DNA of 54,621 nt from contig JADIIU010000088.1 of the NCBI GenBank assembly GCA_027603945.1, positions 1-54,621 of the forward strand. The letters are read 5' to 3'. The translations under genes were made by a program, and so were the position numbers. Shown piece by piece: positions 1-54,621 of the stretch (positions are counted from its first letter, which is position 1; each line of letters starts with the position of its first letter). The notes under the pieces were generated by a model that saw only the letters and a program-made list of their open reading frames with translations, ran no database searches and had not been told where the DNA came from. The stretch comes from Terramyces sp. JEL0728 (Eukaryota > Chytridiomycota > Chytridiomycetes > Rhizophydiales > Terramycetaceae).

Positions 1-17
1 ATGCCGTGATGGATTTA

Positions 18-1929
18 TTACAAGTTGAACTTCAAGAATTGAGTCATTTGAATAGTTTCACCGCTTGACAGACATCTTTCAGCAGTTACCAAATCAGCTC
101 CAGAAGAAAAGGCTCGTTCTGCTGGCACACTTGATGCCTGCACAGTTAAATAGTCTTTTGCCATCGCAGAAAGTATAGGAAAGTTTTCTTGATTTACCCT
201 CCAGAACGTGTTCGGTGATGTAGTTTCAGGATCAACTAAAGATGCATTAAAATATCGATCTGTTTCTTCTTGCATTTCTGCATGGGGGTTTACATAATTT
301 TGTGATCTCTTTCTCTTCATATAACTTTGGTAAATACTAAAACTTTCATCTGGCTGTGTATCTTCACTAACTTCAACTGATAGTTTTCCCACTGGAATTC
401 GTGATTTGTAGTAAGCATGGGCATCATTGAAACTATCTGTCGAGGCTTCTACCCAAGTATTTGTCCAATGGAGTGAGTTTTTTAGAAAGCTTAGTTTGTA
501 AGCGGGTGATAAGATTAGAGCAATTCCTGCAATGGGAGAGATGTTGTCGTAATAATGAATTAGTTTTTCAACAGCAGCGCTTATTCCAATATAGATATCG
601 TCAGTAATACAAAATTTCCTACTGGATTCCTCGAGCATTTCAAGAGCAAAGTCATACAGCGGAAGCAGTTCGCAAATTGAAAGTGAGTTGCTTTTTGAGC
701 TCAACAAAGTAACTTCTTTAAGAGGTTTTAAAACAGCAAGCAAATCTTTCATGCAGTCCCAATCGCTGTCGTTCAACAGTAATTTGATAAGGTCATTATC
801 CTTGTGTCTATATATAGTATCTGAAATAACTTCTCTATATTGTATTGCACGATGGAGCATATCGAAAGTACTATTCCAGCGAGTGCGAACATTGATGACA
901 GGAATCAAATATTTCAACTCCTTTTCCATGCATACTTTCTTCATCAACCTTCTAATCTTTGGTGAATTCCTGATTTTCCTTACAATAAAAGCTAATCGAG
1001 AGAGTGCACTAACCATTTTATCGCATGATTCTGAATCTGGTTCATATTTATCCTTATCAATTGGTTGTTTAAACTGTTTCAGTATTTCCTGTGCACCAAG
1101 ATTTATAACATGCGCCATACATTCTATTTGATTCCATTTAACACTAAACGCATTAGCAGGATAGTTGGCTTTGTAATACTGTTCAAGATGAGCCATCATA
1201 GTTGAGTTGTTTGATGCATTATCAGCCGTTACTCCAAGTAGTCTATCAGCAATTTCAAAGTCTTCCAAAACTTCAATCAAAGCGTCAGCCAAACTTTTTC
1301 CATCGTGCTCTTCGGTCAAAAGTTTGAATGCGAGGATTCCACTACAATTTTCCCAATTTTCATCTATATAATGAATTGTTATACCAAAAAAAGAAATTTG
1401 GTTTTTGGATGTCCATACATCACAAGTAATGGAATATTTAGACTGAAGTTGCTTGTACTTTTCTTTAACCTCTTTCTTCTTGTGATTGTAAAGTTCTTCT
1501 AGTCGCCGTTTGAGTGTACGTCTGGAATATAGTACCACATCTTTGTTCATATAATTTAACATATCTTCAAAGTACTTGTTGTCAACCATTGAAAACGGTT
1601 GATCAGTCATGATTACCCAAGTAATTAGTTTAAGTGTGCAGGTCTCGATATTAAATGGCTGCTTCATTTTCTTTTTGTTGAAAAAATCATGCTGTGGTTT
1701 GTTTTTGGCTTCCAATTTCAGGTCAGGACACTTTCTTGAGTGGTGTTTTCGAAGGTGAGTTAACATTGGCCAGTAGATGGTCCTGTCAGAACTTTAGGGT
1801 CGCTTTTGGGCAGTAATTGCACCTTAATTTCTTAAGCGTCACTTCAGTTCCATCTGCGTGATGGTGAGTGTGTATCTTTAATGGTCTGTTCTTGCCATAT
1901 CGAATCCTAAAAGCCTTGTTCTGATACAT
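18..1929 (-). mobile_element. hAT-family transposase, frameshifted
   Basis: The 582-aa open frame (1766 down to 18) has the layout of a hAT transposase: end of a BED-type zinc finger (HLRKHH), an RNase H-like core (TCDVWTSKNQISFFGITIHYI; GVTADNASNN), and the C-terminal dimerisation segment with VQASSVPAERAFSSGADL. The finger's cysteine half (CNYC) lies in a different frame, in a 47-codon ORF from an ATG at 1929 that stops at 1786. The in-frame stop just upstream of the 582-aa frame shows that the two halves are separated by a one-base frameshift. No GT..AG segment joins them, so I read this as a damaged copy rather than an intron. No terminal inverted repeat or target-site duplication was identified; the left end may lie outside the window. 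Family call is confident; inactivity is inferred from the frameshift. Confidence 0.85.
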
Positions 1930-1949
1930 GAAAATTTACAAATTTTTGA

Positions 1950-3158
1950 ATGACTGGCAACATCCATTCGATACCTATCGAATTGGATTTAGTTGCAAAT
2001 CACTTGCCACTAGCTGAATACTTTAATTTGCGATTCGCATTCGTCAATAGCCTCGCATTTCCTCATTACAGTAAGCTAAAGTACAATGCAGAAATATGCA
2101 ACTATTTCAATTGCGATTTGGAATATGGACCTTTCGATCAGCATAAGCAATTCTTTTACAGCTTTAAAGAATTTACTGATTCCATGTATTTGTCTGGTAT
2201 TATATTCGCAATTTCAAAAATCAACGAAATGATTAGAATTAGACCATCAATGCAAAACAAAAAATTTGATTTGGTTCAATTACACTCCAACTTCTCTCGG
2301 TACATTTGCACTGTGTTGTTTAGATCGTATAGCGAGCAGCAAAGGTTTTTCATAAACTGTGTGGAATCAGAAAATGAATTTCTCATCGATTCAATTCTAG
2401 ATTCCGCTATACAATGTAATCAGGCATTTCTGGCATCGATTATCCAAAACAAGATTGAAATTGTGAAAAAATTGGTGCAAAAACGGGAATATCCAGGATT
2501 TATATATAGCGAAGCGCTTAAAATTGCTGCTGGAAAAGGATATTTGGAACTGGTAAAGTTACTCGTGAATTCCGGCGACATTTCTTCAACTTTTGCAATC
2601 TGTGCTGCAGCTAGTAATGGGCAAATCAAATGTTTGGAATTTCTTCTGAATGACCAAAGATTTGCTCCGTCAGAAGAAGCGTTTCAAGAAAGCTGTACAA
2701 TGGGGCATTTAGAGGCAACCAAATTACTTGGAAAATACCTGGATCCCAGTTGCAAGGATAACATGGGAATCCGCAGGGCAAGCCAGAATGGACATTTAGA
2801 TATTGTGAAATTCTTGATGAACGATAAACGAGTAGATCCAAGTGCCAAGGATAACCAAGCGTTTAGGCAATGTGCAAGGAGAGGATATTTAGACATCATC
2901 AAACTATTACTGACTGACCCGAAAGTAGACATTACAGCCAACAATCATGAAGGGTTGATACAAGCATGTATATCTGGACATTTTGAAACTGTAGATTTTT
3001 TATTTAGTGCGTTGAATGTACCAATAGCTAAAAGATTTGAAATGGTGTTGGACTTGGCAACTCTGATTGAAAAAGAATTGATAATAGCTTCATGTACAAA
3101 GAATCGAATGTCAACCGTCATGCCAATTCCAATAGAGAAATTGTTGGCCAAAAAATAA
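1950..3158 (+). CDS. Ankyrin-repeat protein
   Basis: Single-exon 402-aa protein. The first 40 residues (IPIELDLVANHLPLAEYFNL) resemble the F-box-like leaders common on fungal ankyrin proteins, but that is tentative. Residues of about 150-355 hold at least five ankyrin-type units: 'A..GYLELVKLLV', 'GHLEATKLL', 'ASQNGHLDIVKFLMND', 'CARRGYLDIIKLLLTD' and 'ACISGHFETVDFLF'. The units are spaced about 33 residues apart. Ankyrin repeats bind protein partners; the partner here is unknown. The start codon lies only 20 bp from the start of the opposing hAT frame, so its promoter must overlap the transposon-derived sequence. Next gene downstream is on the same strand. Confidence 0.8.
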   Translation: MTGNIHSIPIELDLVANHLPLAEYFNLRFAFVNSLAFPHYSKLKYNAEICNYFNCDLEYGPFDQHKQFFYSFKEFTDSMYLSGIIFAISKINEMIRIRPSMQNKKFDLVQLHSNFSRYICTVLFRSYSEQQRFFINCVESENEFLIDSILDSAIQCNQAFLASIIQNKIEIVKKLVQKREYPGFIYSEALKIAAGKGYLELVKLLVNSGDISSTFAICAAASNGQIKCLEFLLNDQRFAPSEEAFQESCTMGHLEATKLLGKYLDPSCKDNMGIRRASQNGHLDIVKFLMNDKRVDPSAKDNQAFRQCARRGYLDIIKLLLTDPKVDITANNHEGLIQACISGHFETVDFLFSALNVPIAKRFEMVLDLATLIEKELIIASCTKNRMSTVMPIPIEKLLAKK

Positions 3159-3373
3159 ATGTACCTACAATATATCGGGTTGAGCTTGTAATACTTGGAC
3201 CCGAACAGATCGTGAATTACAGAATTCGTCATGTGTGCTTGTATTTCTGCTTAGTTGCAATAACAGATGACTGTATTGAAAATCAAATGTCAAAACAGTC
3301 TATTGTAGTGTCTTTTAACTGGACGTTCATCTGTAAGCAATCTACTTTTTTTAACCGAAAATATTTTCACGAA

Positions 3374-3922
3374 ATGCATAATCTCTTTGGAAAAACTGTC
3401 ACTTCATATGCGCGGTCGGTCTCCATATTTCATTGGGTAGTTGGTGGAGCAGTGATTGGTACTGTTGGTGCTGTGAAAATGGCGCAAAATACATCCGACA
3501 AAACAGAGAAACGAAACCTCATGAACATTCATAAATCTTTCGCGTTGATCGTAGCAGTGCTTGTTCCAGGTAGAATCGGCGCTCGTTTGTTGACAAAATC
3601 ACCAATTAATTTACCAGGAACAAAGGTTGAACATTTTGCATCACACACAAGCCATTTGGCATTATATGGATTGATGGTTGGTTTGCCAGCGAGCGGTATT
3701 ACCATGGGATATTTCTCTGGATCTGGACTACCTTTCTTTGGATGGAAAATACCTGGAGCTGCAGAACCAAAGAAGCAAGTCTCTGGCGCTGCTTACAAGG
3801 CACATAGATTGATGGGACAAATTATTGTTTACTTGATTCCGTTACATATTGGCGCTGCATTCTACCACACATTTAGAGGACACAAAATCTTTGCCCGAGT
3901 GAATCCATTCAAAGGCCAATAA
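3374..3922 (+). CDS. Bacterial-type cytochrome b561 / Ni-hydrogenase b-subunit-like membrane protein
   Basis: 182 aa from the ATG at 3374. The frame is open further upstream (to 3092), but that part overlaps the ankyrin gene and shows no conservation, so the later ATG is preferred. Four membrane helices are visible. The histidines expected to ligand haem are present: FHWVVGG (helix 1), IHKSFALIVAVL (helix 2), HLALYGLMVG (helix 3), and AHRLMG...LIPLHIGAAFYH near helix 4. This layout matches the bacterial-type cytochrome b561 family (electron transfer through membrane-bound haem b). The N-terminus (MHNLFGKTVTSYARSVS) is basic and hydroxylated, which suggests mitochondrial import; that is inference. 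No introns seen. Confidence 0.8.
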   Translation: MHNLFGKTVTSYARSVSIFHWVVGGAVIGTVGAVKMAQNTSDKTEKRNLMNIHKSFALIVAVLVPGRIGARLLTKSPINLPGTKVEHFASHTSHLALYGLMVGLPASGITMGYFSGSGLPFFGWKIPGAAEPKKQVSGAAYKAHRLMGQIIVYLIPLHIGAAFYHTFRGHKIFARVNPFKGQ

Positions 3923-3967
3923 GTTTACTGGAATAAAACGTTAGAGTATTTTTCGCAGCCAGCTAAC

Positions 3968-4022
3968 ATATCCCGTAGTGCGTAGCAAACCAATCCCGTA
4001 GTGCGTATAGCAATCCCGTAGA
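3968..4022. repeat. Short direct repeat (atcccgtagtgcgta)
   Basis: Three imperfect copies of a motif beginning tcccgtag start at 3971, 3994 and 4014. The first two share tcccgtagtgcgta; the third keeps only tcccgtag. They lie 110-160 bp upstream of the Zn2Cys6 gene's ATG and just after the b561 stop codon. Confidence 0.7.
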
Positions 4023-4128
4023 ACTCTATCTTCAGATGTCACTGCACATCAACACAAACGGAAATTTTTCCGATTGAGGTCCAACAAAGGTCCATTTGTA
4101 CCCATAAAAAATTTTCAAACCCAAAATC

Positions 4129-5776
4129 ATGAAATTGGTTCATACTTGTGATTTCTGCGTAAAGAGGGTATCAGATCCGTTAAACGTTAGAAGAGGAAAT
4201 GCGATCGCAAGCAGCCCTGTTCCTTGTGCAAAGAAAAGAGCATTCCGTGCGTATATACTCAGCAAGAATTTCTAATAAAGGACTACTCGAGGATAGAGAA
4301 CAGGATAAAGAATCTGGAAATATTGCTCATAATGCCATTTAAATATTCTTGGGAAAGCAGAGATCAAGCACCACCAAAAGCTGTAAACTATCAACTGTCA
4401 CAGAGATTAGAGCACTATTTATTTGAAATTAACCACAGCTACCTGATTGATTTGCGCTTTGAAAAAATCCCTTCGATATTCTCGTTTGTTACCAAGGACT
4501 ATATGGTGGAATCGGCAAAGCAGTTTTGGCCGTTAAGATTCACCCTTTATGCTACAGGAGCACTGTATCTATCCGAAAAACAGGTGCCAAAGGGGATTTG
4601 CGATCGGGTAGAGTTGGCCAGTGTGTTTCTAGAGAAATCCGTCACATTCAATTTTTACGACAACAACAATCCTCAAACAATACTAACTCTGGCACAATTG
4701 GCTTTCTCGTACCTACGTAACTGGTTATAATCATAGGGTTGGACAGAAGGGAGGCTTATTTATATGCTAGTATGGGACTCTTGTTTGCGAAAAACTTGGG
4801 AATCAACACAGAGACTGGAATCTCAAAGATATCTTCATTTGATTACGAAAGAGAGAATATTAGAAGAATATGGTGGCTGTTGTATCACTTGTATGCCCTG
4901 AATCCTAGGAAATTTGTAGATTGCAGTGTAGTATCCCCGGCAGATAATCAGATATTTTTGCCATCAAGTATATATTATGAATCTGAAACACCTTTGGATT
5001 ATTATGGCATAGAAATAATGTCTAGTGCAGAATGGTACATTCCCTCCATACCAGACAGAGATTTTCAAGCTTACAGAATTATACTCCACAAAATCCAGCT
5101 GAATATTTTGAACTATGTGCACTTGGAGTTGCTCAATGAGACAGCAAATGTCAGGTATATTGCCGGATCGCTCGACGCATCTTTAAATGAATGGCACGGG
5201 AATGTAATTGGAATAGTAAAGTATCATGCATTCAAAGTGCAAAATCAGTTAATAGAAGACCCTGAACTGACCTGGCTGGTGCTAGGGCTGTATATCATAC
5301 ACAATAACGCAAGGATAGATTTGATTATTCCAAAATTCATGAAGAGTATCATCAAAGGAAGAAACGTCGAAAACTTGCTTTATTTTAAAGAAGCTGTTGA
5401 GGCTGCAATTGAAAATACCTTGGTGCTGGACTTGATCAACAACTACAACCCGACATTCAACTATTTGCATGCATACATTATTTACGCACTGTTTGTTTGT
5501 GCGTTTCTGCTGCAGTGCTGTATCAAAATACCCTCGGTATGCAATGAAAAAATCATCAATGCGTATGAAATGCATTTGAACCTACTTGCGCTTCACGGCG
5601 TTGCTTTTCAACGAACCTCGCTTTACTACAGCCTGATACTTCATCTGGACGACCTGGATATCTACCACGCTGTTTTAGTTTACGGTGAATTCAGGGCCAA
5701 GGGCTTTTCACTCTTGGGCAAACCTACAGTAAACCATGTGGAAAAGTTTGAAAGCATGACAATAAAGAGTGAATAA
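4129..5776 (+). CDS. Zn2Cys6 fungal-type transcription factor
   Basis: 534 aa after removing two introns: 4168-4190 (23 nt) and 4717-4736 (20 nt). Exon 1 is only 13 codons and carries the first two zinc cysteines (CDFC). Splicing to 4191 gives KRKCDRKQPCSLCKEKSIPC, so the six cysteines fall in the canonical C-x2-C-x6-C..C-x2-C..C spacing. A short heptad-like linker (IENRIKNLEILL) follows. The rest resembles the fungal-specific transcription factor middle homology region, including SYLRLDRREAYLYASMGLLF across intron 2 and ENIRRIWWLLY. Expected role: sequence-specific DNA binding as a dimer in the nucleus. Target genes are unknown; the next gene is an extracellular esterase. The family is essentially restricted to fungi and is the best taxonomic clue in the window. 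Confidence 0.88.
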
Positions 5777-5901
5777 TCCATTGTCTATCAACTTTGTCCT
5801 GCATTAGAGTATTTGATTGATCCATCTCAGATGCCGATGTCCTGGCATCAGATAAAACATCGAGGGTCCACTTGATTAGGAAACGATATGAAACACAAGG
5901 A

Positions 5902-5908
5902 TATAAAA
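5902..5908 (+). promoter_or_regulatory. TATA box of the carboxylesterase gene
   Basis: tataaaa lies 31 nt before the ATG at 5933. The same arrangement recurs upstream of four other secreted-protein genes in this window. Confidence 0.6.
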
Positions 5909-5932
5909 ACACGGAAATAATAATAGAAATAT

Positions 5933-7510
5933 ATGCTGTCTTTGCTTGTATCAACTGCCCTTTGTGCTCCATTTGGATTTGACAATCACCAAACGTCCAA
6001 CCCGATAGTCACCATTTCGCAAGGGCAATTCAAAGGAACTTCTGATTCCCAGGTGTCTGCTTGGTTAAACATCCCTTATGCTCAACCGCCAGTTGGTGAA
6101 TTGCGTTTCAAACATCCAGTGCCGTTGGGCAGCTCTTCCCAACTGTTTGATGCTACAAACTTTGGGAATAGCTGCATTCCGAGGATACAAAACTCCACCT
6201 TCTTTTCCAAGCTGATTTCAGGCACGCCTTCTCCAGTTGCAGAAGATTGCTTAAACCTGAATGTGTACGCGCCAAACAATGCCAAGAACCTACCAGTTAT
6301 GGTCTTTGTATTCCCAGGTGGGTTTGACAGCGGCGATGACCATCAAGGCGCTATATACGATGGCAGGAATATCTTGAAACACTTTCCAAATGCAGTCATA
6401 GTAGCAATGAACTACAGGATAGGGCCATTTGGATTCTTGGCATCTACTGATCTGGAAAACGAAGGGTCTTTAAACAGTGGGCTGTATGATGTCAAATTAG
6501 TATTTGAATGGGTTAAACAGAATATCGCAGCCTTTGGTGGTAATCCAAGCCAAATTACCGCGTTTGGCGAATCAAGTGGTTCTATCACGGTTTCTTCATT
6601 ATTGGTTGCTGATAATGGTAACCAAACGTTATTTGACAGAGCGATTCTTATGTCTGGACCTAACGGATATGCATTTGACAAGCCAAGTTCGCCAAGAAAG
6701 GAGGGTGTTTATACAAAGCTGGCAAACGCGGTCGGTTGCACTGGCCAGCCAAATTTGCTAGAATGTCTTCGCAACGCAACTCCTGACCAAATTATCAAAT
6801 ACTCTACCCAACTAGAATCTACTGATATGGAATTTGGATATGGGCTGACATTTGACGGGTATTTGCCAAGAAATACTGTAGATGCTTACCAGAAAGGTTT
6901 ATTCTCAAAGATCCCAGTTGTAATTACTACAGTAGAAGCTGAAGGCTCGCTGATGAATGGCCCGCTTGTAGCATTCCCAGTAACAAATAGTCAGCAATAC
7001 GAAAATCTGCTGACTGAGAAGTTGGGTGAATTTGGCACCCCAGCTATCATTAAACAAATGCTGCAGATTTACGATCCGAAAAAGTATTCAAATTACGTGG
7101 AAGCCTTTGGAGATTTCATTGGCGATTTCTGGTTCAAATGTCCTGCTTCGCTAATGGCCCAAGTTTGGTCAAACAACACACTCCCAGTCTATGTTGGTAG
7201 AAATAGACACGTTCCAGTGCTGTCTTATATTGCTGGAAACACAAAGGCTTTCCATACTTCAGACTTGATTTTAGCTTGGGAAACTAGAAGCTTGATGTTC
7301 CCAACTGAATACAGCTTATCTGACTTTGTCGCTGGATATTTTGTAAACTTTGCTAATGGGAATCCACCGACTAACAACTGGCCATTGTATCAGTCTAGCC
7401 AACGTATTGATATTGAATCGCAAAAGGTAGAGGTAGATGCGGATCAATTGAAACCAGCTTGTAAAATCTATTACAACAATGCCGGATTCGTAACCCGTTC
7501 TGATCAATAA
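5933..7510 (+). CDS. Secreted type-B carboxylesterase
   Basis: 525 aa, no intron. A short hydrophobic leader (MLSLLVSTALCA) predicts secretion. Family landmarks run in order: LNIPYAQPPVGELRF, EDCLNLNVYAP, the oxyanion-hole region VFPGGFDSG, AMNYRIGPFGFLA, and the nucleophile elbow GESSGS with Ser214. The acid is probably Glu337 (VEAEGS) and the base His441 (AFHTSDL). The usual motif is GESAGG, so the elbow is slightly divergent but catalytically complete. It should hydrolyse carboxylic esters outside the cell, as in type-B esterases and lipases; the substrate cannot be told. A TATA box sits 31 nt before the ATG. The gene converges with the Aurora kinase gene, leaving 41 bp between stop codons. 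Confidence 0.9.
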   Translation: MLSLLVSTALCAPFGFDNHQTSNPIVTISQGQFKGTSDSQVSAWLNIPYAQPPVGELRFKHPVPLGSSSQLFDATNFGNSCIPRIQNSTFFSKLISGTPSPVAEDCLNLNVYAPNNAKNLPVMVFVFPGGFDSGDDHQGAIYDGRNILKHFPNAVIVAMNYRIGPFGFLASTDLENEGSLNSGLYDVKLVFEWVKQNIAAFGGNPSQITAFGESSGSITVSSLLVADNGNQTLFDRAILMSGPNGYAFDKPSSPRKEGVYTKLANAVGCTGQPNLLECLRNATPDQIIKYSTQLESTDMEFGYGLTFDGYLPRNTVDAYQKGLFSKIPVVITTVEAEGSLMNGPLVAFPVTNSQQYENLLTEKLGEFGTPAIIKQMLQIYDPKKYSNYVEAFGDFIGDFWFKCPASLMAQVWSNNTLPVYVGRNRHVPVLSYIAGNTKAFHTSDLILAWETRSLMFPTEYSLSDFVAGYFVNFANGNPPTNNWPLYQSSQRIDIESQKVEVDADQLKPACKIYYNNAGFVTRSDQ

Positions 7511-7551
7511 ACATTTTGATTACAACTCTTTATAAAATCAAACATTCGCTT

Positions 7552-8541
7552 TCAAGAATTATATTTGGTGATAAATTCGTGAGTAATCACTCCGTTTAGC
7601 CGCAATCTCTTTTCGGGTTCTTTAACCAACAGCTTTCTAATCACATCTTTGGCTTCCGGCGACAAATAATCAGGAAACTTCAAATCAATCTTTGCAATTC
7701 TTTTGTATGTTGCCTTGTGACTGGTGTGATCTTCAAATGGCGGCACTCCAACTACAATTAATGAATACAAACCGAGGAATTCATAACACAAGACGCCGAG
7801 AGACCATAGATCAACATCTTTTGAATGGTCTCTGCCCTCTACCATTTCAGGCGGTAGGTAGTCCAGTGTGCCGCACATTGTCGTTCTTCTGCTGTTTGGT
7901 GCGTGAACCGACCATCCAAAATCTGCAATCTTCAACTCCCCATTCATTCCAAGCAGCAGGTTTTCTACATTAACCGACTCCAACCTGGTTTAATGTCTCT
8001 GTGAATAACATTCTTTTGGTGAAGATACGAAAGCGCATTGGCCATTTGTAATATATATTTGCTTGTAGTCTCTTCATCAAATCGAGTCTTTTTTTGCAGT
8101 TGCTTGTCAATTCAGAGTTACTTTGTACATTTCCCCTTGTGCTGCATACTCCAATATCAAGTAAACACGCTTCTCGTCGTAAAAGTAGCCTTGTTAGCAA
8201 CGGAATACCTGGATTAGAAATAGTAACCATATAAACGCAAGATGTTTGGGTGTCTTAGATGAGATTGAATCTCTATTTCCCTGCGAAGTTGTTTCTCCAC
8301 CTACAATTAAAAAATCTTACTCTGTTTTCATGCAGCTCCTGCTTGAACATCACCTTAAGAGCCACTACATATCCGCTCTTTTTTTCTCTGGCCAAATACA
8401 CTCTGCCAAATTTCCCTCTTCCCAATGCTTTACCTTTGGTCAAGATGGATTACCAACATCGAAATCATCCAGACACCATCTCTTTGGTTCTTTCTTTTCC
8501 TGATCTTGGACTGTAAGCTTGCTTAGTTCTGCACTCAGCAT
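7552..8541 (-). CDS. AURK: Aurora-type mitotic Ser/Thr kinase
   Basis: 283 aa after removing six introns: 8434-8453 (20), 8301-8320 (20), 8190-8227 (38), 8103-8121 (19), 7965-7984 (20) and 7752-7772 (21). The spliced product is a compact kinase with a 30-residue N-terminus. It has a glycine loop [10 protein letters not shown], the ATP lysine in VVALK (K56), HRDIKPEN (D150), DFG (D168), and the Aurora-specific activation loop [16 protein letters not shown] with the regulatory threonine near T182. Auroras drive chromosome segregation and cytokinesis with INCENP-type partners, and a member also promotes cilium disassembly. The last intron (7752-7772) is 21 nt with no stop, so an unspliced reading adds seven residues between FL and VGVPPFE. 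The 38-nt intron is described separately. Confidence 0.92.
8190..8227 (-). other. 38-nt intron built from two abutting 19-nt intron units
   Basis: Read on the minus strand, gttactatttctaatccag (8227-8209) is followed directly by gtattccgttgctaacaag (8208-8190). Each half alone has GT, a TAAY branch-like motif and AG, at the commonest intron length in this window. Removing all 38 nt joins LYG to YFYDEKRVY, the conserved Aurora sequence. Keeping the first half puts an in-frame stop in the message. Confidence 0.75.
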
Positions 8542-8616
8542 CTAATGTCCAGAAAAAAGAAAGATTTCAAATGTACGGACACTGCAAAAATGTCAGGTTA
8601 ACAATAATTTATTCGG

Positions 8617-9584
8617 CTAGTTCAACATTTCAATATAGAGTTGCGTGGATTCATCAACTTCTGCATTCGTGTCCACGACCTTAAAATGATCCTCTACTTT
8701 ATTCCCTGTCATAAGGAGTTTGAATCCATCTTGGAATACGTTTGAAAAGCTCATTCCCCCATGGACTACAATTCCATTGTCAACTACACATGCGTGGTCA
8801 ATCCTGCCGTTGTATTTGCCCTGTACTTTCCATTCACCATCATAGGAAACCAGTGTATCGTGAATCATCAACGGTTGCGTCTTCATCCCGCCGTATACAT
8901 ACAGCTTGTCGTTGTAGTTGACACACGTATGGGCACACCGTTCCTCAAATGCTTCCAGCTGTGTCCATCTATTGGTTTTAGTATTGAACTGCCATAGATC
9001 ATCCAAAGTTTTCTCTTTACACATCCCACCATATACGTACACCATATCGCCTGGATTAAATCCTAGTACCTATTGCGCATATGGAATGGCCAAGTCGCTT
9101 GGACGGACCGCTGTTACTCACTTTGATCCACACCAATTTATTTGTTTCCAGGCAGTACATGCCTTGTTAATCGCAAATTACCTGTATCTTCAATCGGCTC
9201 ATCGTTATATTGGCCACCGCCAAACACATAGACTCGATCTCCAACAACACCCGCTGATCGAAGAATTCTAGGCGTGATGGATCCTTTAATTTCCAAGTCG
9301 CTCCATGTTTGTGTTTCAGTATCAAAGAGCTGTGGAGAAACCAGAGGGCCGCTCTCGCCAGATCCAAATAGAACCAATAAATTTTGTTTCAATGGGATTG
9401 CAGTGTGTTCGTAGCGTGGAATCGTGCTTGAAGATAGCTGTTTCCACGTCCCATCCAGCAAATACAAATCTGATTTAAATCCTTCTTCGTGAGACGCTCC
9501 TCCAAACATGTACCATTGATTATTGATTTTAGTTATAGAGTGGCCCGCTCTAGGTGATGGCTGCTCAAGCTCTATTTTTAACAT
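8617..9584 (-). CDS. Kelch-repeat beta-propeller protein
   Basis: 309 aa after removing introns 9163-9181 (19) and 9051-9069 (19). The start is the ATG at 9584; the frame is open further upstream, but that part overlaps the next gene. About five kelch blades are visible: PRAGHSIT..WYMFGGASH, PRYEHTAIPL..LLVLFGSG, PRILRSAGVVGDRVYVFGGG, KRLGHSICAIGDMVYVYGGM, and RCAHTCVNYNDKLYVYGGM, with a weaker DHACVVDNGIVVHGGM. Each has the diglycine and the W/Y spacing of the family. Kelch propellers are protein-interaction scaffolds; no extra domain is present to suggest a specific pathway. Both introns interrupt blades and their removal restores the repeat. Confidence 0.85.
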
Positions 9585-9696
9585 GAAAAACGCGAAATTA
9601 ATTATGAGCTCTAGAGTACAGTTTACCGTTGTTGGCATAATTACAATGCAAGTCCAGACAGAGACGCAGGAAACTAAACTAATATGATGATTTATT

Positions 9697-11274
9697 TTAA
9701 ATGCAGTGGTACAAGACACAGTTGCCTGAGGCACATTCATCGCCTCTTTCACAAAAAGTTCCAAATGACTTTCTGCACACCTTGGCAGCAGTAAAAACGT
9801 GTCCTGCCACACAGCCGTAGCCAGCAGGACAATCAGAATCAATTGCACAGAAGCAGTCTTGAGTAAATGCGCACTGTTTAGTAGCCAATCTCTGAGCATT
9901 GCCCTGCAAGTTCTGCAGGAATTTGTTTGAAAATACGCCATTAGGATCAAATCGTTTTACAGCCTTTGCAAATGAAGCAGCTCTGCTTCCTAACTTGGTG
10001 TCGAGACGAGTGAAATCAGATCCCCAGTTCTTTCCGTAGTGCGGCTCGGCATTGTATTTAGCGTTTAGCAGTTGACGGATTTCTGCAATCGCTCCGAAAC
10101 CAAGGTAAGGGATGGTGAAGCTATTCAAGATGTGGATTTCAAGATGCGCAATTGGCTCATTAATGCCATTTGGACCCATAAAAGTGTTTCCTGGAGTAGC
10201 GAATCTGGTATAAATACCGTAGACTGGGAAACATGTTTTGACATTGTTTACAATCGCAATAATATCTTGGTAAGCTGCCGCCAATTTGCTGATTGGAATA
10301 TTCAGTTCCACGTTGACTACATTTGCAATATCGTGGAACAGATTACCCATGTACATTGGGCCAAAGTCGCCGACTGCTTCTGAGGTTTCGCCAGATTTGA
10401 GTTGACCAGCGCGAGTGTTTGCCAAGGGACAGACTTCATCTTCAGACAGCAATCCATTTACCACGTCCAAAACTTTAGGAATAACCCAAGCTTGCAGTGC
10501 GTCAGGGATAGACGAATCCCAGGAAGTCTTGTGTCCATTGCCAGTGGTGGAAGCATCAACCAAAGTAGAAGTAGTAAGAATTGCCCTCTTGTTGTATGGG
10601 AAATAGTAACATCCGGCGAAATCATACTGCGCGATAATTGCTGGTAGATTCAGAGTAGCGTTGTTGAAATCAATTTCAATGTTTTGAGTCTTGATTTTTT
10701 GTACTGGGAGGACTTTCATTGTCACTTCAGTCAAAATTCCAAGTGCACCCAAGTTTACCCTGACGGCAGGAAAGTCTGGATCAGACTCATTGATATTGAC
10801 AATTTCTCCAGTACCAGTGACAATCTTTGCAGAAACCAAATAATCATGCGTAGAACTTGGATATTTCAAGGAAGAGCCGTGCGCACCAGTTCCAATTGCC
10901 CCAGCAACAGTGATGCCACCATAATCAGGAACACCAGGCATGATATACCCATATTCCAAGATTGCGTTGCTGAAATCCAACAATTTCATTCCACCTCCAA
11001 CAGTAACGGTTTGCTTGCCATGGTCTACGGAAATGAACTTGTTCAGATTAGTAGTCAAAATGGTAGCGCCATCCGTACACATAACATTGTTTCTCGAGTG
11101 CCCAGCAGCATAAGCTTTGACAGTAGTTCCGTTGGCGATTGCTTGTTGGACAAGTGCTTGAACCTGCTCAGTCGTATTTGGAGCAAAAATAGCAGCAGGG
11201 TTGCATTGGTAGAACAGCCCATTGGCGTTGAAGAGAGATTGTCCGTGGACAGCAGCTAGGAGTGCAAAAAGCAT
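9697..11274 (-). CDS. Secreted FAD-linked sugar-lactone oxidase-like protein with Cys-rich tail
   Basis: 525 aa, intronless, with a secretion signal (MLFALLAAVHGQ). It has a PCMH-type FAD-binding domain at about 35-215, including KAYAAGHSRNN, the GGGMKLLDF segment, and GGITVAGAIGTGAHGSSL. A D-arabinono/L-gulono-1,4-lactone oxidase-like C-terminal domain follows, ending near HYGKNWG and FDPNGVFSNKFL. After it comes an unusual tail of about 60 residues with roughly a dozen cysteines (CFCAIDSDCPAGYGC..CRKSFGTFCERGDECASGNC). Members oxidise sugar lactones or related alcohols and reduce O2 to H2O2, but the classic enzyme is mitochondrial, so an extracellular sugar oxidase is the better guess. A TATA box lies upstream at 11309-11316. 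Confidence 0.85.
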   Translation of the reverse strand: MLFALLAAVHGQSLFNANGLFYQCNPAAIFAPNTTEQVQALVQQAIANGTTVKAYAAGHSRNNVMCTDGATILTTNLNKFISVDHGKQTVTVGGGMKLLDFSNAILEYGYIMPGVPDYGGITVAGAIGTGAHGSSLKYPSSTHDYLVSAKIVTGTGEIVNINESDPDFPAVRVNLGALGILTEVTMKVLPVQKIKTQNIEIDFNNATLNLPAIIAQYDFAGCYYFPYNKRAILTTSTLVDASTTGNGHKTSWDSSIPDALQAWVIPKVLDVVNGLLSEDEVCPLANTRAGQLKSGETSEAVGDFGPMYMGNLFHDIANVVNVELNIPISKLAAAYQDIIAIVNNVKTCFPVYGIYTRFATPGNTFMGPNGINEPIAHLEIHILNSFTIPYLGFGAIAEIRQLLNAKYNAEPHYGKNWGSDFTRLDTKLGSRAASFAKAVKRFDPNGVFSNKFLQNLQGNAQRLATKQCAFTQDCFCAIDSDCPAGYGCVAGHVFTAAKVCRKSFGTFCERGDECASGNCVLYHCI

Positions 11275-11308
11275 ATTTCTATTTTGTGTAGTAAGAAAGG
11301 CTTTAGGG

Positions 11309-11316
11309 TATTTATA
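11309..11316 (-). promoter_or_regulatory. TATA box of the FAD-linked oxidase gene
   Basis: TATAAATA on the minus strand, 42 nt before the ATG at 11274. The rest of 11317-11639 shows no gene I can support. Confidence 0.55.
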
Positions 11317-11639
11317 GATGGGCGTTCTCCATATTTGGAAATTTCAATCAGTTCCGTTTGCGGTTGACAAGCGGCACGATTGCCATCAAAAATAAATACA
11401 AACCGCCATGCACAGGATTGACGGACAACGGCAATTGGTCTCAACGCTGCTTATACTCGAGTGTCCTCTGGTCCGTTTGCAGCTTTGCACTCATACTTTT
11501 TTATTGGTCCCAGACTGTCAATTTAGGCGAAAATAATTCAAAGAGCCTGTCTAAATTCGGCCTTTACATTGAAGATTATCCGATATAATTAACCCTATTG
11601 TTCAGAATTGAATTAAAGCCGCAAGACATTCTACGAGAT

Positions 11640-12945
11640 TTATTTCCGTTTTCTTAAAAGCTTCCTTTTCCACTCTTGATAGTCAATAACTTTGTTTGTC
11701 AATCTTGCCTCTTCAGCACAGAAAACGATTAAATGGCTCGTCAAAGTTTCCTCCACTCCTGCTTTAATTATCCCTTGATCCTTTTCTTCTACTGCCCTCA
11801 TGAAATCTGAAATCAAGCCAATGTCACCGCCTAAATAAAATTCAGATAACCTCCATGATTTTCAAAACTGAAATCCAGCTCTTTTCTGGTAATAATTTCC
11901 TGTTTGCCAGCTGTGAAATTGTATATTTTGATATCTTGTCCATTAAAGTCGATTTCACCATCCGTGCCAAATATTCTTGTTTTTCGTTGGCAGATATCTT
12001 GGGTATGTGCAACCATTGTGAATGTAACTGTGATGTCTTTGAACTGCATATTCACAACTTGGTTATCCACTAGATTAAAACATGTTACCAACATCGTTAT
12101 CGCATTCGTAAACACACTTTCCGTAATCAGTAGTTCTCAGCGCTCTTTCCAAACTTTCTACATCTATAATTTCATCTACAATAATGGCACTAGTGGGCCA
12201 TTCATCGGCGGGCTTGTAAATCTTTTCCGCAGAGTAGCAGCACTGCTCATAGTTGCAATCCACACATCTAGTAGCAGTGCCAGCCTCTTTTGGTTTATTG
12301 GACTTTTTGAAATAGTTCAAGCTACCAAAGGAAGATACATACTGTATTAACAAAGCTTACCTTTAATTCTGAATCGCAAAACCAATTGATTATATCGATA
12401 TCATGGCAGCTTTTCGTCATTAGCGAGAAGCACGAATCAGCAGTTTTATGCCAGTTGCCTCGGACGTATGAATGAGCAAAATGCCAATTTCCAACTGGCT
12501 CCAAATGCTGAATGTTTACCACCTTGCCAATACGTCCATCTCTGATCAACTGTTTGATTTTTTGGTTGAATTTAGTGTATCGCAGGACATGGCCAACCGC
12601 AAATAAGCACTGGTGCTCCACAATACTGTTATAGATCAACAAGCAATCTTGCGCTGTTGTTGCCATAGGTTTCTCTAATAGAATATCATATTTCAAAGCA
12701 GCAAAGTGTAATAAACAGTCCGTATGAAGCGCATCTTGACAGCAGATCAGCACGCAATCAGCTATCTTTGCATTTATCTTCTTGTAATCTTTAAATTCCT
12801 GTGCATTGTATTTCTTGCTAAACCGCTGTCTCCTGAAATCATTTGGTTCAGCAACTGCAATAATTTTCATCTTTGGGTTTTGTAATGCATAGGAACAGTA
12901 AATATTTCCTCGTTGTCCTGCCCCAACAAGCACAACTGTCGGCAT
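11640..12945 (-). CDS. Gfo/Idh/MocA-family NAD(P)-dependent oxidoreductase
   Basis: 415 aa after removing introns 12342-12360 (19), 12070-12088 (19) and 11831-11850 (20). The N-terminus PTVVLVGAGQRGNIYCSYA is the Rossmann dinucleotide-binding motif of the subgroup with GAGxRG. Next come VAEPNDFRRQRF, the family motif LLEKPMATT (EKP lysine), and VGHVLRYTKF. CHDIDIINWF is the usual catalytic or substrate region. Members reduce or oxidise sugars, inositols or related polyols; the exact substrate cannot be called. Splicing the last intron gives GGGDIGLISDFMRAVEE, a typical substrate-domain helix, and the stop falls at 11640. The presumed promoter upstream holds a 12-bp palindrome (13055-13066). 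Confidence 0.85.
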
Positions 12946-13054
12946 TTCAAATTTTAGCTGAAATTTTTCAATCTTGGAATTTGGAGAATTGCCCTATCAT
13001 TTTCGTTGGAGCAGATTGGTAATGTATCCAGATGATCAATAGTACTGGATGGAT

Positions 13055-13066
13055 ATCTCGCGAGAT
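13055..13066. promoter_or_regulatory. Palindrome atctcgcgagat
   Basis: Perfect 12-bp palindrome about 110 bp upstream of the oxidoreductase ATG. Its core TCTCGCGAGA is a known promoter element in animals; whether it acts in this fungus is not known. Confidence 0.45.
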
Positions 13067-13172
13067 TTCCCGCTCAATAATTTTGAAAATACTCAAATAT
13101 TGCGAGAGTGCTGCCTTCGAGTAAGTGACTATCGTTCCCAGTTGATTAAGCACCAGATGTATCTAAACTTTT

Positions 13173-16100
13173 TTATTCTGCCGATAAAAAGAAAGCTACT
13201 CCTGCCAAGATCCACGGACTAGGACTGTCCAAGAACGGCACGCATAGGTTAGTAACAGTCTTTTCCCTTGTGGGAGTGACATATACCGGGACGTTCATTT
13301 TTCCATTCATATAAACATTTTCTTCTGGTATCCAAGCTAGCTGGAAGGAAGGAACCGCGGCAAATATTGGATCATTAGCGCTGGCTTCAAGCATATTCCT
13401 TCCATCAAATGTACACCCTTGGATCCAAAGGCTTTCAACCGTAATGCTGTACAAGTTATTTCCTTCGTCCGATCTCCAGGAAGAAACTAATTTCAAAGTA
13501 TCCATCGGTCGTTGCACTAAATTAGTTAAAGTTACATTTTCTTGAAGTCAATTGTCTTTGAGCATTGAGGAAAGTAACCGGGTTGAACAAGTGTCCAAGC
13601 TGCAGCGGTGTGCTGAAGAATGTTCCTGACAACACTTTATCTCTATAGGAACTAACTGCGAGGCATTTGCAGACAACATTTTCAATAAATAAATGGACTG
13701 TTCCAGGACCTTCCCAAACGTCCAGCCATATCTTTGGAGTTTCGCCGTTAACAAGAGCAGTTCCTATCTGCTGAACTTCATTCGATAGCAAGGCTGTTCC
13801 TCTCAAAATCTTTGAAATTTCTCCAAAGTGGGTATGAATAAATTGAACCAATTTCAGCGCGTTGATTAATTCCAAATCAAAGAATGAAATAATTGGATCG
13901 CCATTTGGTTGGGATGCAATCTTTTTTTGCAAAAGATCATTACCGGTATTCAATTTCTTCCAAAGTTGTAACAAAGGCAATATCTGCAGAGTCCACTTTT
14001 CCTTGTTGAACCGTTGTGCGTGAACTGCACTGCGTTTCTGTCATTAAAATATATTACCAAGTGTTGCAATTTAGAAATAATATCCTGACTGGTATTACTT
14101 TGCAGCGTTCGGTCAATATTAGCTGGCAGACCCAAAGTAAGCACATTGTCCAATTCAGGCAGTTCGTTAATAATTTGCTTGTAGGATGTGTGATCAGTTG
14201 ATCTAGGAAGGACAAATTGCTTTCCAAACTTTTGCGCTCCAGATTTTCCGTCCGGTGGAAATATCTCATTGTTGAAAATCTGTGCGAGGTACGTTTCTAG
14301 TTTGAGTTCATCCTGTTGATCGTCTATTCTTCCTCCATAAATCGCACTCTTTAGTAACCCATGAACAATTTCCCATTGAATAGTTTCTCCCGATGAAAAC
14401 ATGGACTAGTTTAAAAATCAATTACGTGAAGTATATCTGCACTCGAACGTAAATCGGCGGCTGAAAACTCGTAAAACTTGTTCCAGCCTTGCGGAATATA
14501 ATTTCTTCTTTCTTGGATCACAGCATGGAACCAAGCAAGTGCGAATAACGCTTGCGACCTAACATAGTTTCCGTTAGCTATAAATTCTGGAGACCAGTTG
14601 TCGTATATTCTTTTCAGGTTCTTTTTCAGTCCTGGTGGTGCTTCGACAGTAATCTTTAAACAAGACTCCAACAAGCTAGCCGGGAACTTTGGATGCGCTT
14701 CCGATGTCAACCACAACCGAAAGTTTTCATGTGGTTTCCCGCTAGCCAGCTCTTTTTCCAATTGGAATGCCCATCCAATCACTAAATGGATATTTTGCAG
14801 GTAGACCCAGTCTCCATTTTGTTTTGCGGAACGCACTAGCTGAATTGCTGTGTCTCCTTGCCCTTGACCCATAGATACCTAGTATTACCGCAAATTACCT
14901 CATGGAACTTGTCTGCTCCGATTTGAGAAACTGCGAATTCCCGAATATCTTGGGATGGATCTGCACCTGGAGTTATGATAAATAGTATTGGTTCCGAAGC
15001 ATGCGTTTCGTTACCCAGCAATGACTTTAAATTAAGCGTCGGCGGCGATAAACTATCTTGGTTCAAAGCAGCCGTGCAGAATATAGTCACTAATATTAAT
15101 GTATATTTACTAGCAGTTAGTAATCTATCTGGTCTTAGCGCTTGTACTATCAGCAACTTCTGGAACGGACTTATCCTGTCCTTTGGGATAGAACTTTCGC
15201 AATTTGGATCTTTCATCCATTTTACCCAAATATCCTTGCTGCCAAAATTCACAGTATTCACCAAAGTAGGAAGGGTATTCTATAATTAATCTAGCAGTAC
15301 CGTCAGTTTCAAGAAATAAGTCTTTCGATCAAGTGGGACCCAATCTGGTGTTTCAACACTCTCTGAGGTTTCGGTTGTCAAGATTTGGCCGGTAAATAGC
15401 TCCCATTCGTTTGTTTCGCACATATTCGGATAAAGTTCATGTAAAAGATATAGTGCAAACATATGTCTATCAGCCTTGAAAATTGAGCGTGAGATATAGT
15501 TGAAAATCAATTTTTCAAGAGAAACCTGAAGCAGCTGGTTCCGCATTTCCACGTTATTGTTTGTGTTTTCAGATGCGAGTGAATGATTGAATATCCTCAA
15601 GAATGTAGCTAACGAGAATTGATACATGTTGTTTAATTTGTACAATTCGTTTACTACAAAATACAATGCACTCCCATGTGCTGAAATACTCGTGTATTTT
15701 TCTCTTTCAAGATCCAAATCCCTTTGTAGAGATCTTGATTCTGTTAGGCTGGTGGCTATGATGCTGCTTTTCTCTTTGGCTTCATTGAGAGAGTTGATTA
15801 ATCCCTTGTTTTCCAGAATGTTTCCTTCTGCGTTTGCCAGTTCTTTGAGGAGTTGATCTTCGAAATTGGTCAATTGAATCTTTAATTCTTCCTCCTTTTT
15901 AAGCAGTTCGACTTTTTGAAGCTCCAGTTCCGGTCGTTCATGCTTCAATGTCAGTCCCAGTAGTTTTCCGGCCAACCCTGCCCTGGTGATGGTAAAATTG
16001 ATGTCATTGATAAAACCTCGAACGTAGGTTGGAAGTGTAAATGTGGATCGTCTGGTAACAAGAATTAGTTTAAAGTCTCCGTTGTAGTCAATTGTCTTTT

Positions 16101-19100
16101 CGCCTATTTCAACGATAAATCTTGGCCCTTGCTTGAGCAAACTCTTTCTAATCAGTGGTATTAGGACTGGTTCAATTTTTGACACTTCCTGCACAATTAA
16201 TGTCTTGCCAAATCTCACAGCCAATTCTAGTGAACGCAGAAAGTTGTCATCACTCTGATTTACAATTTCGGGTTTCTTTTCTTTCAAATGGGTTTTGAGC
16301 CATTCAATCGATTGCGATGACGGATCAATAAGTAGCGGAGTAGTTTGGTTGGCCAAAATAATAATTGCGTTTTCATTTGAAAGTGTGTCGGCAGGCAGCC
16401 CTTCAGTTTTCCAAATTAATAGTTCGCTTTCAGTACTCATAATATTTCTGAAATCAAATGGATCTGTTCGATTTGTAATCATGCACCAGCTTTCTACCGC
16501 TTTCTGTCTGTGATCTTCAGGTGCTCCAGCCAAGTATACAATGAAGGCTGCTGAGAGCATAGCATCCCTTGGCAAATGCTTCAGACACGTTTCCAGTTCC
16601 TGGGATTGGATATTCCATCTCGTTCCCTCTCCAGACAGTTTTTCTAATAGTCCCTGAGCCCTATGCATAATCTCCATTGCATTCTCTAAACCAGCCCGCA
16701 AACCTTCTGCTTCCCTCGTTTTGTTTCCAAAGCCATCTCTTAGAGCTTCTACTTTTTTGTCTACCAAGTCCAGCCCTTCCTTTAGCTTTGCTACTCGAGC
16801 TCTTGATTCCTCTAAAGTATTGGTTAAGCGCTTCAGATCACTCTCTAGGGGAGCAACCTTTTCAACAACTGCAGAATACTGGATATTCGCCTTCACCCAC
16901 AATGCTAAAGGCGCGGCAGCTACAGACGCTCTTTTGATTGTAGCTTCTTCAAACGATGCTTGATTCTTTGCGATTAGTTGGGAAACTGCATCTCTTGTTT
17001 GTCTAGTGATTGAGCGAACATCGAAATTCATAATTTCTTCCTTTACAGTTCTTTGGCCCAAGAATCCCTTCATACTGTTCCACGACATATCGAGGTTGCC
17101 CATCAAACGCAACACGGCTTCCAATACATCTCTAATTGCTGGCGGAGGTGCCCTTAGCGACCTGATTTCAGATAGTGACTCTGATCTAATTTCTCCGACT
17201 GCAGCTTTTGCCGCGCGTATTACAGGCTCGACTTCAGCCAACTCCTTTTCTACAGCCTGTTTGCGAACAAGCATCTTTGATTCTTCTTCTCGCAGAGTTT
17301 CAGAAAGCGCCTCCATTTCCTTCTTTTGATCCGATGCCTCAATCATACTCTCTGTAATTTGTTTTAGTGCCTGATCCGCCTCTGATTGTTTAATAGCCAG
17401 CTCCTTTTGTTGCTGTTTTGCATCCTTTGATAATTTGTCAACGAACGCGGCTGCTTCCTGCAACTTCTTCAACCCACCGAGTAAATAGTTTTGTTTCTTT
17501 TGCAGCGTATCTTTTTTGACTTTGTATACTTTGTCGTACATTGACAGATATTCCATAAAATGTTTGGAAGTAGCTCCATTTGCTACACACGTTTGATGGA
17601 TTGCCAGGATTTCTCTGCCTAATATTTCTTTTTCTTGGAGTTCTTTAAGGACAGCAGATTTGGAAAAGGTGTTTTTGATCATTAAATCCATGGTATCAGA
17701 CGACCAATTCTCTGTCCACAGCATTTGGCATCTCGTGTACAGCGCAGGATTGGCTTCGCACTGGGTAACAAAATCGGGGCTGGCACTATCAAATATCAAC
17801 GCAATGTGCAAGCATTTTCGGATCCTCGAAACAAAGTACTCATACATGGTGCCTCGGAAACTCTCCTGAGAGTAGCTGTCTTTGAGTTGGTTGGCAATGG
17901 CGTCCAATTCTTCCTGCGAGTATATTCCACCCACCTCGGATCCGCTCAACAAGCTATTGATGATTTCCAAAAAGGATGGATGCACCAGTTGGAAGTCTTC
18001 AATCATAAAGGTTACATCCTCTGCTTGAACACCGGCGATTTGGAGTGCTTGCTTAACGTCTGCCAAAAACAATTTGGTTGTGTAAGTTGGCGATACTTTT
18101 GGACATACTATTTTGTAATCGTAGGTGTATGATGTAAAAGTAACCAGCTTGCTGTATGGTATACCAGGTCTCCCAGCCAACAGCAACGACCCACCAGCCT
18201 GCCCAAGGATTCTTTCAATTCTAGTAATCTGCTCCACCATTTCTGGATATAACTGAAGCTCCAGATTCTGAATATCTCTCTCATAGCCTTGTAATTCAGA
18301 TTGTATTTGGTCTCTGCATTCATCTATGCTTTTCTTCAGCAAGGAAGTTCCCAAAGATAAATTAATTGTACTTGTCGATCTAATCGATTTTGAGTACACA
18401 AATCCCCCCAGTGATCCTTCGTAATTCCAGTCACTCCGTAAAATCGAAAACAGAATAGACTGAAACTTTTGTCTGGCGTCTGCACCAACCAACCGGTCTT
18501 GGATCAGTCTCTGCGCTTCATAAGCAAGAATATCAATAATCTCCTTTTCGTCATTTCCACTGTAAACATACCGTACAAGCGACAGCAACATTCTTGAGAT
18601 ATCTCTTGGGGTAAATGTGTAATGGGAATACATATCCACAGTGAATTTTTGGATTGTTTGCTCGTAAATATTGACTATGGTCGCGGCTAATTTAGAAATA
18701 TTCTTTGGCATGGACCAAACTTTGTGATTCGGACTGCAATGTTCTATGATGGGCTCCAAAAATATTCTGTAGATACTCTGTAGTTGATCTCTGTCGGTAT
18801 ACGACATATAGCACAGTCGAACAGACGAAGTGAAGCGAGTTGAGAGTTTGTTTCTGCCTACAGCAGAGGAAGGATTCATTGACGCAACTATCTGAATGTT
18901 TTCAATAGAAATCCACTCAAGGGTTGAATCAAAGAAGCCTTTGTAAGTAAGCAACTGCTGCAGGAACTGTACCAATTCAACAGTGTCATATTTATCTGGA
19001 GATGGCAAATTAATATCCTTTAAATACAATATTAGCTTTTCGGCATCTTTTGGGCGAAGCATTCGTCCATTTGTCGTTGTTGCGGCAACACAGGACTGAT

Positions 19101-22100
19101 ACAATCTCTGCAGCACTTGAACTGATTTTGTCTGAGAGCTGCAGTGGATAATAGCGACATTTGTTGATTTAAGCTTCGAGAAACAATGACGCAGTGTCGT
19201 ATACTTTCCTGCTCCTTCAGGGCCAACAACCAAAACCGGACTTCCATCCTTCAGCCATGGCAACATGATATCGACAGTGCGTTTCAAGTCAAGCGTTTCA
19301 ACAACAGGCAGACTGTCCAAATCACTCATTTGATTAATGTGAATAGCTTGAGAATCTTCTCTTTGATATAGCTCCAAGCCGCCTTTAGCATTTACAAAAT
19401 AGTCCAAAATCTTTTTAGCATCAGGAACACTTTCACTGCCCCAGTTCAGTAGCTCCGCTGCAAACTTTAGTCGGTGGTCCATGTACAAATTTGATCCCAG
19501 CCCTCTGATCAACCCATACAGGAATGACAGTTTATCTGTAGCATGCTGCACTTGGGACAGCCCATTCATAATCAATCCTGCTTTCGTTGTATCTACAACA
19601 AACTCGCCATTTTTCTGGATCCAGTCAATGCTCTGAAACAAGAACTGATCAATCCACGATTTCAACAAGGTTCTGATGTTTTCAGGTCTAGTTAGAGAGT
19701 GTTTACCTTTTGTTGAGCCAGCTCTCTGCTAAAATCTGCGAGTCTAGTGTTTCATCAGAGAGGTAAATCATACCCATGCGAGATACTGTAGCTGGGGACG
19801 CAAACGTAAGATTATGTGTTTCAAACATGAAATTAACGTTAGGACCAAATTGAATTCGTTCGCCGTTTGGCATTGTAAGCAGCCTGTTATCGTCCAAAAC
19901 AGAGTTTAGCGATTCGACCCATTCCGGATCAATGTCGCCGTCGCAAACAACCCAAGAGTGAGTGTCGAGATTTTCTTTCACTGCTTGTCTCGAAGCAAAA
20001 GTCAAAACCCCATCGGACCATTCTCTTGTATCCATATCCATGTGTCCTAGCAGCATTTGTCTGTCAATTGCCTTTGGATTTGACTTGTGCACAACCAGCT
20101 TCTGCCCCATTTTAATCCATGTTTTTTCGAGCAATCTCCAAATAGTGGATTTTCCAGATCCAGATGGACCTACCAACACAACCCCCATTCTTTGGCGGCA
20201 GGCTTCGTACAATTGAAATACCTTTTCTGCCTGAGTATCCAAATATATCAAATCCAATTCTTTATAGGCTTCTCGCAAAGCAGTGTCGAGCTGTGCATAT
20301 TCAATTTCTTGCATTTGTACATCAGGGAACAAATCCTTCAACAACAGGTTGAAATGATGAGAGTCGCTAAAAGTAAGCTTTGAAATAATGCTTGCACAAA
20401 GGGCTTTCACAATAATCAGGCTTTCGTCGATTTCTACGTTGCGCTTTTTCTCTTCGTGGACCAAGTTTCCAGCCAAACTTAAAACAGCTTTAAGTGGACG
20501 CAGCCCCCAGTCATAGTGCTGTTGCGTAGTAAGAAGTTGTTTTGAAAGAGTAAAGATAGATACAACTTTGCTTCCCAATAATTTTCCGGATTTGAATCCT
20601 TCAGATAGCAAAATAACTTCAGCAATCAAATCGTAATTTGGATGGGTCATGGCTACAGATCTGAATAATTGCTTGAGGTTGTCCGGCAGTCTTTGTCTCC
20701 CACCATATCCCTTTCCAGCAGGATTCAGTGTTACAAATATTCCAGAGTTTGGATCTAGATCAACAGTTTTTCCCAGCAAAGTCACACTCTTTTCTTGTTT
20801 TTTGAGCGCATTTTGGATTACTTGAATCTGTTGCGAAACTGCAGAGAGTACAGCTTCTTCCAATCTATTAAACTCATCAAAACATCCCCAAGCACCGCAT
20901 TTTACCAGCCCAACAAATATTCTTCCCATGCTTTTGTAATCAATTCCTTCGTCACAGTTGAATACCAATACCTGACGGCCAAAGAGCACGCCCAGAGCTT
21001 TTACGGATTCTGTTTTGCCAGTACCTGCCGGTCCAAATGGATTCCCTCCAAACCCACTCGCCATGGCTTGGGTAAGAGTCAGATAACACTTGTCAGTAAG
21101 TGGAGTGTGCACCAACTTTGGCGGAATACCCTGATATTCAAACGAATAGTAAAATTCAGCATCGTGCATTCGGATGACGCATTTCTTTTCCTTGTTCAGG
21201 TAGAATCGCAATTGCTTTCTCCAAATCCACGAGTCGGCTGAATTGACATTCTTCATTTGATCAACAACATCAATAAAATGAATAATATCGAGAATTAGGG
21301 ATTTGATTTTGAGTTCCGTGATGGTCTTTTCAGTTTTGTCTTCAATTGATTTGGTGTCAAAAGTAGTGTATTTCTCCAACTGGATATTCAAGGACTTTTG
21401 CAATGGATCAAAATTACCGCCGCTCTGCAATATTTTTTCAACGTTTGATGTGAATTGCAAATATTCCGATAACCCGACAATCTGAGTTGGATATTTGAAA
21501 ATGTTGCCCTCTTTTAGACATTCATTGAGGAGTATTTCAAGTGTCCTTGCCATTTCAAGCGCAAATTCTTGCAAATAGGCTTCGACTTGATCAGTAATTA
21601 ACACTGGTGTTTTCAGCTGGACTACTTCGCCATGCAAGCTTTTCATTGCAGCAATGTGTTTGCACTCAGTGTCAAACTCCACACTATGGACACCGGCAAA
21701 CAACTTTTTGAGATGTGTCTGTATAATTTGTGGGTTTTGAGCTTGTCCCAAGATTTCCAGCAAATCATCGTCTCCCAAAAAGTAGAATCTGGCAAATTTG
21801 GATCTCTTTTCTTCCAAGAATTCATTCAGTGCTTTTTGGCATCTGTCTAGTTGATCCTGCAGTGTATTTAATATCGACTTTATGTTGGGAATGGTAGTAA
21901 TTGAAACTATTCTTGGGTCAGAGTTGATGCGTTGCATAATTGATCGGAAATCGTCGTCGATTCTTGAAAATCGCGCTTGTTCGGAAGGTAGAGCGCCTTT
22001 ACTGAAAATTGGCTCTAGATAAACCCATTTTCTTTGGATATTGTTTAATTTGTGCAAGTACTCGTCACACTCTGCCAGTTTTTGTTCCCAAATAACAATC

Positions 22101-25100
22101 TTTTCACTAAAATTGTTGAAATAGGGAGAATCTTTCAAGCTGGATAATAAAGACTGATTGTCGCCAATTTGAGTTAGGGTTTCTTTCCATTCCTTGATCA
22201 AGCTGAGGTTTTCCATATGAGGGAGCAATGAAAACACACTTGAAGCACCCCAGATGTCAAGTTCTTGAAGTGCTTCCCTTATTGAAATTTCACCGTTGGC
22301 CCTATTATTGAGATCAACAATCTGATTGATATTCTTTTGTATATTGTCTCCAACATCAAGCAGATTTCCAAAGTTCAAATCAGCCAAATTAGCCTTGATA
22401 GAGATCAATCTAAACAACTCGCCCCAATGTTCAGACATCCAACTATCACCACGGACGTATTTAAGCAGAGGAGCAGTGGTTTTCAGATTGTTTACTTCCT
22501 TGAGCACAAATACCAGGTCATTTTTTTGGTGCAGTTTTTCAGACCAGTCATTCAAGAACTCTTCAAACAAATGAGTTTTCCCCCTGAATGAAATCCAATC
22601 CTTTTGTTTATATTCGGTTAACGAATCATGAAACTGGTTTGCTAGGTTCCACATTTCAAAACTGGACTCGATCGACTGCTGCAATACCCCAAGCTCAGAG
22701 AATTCTGGCTGATTGATGCCAAAATAGATGCAATCTTGATATATTTCTTCTTTTGCGTTTAGCAGTTCTTTGAATTCTGTTTGTTTTTCCGTAATAAAGC
22801 CTAAACTTGCTTTTGGGTCGCTTTCAGCCTTGGGTTTCAATTGATTCCATCTGGTGGAAAACTTTTCCAGATCTGCCAAATACATTGCGATTCGCGAGTC
22901 AATCTTTCCCCTTAATAAATCAACTTGTTCTTTAATCATCAATTCATGACTTTCAAGCATCAACTCCAATTTGTTCCACTTGGTTTTCTGGAGCGAGTAA
23001 TCAACTCCATTTCCTGATACAGTTTTAAGCAGCTTGTTTTTCAATTCTATTTGTTCAAAATGTGTTTGAATGGATAGTTTGTTTTTGGATAATTCTTGGT
23101 GTACCTGGTTGGCGGTTCCGATTTCCTGCATAGTCTGCGGTCTTTGTAGCAAGATATCCATCGCAATGGTAGAAAATTGCTCGACAATCTTCAAGTGCTC
23201 CAGAATAGTGGCTTTCAGAGTGTTTAGCAATCCGTCAAACAGTTTTTGTAAATGATCATCGATAGTTGATTTAACTGGGGTGGTAGAGATTGATATGCAG
23301 TCGATTTGGATACTAGTCGGTAGCTGCTCAGCTTCCTTTCCCTTCTGCTTCAACTGTCTGAAATTCATTTCATATTCGCTAATTTCTGTTAGATTTTCCT
23401 GCAAGAAAGAGTCCAAGTCAACCGAACCAAGCACTACCCAATCTTTGAATACATCGACAACTTTAGCCAAGTTGGTAAACAGACTGTCAGCTTTCTTATA
23501 CACAGAAACCAAACACAAAGAGTTTTTTTGAACCATGAACTTGAATATTTTTGACTCTCCCAGTGGTTTGAAACTAGTTGGTAGATTAATGAATTTCTTC
23601 ATTTCTCTGTAGTATTTGGCTTTAATTTCTTCAAACGATGGTCGGAATTGCAGCTTTTGCGATTTATAGACCAAGTCTACTTTGATTTCTGGCAAACGCT
23701 CATGGAGAGTCTCGAGTCCAACCTGGTATTGATGTTCCAGTGCCTTGTATAATTGATAGTCAATATGATTTCTCCATGATAAAGTCAGTTCCGGTTTAGT
23801 TTTTTCTTGCACAGTGTTCAATATCTGTCTAATAGAATTCAAGATTTCTTTCCATGCATGCTGGTTCTTTACCAAATCAGTTCCAATTAATGTCTTTACA
23901 TGATCAATGATAATTGAATGATATTTCTTTAGTTTGGTATTTTCAGCAGTCAACAGATTAGACTGTTGTTGTATTTTTGAAACGAAACTGTCGATTTCTT
24001 GGTGATTAGTCCAATCAATAGACTTTTTCACTATTTTTTCAAACTCCAGAGCTGGGAGCAGGAGCATTGATTGTTGGGATGGAAGCATCTGCTGTTCAAT
24101 TGTGTTGTAAAAGTTGCTAATCTGCTTCAAAATCAAACTGTATCTGTAAAACTTTTTGGCATTTTCATTCAATTTCAAAATATCTGATGGAACCTTGAAA
24201 CCCATTGCTTGCAATTGTCTATTTTCCCTTACTAATGACACCAGATAGTCTGGATAATTTACAACTAGCTTGCCACTCTGTAAATCCAATTCCATCAACT
24301 TGCCAAAGGAGTGATTTTTATCCAAATTAGTCTTCCAATTATCAAATTGTTCCTGCTCATAGTGTTTTAGTTCATTCAATAGGGAGCTGGATAAACTAGC
24401 GAATTGGTTATTCTCAATCAACGATAAAATAGACTCTGTTTCGTTGATTCTGTTGGTTGTCTGTCTTGCCCAGATTATATTTCCAATAACTGGTGAAATA
24501 TTAAACTCGGTTTTTTTATCTACAAAGTTTACTGAAATCTTTTTCAGCCAATTGATAGAATAAGCCAAAAAGTTTTGCTTTTCAGCTTCCAGTTTGATTG
24601 AAAACTGTGGTTTCTCAATCAGAGCCTTGTATTTTTGAAATTCTTTTTTTAGCTGATTTGGTTGGTTTTGTAGATTGGCGAGTATTTTTTGCAGGTTGTT
24701 TATTGCAACTTCCCTCACAGAGGCTATATTTTGATCGTATACTTGGATTATCTCATTGAATTTCTGGTCATTTAGCATTACCAAGTTTTCGTTCTTGTCC
24801 AAACTGTTTTTGTAATCTGCGTTGAGTTGCATTAGCAGTTCGTTGGTTGTGATCAAATCAATAATCTGGTTAGCAGATATTTACTTGATTGATTCGGTTC
24901 AATACTACGGAAAGTTGGACACACTTGTAAGGCTCTCCTTCCCAACGATTAGTAAGAGTATTTGGCCAAATTTTGCCAGTTAAAGTGTCGAATATTCCAA
25001 ACAGATTTAAAAGCACTTGCTTTTCGAGAATATAATCTTGCAATTCAGTAGTTGGATGGTTCAAGAAAAATGAATGGATTTGATTGCTGATTATTTCAAA

Positions 25101-25795
25101 TAAATTCTTGATTCTTTGTTGTGGGAAGGGAGAATATTCTTGCTGGCGCCATAAATCATCCGTAATTTCGTATAAACCATCAACGGATTCAATCAAGTCG
25201 TTCAAAGACCTATATTAATAGCTGTTACGATATTCTATCAAAAAATCTCAGCTGCGAAATCAAATCTTTGAAATACAAAGCCCTGGATTTGGAATCGCTA
25301 CTTGTAGACAGGTATTCTGATTCCCAGTACAGGTATTCGTCATTTATCGAGTCAATTTTTACCAAATCCTGTTTCAGCGTCAGTTTTAAATTTGCTTCCA
25401 AATCCGATAATATGCTTTGTATTTTGGAATTAATTTTTCCTTTTTGCAGCATAGGAGTAAAGATGGAATGAATCGATTGGTATAGCTCGTTAATAGGGTT
25501 GGATGAAATGGGAACAAACCGGACTAGTTCAAAATTTTCCCTGGTGATTGAAGCAGGCTTGAGTTTTGTCAACATCATACAGATATGGTCAGGATGAAAG
25601 GTATTTTCTATTTTTATTGCATTGTTCTAGATTAGATTTTGTTACTTGTTGGTTAAAATTAATGTAAATTGTGGTTAAATTTGGATCCAAAAGGAATTTT
25701 TCTAGTATTGGGAATGAATCCAGAACATCCAAGTCGGCATTGTACGCCGAGAGTTGCACTTGGACGAGCTTTTTTATTAATGGTTTTGCTTCCAT
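13173..25795 (-). CDS. DYNC2H1: Cytoplasmic dynein 2 (IFT dynein) heavy chain
   Basis: About 4148 aa once nine introns are removed: 25627-25645, 25210-25228, 24866-24884, 19688-19706, 15280-15300, 14879-14898, 14406-14425, 14038-14057 and 13517-13535 (19-21 nt). The ATG at 25795 is chosen because conserved N-terminal tail sequence begins just after it and stops lie upstream. Visible parts are the tail; AAA1 P-loop GPAGTGKTE near residue 1570 with NCDEGIDYKSMGRIFVGL; AAA2 GPSGSGKST near 1855; AAA3 GPEGAGKYT near 2160; a degenerate AAA4 loop AGRPGIPYS near 2510; stalk coiled coils and microtubule-binding domain near 2730-3025; and a C-terminus ending PVYVTPTREKTVTNL. The sequence KCGAWGCFDEFNRLEEAVLS separates it from dynein 1 and axonemal chains. 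It powers retrograde intraflagellar transport. IFT20 and an axonemal dynein lie nearby. Confidence 0.95.
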
Positions 25796-25840
25796 TTGCA
25801 AAATTAAATCGCGTCAACAACATTAAAATCGCGCATATTT

Positions 25841-26249
25841 TTATTGATTCTCTACTCGGGTTTCTGATTGATGGTTTGCTAGGCTGATCCTCTTCCAATC
25901 CAAAGCGAGACTAGAGTGCTGCGCTTTGAGAAAAGAACAAGAGTCTAGTTGTTTATAGCCGTTTTGAACTATTCGCAAGATATGGCCAGACGTTTGTTGA
26001 TATTTATAATAGCGTTCTTGCAAGTGCGACAAGTGGATAGTTTAAAGTCAGTCTTTACAAACCTACTTTATCGTGAGCAGCTATCGAGTCTTTGAACACA
26101 AGGTTAGTTTCGGAAAAATCATGCTTATCCAAAGGCTTTAAGATAAAGCCATCAAGTAGAATAACTCGTACGGCATAGAGCATGTATCTTTCCATAATGG
26201 CTGTGCAAAGATCCATGTTCTCTGCAAAATTGCAGTTCAGTTTGGCCAA
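25841..26249 (-). CDS. Unrecognised ORF pair upstream of DYNC2H1
   Basis: Two adjacent minus-strand frames (26249-26055 and 26032-25841) read as ordinary helical protein (LAKLNCNFAENMDLCTAIM; LQERYYKYQQTSGHILRIV). They end 46 bp before the DYNC2H1 start codon. They could be two exons of one gene, but no 19-23-nt GT..AG segment joins them. The best candidate starts at gtaggt and would be about 50 nt, which is out of character here. No family recognised. It could be a decayed gene or chance open frames. Confidence 0.3.
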
Positions 26250-26495
26250 TAGTTTGCAAATGTCATAACCAACTTGTAATTGCAGGATATTTCTTGTTGA
26301 TCTTTGGCTCGCCTTACTTCATTATGATTCGGGGCATGCTACAGTTCATGATGTATAATACAACAGCAATTCCAGCCCTATTACAATAGAAAAGGTTGCT
26401 ATCTGTTAATTCGCACTTGTGCTATCTGATTGCTCAGCCGTATCGGTACTGCTTGCTGTTTTAAATACCTTCAACCATAAATGTGGCGAGACTAA

Positions 26496-26849
26496 ATGTC
26501 AAGAAAGCCCAAATCCCTGCTATTTAAATCACGAAAGTACAAATCAGTAATGAAGCCAAACAAGCAAAAACGGCCAATGAATGCATTCTTTCGCTACAAA
26601 CGCGCAATGAAAGAATCCGTTTCAAAGCAATACAAAACACGAAAGAACAGTGAAATCGCAGCTATCTGTGCTTTATTATGGGAAAACGAGTCTGTAGATA
26701 TCAAATTATTTTACGCTAAAGAGACTGAACGTGAATACTACGAGTATCGCATGACGTGCTGCGAATTAGAATTGGATTTTTGTACTGGGTTTACTCCATC
26801 TGTCGAGCAGTGTGAACCTATTTTAACGTACATGTCAAATAGTAACTAA
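26496..26849 (+). CDS. MATA-type HMG-box protein
   Basis: 117 aa, intronless. Residues of about 25-90 form an HMG box of the mating-type and sex-determination class: KRPMNAFFRYKRAMKESV, then RKNSEIAAICALLWENE, then KLFYAKETEREYYEYRM. This matches the pattern RPxNAFxxYR..SxExSxxxxxxWxxE..xxYxxxAxxE. It should bind and bend DNA in the nucleus. In other fungi this class includes the mating-type regulators, but many early-diverging fungi carry several such genes, so a sex-locus role is only a possibility. A tiny upstream ORF (26481-26495, ATG TGG CGA GAC TAA) ends directly against this start codon. That stop is in the same frame, so no N-terminal extension is possible. Confidence 0.85.
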   Translation: MSRKPKSLLFKSRKYKSVMKPNKQKRPMNAFFRYKRAMKESVSKQYKTRKNSEIAAICALLWENESVDIKLFYAKETEREYYEYRMTCCELELDFCTGFTPSVEQCEPILTYMSNSN

Positions 26850-27037
26850 AATAAAGAAGCTGGCCTTTTCACTTGGTAAATCTTGGCAAGTCCATCTTAC
26901 AGTATAGCACCTGCAGCATATTGGAGTTGCCCTGCTACTCTCTCAATCGTGCGATACTCTTTGTGTCCCATTTGACAGTTGTCTTCTGAGTCACATGACC
27001 TCTGAATTAAGAAGCAAGATTTTTTTTAAAGATCAGA

Positions 27038-28108
27038 ATGACAAAACAAGACTTGATCCTCACCATCTTGAACAGAACCAATTCAATAACCATTGAAGGA
27101 TTACAGCAAGAAGCAAATGAACTTACACAAGAAGAGTTTCAAGAAACGTTGAATTTGCTTGTAAATGAAAAACGAGTTGAAGTGCTGACTCTGCAAGGAA
27201 AGATGATTTTGAAAGCTAGGAATGACGATGAAGTTCAAAGGTAGGATATTGTAGTGCACTGCGCTGTTTTACTGCACCATTTTGATTCCATTTCGATATT
27301 GCAGTGAAATAGCGCAGAGATGAAAAAAAGTCCAGTCTAATAGTAGATACCAGACTATGAATCAGAATGAAATTATAGTATATCAGTTTATTAAGGATGC
27401 TGGGAATAAAGGAACTTGGGTTAAGCACATCAAGGAAAAGTCGGGATTGCATACAAAGATTGTTAACGATGCAATTAAATCACTAGAGAAACACAAGCAC
27501 ATTAAACTAATCAAATCGGTCAAAGTAAGTATCAAGGAGCTGTGATGTACTCTATGAAATATCAGCGATATGGATTACATCGAAATATGGCAGGGCTAAC
27601 AATAGAACCCGACGAAAAAAGTATACATGCTATATGAGCTTGAACCAAATGAAGAATTAACTGGGGGCAGCTGGTACGACGATGAAAAGATGGATATAGA
27701 ATTCATCAACCAATTGTCCAACCATATATTGAAATTCATCCAATCAAAATCATTACCAACAAACGAAAAAAAGATTTTCTCGACCAGATACAATCTATTC
27801 CCATCTCTGTCGCAAATCCATTCCTTTATAACAAAGAGCGGTATCACGACCCAGCCATTATCAATGGAAGATGTAAAGAGTCTGGTGGAAAGACTAGTTT
27901 ATGATGGACAAGTGAAGAGATTGGATTTAGAGGAAGATCAGGTATATCAGGCTAGACGCAATTATAACGGGTATTTGAATATTAATGTAGCTTTAATGGG
28001 TATGTGGAATCGCCGTGTGGGAAATGTCCAGTGTTTTCTTTTTGCAAAGAAGGAGGGCCTGTGCAGCCATCGTCTTGTGAATACCTTTCTCAATGGCTGG
28101 AATATTAA
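27038..28108 (+). CDS. RPC34: RNA polymerase III subunit RPC34 (RPC6)
   Basis: 288 aa after removing introns 27241-27343 (103), 27525-27605 (81) and 27971-27990 (20). It has tandem winged-helix domains. The second begins EIIVYQFIKDAGNKGTWVKHI, and KKVYMLYELEPNEELTGGSWY is the family hallmark. The C-terminus reads YVESPCGKCPVFSFCKEGG and ends PSSCEYLSQWLEY, giving the four cysteines that bind the Fe-S cluster in this subunit. Splicing the two long introns restores exactly the spacing seen in animal RPC6 (KARNDDEVQSRYQTMNQNE; KSVKNPTKKVYM). The protein is part of the RPC82-RPC34-RPC31 subcomplex that opens promoters for Pol III. The long introns are the only ones over 38 nt in the window. Confidence 0.93.
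27241..27343 (+). other. Long (103-nt) intron with internal inverted repeat
   Basis: gtagga...ctaatag. Arms 27259-27276 (ctgcgctgttttactgca) and 27300-27317 (tgcagtgaaatagcgcag) pair over 18 bp with two mismatches around a 23-nt loop. The arms sit between the donor and the branch-like ctaatag. Confidence 0.75.
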
Positions 28109-28182
28109 TAAATTAGCATATCAAATAGTGCTTAACAATCAGCTGTTACAGCCACCATGACTGTGTTTGTCCCTATAATGGG

Positions 28183-28578
28183 CTTGATTCTCCAATCAGT
28201 GCTAATGGAGACAACTTGTCTGTTGGCCAACGACAATTGATTTGCTTATCTAGAGCTATATTGCAGAAACCTAAAATCCTTGTCATGGACGAAGCAACCT
28301 CTAGCGTTGACGGCGATTCAGATACGTTGATTCAGAAGGCAATCAAAGAGCATTTTGCTGGCGCGACTGTTATTAGCATCGCTCATAGGCTAAATACTAT
28401 TGCCGAGTTTGATAGGGTACTGGTTTTAGATCAAGGGGAAGCGAAAGAATTTGATTCACCACACTTATTGCTGAACACTGCTGGCTCAATCTTTGCTGAG
28501 TTGGTACAAGCAACTGGCGATTCAAATTCAAAGCTCATTGCAAAACTTGCAAAGAATTATTTCGATTCCAAACAATAA
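28183..28578 (+). pseudogene. Orphan C-terminal fragment of an ABCC-type ABC transporter
   Basis: The frame encodes only the last part of a second nucleotide-binding domain: LDSPISANGDN, the ABC signature LSVGQRQL, Walker B ILVMDEATSSVD, the H-loop SIAHRLNTI, then DRVLVLDQGEAKEFDSP and a normal C-terminal end. The Walker A loop, the whole first NBD and all membrane helices are missing. Only about 75 bp separate it from the RPC34 stop, so they cannot lie upstream here. The match is to the multidrug-resistance (ABCC/MRP) class. The frame is intact, which suggests a recent partial copy rather than an old relic. No start codon with a sensible leader is visible, so expression is unlikely. Confidence 0.75.
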
Positions 28579-28602
28579 ACTGGTCATATAACTGTATTTC
28601 TT

Positions 28603-30400
<1,798 letters not shown>

Positions 30401-30470
30401 GTCCGTATTAGGGGAAGTTTTTTTTCTTTTTTCATTTTTTTTCACCTGCCATTTTCGTTTGTTTCAGAAA

Positions 30471-31083
30471 ATGGTTTCCAGTCACCATAAATTTTCCAAG
30501 CAAATGATAACATTCGTAACAGGAAACAAAAACAAACTAAAAGAATCTATGGAAATACTGGGCACGCAGTTTGAAATAACAAACCAAAACATTGACTTGG
30601 ATGAAATACAGGGCACACCACAAGAAATAGCAATTTACAAATGCAACCTGGCATTGAAAGCAATCAACGGTCCAGTACTTGTTGAAGACTCTTGTCTCGG
30701 ATATACGGCAATGAACGGACTGCCTGGCCCCTATGTAAAATGGTTTCTCAAGTCACTTGGGCCGGAAGGATTATACAAGTTACTAGATGGATTTGAGGAT
30801 AAGCGGGGGTTCACATTATGCACAGTTGCATACGCTGAACCAGGGATGCACCCCAGTACATTTATTTAATATAGTTTTGTTTGAAGGCAGAGCAGATGGA
30901 ACGATAGTTCAACCGCGCGGCCCAAGAGACTTTGGCTGGCAACCGATATTTCAACAAGACGGGTGCGAGTTGACGTATGCTGAAATGGATCTAGATCCAG
31001 CGACGAAACAGCACAAGAATACAATCTCTCATCGTGGCAGGGCTTTACAAAAACTAAAAGAATATCTAAAGAATAAACCATAG
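30471..31083 (+). CDS. HAM1: Inosine triphosphate pyrophosphatase
   Basis: 197 aa from the ATG at 30471, or 186 aa from the ATG at 30504 ([11 protein letters not shown]), which is where homology starts; I cannot choose with certainty. One intron, 30856-30874 (19). Conserved family segments are [45 protein letters not shown] and a C-terminal ISHRGRAL. The enzyme hydrolyses ITP, dITP and XTP to monophosphates, which keeps deaminated purines out of nucleic acids. It shares a 70-bp divergent promoter, rich in T and A runs, with CTP synthase. Confidence 0.93.
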
Positions 31084-31127
31084 TTTTACACAGTAGTGTA
31101 ATCAGAAACAGAATATATTTACACGAG

Positions 31128-31772
31128 TTAGCATGACCTTGCAGTGAATTCTTGGTCGAAATCAGGCGTGTTCATACCCATAGCAACAACTTTTTGGGCA
31201 GCTGAAAGACCAGCAGCGGTAAGACATCCATCGTCAGTAAAGAAGCCAGTATCTCGTTTCGCCAACAACCCTCCAATAGCTTGACTGGCTTGGGCAGCAG
31301 TACCGCCGGTTGTTTGCGCAGTTCCCTGAGCCAATTGGAGTGCAAGCGTGTTTGGCGTGCCTTGAGCTGAAGTTTGAGGTACCTGCTGGTTATTCGCTTG
31401 AGCTACACCAGCCAATAGCGATTGTTGTACACCTTGGATAGTGCTTAGTCCGGCCGGTCCAGCTGCTTGAGCACCTCTCTGAATGGCACTTTTTACCCCC
31501 TGTACACCACCAACTTTGCCCAAGAATTGGCCAATAGTTGCACCAATGTTTCCGCCTTTTTGAACATTACCAGCAGCTGCAGAGCCAGGAACAGCAGGAG
31601 CATTAGGAGTGTGGGCAGAATTAAACAATGCCTGGTCATTCAACCCATTAACCGAATGCACTTTGGTGAATTCAGCAGCATTGGTGTGTGCCATCAAGAT
31701 TTCCTTGAACGCGCGTTTGTCTTGAATAGGAGCAGCAAAAGCAAGAGCAATGGTAAATACAATAGATTTCAT
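31128..31772 (-). CDS. Secreted low-complexity protein
   Basis: 214 aa. Signal peptide MKSIVFTIALAFA is followed by APIQDKR, a likely Kex2-type processing site; a second KR lies in LLAKRDTGFF. The middle is rich in Gly, Ala, Gln and Thr (for example GGNIGATIGQFLGKVGGVQG) and looks disordered. The C-terminus has two cysteines (GCLTAAG and a final SC). No known family. It is probably an extracellular or wall-associated protein. It converges with the ITPase gene, 44 bp apart. Confidence 0.6.
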   Translation of the reverse strand: MKSIVFTIALAFAAPIQDKRAFKEILMAHTNAAEFTKVHSVNGLNDQALFNSAHTPNAPAVPGSAAAGNVQKGGNIGATIGQFLGKVGGVQGVKSAIQRGAQAAGPAGLSTIQGVQQSLLAGVAQANNQQVPQTSAQGTPNTLALQLAQGTAQTTGGTAAQASQAIGGLLAKRDTGFFTDDGCLTAAGLSAAQKVVAMGMNTPDFDQEFTARSC

Positions 31773-31796
31773 TTGGTCTCATTGTCTTTTCACATG

Positions 31797-31804
31797 TTTA
31801 TATA
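31797..31804 (-). promoter_or_regulatory. TATA box of the secreted low-complexity protein gene
   Basis: TATATAAA on the minus strand, 32 nt before the ATG at 31772. Confidence 0.55.
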
Positions 31805-32006
31805 CACCATGTTGAGCCTCAGATGTAAAACTTGCATCATTGATTTTTCACAAAGAAAAGCCAAAGAGTCTTTTAAAGTGCTTATCATCAATCGAGGGGA
31901 TATCTTTGCTATCTCTTATGAGGAATAATAATTGATGTAATTCAAGTGCATGTGCCATTGTGTGAATTAAAAAAAAAGTACCAACACGTAACTTTTCGCG
32001 TAAAGA

Positions 32007-32381
32007 ATGGATAAAGTAATATTTGACGAGTTTTCAAAGATACGTGTTCTAGAACCAGCAAACTACGACGAGAGTGAAAAACTAGGCGAGCAGTGCCAAG
32101 ATTTCATTACAAAAGTCAATGACTTTTCATCAATCGTGTCCTATTTTTTAGATATGACTAATGAAAAGGCAGCACAGGTGGAAAAAGAGAAATTGTTGAC
32201 TATTGGGTTGAGGATCAAAGTCGAGAATCAGCAAGAACAGAGAAAAGTCAAGATGAATAGTCTGTTGTTCCATATTGGACAGAGACAGGCAGAGCTCGAT
32301 AGATTGATTGCCTATACAGAGTCTTTAGAAAAAGTAGAGAGAGAACAGTTACTCTTTATCGATTCCTTTGGTTCTAAATAA
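32007..32381 (+). CDS. IFT20: Intraflagellar transport protein 20
   Basis: 124 aa, intronless, the usual size for the family. The N-terminal motif FDEFSKIRVLEP, then CQDFITKVNDFSSIVSYF, VEKEKLLTIGLR, and the final coiled coil ending KVEREQLLFIDSF match IFT20 throughout. IFT20 is an IFT-B subunit that links vesicle traffic from the Golgi to the cilium base. In context it is the third cilium gene in this window, between the IFT dynein and the axonemal dynein. Confidence 0.88.
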   Translation: MDKVIFDEFSKIRVLEPANYDESEKLGEQCQDFITKVNDFSSIVSYFLDMTNEKAAQVEKEKLLTIGLRIKVENQQEQRKVKMNSLLFHIGQRQAELDRLIAYTESLEKVEREQLLFIDSFGSK

Positions 32382-32717
32382 ATAATGCTTCAATCTGCAA
32401 TGTTCTGTTTGTTCAAGAACTACGAAAAGCAATGAAACTTCCTTTCGGATCACTTTTCAACTCTCATGAACGGCGAATTACAAGCGATACTTTAAAACAA
32501 AGCATTAAGGGCCAGCAACTCTTGCTTTTCCACCTTTGTAACAGAATAAAATAATGATATAGTACTCCTGACTTAAAAGTGGTTGTCTGAGAGAGTGAGG
32601 CAGTAGTGACAATGGACAGAATCCACTCTTACTCTTGCTTCACTCTTTTTCAAAGATTTGTTTTGGTTTTTTTCTTTTTCAATCTCAAATCACGTGATTA
32701 ATAATTCAAAAACATCT
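32382..32717. other. Intergenic stretch without a recognisable gene
   Basis: Convergent 3' ends of IFT20 and the mitochondrial-type gene. AT-rich with T runs near 32660-32680; I see no gene in it. Confidence 0.5.
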
Positions 32718-33269
32718 TTATTGTATCCATTCTTTTGGAAATTCCAATACTTTCTGTTGCTTTGATCGAGTCAAGTCGATTTGTTCATCAAACACTTCAT
32801 TCTGATATTTAAACAATTCCTTGATAAGCAAGAGTGCTTGTTTTTCTTTTCCGCTAAATACTAAACAGTCATTATCGGCATCATAGTATTCATTCGCAAT
32901 TAAAATAAAGTTTTTCTTGTTTTTGATTTTCTGTAAATCTAAATAGACTTTGACTGACTCGCTTGGTTTTTTGGTGAAATCGTAGTTGTATATTTTGTTG
33001 TATTGGACAATGATTGGCTCATCAGTTGGTTGGTATTCCCTCTTTGTTGCTTTGATATTCATTTTTCCCATCAGAGAAAGAAAGAAATCTGAAGATTCAA
33101 TGAAATCCTGTTCGTATCTGTTTAATCCTTTGTCTAACGAACTGATTTCTGGGAATGACAGCAAGTCCCTCTTTACTTGTTGCGGCGATAATTTAGAGAA
33201 TTTCTGTATTAGGAATTTATTGTCTCTTCGTTTTAAATTTGTCAATGTTGAACTAAAGAATCTCTTCAT
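32718..33269 (-). CDS. Probable mitochondrial protein, possibly ribosomal small-subunit mS35-like
   Basis: 183 aa, lysine-rich, with a basic hydroxylated N-terminus (MKRFFSSTLTNLKRR) typical of a mitochondrial targeting sequence. The C-terminal half (SVKVYLDLQKIKNKKNFILIANEYYDADNDCLVFSG) vaguely resembles the mS35/MRP-S28 domain, where a strand-helix unit precedes a 'RY..D....' segment. The match is weak, so the ribosomal assignment is only a suggestion. It is divergent from the next gene, with 43 bp between start codons. Confidence 0.45.
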   Translation of the reverse strand: MKRFFSSTLTNLKRRDNKFLIQKFSKLSPQQVKRDLLSFPEISSLDKGLNRYEQDFIESSDFFLSLMGKMNIKATKREYQPTDEPIIVQYNKIYNYDFTKKPSESVKVYLDLQKIKNKKNFILIANEYYDADNDCLVFSGKEKQALLLIKELFKYQNEVFDEQIDLTRSKQQKVLEFPKEWIQ

Positions 33270-33312
33270 TTCTTTTTTTCAGAAAAAGTTTTTGGAATCC
33301 AACACCATAAGA

Positions 33313-33738
33313 ATGTCTAGTAGCAGTGAAGACGAACAAGAGATTGCAGTAGAAAAGATTGAACCGCGAGATTTCAAACCAATAATGAAGCTTGTGGTAG
33401 AAAATGGGTTAAATGATACAATAAGGAATCTAGCAAAGAAACAATCAAAAAACAAGCCATTAAAGATTGTAGACAAAGAATCAAAGTTATTTCAAGATAT
33501 CAGTGATTACGTAGTGTCTAGCGATTCAGATTCAGATATTTACAAGCCAAAAAGCGTTGGAAAAAAAAAGAAAGAATCTCGAGATTCGGTTGAAATGGTG
33601 ATTAAGAGTGTGATTAGCCGCTTGCCAAAGAGCAGAAAGGTTTATTTAAAAGATTTTTATAAAGCTGCCAAGCGAGCAAAGATAGATTCTGATGTAATTG
33701 TAAATATTGAAAAGAGAATGAATTGCCTGCAGAAATAA
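33313..33738 (+). CDS. Hypothetical Ser/Asp- and Lys-rich protein
   Basis: 141 aa from the ATG at 33313. The frame runs open upstream through the opposing gene and is not credible there. It begins with an acidic stretch (MSSSSEDEQE) and contains a second acidic run (SSDSDSD) next to a lysine cluster (KPKSVGKKKKES). The pattern suits a nuclear or nucleolar protein with CK2-type sites. The C-terminal 45 residues look helical. No family recognised. Confidence 0.55.
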   Translation: MSSSSEDEQEIAVEKIEPRDFKPIMKLVVENGLNDTIRNLAKKQSKNKPLKIVDKESKLFQDISDYVVSSDSDSDIYKPKSVGKKKKESRDSVEMVIKSVISRLPKSRKVYLKDFYKAAKRAKIDSDVIVNIEKRMNCLQK

Positions 33739-33801
33739 ATATTGTATTCTTAGTCTTGTGAGGAAACCCAAAGTGAGTGACAAAACTATTTTCACGACGC
33801 G

Positions 33802-36800
33802 ATGGAAAAGATACCACCGATAAAAAAAGATTTACTACCGACAGGAACAAGAGGTAGGAACTGGCTAGGTGAAATATCGTACATTCCCAAAGACCCAGTC
33901 CATCAAACACCTCTGCAAAAGTTTGACACCATTCATCAGAAATACCTCACTGAACCAAGAGTAACTGATCCGTCACCTCTAAAACAATCTAAACAAAAGA
34001 AAATTATTGTTGAAAAGAATGTAAAGAAAAAAGAGAGTTTTAGGAGTACAATGGTGAATATTATCATGCAGGAAGAACAGGAGGAAAAAGAAAAGATGCA
34101 GAGATACTACTACTTTATCACCAACGGCGTTGATACTCAACATGTTGCTAAAATGGAAGACAAATGGCTGTCAAATGTGCTTGATTTGATCCCGTCAAAA
34201 TTGAAAAAATTATCAAGTACTGTACAGACACTTAGTGGTGAAATGAGAGATGATTACCATATGAGTGTAAAAAAAGCAATAGGTTACTTACATTAACCCT
34301 AGTTGACTTTGTGCTTAAAGATCCAAGAGAAAAAAACGAAACTAGCATAGAACAGGATTCAATCTTGGATTTTCAAGAATATAAACAGAGCATCATTAAC
34401 TGGACTATAAACTACAGAGAATCTAAAATACTCTTGTCGTCATCTATTTTGTGTACAAATCCAAATATACTGGAAATACTGCTAGTTTGGAACAAATTCA
34501 AACAAACCAGATTGATTGAAATTGAGCCTATTGTTACCAAAGGAACATTTGAATTGAAAACATTTAAAAGCGCTGTTACTCAACGGTTGGAAAAAGCAGG
34601 CGAAAAACTAATGACTACGTAACTAATATTAACCTAGCTGGTATCCCACAATTTTAAATGTGTTTTATCAAGGAAGCAAAAGTAAAGAATGGACTAGCAT
34701 TCCAAATGACAGGATGGAATCATTCTTTAGGCTTGTTTCGCTCCTACTAGCGGATCAAATACGCTACATTGTAGAGAAAAGTGCTTTGGAATACCTGGAC
34801 TTGTTTGACCACTCTGAAAACAAGTTTCTTGGTATTGGCGGCAAGCCTGTAAATTTCTTGATTAGAATGGTACTGGATGATACAAAAATACGGTTGGAAC
34901 CCTCGGTACTAGAAATACAGTCTACAGTCGAATCTCTCTTGGATTTGATATTTGTCACTGCTGACAAAATACCTAAAATCGAAACACAGCTATTCGCTAC
35001 TGGACAGACGGTAACTACAAATAGAATACTGAGCAGTGTCAAGCCAGACCAATGCATCAGGGTTGCTTTTGAAGAAACCTTTCCTTTGCTGGTATCCCAA
35101 ATAAGAAAGACTCTCAAAGACCGTGTATCGAAATTATTGGAAGCACCGGTCGTTTACCTTGCCGAATTCGATAAACACAAATCGTTGGTTAGCAGAGCCA
35201 GTGATTTCGACGTTGCTGAATTCTTGTCAGCAGATAAGAGTTACGATACAATGATGGACGAAGTGAAAAGATTTAGAACGATGGCAAACCAAATTTTATG
35301 CTCATACCCATTCATTGTCGGCTTCTCAATGATTGAGCTGCACTGCAACGAGTTTATCACCAGCTTATCCGAGCGATCTGTTTACCTGTCATATAGAATT
35401 ATAGAAAAGTTGGGTGTGGAATACCGGACCACTAACCAAGAAATTATTACTGCTTTTGAAGAAATGGCGAAGCGCATTACCACTATGCCTGCAAACGTTG
35501 AAGAAATGTGCAACTTGCAGAAATACATAGATACAAGTAGAAACAACACAATGAAAGCGCTGGAAGAACAAGTAGACGATTCGAAAAAGAAACTCAACTT
35601 TATGATTACCTTTTCAGAATTAAAGAGGGAAGACTATGATATGAATACAGTCTTGTTCCAATGGCCTTTGAAAATCCCTCCAATCTTCCAAGAAGGTGAA
35701 TCAAACTTGATTAAATCGCGGCAGGTTAACCAAGAAGAATTGACGACAAGAAGAGAAAAACTTGACACGGAATTGGAAGGGTACACTAAACAAATTGAAG
35801 AGTATTATTCTTATGGAGAGTACTCTGACATCAACAAGTACTTGAAATCAGCGCAAAGGCTACAAGCCAAATTGGAAGCTATAGGCGAAAGAATCAGCAC
35901 ATTTAACCATGAAGAAGAACTGTTTGGCTGGGAAATTACAAAATTCTCTACTCTATCAGCGACAATCGAAACTTTATCCCCGTTCCTTACTCTATATCAA
36001 ACAAGCGTTGATTTGCAAAAACAGTACCATTCTTGGATGACTGGAAGTTTCTTGAAATTAGAACCGGAATCGGTCGAGAATGAAGTGACTACAATGTGGA
36101 GAAACATGTACAAACTGTCTCTAGTTTTTGAAAGCCATCCTATTCCTAGAGAGCTATCGAGAATAACCAAAGAGCAAATAGAAAAGTTCCAGGTCCACTT
36201 GCCGTTGATTTCCACTCTATGTAATCCAGGTTTACGGGAACGCCACTGGAAAGATATTTCGCAGATTGTTGGGTTTAGATTCCAACCGGATGAATCAACG
36301 AGTCTTTCAGCTGTTCTAGAACGAAACTTGGGGTCTTATATGGCAAATTTGGAGCAAATAAGTGTTGTTGCTACAAAAGAGTATTCATTTGAAAAAGCGC
36401 TGCAGAAAATGTACAACGAATGGAGAGATATACAATTTATCACACTTGATTATAGGGATACTGGCACACAAATTCTCGGCGGTACTGACGAGATACAAAC
36501 CCTACTAGATGATCATATTGTAAAAACACAGACTATGCGCGGATCTCCGTTCATCAAAGCCTTTGAAGATGAAACTAAATCTTGGGACACCAAACTAATA
36601 CTTGTCCAAGATATTTTAGACGAATGGCTAAAAGTACAGAGCACATGGTTGTACTTGGAGCCTATATTTAGCAGCGAAGATATCATGCGGCAAATGCCAA
36701 GTGAAGGGAAACGGTTTGTATCTGTAAACAAAACTTGGAAAGACATCATGGCATATACCGTTAAGGATCCACACGTCCAAAAAGTATGTGAAATGCCAGA

Positions 36801-39800
36801 TCTGCTGCTGCTGCTAAAGGACAGCAACTATGAGCTAGACTTGATCCAAAAGGGATTAAACCAATACTTGGAAATCAAGAGACTGTACTTTCCAAGATTC
36901 TTTTTCCTTTCTAACGATGAAATGCTTGAAATACTCTCTGAAACTAGAGATCCAACCAGAGTACAACCGCATTTAAAGAAATGTTTCGAAGGCGTGAATA
37001 GTCTCGAGTTCACATCTAACATGGATATTTTAGGAATGTACTCTAGTGCCAAGGAATATATTCCGTTCACCAACAGTATTTCTACTAATGATGCTGCTGG
37101 ATCTGTTGAGAAATGGCTGCTGGACGTGGAAAAAACAATGCTGGCTAGCATGCGACAAGTTGTATTTGCCGGCTACGAAACCTACTCTGACACACCAAGA
37201 GAAAAATGGGTCCTGACATGTCCGGGTCAAGTTGTGCTTGGCGTGTCGCAGATATTCTGGACAAGAGAGGTTGAGATGGCAATATACTCGAATAAGGAAA
37301 ATGCCCTTCGTATATTTGAAGAAGTCAATACAGATAGGTTATCAAAGATTGTCGATCTGGTTCGGGGCAATTTGTCCAAACTAAACAGAAGCACCCTGGA
37401 AGCGCTAGTAGTTGTAAGTTTATTTTTATATTAGATTGATGTGCATGCTAGAGATGTCGTTGGCCAACTCGCATCGGCAAATGTAAGTAACATCAACGAC
37501 TTTGCATGGCTCAGTCAGCTTCGATACTATTTTTCAACTCCAGAAGAAGGGCTGATTGTAAAAATGATCAACTCTGTCCAAAAGTACGGCTATGAATATC
37601 TGGGTAATTCCGCGCGTTTGGTCATCACGCCGCTAACGGATCGTTGCTATCGCACACTATTTGGCGCATTGCAACTCAACCTCGGCGGTGCTCCAGAAGG
37701 ACCTGCTGGAACTGGTAAAACAGAGTCTGTCAAGGATTTGGCCAAGGCACTGGCCATGTTTTGTGTCGTATACAACTGTTCGGACGGGCTGGACTTTATT
37801 GCTATGGGCAAATTCTTTAAAGGACTGGCATCTGCTGGTGCCTGGGCATGTTTTGACGAATTCAATCGCATAGATTTGGAAGTTTTGTCTGTAGTTGCCC
37901 AGCAGATACTGACTATTCAAAGAGCCAAGGCTGCAAAAGTTGAAAAGTTTGTGTTTGAAGGTACAGAATTGAACATGAATCCAGTGGCAAACGTATTCAT
38001 TACAATGAACCCTGGCTATGCTGGTCGCAGTGAATTGCCAGATAATCTCAAAGCACTCTTCCGTCCGGTAGCGATGATGGTGCCAGATTATACGCTTATT
38101 GCCGAAATTTCGCTGTATTCGTTTGGATTTGTGCAGGCTAGGTCGCTGGCTGTGAAAATTACTGCAACCTACAAGCTATGTTCAGAACAGCTCTCGTCAC
38201 AAGATCACTACGATTACGGCATGCGAGCAGTAAAGTCTGTTCTAAACGCCGCCGGTGCTCTCAAATTAAAATATCCTCAAGAGTCAGAAAACATTCTTGT
38301 TCTTCGATCCATTATAGATGTAAATTTAGCAAAGTTCTTGTCTCAGGATATTCCGTTGTTCAAAGGCATCACGGCTGATTTGTTCCCTGGAGTTACTTTG
38401 CCTACCCCTGATTATGCAACACTAATCAGAGCGTTGGATCAAAATTGCGAAAAGTTTAATTTGCAAAATGTTCCAGCATTCATGGAAAAGGTACTTCAGA
38501 TATACGAGATGATGCTGGTCAGACACGGCTTTATGGTTGTTGGAGAATCTTTTGCCGGGAAAACATCAGCCTATAGAGTGTTACAAGGAGCGCTGACTGA
38601 TATCAACAAACAGGATGCAATGCAAGAAGCAAAAGTGGTTGTGCAGTGTTTAAATCCAAAATCAATTACTATGGGCCAACTGTACGGCCAGTTTGATCCA
38701 ACTACCCACGAATGGTCTGATGGAGTTTTAGCTGTAGGGTTTCGCACTTTTGCGTCCACTCCCACTCCAGATAGAAAATGGATCATTTTTGACGGACCTG
38801 TGGATGCCATTTGGATTGAAAACATGAACACTGTGTTAGATGACAACAAGAAACTGTGTCTCAATAGCGGAGAAATTATCCAGCTGTCATCTGTGATGAG
38901 TTTGATCTTTGAGGTCAGGGACTTGGCTGTCGCATCTCCAGGTAATTGTAATTAAAGTTAGCCACTGTGAGTAGATGCGGTATGATTTTCATGGAGCCGG
39001 CAAGAATTGGATGGAGAGATACGCTGGTTGTTTCGTGGATGTATAAAAACACGGTATTGGAAGAGAATCAAAAGAACATGATTTCTGATTTCATTGATTG
39101 GCTGCTCCCCCCACTTTTATCGTTCTTGAGAAAGGATTGTGTCGAAATTTCAGAGACTTCTGATAGCAACCTGGCATTTGCATTCTTGAACATTTTCGAA
39201 TCCTTATTAAACGATGCGGCTGGATCGAAAGCAGACAAACCGGGAGCAGTGAGCACCAAAAACGTTCAAGGCTGCTTCCTGCTTGCTATAATTTGGTCCA
39301 TTGGAGGTAGCGTGAACGATGCATCAAGACCTAAATTCAACGATAATATGAGGGCAATATTTAATTCCCAGAAGCCTGCTCAAATGGAAATATCGTTGCC
39401 AGAAGGTTCGATTTACGAATTCGTGTTTGAAACATCCTCCTCTACTTGGAAACATTGGTTAACTACTTTACCGGAAAACTACACCATTCCAGCCAAAATT
39501 AAATACGACCAGATAATGGTGCCAACCCTGGATACTGCTCGTTATTCGTACTTGCTACAGCTGCTCATTCGCTATTCAAAACAAGTACTGTTTGTCGGAC
39601 CAACAGGTACTGGTAAATCCATGTATATCAAAGACACTTTGATGAATGTAATGAATAAGGACATATTTATTCCGGTATTCGTCAACTTTTCTGCTCAGAC
39701 CAGTGCTTATCAAACGCAGGAAATTATAGAGTCGAAACTGGACAAGCGGAGAAAAGGAGTATTTGGGCCGGCAATGGGCAAAAAATGCTGCATTTTTGTT

Positions 39801-42800
39801 GACGACCTGAACATGCCAGCTAGAGAAGTGTATGGTGCCCAGCCGCCAATTGAATTACTTCGACAATGGATGGATCACGGCGGATGGTACAATCTCCAAG
39901 AAAACAGCATGCAAGAATTTACTGATATTCAGTTTATTGCAGCCATGGGTCCCTCTGGAGGTGGCAGGAGCCCAATTACGTCAAGATTCCTTCGTCATTT
40001 CAATGTTATTTCCATCACATCTTTTGACGATCAAACACTCCACAAAATATTTGAAACTATCTTGGATTGGCACTTGAAATCCAACAATTTCTCCAAAGAG
40101 CTGCAAGGGCTCAGCAAAAATATTGTATCTGCGACTCGTGAAATCTATCGGGGTTCGATGAGCAACCTGTTGCCAACTCCACGAAAATCCCACTACACTT
40201 TCAACCTGAGAGATTTCGCAAGGGTTATCCAAGGGGTTTTACTTGTAAAGGCGGATAGTGTGTCTGATGTGCCAAAAATGGTCAGACTGTGGTTACATGA
40301 AGCATTTAGAGTGTTCTATGACCGCCTAACAGATGACGAAGATAGAAAATGGATTTTCAATTTCAGCCAGCAAACTGTCAAAAACTGCTTTGATCAGCCG
40401 TTCAATGCCGTTTTCAAAGACTATGACTTTGACGGGGATGGAGCTGTCCAAGAAGATGACCTTCGATCACTTTTGTATGCAACTTATTTGTCGCCAAGAG
40501 AGGCATCTGGAAAAGCTTACAATGAAATATCCGACTTGCAGGAGCTGACAAACTTTATGGATAAAGCTTTGCTGGAACATAATCAGATCAGCAAAAAGCC
40601 GATGGATTTGGTAATGTTTAGATTTGCAATTGAGCACATCTCGAGAATATCTCGTGTGTTGCTGCAGCCAAGAGGAAACATTTTGTTGGTTGGTGTAGGT
40701 GGAAGTGGGAGACAAAGTTTCACAAGACTAGCGGCATATGTCGCAGAATTCGATGTATTCCAAGTTGAGATTGCAAAGAATTACAATATTACAAACTGGC
40801 ACGATGATTTGAAAAAAGTATTCCGGGTTGCTGGAGGACAAGGCAAACCAACAATATTCCTGTTCAGCGACACGCAAATTCAGGAAGAATCGTTTTTGGA
40901 AGATATCAACAACATACTGAATGCTGGCGAAGTTCCAAACTTGTATGCAAACGATGAAAAACAAGAAATGTTTGAGCTGATTCGTCAAGACTACAAATCA
41001 ATGGGTAAAACCTTCGAAGGTACCCCAACGGCAATGTTTAATGTATTTGTCGATAGATGTCGTGAAAACTTGCATTTATGTTTGGCAATGAGTCCGGTAG
41101 GTGAAGCTTTTAGAGTTCGTCTCAGGCAATTCCCATCGCTGGTAAATTGCTGCACCATTGATTGGTTCAAAGACTGGCCAAATGATGCGTTGGAAATGGT
41201 AGCAACTAAATTTTTGAAGGATGTCGAAATGCCGGATAAAATCAGACAGGATGTTGTCCAGATGTGTCAATACTTGCACGAGTCGACACGGCTCACTTCG
41301 CAAAAGTTCTTGCAGCTATTTAGACGACACAATTACGTTACCCCAACATCATATTTGGAATTGATTCGAACTTTCAAGTCACTTTTGGCTCTGAAACAAG
41401 CAGCTGTGCTAAAACTGAAAAATAGATATGTCAATGGCTTGGACAAGTTGACATTTGCTCAAAATGCCGTGTCGAAAATGCAAGTCGATTTGGGTGATTT
41501 GCAACCACAGCTAATCAAGACGCAAGGGGAAACAGACAAGATTATGGTTCAAATTGAAGTAGAATCTAAAGAAGTGCTTGCAACAAAGAGCGTAGTGTCG
41601 GTTGACGAAGCGATTGCCAGTAAGAAAGCAGCAGAATCAAAAGCTATTAAGGACGACTGTGAAGCACAATTAGCAGAGGCTATCCCAGCACTAAATTCTG
41701 CGGTTGCTGCTTTGGACACACTCAAACCCGCTGATATCACAGTTTTGAAATCAATGAAGAGTCCACCTGCAGCCGTAAAACTGGTCATGGAAGCCGTTTG
41801 TGTGATGAAAGATATTAAGCCTGTAAAAATTGCAGATCCGGCCGGGTCTGGTAAAAAAATTGAAGATTATTGGGGACCTTCGAAAACTTTGATGTCGGAT
41901 ATGAAATTCTTGGAAAGTTTAAAGATCTATGACAAGGATAATATTTCACCTGCAATCATGAAAATAATCAGATCAAAGTATATCGACAATCCCGAATTTG
42001 TACCCGAATTGATTCGATCTGCCTCATCTGCTGCTGAAGGTCTTTGCAAATGGGTAAGGGCATTAGAAGTGTACGACCGGGTAGCAAAAGTAGTAGCCCC
42101 AAAGAAGCTTGCTTTGGCACAGGCCGAAAGTGAACTAGCGGAAACTATGGTGAGTTTGAACGAAAAGCGAGCAACGCTCAAAGCTGTCGAGGACAGAATG
42201 CAGGCTTTGGAAGACAACTTTAAAGCAATGACCGAAAAGAAAACGCAGCTAGAAAACCAAGTCGACTCTGTTTCAAAGCAACTAGTCCGTGCTGAACAAC
42301 TGATTGGCAGTTTGGGGGATGAACAAGAACGGTGGACCCAATGCGCAATTGATTTGCAGGTACAATACACGGCATTGACTGGCGATGTGCTGGTATCTTC
42401 TGGAATTGTTGCATATCTTGGAGCATTCACAAAAACGTTTAGAGATGAATGTGTCAGCAATTGGGCTGCCAGATGCAAGGAAAGAAACATTCCGTGTTCG
42501 GACGAAATCAAATTAGCAAATGTACTGGGCGAGCCGGTGAAAACTAGATCCTGGGTATTGGCAGGGTTGCCCAACGATTCGTTTTCTATTGACAACGGCA
42601 TCATGATTTCAAATGCAAGGCGATGGCCACTAATGATTGATCCTCAAGGACAAGCAAACAAGTGGATCAAAAACATGGAAAAGTCAAAGAATCTAGCAGT
42701 AGTGAAACTAACAGACTCTGACTATGTGCGCACTTTGGAAAATGCAGTGCAGTTTGGCACACCGGTATTGCTTGAGAATGTTGGCGAGCAGCTTGATCCT

Positions 42801-45800
42801 GTGTTGGAGCCTATTTTATTGAAGCAAACTTTCAAACAAGGCGGGATTACGTGTATTAGATTGGGCGATGCGACGGTCGAATATTCTCCAGAATTTAGAT
42901 TCTACATAACCACAAAACTAAGAAATCCACACTATCTACCAGAGTTGTCAACAAAAGTAACCTTGTTAAACTTTATGATTACTCCAGAAGGGTTAGAAGA
43001 TCAACTTTTAGGAATTGTAATAGCAAAGGAACGACCAGAATTGGAAGAAATGAAGGTGCAGCTCCTGCTACAGTCTGCAGACAACAAAAAGCTGCTGCAG
43101 GAATTGGAAGATAAGATTTTAGAAGTGCTTTCGTCGTCGCAGGGCAATATTTTAGAAGATGAAACAGGTATTCAAGTGCTGTCATCATCCAAAATATTGG
43201 CTAAAACCATCTCTGAAAAACAAGCAATTGCAGAGAAAACCGAAATTAAAATTGACGAGATCCGTGTTGGATATAAACCGATTGCATATCATGCCTCGGT
43301 AATGTTCTTTTGTATCGCAGAACTCGCAAATATTGAGCCCATGTATCAATATTCACTTGCGTGGTATATTAACTTGTTTATTAACTCTATTGAATCCAGC
43401 GAAAAATCGTCTGATGTTACAGTTCGGCTGCAAACTCTGCGAACTCATTTTACAGAATCGCTATACGGAAATGTCTGTAGATCGCTGTTTGAAAAAGACA
43501 AGTTGGTGTTTTCATTTTTGCTGACAGTTTCTATACTTAAATCCGCAAACGAAATTGACGCAACAGAATGGAGATATATATTAACCGGTGGTGTTGGAGT
43601 GAGCGAAACGGCAGTGGCAAATCCCGATAATACTTGGATTACTGAAAAGTCGTGGAGTGAAGTTTGTCGCCTGTCTGATATTCCTGCTTTCCATGGATTC
43701 GCAAAGGCATTCAATGAACATATTACAGAATGGAGAAGACTGTTTGATAGCCAAGATCCCCAAGAATACACATTGCCAGGGAAATGGGACGAAAAACTGA
43801 ATCCATTCCAGAAATTAATGGTACTCCGGGCAATCAGACCAGATAAAATGATACTTGCAATTGCCAACTTTATTGTGCTGAAAATGTCAAAGAAGTTTGT
43901 AGAGCCGCCGCCATTCAACTTGGCAAACAGCTATGCAGATTCCAACAATTGCTCACCTCTAATTTTCGTGCTGTCCCCTGGTGCTGATCCAATGACTGAA
44001 CTGCTTCGATTTGCAGATACCAAGGGAATGGGAGGAAGCAAAATCAACTCTATATCTTTAGGTCAGGGACAAGGGCCGATTGCTGCAAAGATGATTGCAC
44101 AGGCAATCACAAACGGCTTGTGGGTGGTGTTGCAGAACTGCCACTTGGCAATAAGTTGGATGACGGCCTTGGAAAAGATTTGCGAAGATCTGTCACCTGA
44201 AAATACACACAAGGAGTTTAGACTATGGTTAACTTCATATCCTTCGGATAAGTTTCCTGTTACACTGTTGCAGAATGGCGTAAAGATGACTAATGAACCT
44301 CCGAAAGGATTGAAAGCAAACTTGAAAAAGTCGTATCTCAGCGATCCAATCAATGACAAAAGCTTTTATCAAAATCCACAGCAGCAAGACGTGTTTGAAA
44401 AAATGCTGTTTGCATTATGTTTCTTCCATGGCGTAGTCCAAGAAAGAAGACAGTTTGGGCCAATTGGTTGGAATATTCCCTATGAATTCAACGACACAGA
44501 TCTCAGAATATCCGCAAGGCAGCTCAAAAACTTTTTGGCTGAATATGATGAGGTGCCGTATGACGCTCTAGTATATTTGACAGGTACGTGAAATATAATT
44601 TCTAGGCCAATGCAACTATGGTGGAAGAGTCACTGATGATAAGGACAGAAGAACATTAATGACGCACTTGACAGCATTGTACAACCCAGATATCAACAAC
44701 AAAGAGGTAGGCTTAATCTTATTTAGAATTTCCAATTCTCTGTCAGCGGGACATATGCTGTTCCGACCGACACTAGCTATGATGGAATATTGGCATACAT
44801 TAACGAATTGCCAATGGATGCAAAGCCAGAAGTATTCAACTTGCATGAAAATGCAGATATTGCTAAAAACCAGCTGGAAACTGATTCGTTCTTTAAAGCC
44901 ATCCTGCTGACCCAAGGTAAAATGGAAGCAGGCGGGTCCAAATCCAACGAGCAAATTGTCACGGAAGTAGCAACCGATATGCTAAACAGGTTACCAAGCG
45001 CATTTGATATTCAATTAATCTCGCAAAAGTATCCTACAGATTACTTTGAAAGTATGAATACCGTGTTGTTGCAGGAGGCTATTAGATTCAGAAAATTAAC
45101 TGAAGTAGTCAGGGACAGTCTGAAAAATATCCAAAAGGCAATGAAAGGGTTGGTAGTTATGTCGGCAGAACTTGAAGATGTGTATAACAGCATACTTTTG
45201 GGTACAATTCCAAAATTGTGGGCTGGGAAAAGCTATCCTTCGCTAAAACCACTTTCAAGCTACTTTAACGACCTGTTGCAAAGACTGTCCTTCCTACAGA
45301 AATGGGTCAGCGATGGCCAGCCTATTGTATTTTGGATATCTGGATTCTTCTTTACCCAGAGTTTCTTGACTGGATGTCTGCAAAACTATGCCAGAAAACA
45401 CACAATCCCCATAGACTTGCTGGGGCTAGAGTTTATAGTGCAGCCAACGAAATCAGCCGGTGTCCGGCCAGAAGAAGGACAATATGTAAATGGTTTATTC
45501 CTAGAAGGTGCGCGATGGGATATTAAAATGAATTCTATAGCTGAATCTTATCCAAGGGTGCTGTTTGACGCTATGCCGATTATTTGGCTGAAGCCCGGAG
45601 AAAGATCCAAGTTTATCACCAATGCCACTTATGAGTGTCCGGTTTACAAGACTGCGGCAAGAAGAGGAACACTTTCAACCACGGGGTAATTTCTTTTTAA
45701 CAATAGACACAGTACAAACTTTGTAATGTCAATGAGAATCCCAACCAACGTCCCAGAGGAAGTTTGGATATTGAAAGGTGTCGCGGCTTTGACAAGTTTA

Positions 45801-45809
45801 AGTGAATAA
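33802..45809 (+). CDS. DNAH7: Axonemal inner-arm dynein heavy chain (DNAH3/7/12 type)
   Basis: About 3954 aa after removing seven introns: 34283-34302, 34619-34637, 37414-37434, 38942-38961, 44584-44605, 44707-44726 and 45686-45706 (19-22 nt). The short tail and the [14 protein letters not shown] segment point to the single-headed inner-arm class. Visible parts are AAA1 GPAGTGKTE near residue 1280; AAA2 GESFAGKTS near 1560; AAA3 GPTGTGKS near 1905; an EF-hand-like loop [12 protein letters not shown] near 2185; AAA4 GVGGSGRQS near 2270; stalk and microtubule-binding domain around 2450-2850; and the C-terminal [12 protein letters not shown] and [11 protein letters not shown] segments. The last exon ends [19 protein letters not shown]. 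It drives microtubule sliding in the flagellum. The DNAH3/7/12 subtype is a judgement; the class is firm. Confidence 0.93.
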
Positions 45810-45837
45810 TAAATTTGGAGTAAACAGCTTGGATTTA

Positions 45838-46482
45838 TTACGCAGGAGTTAATAACAAACCCCAATACATTGTTTCCACACCAGTTTCAGAATCTTTATA
45901 TCCAAGAAACATTTCCTTTCTCAAGACTCTTAATTTCAACTCCAACAGCATTTCATCCAGCTCTTTCCCTTCCATATGGTTTAACGAATCATTTTGGGTC
46001 GCTGGGATGGTTAATCCAATATATTTTCCAGGGTTTGCATGCGAAATGAATTTTACCAGCATTTCTCTGATATCGGCCACAAAATCCAGCACTCCCACTG
46101 AGTTAGTAGCTATTACCGCACATGATTGCGTCGTATGAATCAACTTCAAACGGTAGCTGGATATCTTGGCACACGAGCTTGAAGAATGGATATTTTTTCG
46201 CAACCCCGAGCATCTAGATCAGACATAAGCTACTTGAGGACTAGCATCAATCCCTGTAACTTGATAGGTAAACTTTTCATTGAAAAATATCTGCGATGAC
46301 TGTCCAGTGCCGCATCCAACATCCAATATTTTTGGATTTGCTACTAACGAGTTTTGCAAGATCTCGTGGACCCATAAGCTTATTATGTGAGGTGCAGGAT
46401 ACGTATCTATTGAAGTTTCCTTATCATATAGATCTGCATATTTTTGATAAAATTCGTTGCTTTCTTGTACACTCCATCCCAT
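45838..46482 (-). CDS. Class I SAM-dependent methyltransferase (METTL27-like)
   Basis: 201 aa after removing introns 46214-46233 (20) and 46098-46116 (19). The ATG at 46482 gives MGWSVQESNEFYQKYADLYD, which resembles the start of the METTL27 (WBSCR27) group. Motif I is ILDVGCGTGQSS; the following strands are VTGIDASPQML (acidic ribose contact) and, after intron 2, YDAIMCVGVLDFV. The C-terminal half carries GKYIGLTIPATQN. The substrate is unknown. It converges with the dynein gene, with 28 bp between stop codons. Four 16-bp tandem repeats lie 72-135 bp upstream of its start. Confidence 0.8.
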
Positions 46483-46553
46483 TGAAAAAAGTCGAAAATT
46501 TCGTGCAGCATTCTGCTTTGTTGACTGAACTTTACATAGGTCTCTGCAACCAG

Positions 46554-46617
46554 AGTCCGTTTGCCGCAGAGTCCGTTTGCCATAGAATCCGTTTGCCGTA
46601 GAGTCCGTTTGCCGCAG
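46554..46617. repeat. Four 16-bp tandem repeats (agtccgtttgccgcag)
   Basis: Four head-to-tail 16-bp units: 46554-46569, 46570-46585, 46586-46601 and 46602-46617. The first and last are identical; the middle two differ at one to three bases. They lie in the presumed promoter or leader of the methyltransferase gene. Confidence 0.9.
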
Positions 46618-46828
46618 AATAAGGCAGTGCGGGAAAGAGCAAACAGCCAGCAAGTTGGGAGTGCCAGGGTCCGTAGTACGACTTGAACAGTGCTGTGCCT
46701 GCAAGTTTAACCGCCTACCAACCAATATTCCCTAGTTCCACTTGCTAATGCTTTCTAGTTTGGAAATTCGCCCCCAACTGTATCATGTTTTTGAGTCCAA
46801 AAAAAGAATTGAAAGGGAACAAAAGCAG

Positions 46829-46836
46829 TATAAATA
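46829..46836 (+). promoter_or_regulatory. TATA box of a small secreted protein gene
   Basis: tataaata, 32 nt before the ATG at 46861. Confidence 0.6.
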
Positions 46837-46860
46837 GCACCGGAATTTCCACTGAATTAA

Positions 46861-47235
46861 ATGTTCTCTGTCGCTATCCTCGCTGCTGCTGCCTTTGCCC
46901 AAACCTATCACGTCAATATCATTGCAGCCGAGCCAATTACCTTTGTTGACCCAAAAGACACTCAAGCATTGAAAGCACTTGGCGTCAGTACTGACAACTA
47001 CGGCATCGACTACAAACTCATCAACCCAACTACCGTTGACTGCACTATTGAAGATTCTGATGGCGGATTCAACTTTGCTCTAACTGATAATCAAGGAAAC
47101 TTTTGCGGATTGATCTTTAGTACCGATCCAATCAGAGAAACTGCTACTGTTTTAACAGACAAGGAACCAAGCAAAGGACTGAAATGCACTGTTGAAACAG
47201 ATGACCAATTGAATATCAACATTACCGTTGTTTAA
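46861..47235 (+). CDS. Small secreted protein
   Basis: 124 aa. Signal peptide MFSVAILAAAAFAQ; the mature part of about 110 residues is acidic with three cysteines (VDCTIED, NFCGLIF, LKCTVE) and looks all-beta (alternating hydrophobic strands). No family recognised. It has a strong TATA box 32 nt before the start, as in the other secreted genes, suggesting high or regulated expression. Confidence 0.65.
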   Translation: MFSVAILAAAAFAQTYHVNIIAAEPITFVDPKDTQALKALGVSTDNYGIDYKLINPTTVDCTIEDSDGGFNFALTDNQGNFCGLIFSTDPIRETATVLTDKEPSKGLKCTVETDDQLNINITVV

Positions 47236-47370
47236 ATTAATAAATTATATATTTTGGCAATTGGCTGATGCAGTCCAGAATTATATTTATTCAGAACATC
47301 AAATTAAACTATTTAATGTTGAAAAATAAGCTTTGGAGAGCTTGATTGACTTGAATTCAACTTTGAAATA

Positions 47371-47694
47371 ATGATACATTGGTCCTACATCTATACGCGT
47401 TTGAATAAACCTTGGAACAATTACACCATAGAAATCTCCTTTACTATGAAAATGTTCTTGGTTGGTCTGTTCATCTACCCTGTGCCCTTCTTTGTTCTTC
47501 TGAGACCTATAATTTCTAGCGAGCACATTAGCGATAGTCTCCTTGATAGTACACTGGCATTTGGCAATAGCATCTATGTTTATACAAGAAAGGACAGATA
47601 TCAACTGCTCATTGCTTACTACATCGCGATCGCAACAATTCTCGCCAATCTGTTTTCGTTGACTGATTACCTAAAGATTCTCCATATGAATTGA
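47371..47694 (+). CDS. Possible small membrane protein
   Basis: 107-aa frame, or 82 aa from an inner ATG at 47446. The latter has two or three hydrophobic segments (MFLVGLFIYPVPFFVLLRPI; LLIAYYIAIATILANLFSL). An opposing 101-aa frame (47604-47299) overlaps it completely, and I could not decide from homology which is coding; membrane-like composition favours this one. No family recognised. Confidence 0.3.
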   Translation: MIHWSYIYTRLNKPWNNYTIEISFTMKMFLVGLFIYPVPFFVLLRPIISSEHISDSLLDSTLAFGNSIYVYTRKDRYQLLIAYYIAIATILANLFSLTDYLKILHMN

Positions 47695-47951
47695 GAGAGG
47701 TGTTCTGATTGTTATTAATCGTTTCTTTCGATTAATACCATTCTATTTTGGCTAATAGAAAATTGAAAGATAGAGATAGTCTTTTCTGTGATTAGATGTT
47801 TGAAGGGATTTCAATCTTTATGAGGAAGGCTATCTAGCCGATTCAATGTAATAATCAACAAGTTTGTTGGAGGCTGGTATTAAACTATTGTAAGTTGAAT
47901 CGCCTGATTCTCAGTTATACTGTATTAAAGCAATTAAATAATCGTTTTTAA
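47695..47951. other. Intergenic stretch without a recognisable gene
   Basis: AT-rich; nothing identifiable on either strand. Confidence 0.4.
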
Positions 47952-48493
47952 TCATGCTATTATTATGCAAAAAGCTAATCCATTTAATTCCTTACCCCTA
48001 CGTCTCATAGATTCACTTTCGGATATTGCCGCTAAATCCATCACTTCCACAACCCTACCATCAAGATTATTCCCGTAAACTGCTTGGAATGCCTTAGAAA
48101 CCATTCCAACACAGCAGCCCTCCACAGCCCCTGTCCAAAAATAAGCTTTAATAGTATCCACTTTTTGTATTTCAAAATGTTCAACAAATTCGGTTTCTAC
48201 TATTCTTGGCCTTCCTCTTGCCTTCTTTGTTGGCAAATCTTGGATAACTGCAACTTTAGTTATAACAGGAATATCTACCGTTCCTTTACGGAGCATTAAA
48301 TGCATTCCGGGTTGAACTTGAATTCCACAATTTGATGGATGCAGCGCACACATCCTTCCGTCACTTCCGTGATTCAATCCAACAATTTCTAATGTTTTAT
48401 ATTTTTCTTTGAAATAGTTATTGGAGTATGTGCACTTTGGTTCATTAATAATAATAACCTCTTGTGATAAATGAAAATCGAAATGGCATACGA
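47952..48493 (-). CDS. Member of an unrecognised gene family (5' end undefined)
   Basis: The open minus-strand frame reads about 180 residues. It includes HLSQEVIIINEPKCTYSN, then GRMCALHPSNCGIQ, an AT-hook-like KKARGRPR, and FWTGAVEGCCVGMVSKAFQ. There are several cysteines and a charged SESESMRRRGKE tail. No in-frame ATG precedes the conserved part and a stop lies just upstream, so a 5' exon is probably missing from this reading; an AG at 48494 is a plausible acceptor. A second, truncated copy lies at 49514-49790, which shows this is a repeated family. No function can be assigned; the AT-hook hints at DNA binding. Confidence 0.45.
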
Positions 48494-48881
48494 CTAAATA
48501 ACATTATTTTTCGGGCCTTAGACACTCAGAATTACGGTAATAAATTTCACAAATTTTTCATTGAACAGGCAATTGCTGATATTGATTTAACTTGTCCAGT
48601 CTGCCTAAACTCAAAACTATAAATACTAGACAAATTCAATAGTATATTAATGCAAATGCACAGAGGTCATTAGTCACAGAAGCCATTGCTATCATCATAG
48701 ATCTCATTTTCATGCAGCCATACACATGTCATTTAAACTCCGAATTGTAAATTATATTTCAACTTGTAATAAAATAATGGATACAAATTCATATTGAGCT
48801 GCAAACGATCGCTCAGCACATGGGAGAACTTGATCCGATTCATTAAAGATTATTATATTAATACGAAGGGAAACGTTTATC
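48494..48881. other. Intergenic stretch
   Basis: AT-rich, begins with a roughly 50-bp sequence that recurs at 49738 and 51816. On the plus strand a short frame reads RLNNIIFRALDTQNYGNKF then IEQAIADIDLTCPVCLNSKL, too short to call a gene. Confidence 0.35.
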
Positions 48882-48972
48882 AGTTAGAATAGGAGTTTAT
48901 AGGAGTTACAATAGGAGGTGCAATAGGAGTTTAAATATGAGTTAAAATAGGCGTAATAGTTAGAATGGGGGT
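48882..48972. repeat. Imperfect 12-nt tandem repeat (agttanaatagg)
   Basis: About seven units such as agttagaatagg, agttacaatagg, aggtgcaatagg and agttaaaatagg run up to 18 bp before the TATA box of the next gene. Confidence 0.7.
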
Positions 48973-48989
48973 GTTTTAACATTTAAACT

Positions 48990-48996
48990 ATAAAAG
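48990..48996 (+). promoter_or_regulatory. TATA box of the Gln/Asn-rich secreted protein gene
   Basis: tataaaa, 35 nt before the ATG at 49025. An out-of-frame ATG at 49009 lies only 19 nt from it and may fall upstream of the transcription start. Confidence 0.6.
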
Positions 48997-49024
48997 GAGC
49001 AACAAAAATGCGAGTAAATAAACA

Positions 49025-49319
49025 ATGAAATCAATCCTTATCCTCCCATTTGCTCTTGTTACCGCTTTACCTCAATACTCCAATATCGCAATTTGCCAAC
49101 AAAATGCTGCAATTGCTTACCAAAACCAACTCATCACTTATCAAAACCAATTAAATTCTCAAGTAATTTAAAAGATTAACTTAGATAAATACCTATTATA
49201 ACAATGGGGCTTGGGCTACTTGGAATTACAATAATGTCAATAGTGCTTTGACCAATTATGGTAATGTAGTTAATCAACAATTGACTGCTTATCAAGCTGC
49301 ACTAAATGCTTGCCATTAA
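49025..49319 (+). CDS. Small secreted Gln/Asn/Tyr-rich protein
   Basis: 90 aa from two exons; intron 49163-49184 (22 nt, gtaattt..ttaacttag). Signal peptide MKSILILPFALVTALPQ. The mature peptide of about 75 residues is built of Q, N, Y and A (AYQNQLITYQNQLNSQ; WNYNNVNSALTNYGN) with single cysteines near each end (ICQQN; NACH) that could pair. No family recognised; the composition suggests a wall or adhesion peptide. Too short and split to appear as one open frame, but splicing gives an exact multiple of three and continues the same composition. Confidence 0.65.
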
Positions 49320-49513
49320 GAATAAAATCTTTATTTTTAACATTTTAATTTACTACCTTAATTCATCAATATAAATAAAATTATACCACAAATGAACTTG
49401 CAGATACTGAAACTACCAAAATTTTAGAAGCTACTCAATGAAACAAGGCAAATGGCAATTAAACGTATCACAGATTTGCAGAATATAGTAAACCATCCAA
49501 TAGTTCAAGTAAC

Positions 49514-49790
49514 TAGTTATAACAGGAATATCTACCGTTCCTTTACGGAGCACCAAATGCATTCCGGGTTGTAATTGAATTCCACAATTTGATGGATGCA
49601 ACGCACATATCTTTCCGTGATTCAATCCAACAATATCTAATGTTTTATATTTTTCTTTGAAATAGTTATTGCAGTATGGTGCACTTTGGTTCATTAATAA
49701 TAATAACCTCTTGTGATTAATGAAAATCGAAAAGGGCATACGACTAAATAACATTATTTTTCGGGTCTTAGACATTCAGAATTACGGTAG
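49514..49790 (-). pseudogene. Truncated second copy of the unrecognised gene at 47952-48493
   Basis: Nearly identical in sequence to 48258-48540 (GKICALHPSNCGIQLQPGMH versus GRMCALHPSNCGIQ). It lacks the downstream two-thirds of the gene: the frame runs into unrelated sequence after IPVIT. Small indels relative to the first copy put its upstream part in a different frame. Its far end (49738-49790) forms the left edge of the galE tandem duplication. Confidence 0.7.
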
Positions 49791-51815
49791 TATCTACAAA
49801 TAGCAAGGATACTACACTTTTTAACCTTTAGAGTGGTGTTGAAGATGCTAACCCAAATCTTATTCCTAAAAGATATCTGTTCGAATTTGGAGATTGTTTC
49901 AACAAACAAGCAGGTGGATACGCGCTGATTGCATCAGACCACCAGTTTGATACGCGTCCATGAAATTATTGCAAGCAAATTTGCTCAACCACTTTGAATT
50001 ATTCAGCTTAGAGCACCGACTCTAATATGCCGAGATTGCCTTTTAGACTAATGATACATTATTGCAATTGCCCAACAAGACCATATTTGAAACTATCCAA
50101 GCTGTCCAACTTTCACCTTGAAGCCACTCAAAGGCAAGGGGTGTCCTGTGTTATTTAAGGAAACCAAATTCGACCTTTTTAAAATCGTTCGATATGGCTG
50201 CAGGACTCTATTGTGCTCAACACTTACCAGTAACACAAGATACTGAAAACTTTATCTTAGTCACCGGTGGTGCTGGTTATATCGGCTCTCACACCATATT
50301 GGAACTCTTAAATGAGGGTTTCAAGGTAGTTGTTGTTGACAATCTTGTTAATTCCACTCAAGAGGCATTGCACAGAGTCTTGAAGCTCGCTCCAAACAGT
50401 GCTACACTGTTATTCTTTAAAGTTGACATGTGTGATAAAGATGCTTTGCAAAAAGTTTTCGCAGAATTCAAGTTTGATGCAGTCATTCACTTTGCTGGAT
50501 TGAAGGCGGTCAACGAATTCATTTCAGTTCCGTTGCGTTACTATGCAAACAATATTACTGGAACTTTAAACTTACTAGAGTGCATGAATACTGCCGATTG
50601 TAACACACTTGTATTTTCGTCCTCTGCTACGGTTTATGGAAACCCGAAAGGATTTGCATCTGTGGATGAAAATCATTCAACCGGCCCAATCAACCCTTAC
50701 GGTCAAACAAAGTTGATGACGGAAACAATTATTCAAGACTTTTGCAATAGTAAAAGGGTTATGAATGCCGCTATCCTCCGTTATTTCAACCCAATCGGTG
50801 CGCATGAATCTGGAGAGATTGGAGAAAACCCACTTTTACCTCCTTCGAACTTGCTTCCTTGTGTAACTAGAGCCATGCTGCACGAAAATAGACCTTTACA
50901 GATATACGGAGATGATTATGACACGCACGATGGTACTGCGATTCGTGATTATATACATGTTGTGGATTTAGCTCGAGGGCATGTTGCTGCTTTGGAAAAA
51001 TTGCTGCAAGATTCTCCAGGATGTATGATTTTGAACATGGGTAATGGTCGCGGGTATTCTGTTATGGAAGTTGTTCAACATATGCACAGAGTTACTGGTG
51101 TTCTCGTTCCGCACATTGTCGCTGGACGTCGCAAAGGTGACGCTCAGCATGTTGTCGCTGATCCCTCAAAGGCACTTGGATTATTGAAATGGAAGCCAAA
51201 ACACGATCTTGGCTCCATGTGTCATTCTGCCTGGAAATGGCAATCAAATAATCCACAAGGTTATCTCAATGATGCTGCTCCTTAGCATAACTTTTATGAA
51301 TGCGCCGTTTTCCTTAATAAATTTGCGCCAAATACTGTCGTATGTAGAATTTGAGTTCTTTGAAATCAACTGATGAAACCTGTAAAATACATCTATTGTT
51401 GGCTAATTACGACACGTCGATCTATTCCACATAATTTTAATTAAACGCGAATGTTCAGCCACCCAGGTGAGTCTTTGCGTAGTTATTATGCAAATCAGGT
51501 AGGGCACTCTGTTTTGTTACTTTTCAAAGAATGGCAATGAATTATTGACATTGCTATTTACTACAATCAGTAATTGCCCAATAATTATTGCAATCAATAA
51601 TTTATTGCATACCCCTGAACCAGAGTAAGAATTAATGAATGATCTTATATCAACTGAGATGCCACTGAGAGTCTCAACGCATGTTTTAGGGTTTTTGGTT
51701 ATCAGCCAAAATGGGAAACTGTAGCAATCAAAACAAGTATCTATTCGATTTAGTCAATCCTAATTTTGTCCACCTGCGATTTGATTGGCTGAAGTTTCGG
51801 GATATTTCAGATCTT
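49738..51815. repeat. Tandem duplication, unit 1 (2078 bp)
   Basis: Starts at atacgact and ends at cagatctt; followed directly by unit 2. The units differ at roughly a dozen positions (about 99.5% identical by eye). It holds 400 bp of upstream sequence, the epimerase gene and 530 bp downstream. The upstream part includes a short frame (SGVEDANPNLIPKRYLFEFG) that looks like a gene remnant but matches no family I know. Confidence 0.95.
50194..51285 (+). CDS. GAL10: UDP-glucose 4-epimerase, copy 1 (S109F)
   Basis: 363 aa, intronless. Short-chain dehydrogenase fold: NAD-binding GGAGYIGSH near residues 25-33, VVDNLVNS, HFAGLKAV, the catalytic serine in SSSATVYG (S144), the Y-x3-K pair Y169/K173 (PYGQTK), LRYFNPIGAH, and the C-terminal GRRKGDAQHVVADPSKA. 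It interconverts UDP-glucose and UDP-galactose (Leloir pathway, cell wall sugars). It is the size of the bacterial and animal enzyme, without the mutarotase domain fused in yeast Gal10. Copy 1 has Phe109 where copy 2 and the family have Ser (KAVxES), a conserved site beside the active site, so activity may be impaired. Confidence 0.95.
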   Translation: MAAGLYCAQHLPVTQDTENFILVTGGAGYIGSHTILELLNEGFKVVVVDNLVNSTQEALHRVLKLAPNSATLLFFKVDMCDKDALQKVFAEFKFDAVIHFAGLKAVNEFISVPLRYYANNITGTLNLLECMNTADCNTLVFSSSATVYGNPKGFASVDENHSTGPINPYGQTKLMTETIIQDFCNSKRVMNAAILRYFNPIGAHESGEIGENPLLPPSNLLPCVTRAMLHENRPLQIYGDDYDTHDGTAIRDYIHVVDLARGHVAALEKLLQDSPGCMILNMGNGRGYSVMEVVQHMHRVTGVLVPHIVAGRRKGDAQHVVADPSKALGLLKWKPKHDLGSMCHSAWKWQSNNPQGYLNDAAP

Positions 51816-51881
51816 ATACGACTAAATAACATTATTTTTCGGGTCTTAGACATTCAGAATTACGGTAGTATCTACAAATAG
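51711..51881 (+). other. Short ORF created across the duplication junction
   Basis: A 56-codon frame starts in the tail of unit 1 (MGNCSNQNKYLFDLVNPNF) and continues without a break across the junction at 51815/51816 into unit 2 (RLNNIIFRVLDIQNYG). In unit 2's own tail the frame is broken by two single-base indels and the continuation differs. Coding status unknown. Confidence 0.3.
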
Positions 51882-53892
51882 CAAGGATACTACAATTTTT
51901 AACCTTTAGAGTGGTGTTGAAGATGCTAACCCAAATCTTATTCCTAAAAGATATCTGTTCGAATTTGGAGATTGTTTCAACAAACAAGCAGGTGGATACG
52001 CGCTGATTGCATCAGACCACCAGTTTGATACGCGTCCATGAAGTTATTGCAAGCAAATTTGCTCAACCACTTTGAATTATTCAGCTTAGAGCACCGACTC
52101 TAATATGCCGAGATTGCCTTTTAGACTAATGATACATTATTGCAATTGCCCAACAAGACCATATTTGAAACTATCCAAGCTGTTCAACTTTCACCTTGAA
52201 GCCACTCAAAGGCAAGGGGTGTCCTGTGTTATTTAAGGAAACCAAATTCGACCTTTTTAAAATCGTTCGATATGGCTGCAGGACTCTATTGTGCTCAACA
52301 CTTACCAGTAACACAAGATACTGAAAACTTTATCTTAGTCACCGGTGGTGCTGGTTATATCGGCTCTCACACCATATTGGAACTCTTAAATGAGGGTTTC
52401 AAGGTAGTTGTTGTTGACAATCTTGTTAATTCCACTCAGGAGGCATTGCACAGAGTCTTGAAGCTCGCTCCAAACAGTGCTACACTGTTATTCTTTAAAG
52501 TTGACATGTGTGATAAAGATGCTTTGCAAAAAGTTTTCGCAGAATTCAAGTTTGATGCAGTCATTCACTTTGCTGGATTGAAGGCGGTCAACGAATCCAT
52601 TTCAGTTCCGTTGCGTTACTATGCAAACAATATTACTGGAACTTTAAACTTACTAGAGTGCATGAATACTGCCGATTGTAACACACTTGTATTTTCGTCC
52701 TCTGCTACGGTTTATGGAAACCCGAAAGGATTTGCATCTGTGGATGAAAATCATTCAACCGGCCCAATCAACCCTTACGGTCAAACAAAGTTGATGACGG
52801 AAACAATTATTCAAGACTTTTGCAATAGTAAAAGGGTTATGAATGCCGCTATCCTCCGTTATTTCAACCCAATCGGCGCGCATGAATCTGGAGAGATTGG
52901 AGAAAACCCACTTTTACCTCCTTCGAACTTGCTTCCTTGTGTAACTAGAGCCATGCTGCACGAAAATAGACCTTTACAGATATACGGAGATGATTATGAC
53001 ACGCACGATGGTACTGCGATTCGTGATTATATACATGTTGTGGATTTAGCTCGAGGGCATGTTGCTGCTTTGGAAAAATTGCTGCAAGATTCTCCAGGAT
53101 GTATGATTTTGAACATGGGTAATGGTCGCGGGTATTCTGTTATGGAAGTTGTTCAACATATGCACAGAGTTACTGGTGTTCTCGTTCCGCACATTGTCGC
53201 TGGACGTCGCAAAGGTGACGCTCAGCATGTTGTCGCTGATCCCTCAAAGGCACTTGGATTATTGAAATGGAAGCCAAAACACGATCTTGGCTCCATGTGT
53301 CATTCTGCCTGGAAATGGCAATCAAATAATCCACAAGGTTATCTCAATGATGCTGCTCCTTAGCATAACTTTTATGAATGCGCCGTTTTCCTTAATAAAT
53401 TTGCGCCAAATATTGTCGTATGTAGAATTTGAGTTTTTTGAAATCAACTGATGAAACCTGTAAAATACATCTATTGTTGGCTAATTACGACACGTCGATC
53501 TATTCCACATAATTTTAATTAAACGCGAATGTTCAGCCACCCAGGTGAGTCTTTGCGTAGTTATTATGCAAATCAGGTAGGGCACTCTGTTTTGTTACTT
53601 TTCAAAGAATGGCAATGAATTATTGACATTGCTATTTACTACAATCAGTAATTGCCCAATAATTATTGCAATCAATAATTTATTGCATACCCCTGAACCA
53701 GAGTAAGAATTAATGAATGATCTTATATCAACTGAGATGCCACTGAGAGTCTCAACGCATGTTTAGGGTTTTTGGTTATCAGCCAAAATGGGAAAACTGT
53801 AGCAATCAAAACAAGTATCTATTCGATTTAGTCAATCCTAATTTTGTCCACCTGCGATTTGATTGGCTGAAGTTTCGGATATTTCAGATCTT
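51816..53892. repeat. Tandem duplication, unit 2 (2077 bp)
   Basis: Second copy, ending at cagatctt before unrelated sequence. Three single-base indels in the 3' tail relative to unit 1, plus scattered substitutions. Confidence 0.95.
52272..53363 (+). CDS. GAL10: UDP-glucose 4-epimerase, copy 2
   Basis: Same length as copy 1 and identical in protein except Ser109, the family-typical residue; by that criterion this is the better candidate for the working enzyme. Other coding differences between the copies are silent (for example caa/cag and ggt/ggc). The 5' flank is also duplicated, so both copies should have the same promoter. Conserved motifs are as for copy 1: GGAGYIGSH, SSSATVYG, PYGQTK. 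Confidence 0.95.
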   Translation: MAAGLYCAQHLPVTQDTENFILVTGGAGYIGSHTILELLNEGFKVVVVDNLVNSTQEALHRVLKLAPNSATLLFFKVDMCDKDALQKVFAEFKFDAVIHFAGLKAVNESISVPLRYYANNITGTLNLLECMNTADCNTLVFSSSATVYGNPKGFASVDENHSTGPINPYGQTKLMTETIIQDFCNSKRVMNAAILRYFNPIGAHESGEIGENPLLPPSNLLPCVTRAMLHENRPLQIYGDDYDTHDGTAIRDYIHVVDLARGHVAALEKLLQDSPGCMILNMGNGRGYSVMEVVQHMHRVTGVLVPHIVAGRRKGDAQHVVADPSKALGLLKWKPKHDLGSMCHSAWKWQSNNPQGYLNDAAP

Positions 53893-53964
53893 TCGATTCC
53901 CCGACAAAGAGCATTTTTATATTTTACTCAAACTTGCTTCTCTTTTTAGGTATCTTTTTCGCTA

Positions 53965-53983
53965 GTATTACAAGCTGTAATAC
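53965..53983. other. Small perfect hairpin gtattaca-agc-tgtaatac
   Basis: 8-bp stem with a 3-nt loop in the otherwise featureless gap 53893-54050. No T-tract that would suggest a terminator function. Confidence 0.35.
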
Positions 53984-54050
53984 CTTTTGATTCATAATCT
54001 ATTGTAAGAGGCTTAATATCAGTGATGTCAGCCATTTACATTTTCCTAAA

Positions 54051-54621
54051 ATGGAGTTAATCTCAGCAGTCATAATATTACAAGGCTTGGCTGGATTTTT
54101 ACTAGTTATATATGGATTATACATAGTTTATTCACCTTCGATACAGTTTTCTGCAGTATTCCGCTCGACATACATTCTGATACTTGTTCAGTGTTTTTTA
54201 GAGATATCATGCGTCCTAATATACAGATTCTGGTGGCAAAACTATTACTTGGCAAGAGTTGCGGGTGTGCTAGTGTATCTTTTGATTTTTTCCAACACCT
54301 TTTTAAATATCCAGATTCTACAAGTATTCGCGGTCCTAATTCCCCAAATTACCCCAAAAGTCATAGTGCGCTCAAAGATATTTCTAGTATTATGGTTTAT
54401 TCTGACAAATTTCCATAACGTTGTCGGATTGCTCTATGGACAAGTTCTGCCGGACTGGATCAATTTTTACAACCCGTTCGGAACAATATTATTTGCAGTA
54501 TCTTCAATATTATACGATAATGTTCAGGCGATTTATCTTACTTTTTTGGTATTCAATTCCAAAAAGATGAAATCAAGAGGGAATTTGTCACCTCAGACAA
54601 TAAAATCATTAAAAAAGATGG
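54051..54621 (+). CDS. Multi-pass membrane protein, 3' end outside the window
   Basis: An open frame of 190 codons from the ATG at 54051 runs off the window edge with no stop. Reading MELISAVIILQGLAGFLLVI, it has about five hydrophobic segments separated by short polar loops (IYRFWWQNYYLARVAG; VIVRSKIF; GQVLPDWINFYNPFG). The pattern resembles lineage-expanded seven-helix-type membrane proteins of chytrids, but I recognise no named family. It ends in a basic stretch (NSKKMKSRGNL, then KSLKKM). Confidence 0.55.
   Translation, partial: MELISAVIILQGLAGFLLVIYGLYIVYSPSIQFSAVFRSTYILILVQCFLEISCVLIYRFWWQNYYLARVAGVLVYLLIFSNTFLNIQILQVFAVLIPQITPKVIVRSKIFLVLWFILTNFHNVVGLLYGQVLPDWINFYNPFGTILFAVSSILYDNVQAIYLTFLVFNSKKMKSRGNLSPQTIKSLKKM

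Follow-up and report, generated by a model that had tools for sequence, protein, structure and literature searches.

Introns of about 20 nt in the chytrid fungus Terramyces sp. JEL0728

Introns in the window

Genes of Terramyces sp. JEL0728 (Chytridiomycota, Rhizophydiales) carry introns that are among the shortest known. In the window, a contig of 54,621 nt, we curated 36 introns by hand across nine genes: 13 of 19 nt, 12 of 20 nt, seven of 21 nt, two of 22 nt, one of 23 nt and one of 38 nt. Thirty-five thus measured 19–23 nt, and the exception is a pair of complete 19-nt introns joined directly end to end. Examples are found at 25627–25645 (reverse strand) in a cytoplasmic dynein 2 heavy chain gene (DYNC2H1), at 34619–34637 (forward) in an axonemal dynein gene and at 9051–9069 (reverse) in a Kelch gene. 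We consider it about 95% probable that the segments are true spliceosomal introns of the U2 type, reduced to a near-fixed unit of ~19–21 nt, which is most likely recognized by its spacing.

After splicing, all nine genes were open and a multiple of three in length. The original prediction had counted 35 short introns among 38 in 11 genes; the short class and the exact frames were borne out, and the count of 38 in 11 genes was not reproduced. It had also claimed that removal restores conserved motifs, which comparison with homologues confirmed for CTP synthase, Aurora kinase, the oxidoreductase and parts of the two dyneins.

The Zn2Cys6 transcription factor gene (4129–5776, forward), whose start codon at 4129 is the first coordinate of the original prediction, has introns at 4168–4190 (23 nt) and 4717–4736 (20 nt), and its spliced frame is open. 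Removal of the first restores CDFCVKRKRKC, and the joined N-terminus matches Zn_clus (PF00172, 3.2e-10). The Kelch-repeat gene (8617–9584, reverse) has a second 19-nt intron at 9163–9181. Its open spliced frame gives a single PF24681 match of 1.8e-57 (best stretch 60–235) that spans both joins, compared with 1.3e-14 for the unspliced last exon alone. In the GFO/IDH/MocA oxidoreductase (11640–12945, reverse; 415 aa), which has a Pfam match, the regions around all three junctions align to homologues (introns 12342–12360 and 12070–12088, 19 nt each, and 11831–11850, 20 nt). CTP synthase (28603–30400, reverse) is restored against homologues by removing 30069–30090 (22 nt), 29719–29739 (21 nt) and 28779–28799 (21 nt, without an in-frame stop); an 18-nt HMM call at 29705–29722 was rejected by homology in favour of 29719–29739. 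The Ham1/ITPase family gene (30504–31083, forward) has one intron (30856–30874, 19 nt), and its spliced protein of 186 aa matches Ham1p_like (PF01725, 1.4e-47 over 2–181) across the join. A methyltransferase-domain gene (45838–46482, reverse; Methyltransf_11, 4.7e-15) has introns at 46214–46233 (20 nt) and 46098–46116 (19 nt), with an open spliced frame of 201 aa.

The Aurora-type kinase (7552–8541, reverse) encodes 283 aa after splicing, with a Pkinase match of 1.1e-75 over 28–278, and was aligned to 18 Auroras from other species or metagenomes. Its introns are 8434–8453, 8301–8320 and 7965–7984 (20 nt each), 8103–8121 (19 nt), 7752–7772 (21 nt, without an in-frame stop) and the 38-nt tandem at 8190–8227, in which two complete 19-nt GT..AG introns adjoin directly, no exon separating them. 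A stretch of 15 residues is restored only if both units are removed. The tandem is a candidate stwintron, in which two complete introns, one within or abutting the other, must both be removed; taking out all 38 nt in one step would yield an identical mRNA.

DYNC2H1 (13173–25795, reverse) reads through 4141 aa without a stop. Besides the intron given above, those of 19 nt are 25210–25228, 24866–24884, 19688–19706 and 13517–13535; those of 21 nt are 15280–15300 and 15090–15110, the latter without an in-frame stop, and those of 20 nt are 14879–14898, 14406–14425 and 14038–14057. One phmmer alignment to the DYNC2H1 chain of 4rh7 contains five of the junctions. Left in place, 15090–15110 adds seven residues relative to 4rh7, and excising it recovers LLTAMTIF opposite LQSAMALF. 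The axonemal dynein heavy chain gene (DNAH3/7/12 type; 33802–45809, forward) encodes 3954 aa without a stop. In addition to its 19-nt intron it has introns of 20 nt (34283–34302, 38942–38961, 44707–44726), 21 nt (37414–37434, 45686–45706) and 22 nt (44584–44605), and phmmer alignments to the DNAH3 and DNAH7 chains of 8j07 cover five of its seven junctions.

Length distribution

With a gene finder that had no length preference (flat intron-length prior of 12–300 nt, coding potential alone), GT-AG intron lengths peaked at 19–21 nt in the window and again in 20 other regions. Lengths of 19–22 nt made up 51 of the 142 introns in genes of at least 300 aa, and the peak persisted under four intron costs. 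As ends of bridges of 17–24 nt, GT-AG ranked first of 256 dinucleotide pairs, with 70 bridges, whereas the 255 others averaged 12.4 (SD 6.3, maximum 38). A motif-aided model made 190 short calls, including 62 at 19 nt, 78 at 20 nt, 34 at 21 nt and 11 at 22 nt; having been trained on such introns, it gives partly circular positions, which does not apply to the flat-prior lengths. In both, the lengths form a sharp mode near 20 nt rather than tailing off from a broader distribution. The motif-aided model placed a short intron in 68 of 116 modelled genes, and extrapolation gives roughly 12,000 introns for the genome.

Assembly indels or pseudogenes might imitate introns, and a single draft assembly underlies all of these data. 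Random indels, however, would not combine a length of 19–22 nt with GTA and YTRAY..AG, the pattern was seen again in the 20 other regions, and highly conserved genes (CTP synthase, Aurora kinase) are affected while being otherwise intact. We regard this explanation as having practically no chance of being correct.

The short class could also be real and yet coexist with many introns of ordinary size in a mixed population, an option that we find unlikely. It would account for the 61 of 251 motif-aided calls outside 17–26 nt. Among 75 distinct long calls across the scanned loci, 18 had a short unit at the start, 27 at the end and 38 at either, compared with 10.9% (start) and 10.3% (end) of background sites. 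The other 37, which fit a mixed population, could be miscalls, several introns fused into one or, in a few cases, real long introns. Against it, GT-AG gave 108 bridges of 30–300 nt under the flat prior, fewer than the average of 139.6 for the 255 other pairs, which shows no surplus of long introns. Among the 36 introns that lent themselves to curation, moreover, the 38-nt tandem alone is longer than 23 nt. Long calls in the Aurora and Kelch genes were rejected, as they resolve into short introns by hand reading.

Sequence signals and splicing factors

The near-fixed unit has a usual layout of GTA(A), a YTRAY motif with its branch A at +14, +15 or +16, and an AG ending 4–6 nt later. In 145 introns of 18–24 nt called without the motif model, 130 had a GTA donor and 91 had YTAAY. 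The motif-aided calls, although partly circular, gave YTRAY in 142 of 190 short introns versus 15% in shuffles; in these 142, the branch A was at +14 in 79, at +15 in 50 and at +16 in nine, and the tail from branch to end was 4–6 nt in 138. The commonest donor hexamer in this model was GTAATT (32/190). YTRAY was found near the acceptor in 25 of the 36 curated introns, and 11 had no match. The TAAY-type branch motif that the original prediction ascribed to most introns is therefore present in a loose sense only, while GTA at most donors was confirmed. The absence of a polypyrimidine tract also held, as a layout this tight leaves no room for one.

The Terramyces genome has a U2 snRNA (140 bits) with the usual branch-pairing box; its locus carries GTGTAGTATCTGTT, and the YTAAY motif of the introns is complementary to that box. 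All five splicing proteins searched for were present. U2AF65 scored 252 bits on unspliced DNA, below the family cut-off of 310.3, and 334 bits, above it, once introns of 19 and 20 nt were removed. SF1, Slu7 and Prp18 were matched, and Prp8 was matched by its U5-binding domain. Yeast can do without Slu7 and Prp18 if the acceptor lies close to the branch; their loss was predicted here on that basis, but both are present.

U1 gave no Rfam match in the Terramyces genome, among the best candidates that such a search scores, and four patterns for U6 gave no match there; an intron inside U6 would break these patterns. Absence is not concluded for either RNA, and the control genomes, in which the searches also returned nothing, are uninformative. 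For U6, Rfam returned two weak hits of 27.4 and 26.9 bits, below the gathering score of 44; they lie on two contigs in almost identical sequences that lack the U6 core, and were rejected.

Bypassing elements exist in some yeast mitochondria, and the segments might likewise stay in the mRNA while ribosomes bypass or frameshift over them. This is highly improbable given that GT/AG ends rank first of 256 pairs, that a branch-like motif lies near the acceptor at narrow spacing, and that the five splicing proteins are all there. Together with the canonical U2 snRNA and the restored protein motifs, these points support the spliceosomal reading.

How the introns may be recognized

We infer from the sequences that these segments are spliced as a unit of GTA(A), ~13–14 nt to the YTRAY branch A, 2–4 nt and a terminal AG, and that the whole unit is most likely recognized by spacing. 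The branch motif would be read by SF1 and U2, the AG ending the unit would serve as acceptor, and U2AF65 would have no polypyrimidine tract to read. With introns so short, the splicing machine would have to recognize the signals for start, branch and end where they all but overlap, as the original prediction also held. U1 and U2 would bind in succession, probably not side by side, because the human B complex, as described, needs more room between donor and branch. In the cited passages, human extracts needed ~50 nt between donor and branch, compared with 13–15 nt in Terramyces, and the B complex was modelled for a minimum of ~52 (PMC6692369). Smu1/RED and SPF45 are human factors tied to short introns (PMC6692369, PMC8363638). 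Counting against the explanation are the retention of Slu7 and Prp18, the 11 of 36 curated introns without YTRAY, and the U1 and U6 that were not found.

Only tentatively, and with more doubt than belief, we propose that Terramyces and its relatives rebuilt early spliceosome assembly. A donor 13–14 nt from the branch would be handled without U1 and U2 together on the intron, possibly with altered U1/U6 RNAs and with a U2AF no longer reading a pyrimidine tract; this would have arisen within the Rhizophydiales, in a fungus that has kept all five of the splicing proteins examined. Batrachochytrium shares this order and has introns of ordinary length, so the change could be compared gene by gene.

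Relation to other short introns

To our knowledge, other introns of this kind occur only in nucleomorphs, ciliates and one reduced parasite. Among the matches listed in the open-licence literature, no fungus had a comparable set of 19–22-nt introns, and the earlier statement that no fungus is known with a mode of 19–20 nt was not contradicted there. The “ultrashort introns” of Cryptococcus were rejected as a fungal precedent, as the term means <60 nt in the cited text, where few introns are <40 nt and those that are splice poorly (PMC11913375).

Nucleomorph introns are mostly 18–20 nt (PMC5014332). Those of Bigelowiella natans (19 nt) share with Terramyces the length class, a donor that is largely GT(A) and an AG acceptor, but belong to a relic endosymbiont nucleus and have no branch-point signature reported in the cited passages (PMC2483917), whereas Terramyces has YTRAY at narrow spacing. 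The same passages describe short-intron lineages as lacking branch signatures (PMC2483917), a pattern from which Terramyces departs. They also class Yarrowia, Trichomonas and Giardia as intron-poor, with a branch anchored a few nt before the AG and no polypyrimidine tract (PMC2483917); Terramyces shares this arrangement, but more than half of its modelled genes have a short intron and the whole intron is short.

Stentor coeruleus, a ciliate with introns of 15–16 nt (PMC9505925), also has a 5-nt tail after the branch A and many conserved spliceosomal proteins, but its branch A is at +10 of 15 without a strong consensus, while the Terramyces loop is mostly 14–15 nt with a clear motif. Mikrocytos mackini (16–17 nt, PMC10245619) is similar in its narrow length range and conserved sequence, and differs in its reduced parasite spliceosome (17–19 proteins) and 224 predicted introns, compared with the extrapolated ~12,000 and the five retained proteins of Terramyces. 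The ciliate Paramecium has longer introns (25–45 nt, PMC5014332); they are uniformly tiny as in Terramyces, which makes it important whether an intron of 3n length is stop-free.

Gene models

All 27 of the 21-nt introns called by the flat model contained an in-frame stop. We rejected this as a sign of selection, since that model can hardly call stop-free 3n introns; in the motif-aided model, 32 of 34 had a stop. The three stop-free 21-nt introns noted above in CTP synthase, Aurora and DYNC2H1 are supported by homology. A motif scan of seven window genes at a strict threshold listed no further ones and missed 15090–15110, so it was too strict.

The GenBank model of CTP synthase removes the identical 22- and 21-nt introns and keeps 28779–28799 in the protein. 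Over two GenBank Terramyces models with nine tiny introns, six were removed, two stop-free introns of 21 nt were translated and one of 19 nt was stretched. Gene models of the Terramyces group thus contain errors at tiny introns. Protein models of Boothiomyces and Kappamyces look mis-spliced at matching sites, which predicts tiny introns in these genera as well.

Tiny introns in the curated genes

The assembly holding the window comprised 15.0 Mb in 231 contigs. With two introns removed, the CTP synthase model was 100% identical over 584 aa to a protein of Terramyces sp. JEL0728. The second-best match, at 93%, was from Boothiomyces macroporosus, which like Terramyces belongs to the Terramycetaceae, Rhizophydiales.

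Nine curated window genes contained 36 introns, with lengths of 19 (13), 20 (12), 21 (7), 22 (2), 23 (1) and 38 nt (1). The original prediction had counted 38 introns in 11 genes. Its totals were not reproduced, the short lengths were (35 of 36 at 19–23 nt), and its three examples, in DYNC2H1, an axonemal dynein and a kelch gene, were found in place. All nine spliced genes were open and multiples of three, as had been claimed for the affected genes. The 38-nt segment, 8190-8227 (-) in the Aurora kinase gene, was made up of two 19-nt introns, both complete: each had a donor, a YTRAY branch-like motif and an AG. The two units abutted without an exon between them, and the kinase was restored only if both were removed. 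Excision could occur in a single 38-nt step or separately for each unit; the arrangement is stwintron-like or a tandem intron duplication.

Homology across the junctions

The CTP synthase was compared with 29 homologues, those ranked next among the 120 matches listed. Excising the 22- and 21-nt introns restored, with substitutions allowed, a 12-residue motif and SPDIIACRSS, and at each of these first two intron sites the alignment was gap-free in 28 of the 29 homologues. The exceptions were Kappamyces (P0004) at the first site and Entophlyctis sp. JEL0112 (P0028) at the second. The seven extra residues of the latter, INITFNQ, lay exactly on the Terramyces intron site and are possibly a retained 21-nt intron of another chytrid. 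The third segment, 28779-28799 (21 nt), was stop-free and was translated as GKYPTNL in the GenBank protein (P0001). None of the 29 homologues had GKYPTNL; in six, two additional residues stood at that site or immediately before it.

From the Aurora gene, removal of 20, 20, 38, 19, 20 and 21 nt gave a 283-aa protein. Its kinase domain aligned gap-free with 16 of 18 homologues chosen from the 120 matches listed, the other two (P0140 and P0153) having small deletions elsewhere. QLQKK was missing from the GenBank Aurora protein (P0121), consistent with extension of the 19-nt intron to 34 nt, likewise with a terminal AG. The protein also carried GLYSLIV, absent from all 18 homologues, as the translation of a stop-free 21-nt intron (7752-7772). 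For CTP synthase and Aurora together, the GenBank models removed six of nine introns identically to the curated ones.

The junction regions of the MocA-family oxidoreductase, 11640-12945 (-), aligned with nine homologues, except for Boothiomyces (P0241), which was without the residues before the first junction; no Terramyces protein was among the 120 MocA matches listed. In DYNC2H1, five junctions fell within a single alignment to the DYNC2H1 chain of structure 4rh7 (592 bits). Left unspliced, the stop-free 21-nt intron at 15090-15110 (-), with its branch A at +15, added seven residues (SKYTLIL) relative to 4rh7; its removal gave LLTAMTIF, matching LQSAMALF. This was the third stop-free 21-nt intron, beside 28779-28799 and 7752-7772, and the gene models had missed it. 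In the axonemal dynein, five of seven junctions lay within alignments to the DNAH3 and DNAH7 chains of structure 8j07, with a one-residue gap near one. The spliced Ham1-like, Kelch, methyltransferase and zinc-cluster proteins gave Pfam matches. The prediction that each removal restores a conserved motif was borne out for CTP synthase, Aurora, MocA and five junctions in each dynein; for dynein junctions nearer the N-termini the check was an open frame only.

Among relatives, compared as protein models alone, the Kappamyces CTP synthase had ARCKP in place of 11 residues at the first Terramyces intron site. The Boothiomyces MocA model was missing 35 residues, the gap ending at the first 19-nt intron site. 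Both faults look like annotation unable to represent a very short intron. The Boothiomyces CTP synthase (P0002) had no such fault at any of the three intron sites.

Intron lengths from gene models

We built a single-strand gene model from codon preferences, in which any GT..AG segment of 12–300 nt could be removed at one flat cost, with no other splice-site information. The 257,814 bases analysed were the window, 20 further contigs (a 10-kb region from each) and one small U2 locus. Once re-trained, the model placed 142 introns in genes of at least 300 aa. Of these, 51 were 19–22 nt long (12, 22, 13 and 4, respectively), and every single length outside this range was seen at most three times. 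The peak held across four intron costs.

The same procedure was repeated for all 256 dinucleotide pairs. At 17–24 nt, GT-AG gave 70 bridges, against a mean of 12.4 (SD 6.3, maximum 38) for the 255 other pairs; some of the higher counts among the latter may reflect the GT-AG introns themselves, read at shifted boundaries. At 30–300 nt, GT-AG gave 108 against a mean of 139.6, so there was no sign of a long intron class. Limited to 12–40 nt, the flat model found 145 introns of 18–24 nt, mostly of 19 (45), 20 (59), 21 (27) and 22 nt (8).

A second model, whose figures lean on the splice motif it includes, found 251 introns in 254,621 bases, 190 of 17–26 nt and 61 outside that range. The short ones peaked at 20 (78) and 19 nt (62), followed by 21 (34) and 22 nt (11). 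At least one was present in 68 of 116 complete genes of at least 100 aa. Of the 190, 164 lay beyond the window, in 200 kb, and on this basis the motif-aided model extrapolates to roughly 12,000 genome-wide. The tiny introns of Terramyces are, as an observation, real and strong.

Intron layout and splicing machinery

With only GT and AG required, 130 of the 145 flat-model introns started with GTA, as predicted for most, and 91 had YTAAY upstream of the AG. The predicted TAAY-type branch held loosely in the curated genes, where 25 of 36 introns had YTRAY close to the acceptor. Donor position +5 was G in only 31 of the 145 flat-model introns. In the motif-aided set, the commonest donor hexamer was GTAATT (32/190), and the 142 short introns with YTRAY had the branch A at +14 (79), +15 (50) or +16 (9), followed by 5 (83), 6 (51) or 4 (4) nt including the AG. 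Two to four bases thus separate branch A and AG, where a polypyrimidine tract cannot fit; its absence had been predicted.

All five splicing proteins searched for were present. On unspliced DNA U2AF65 reached 252 bits, short of the 310.3 family cut-off; with the short introns removed it reached 334, which exceeds it. SF1 had its helix-hairpin, KH domain and zinc knuckles, and Slu7, Prp18 and the U5-binding domain of Prp8 each exceeded their cut-offs. In gene models permitting introns of 15–40 nt only, U2AF65, Slu7 and Prp18 themselves carried 19–21-nt introns; those of SF1 were 19, 15 (putative) and 20 nt, and those of the Prp8 stretch 22, 21, 21 and 30 nt (the last putative). U2 snRNA was found at once (140 bits), with a branch-pairing box of the usual form. 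Neither U1 nor U6 was identified in the assembly with Rfam, and core-pattern searches did not find U6 either; the two may have diverged, be split by an intron, be absent from the assembly or have escaped detection.

Most likely, the tiny intron would be recognised as one unit through its spacing. In human extracts, donor and branch must be roughly 50 nt apart, and the B complex was modelled to take a minimum of about 52 nt (excerpt of PMC6692369), whereas the Terramyces spacing is 13–15 nt. U1 and U2 could presumably not sit side by side as described for human, so a hand-over would be the simplest reading. The acceptor would be the AG a few nt beyond the branch, and U2AF65, if active at all, would work via protein contacts. 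A human factor tied to short introns is SPF45 (excerpt of PMC8363638).

The general kind of tiny-intron system seen in Terramyces is already known. In the excerpts matched, introns are 19 nt in the Bigelowiella nucleomorph (PMC2483917), 15–16 nt with branch A at +10 in Stentor (PMC9505925) and 16–17 nt in Mikrocytos (PMC10245619); ciliate and nucleomorph short introns are also treated in PMC5014332. A branch signature is stated to be absent from short-intron lineages in the excerpt of PMC2483917; Terramyces has a clear branch site close to the acceptor. For fungi, "ultrashort" introns in Cryptococcus are those <60 nt (PMC11913375), and no tiny-intron case like that of Terramyces was seen in a survey of 644 fungal genomes (PMC8476143), both as excerpted. 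In line with the original prediction, no fungal or chytrid precedent was recognised among the literature matches listed, seen as excerpts, and the system is new for fungi as far as searched.

Other features of the window

HMG-box and ABC-transporter fragments at 26496-28575 (+), where the gene model forces four long introns, are perhaps gene remnants. A tandem duplication (49738-51815 and 51816-53892, 99.5% identity) holds two copies of an epimerase-family gene, the family being assigned on the first copy. A direct repeat of ~285 bases, 92% identical, was found at 48257-48539 and 49514-49789.
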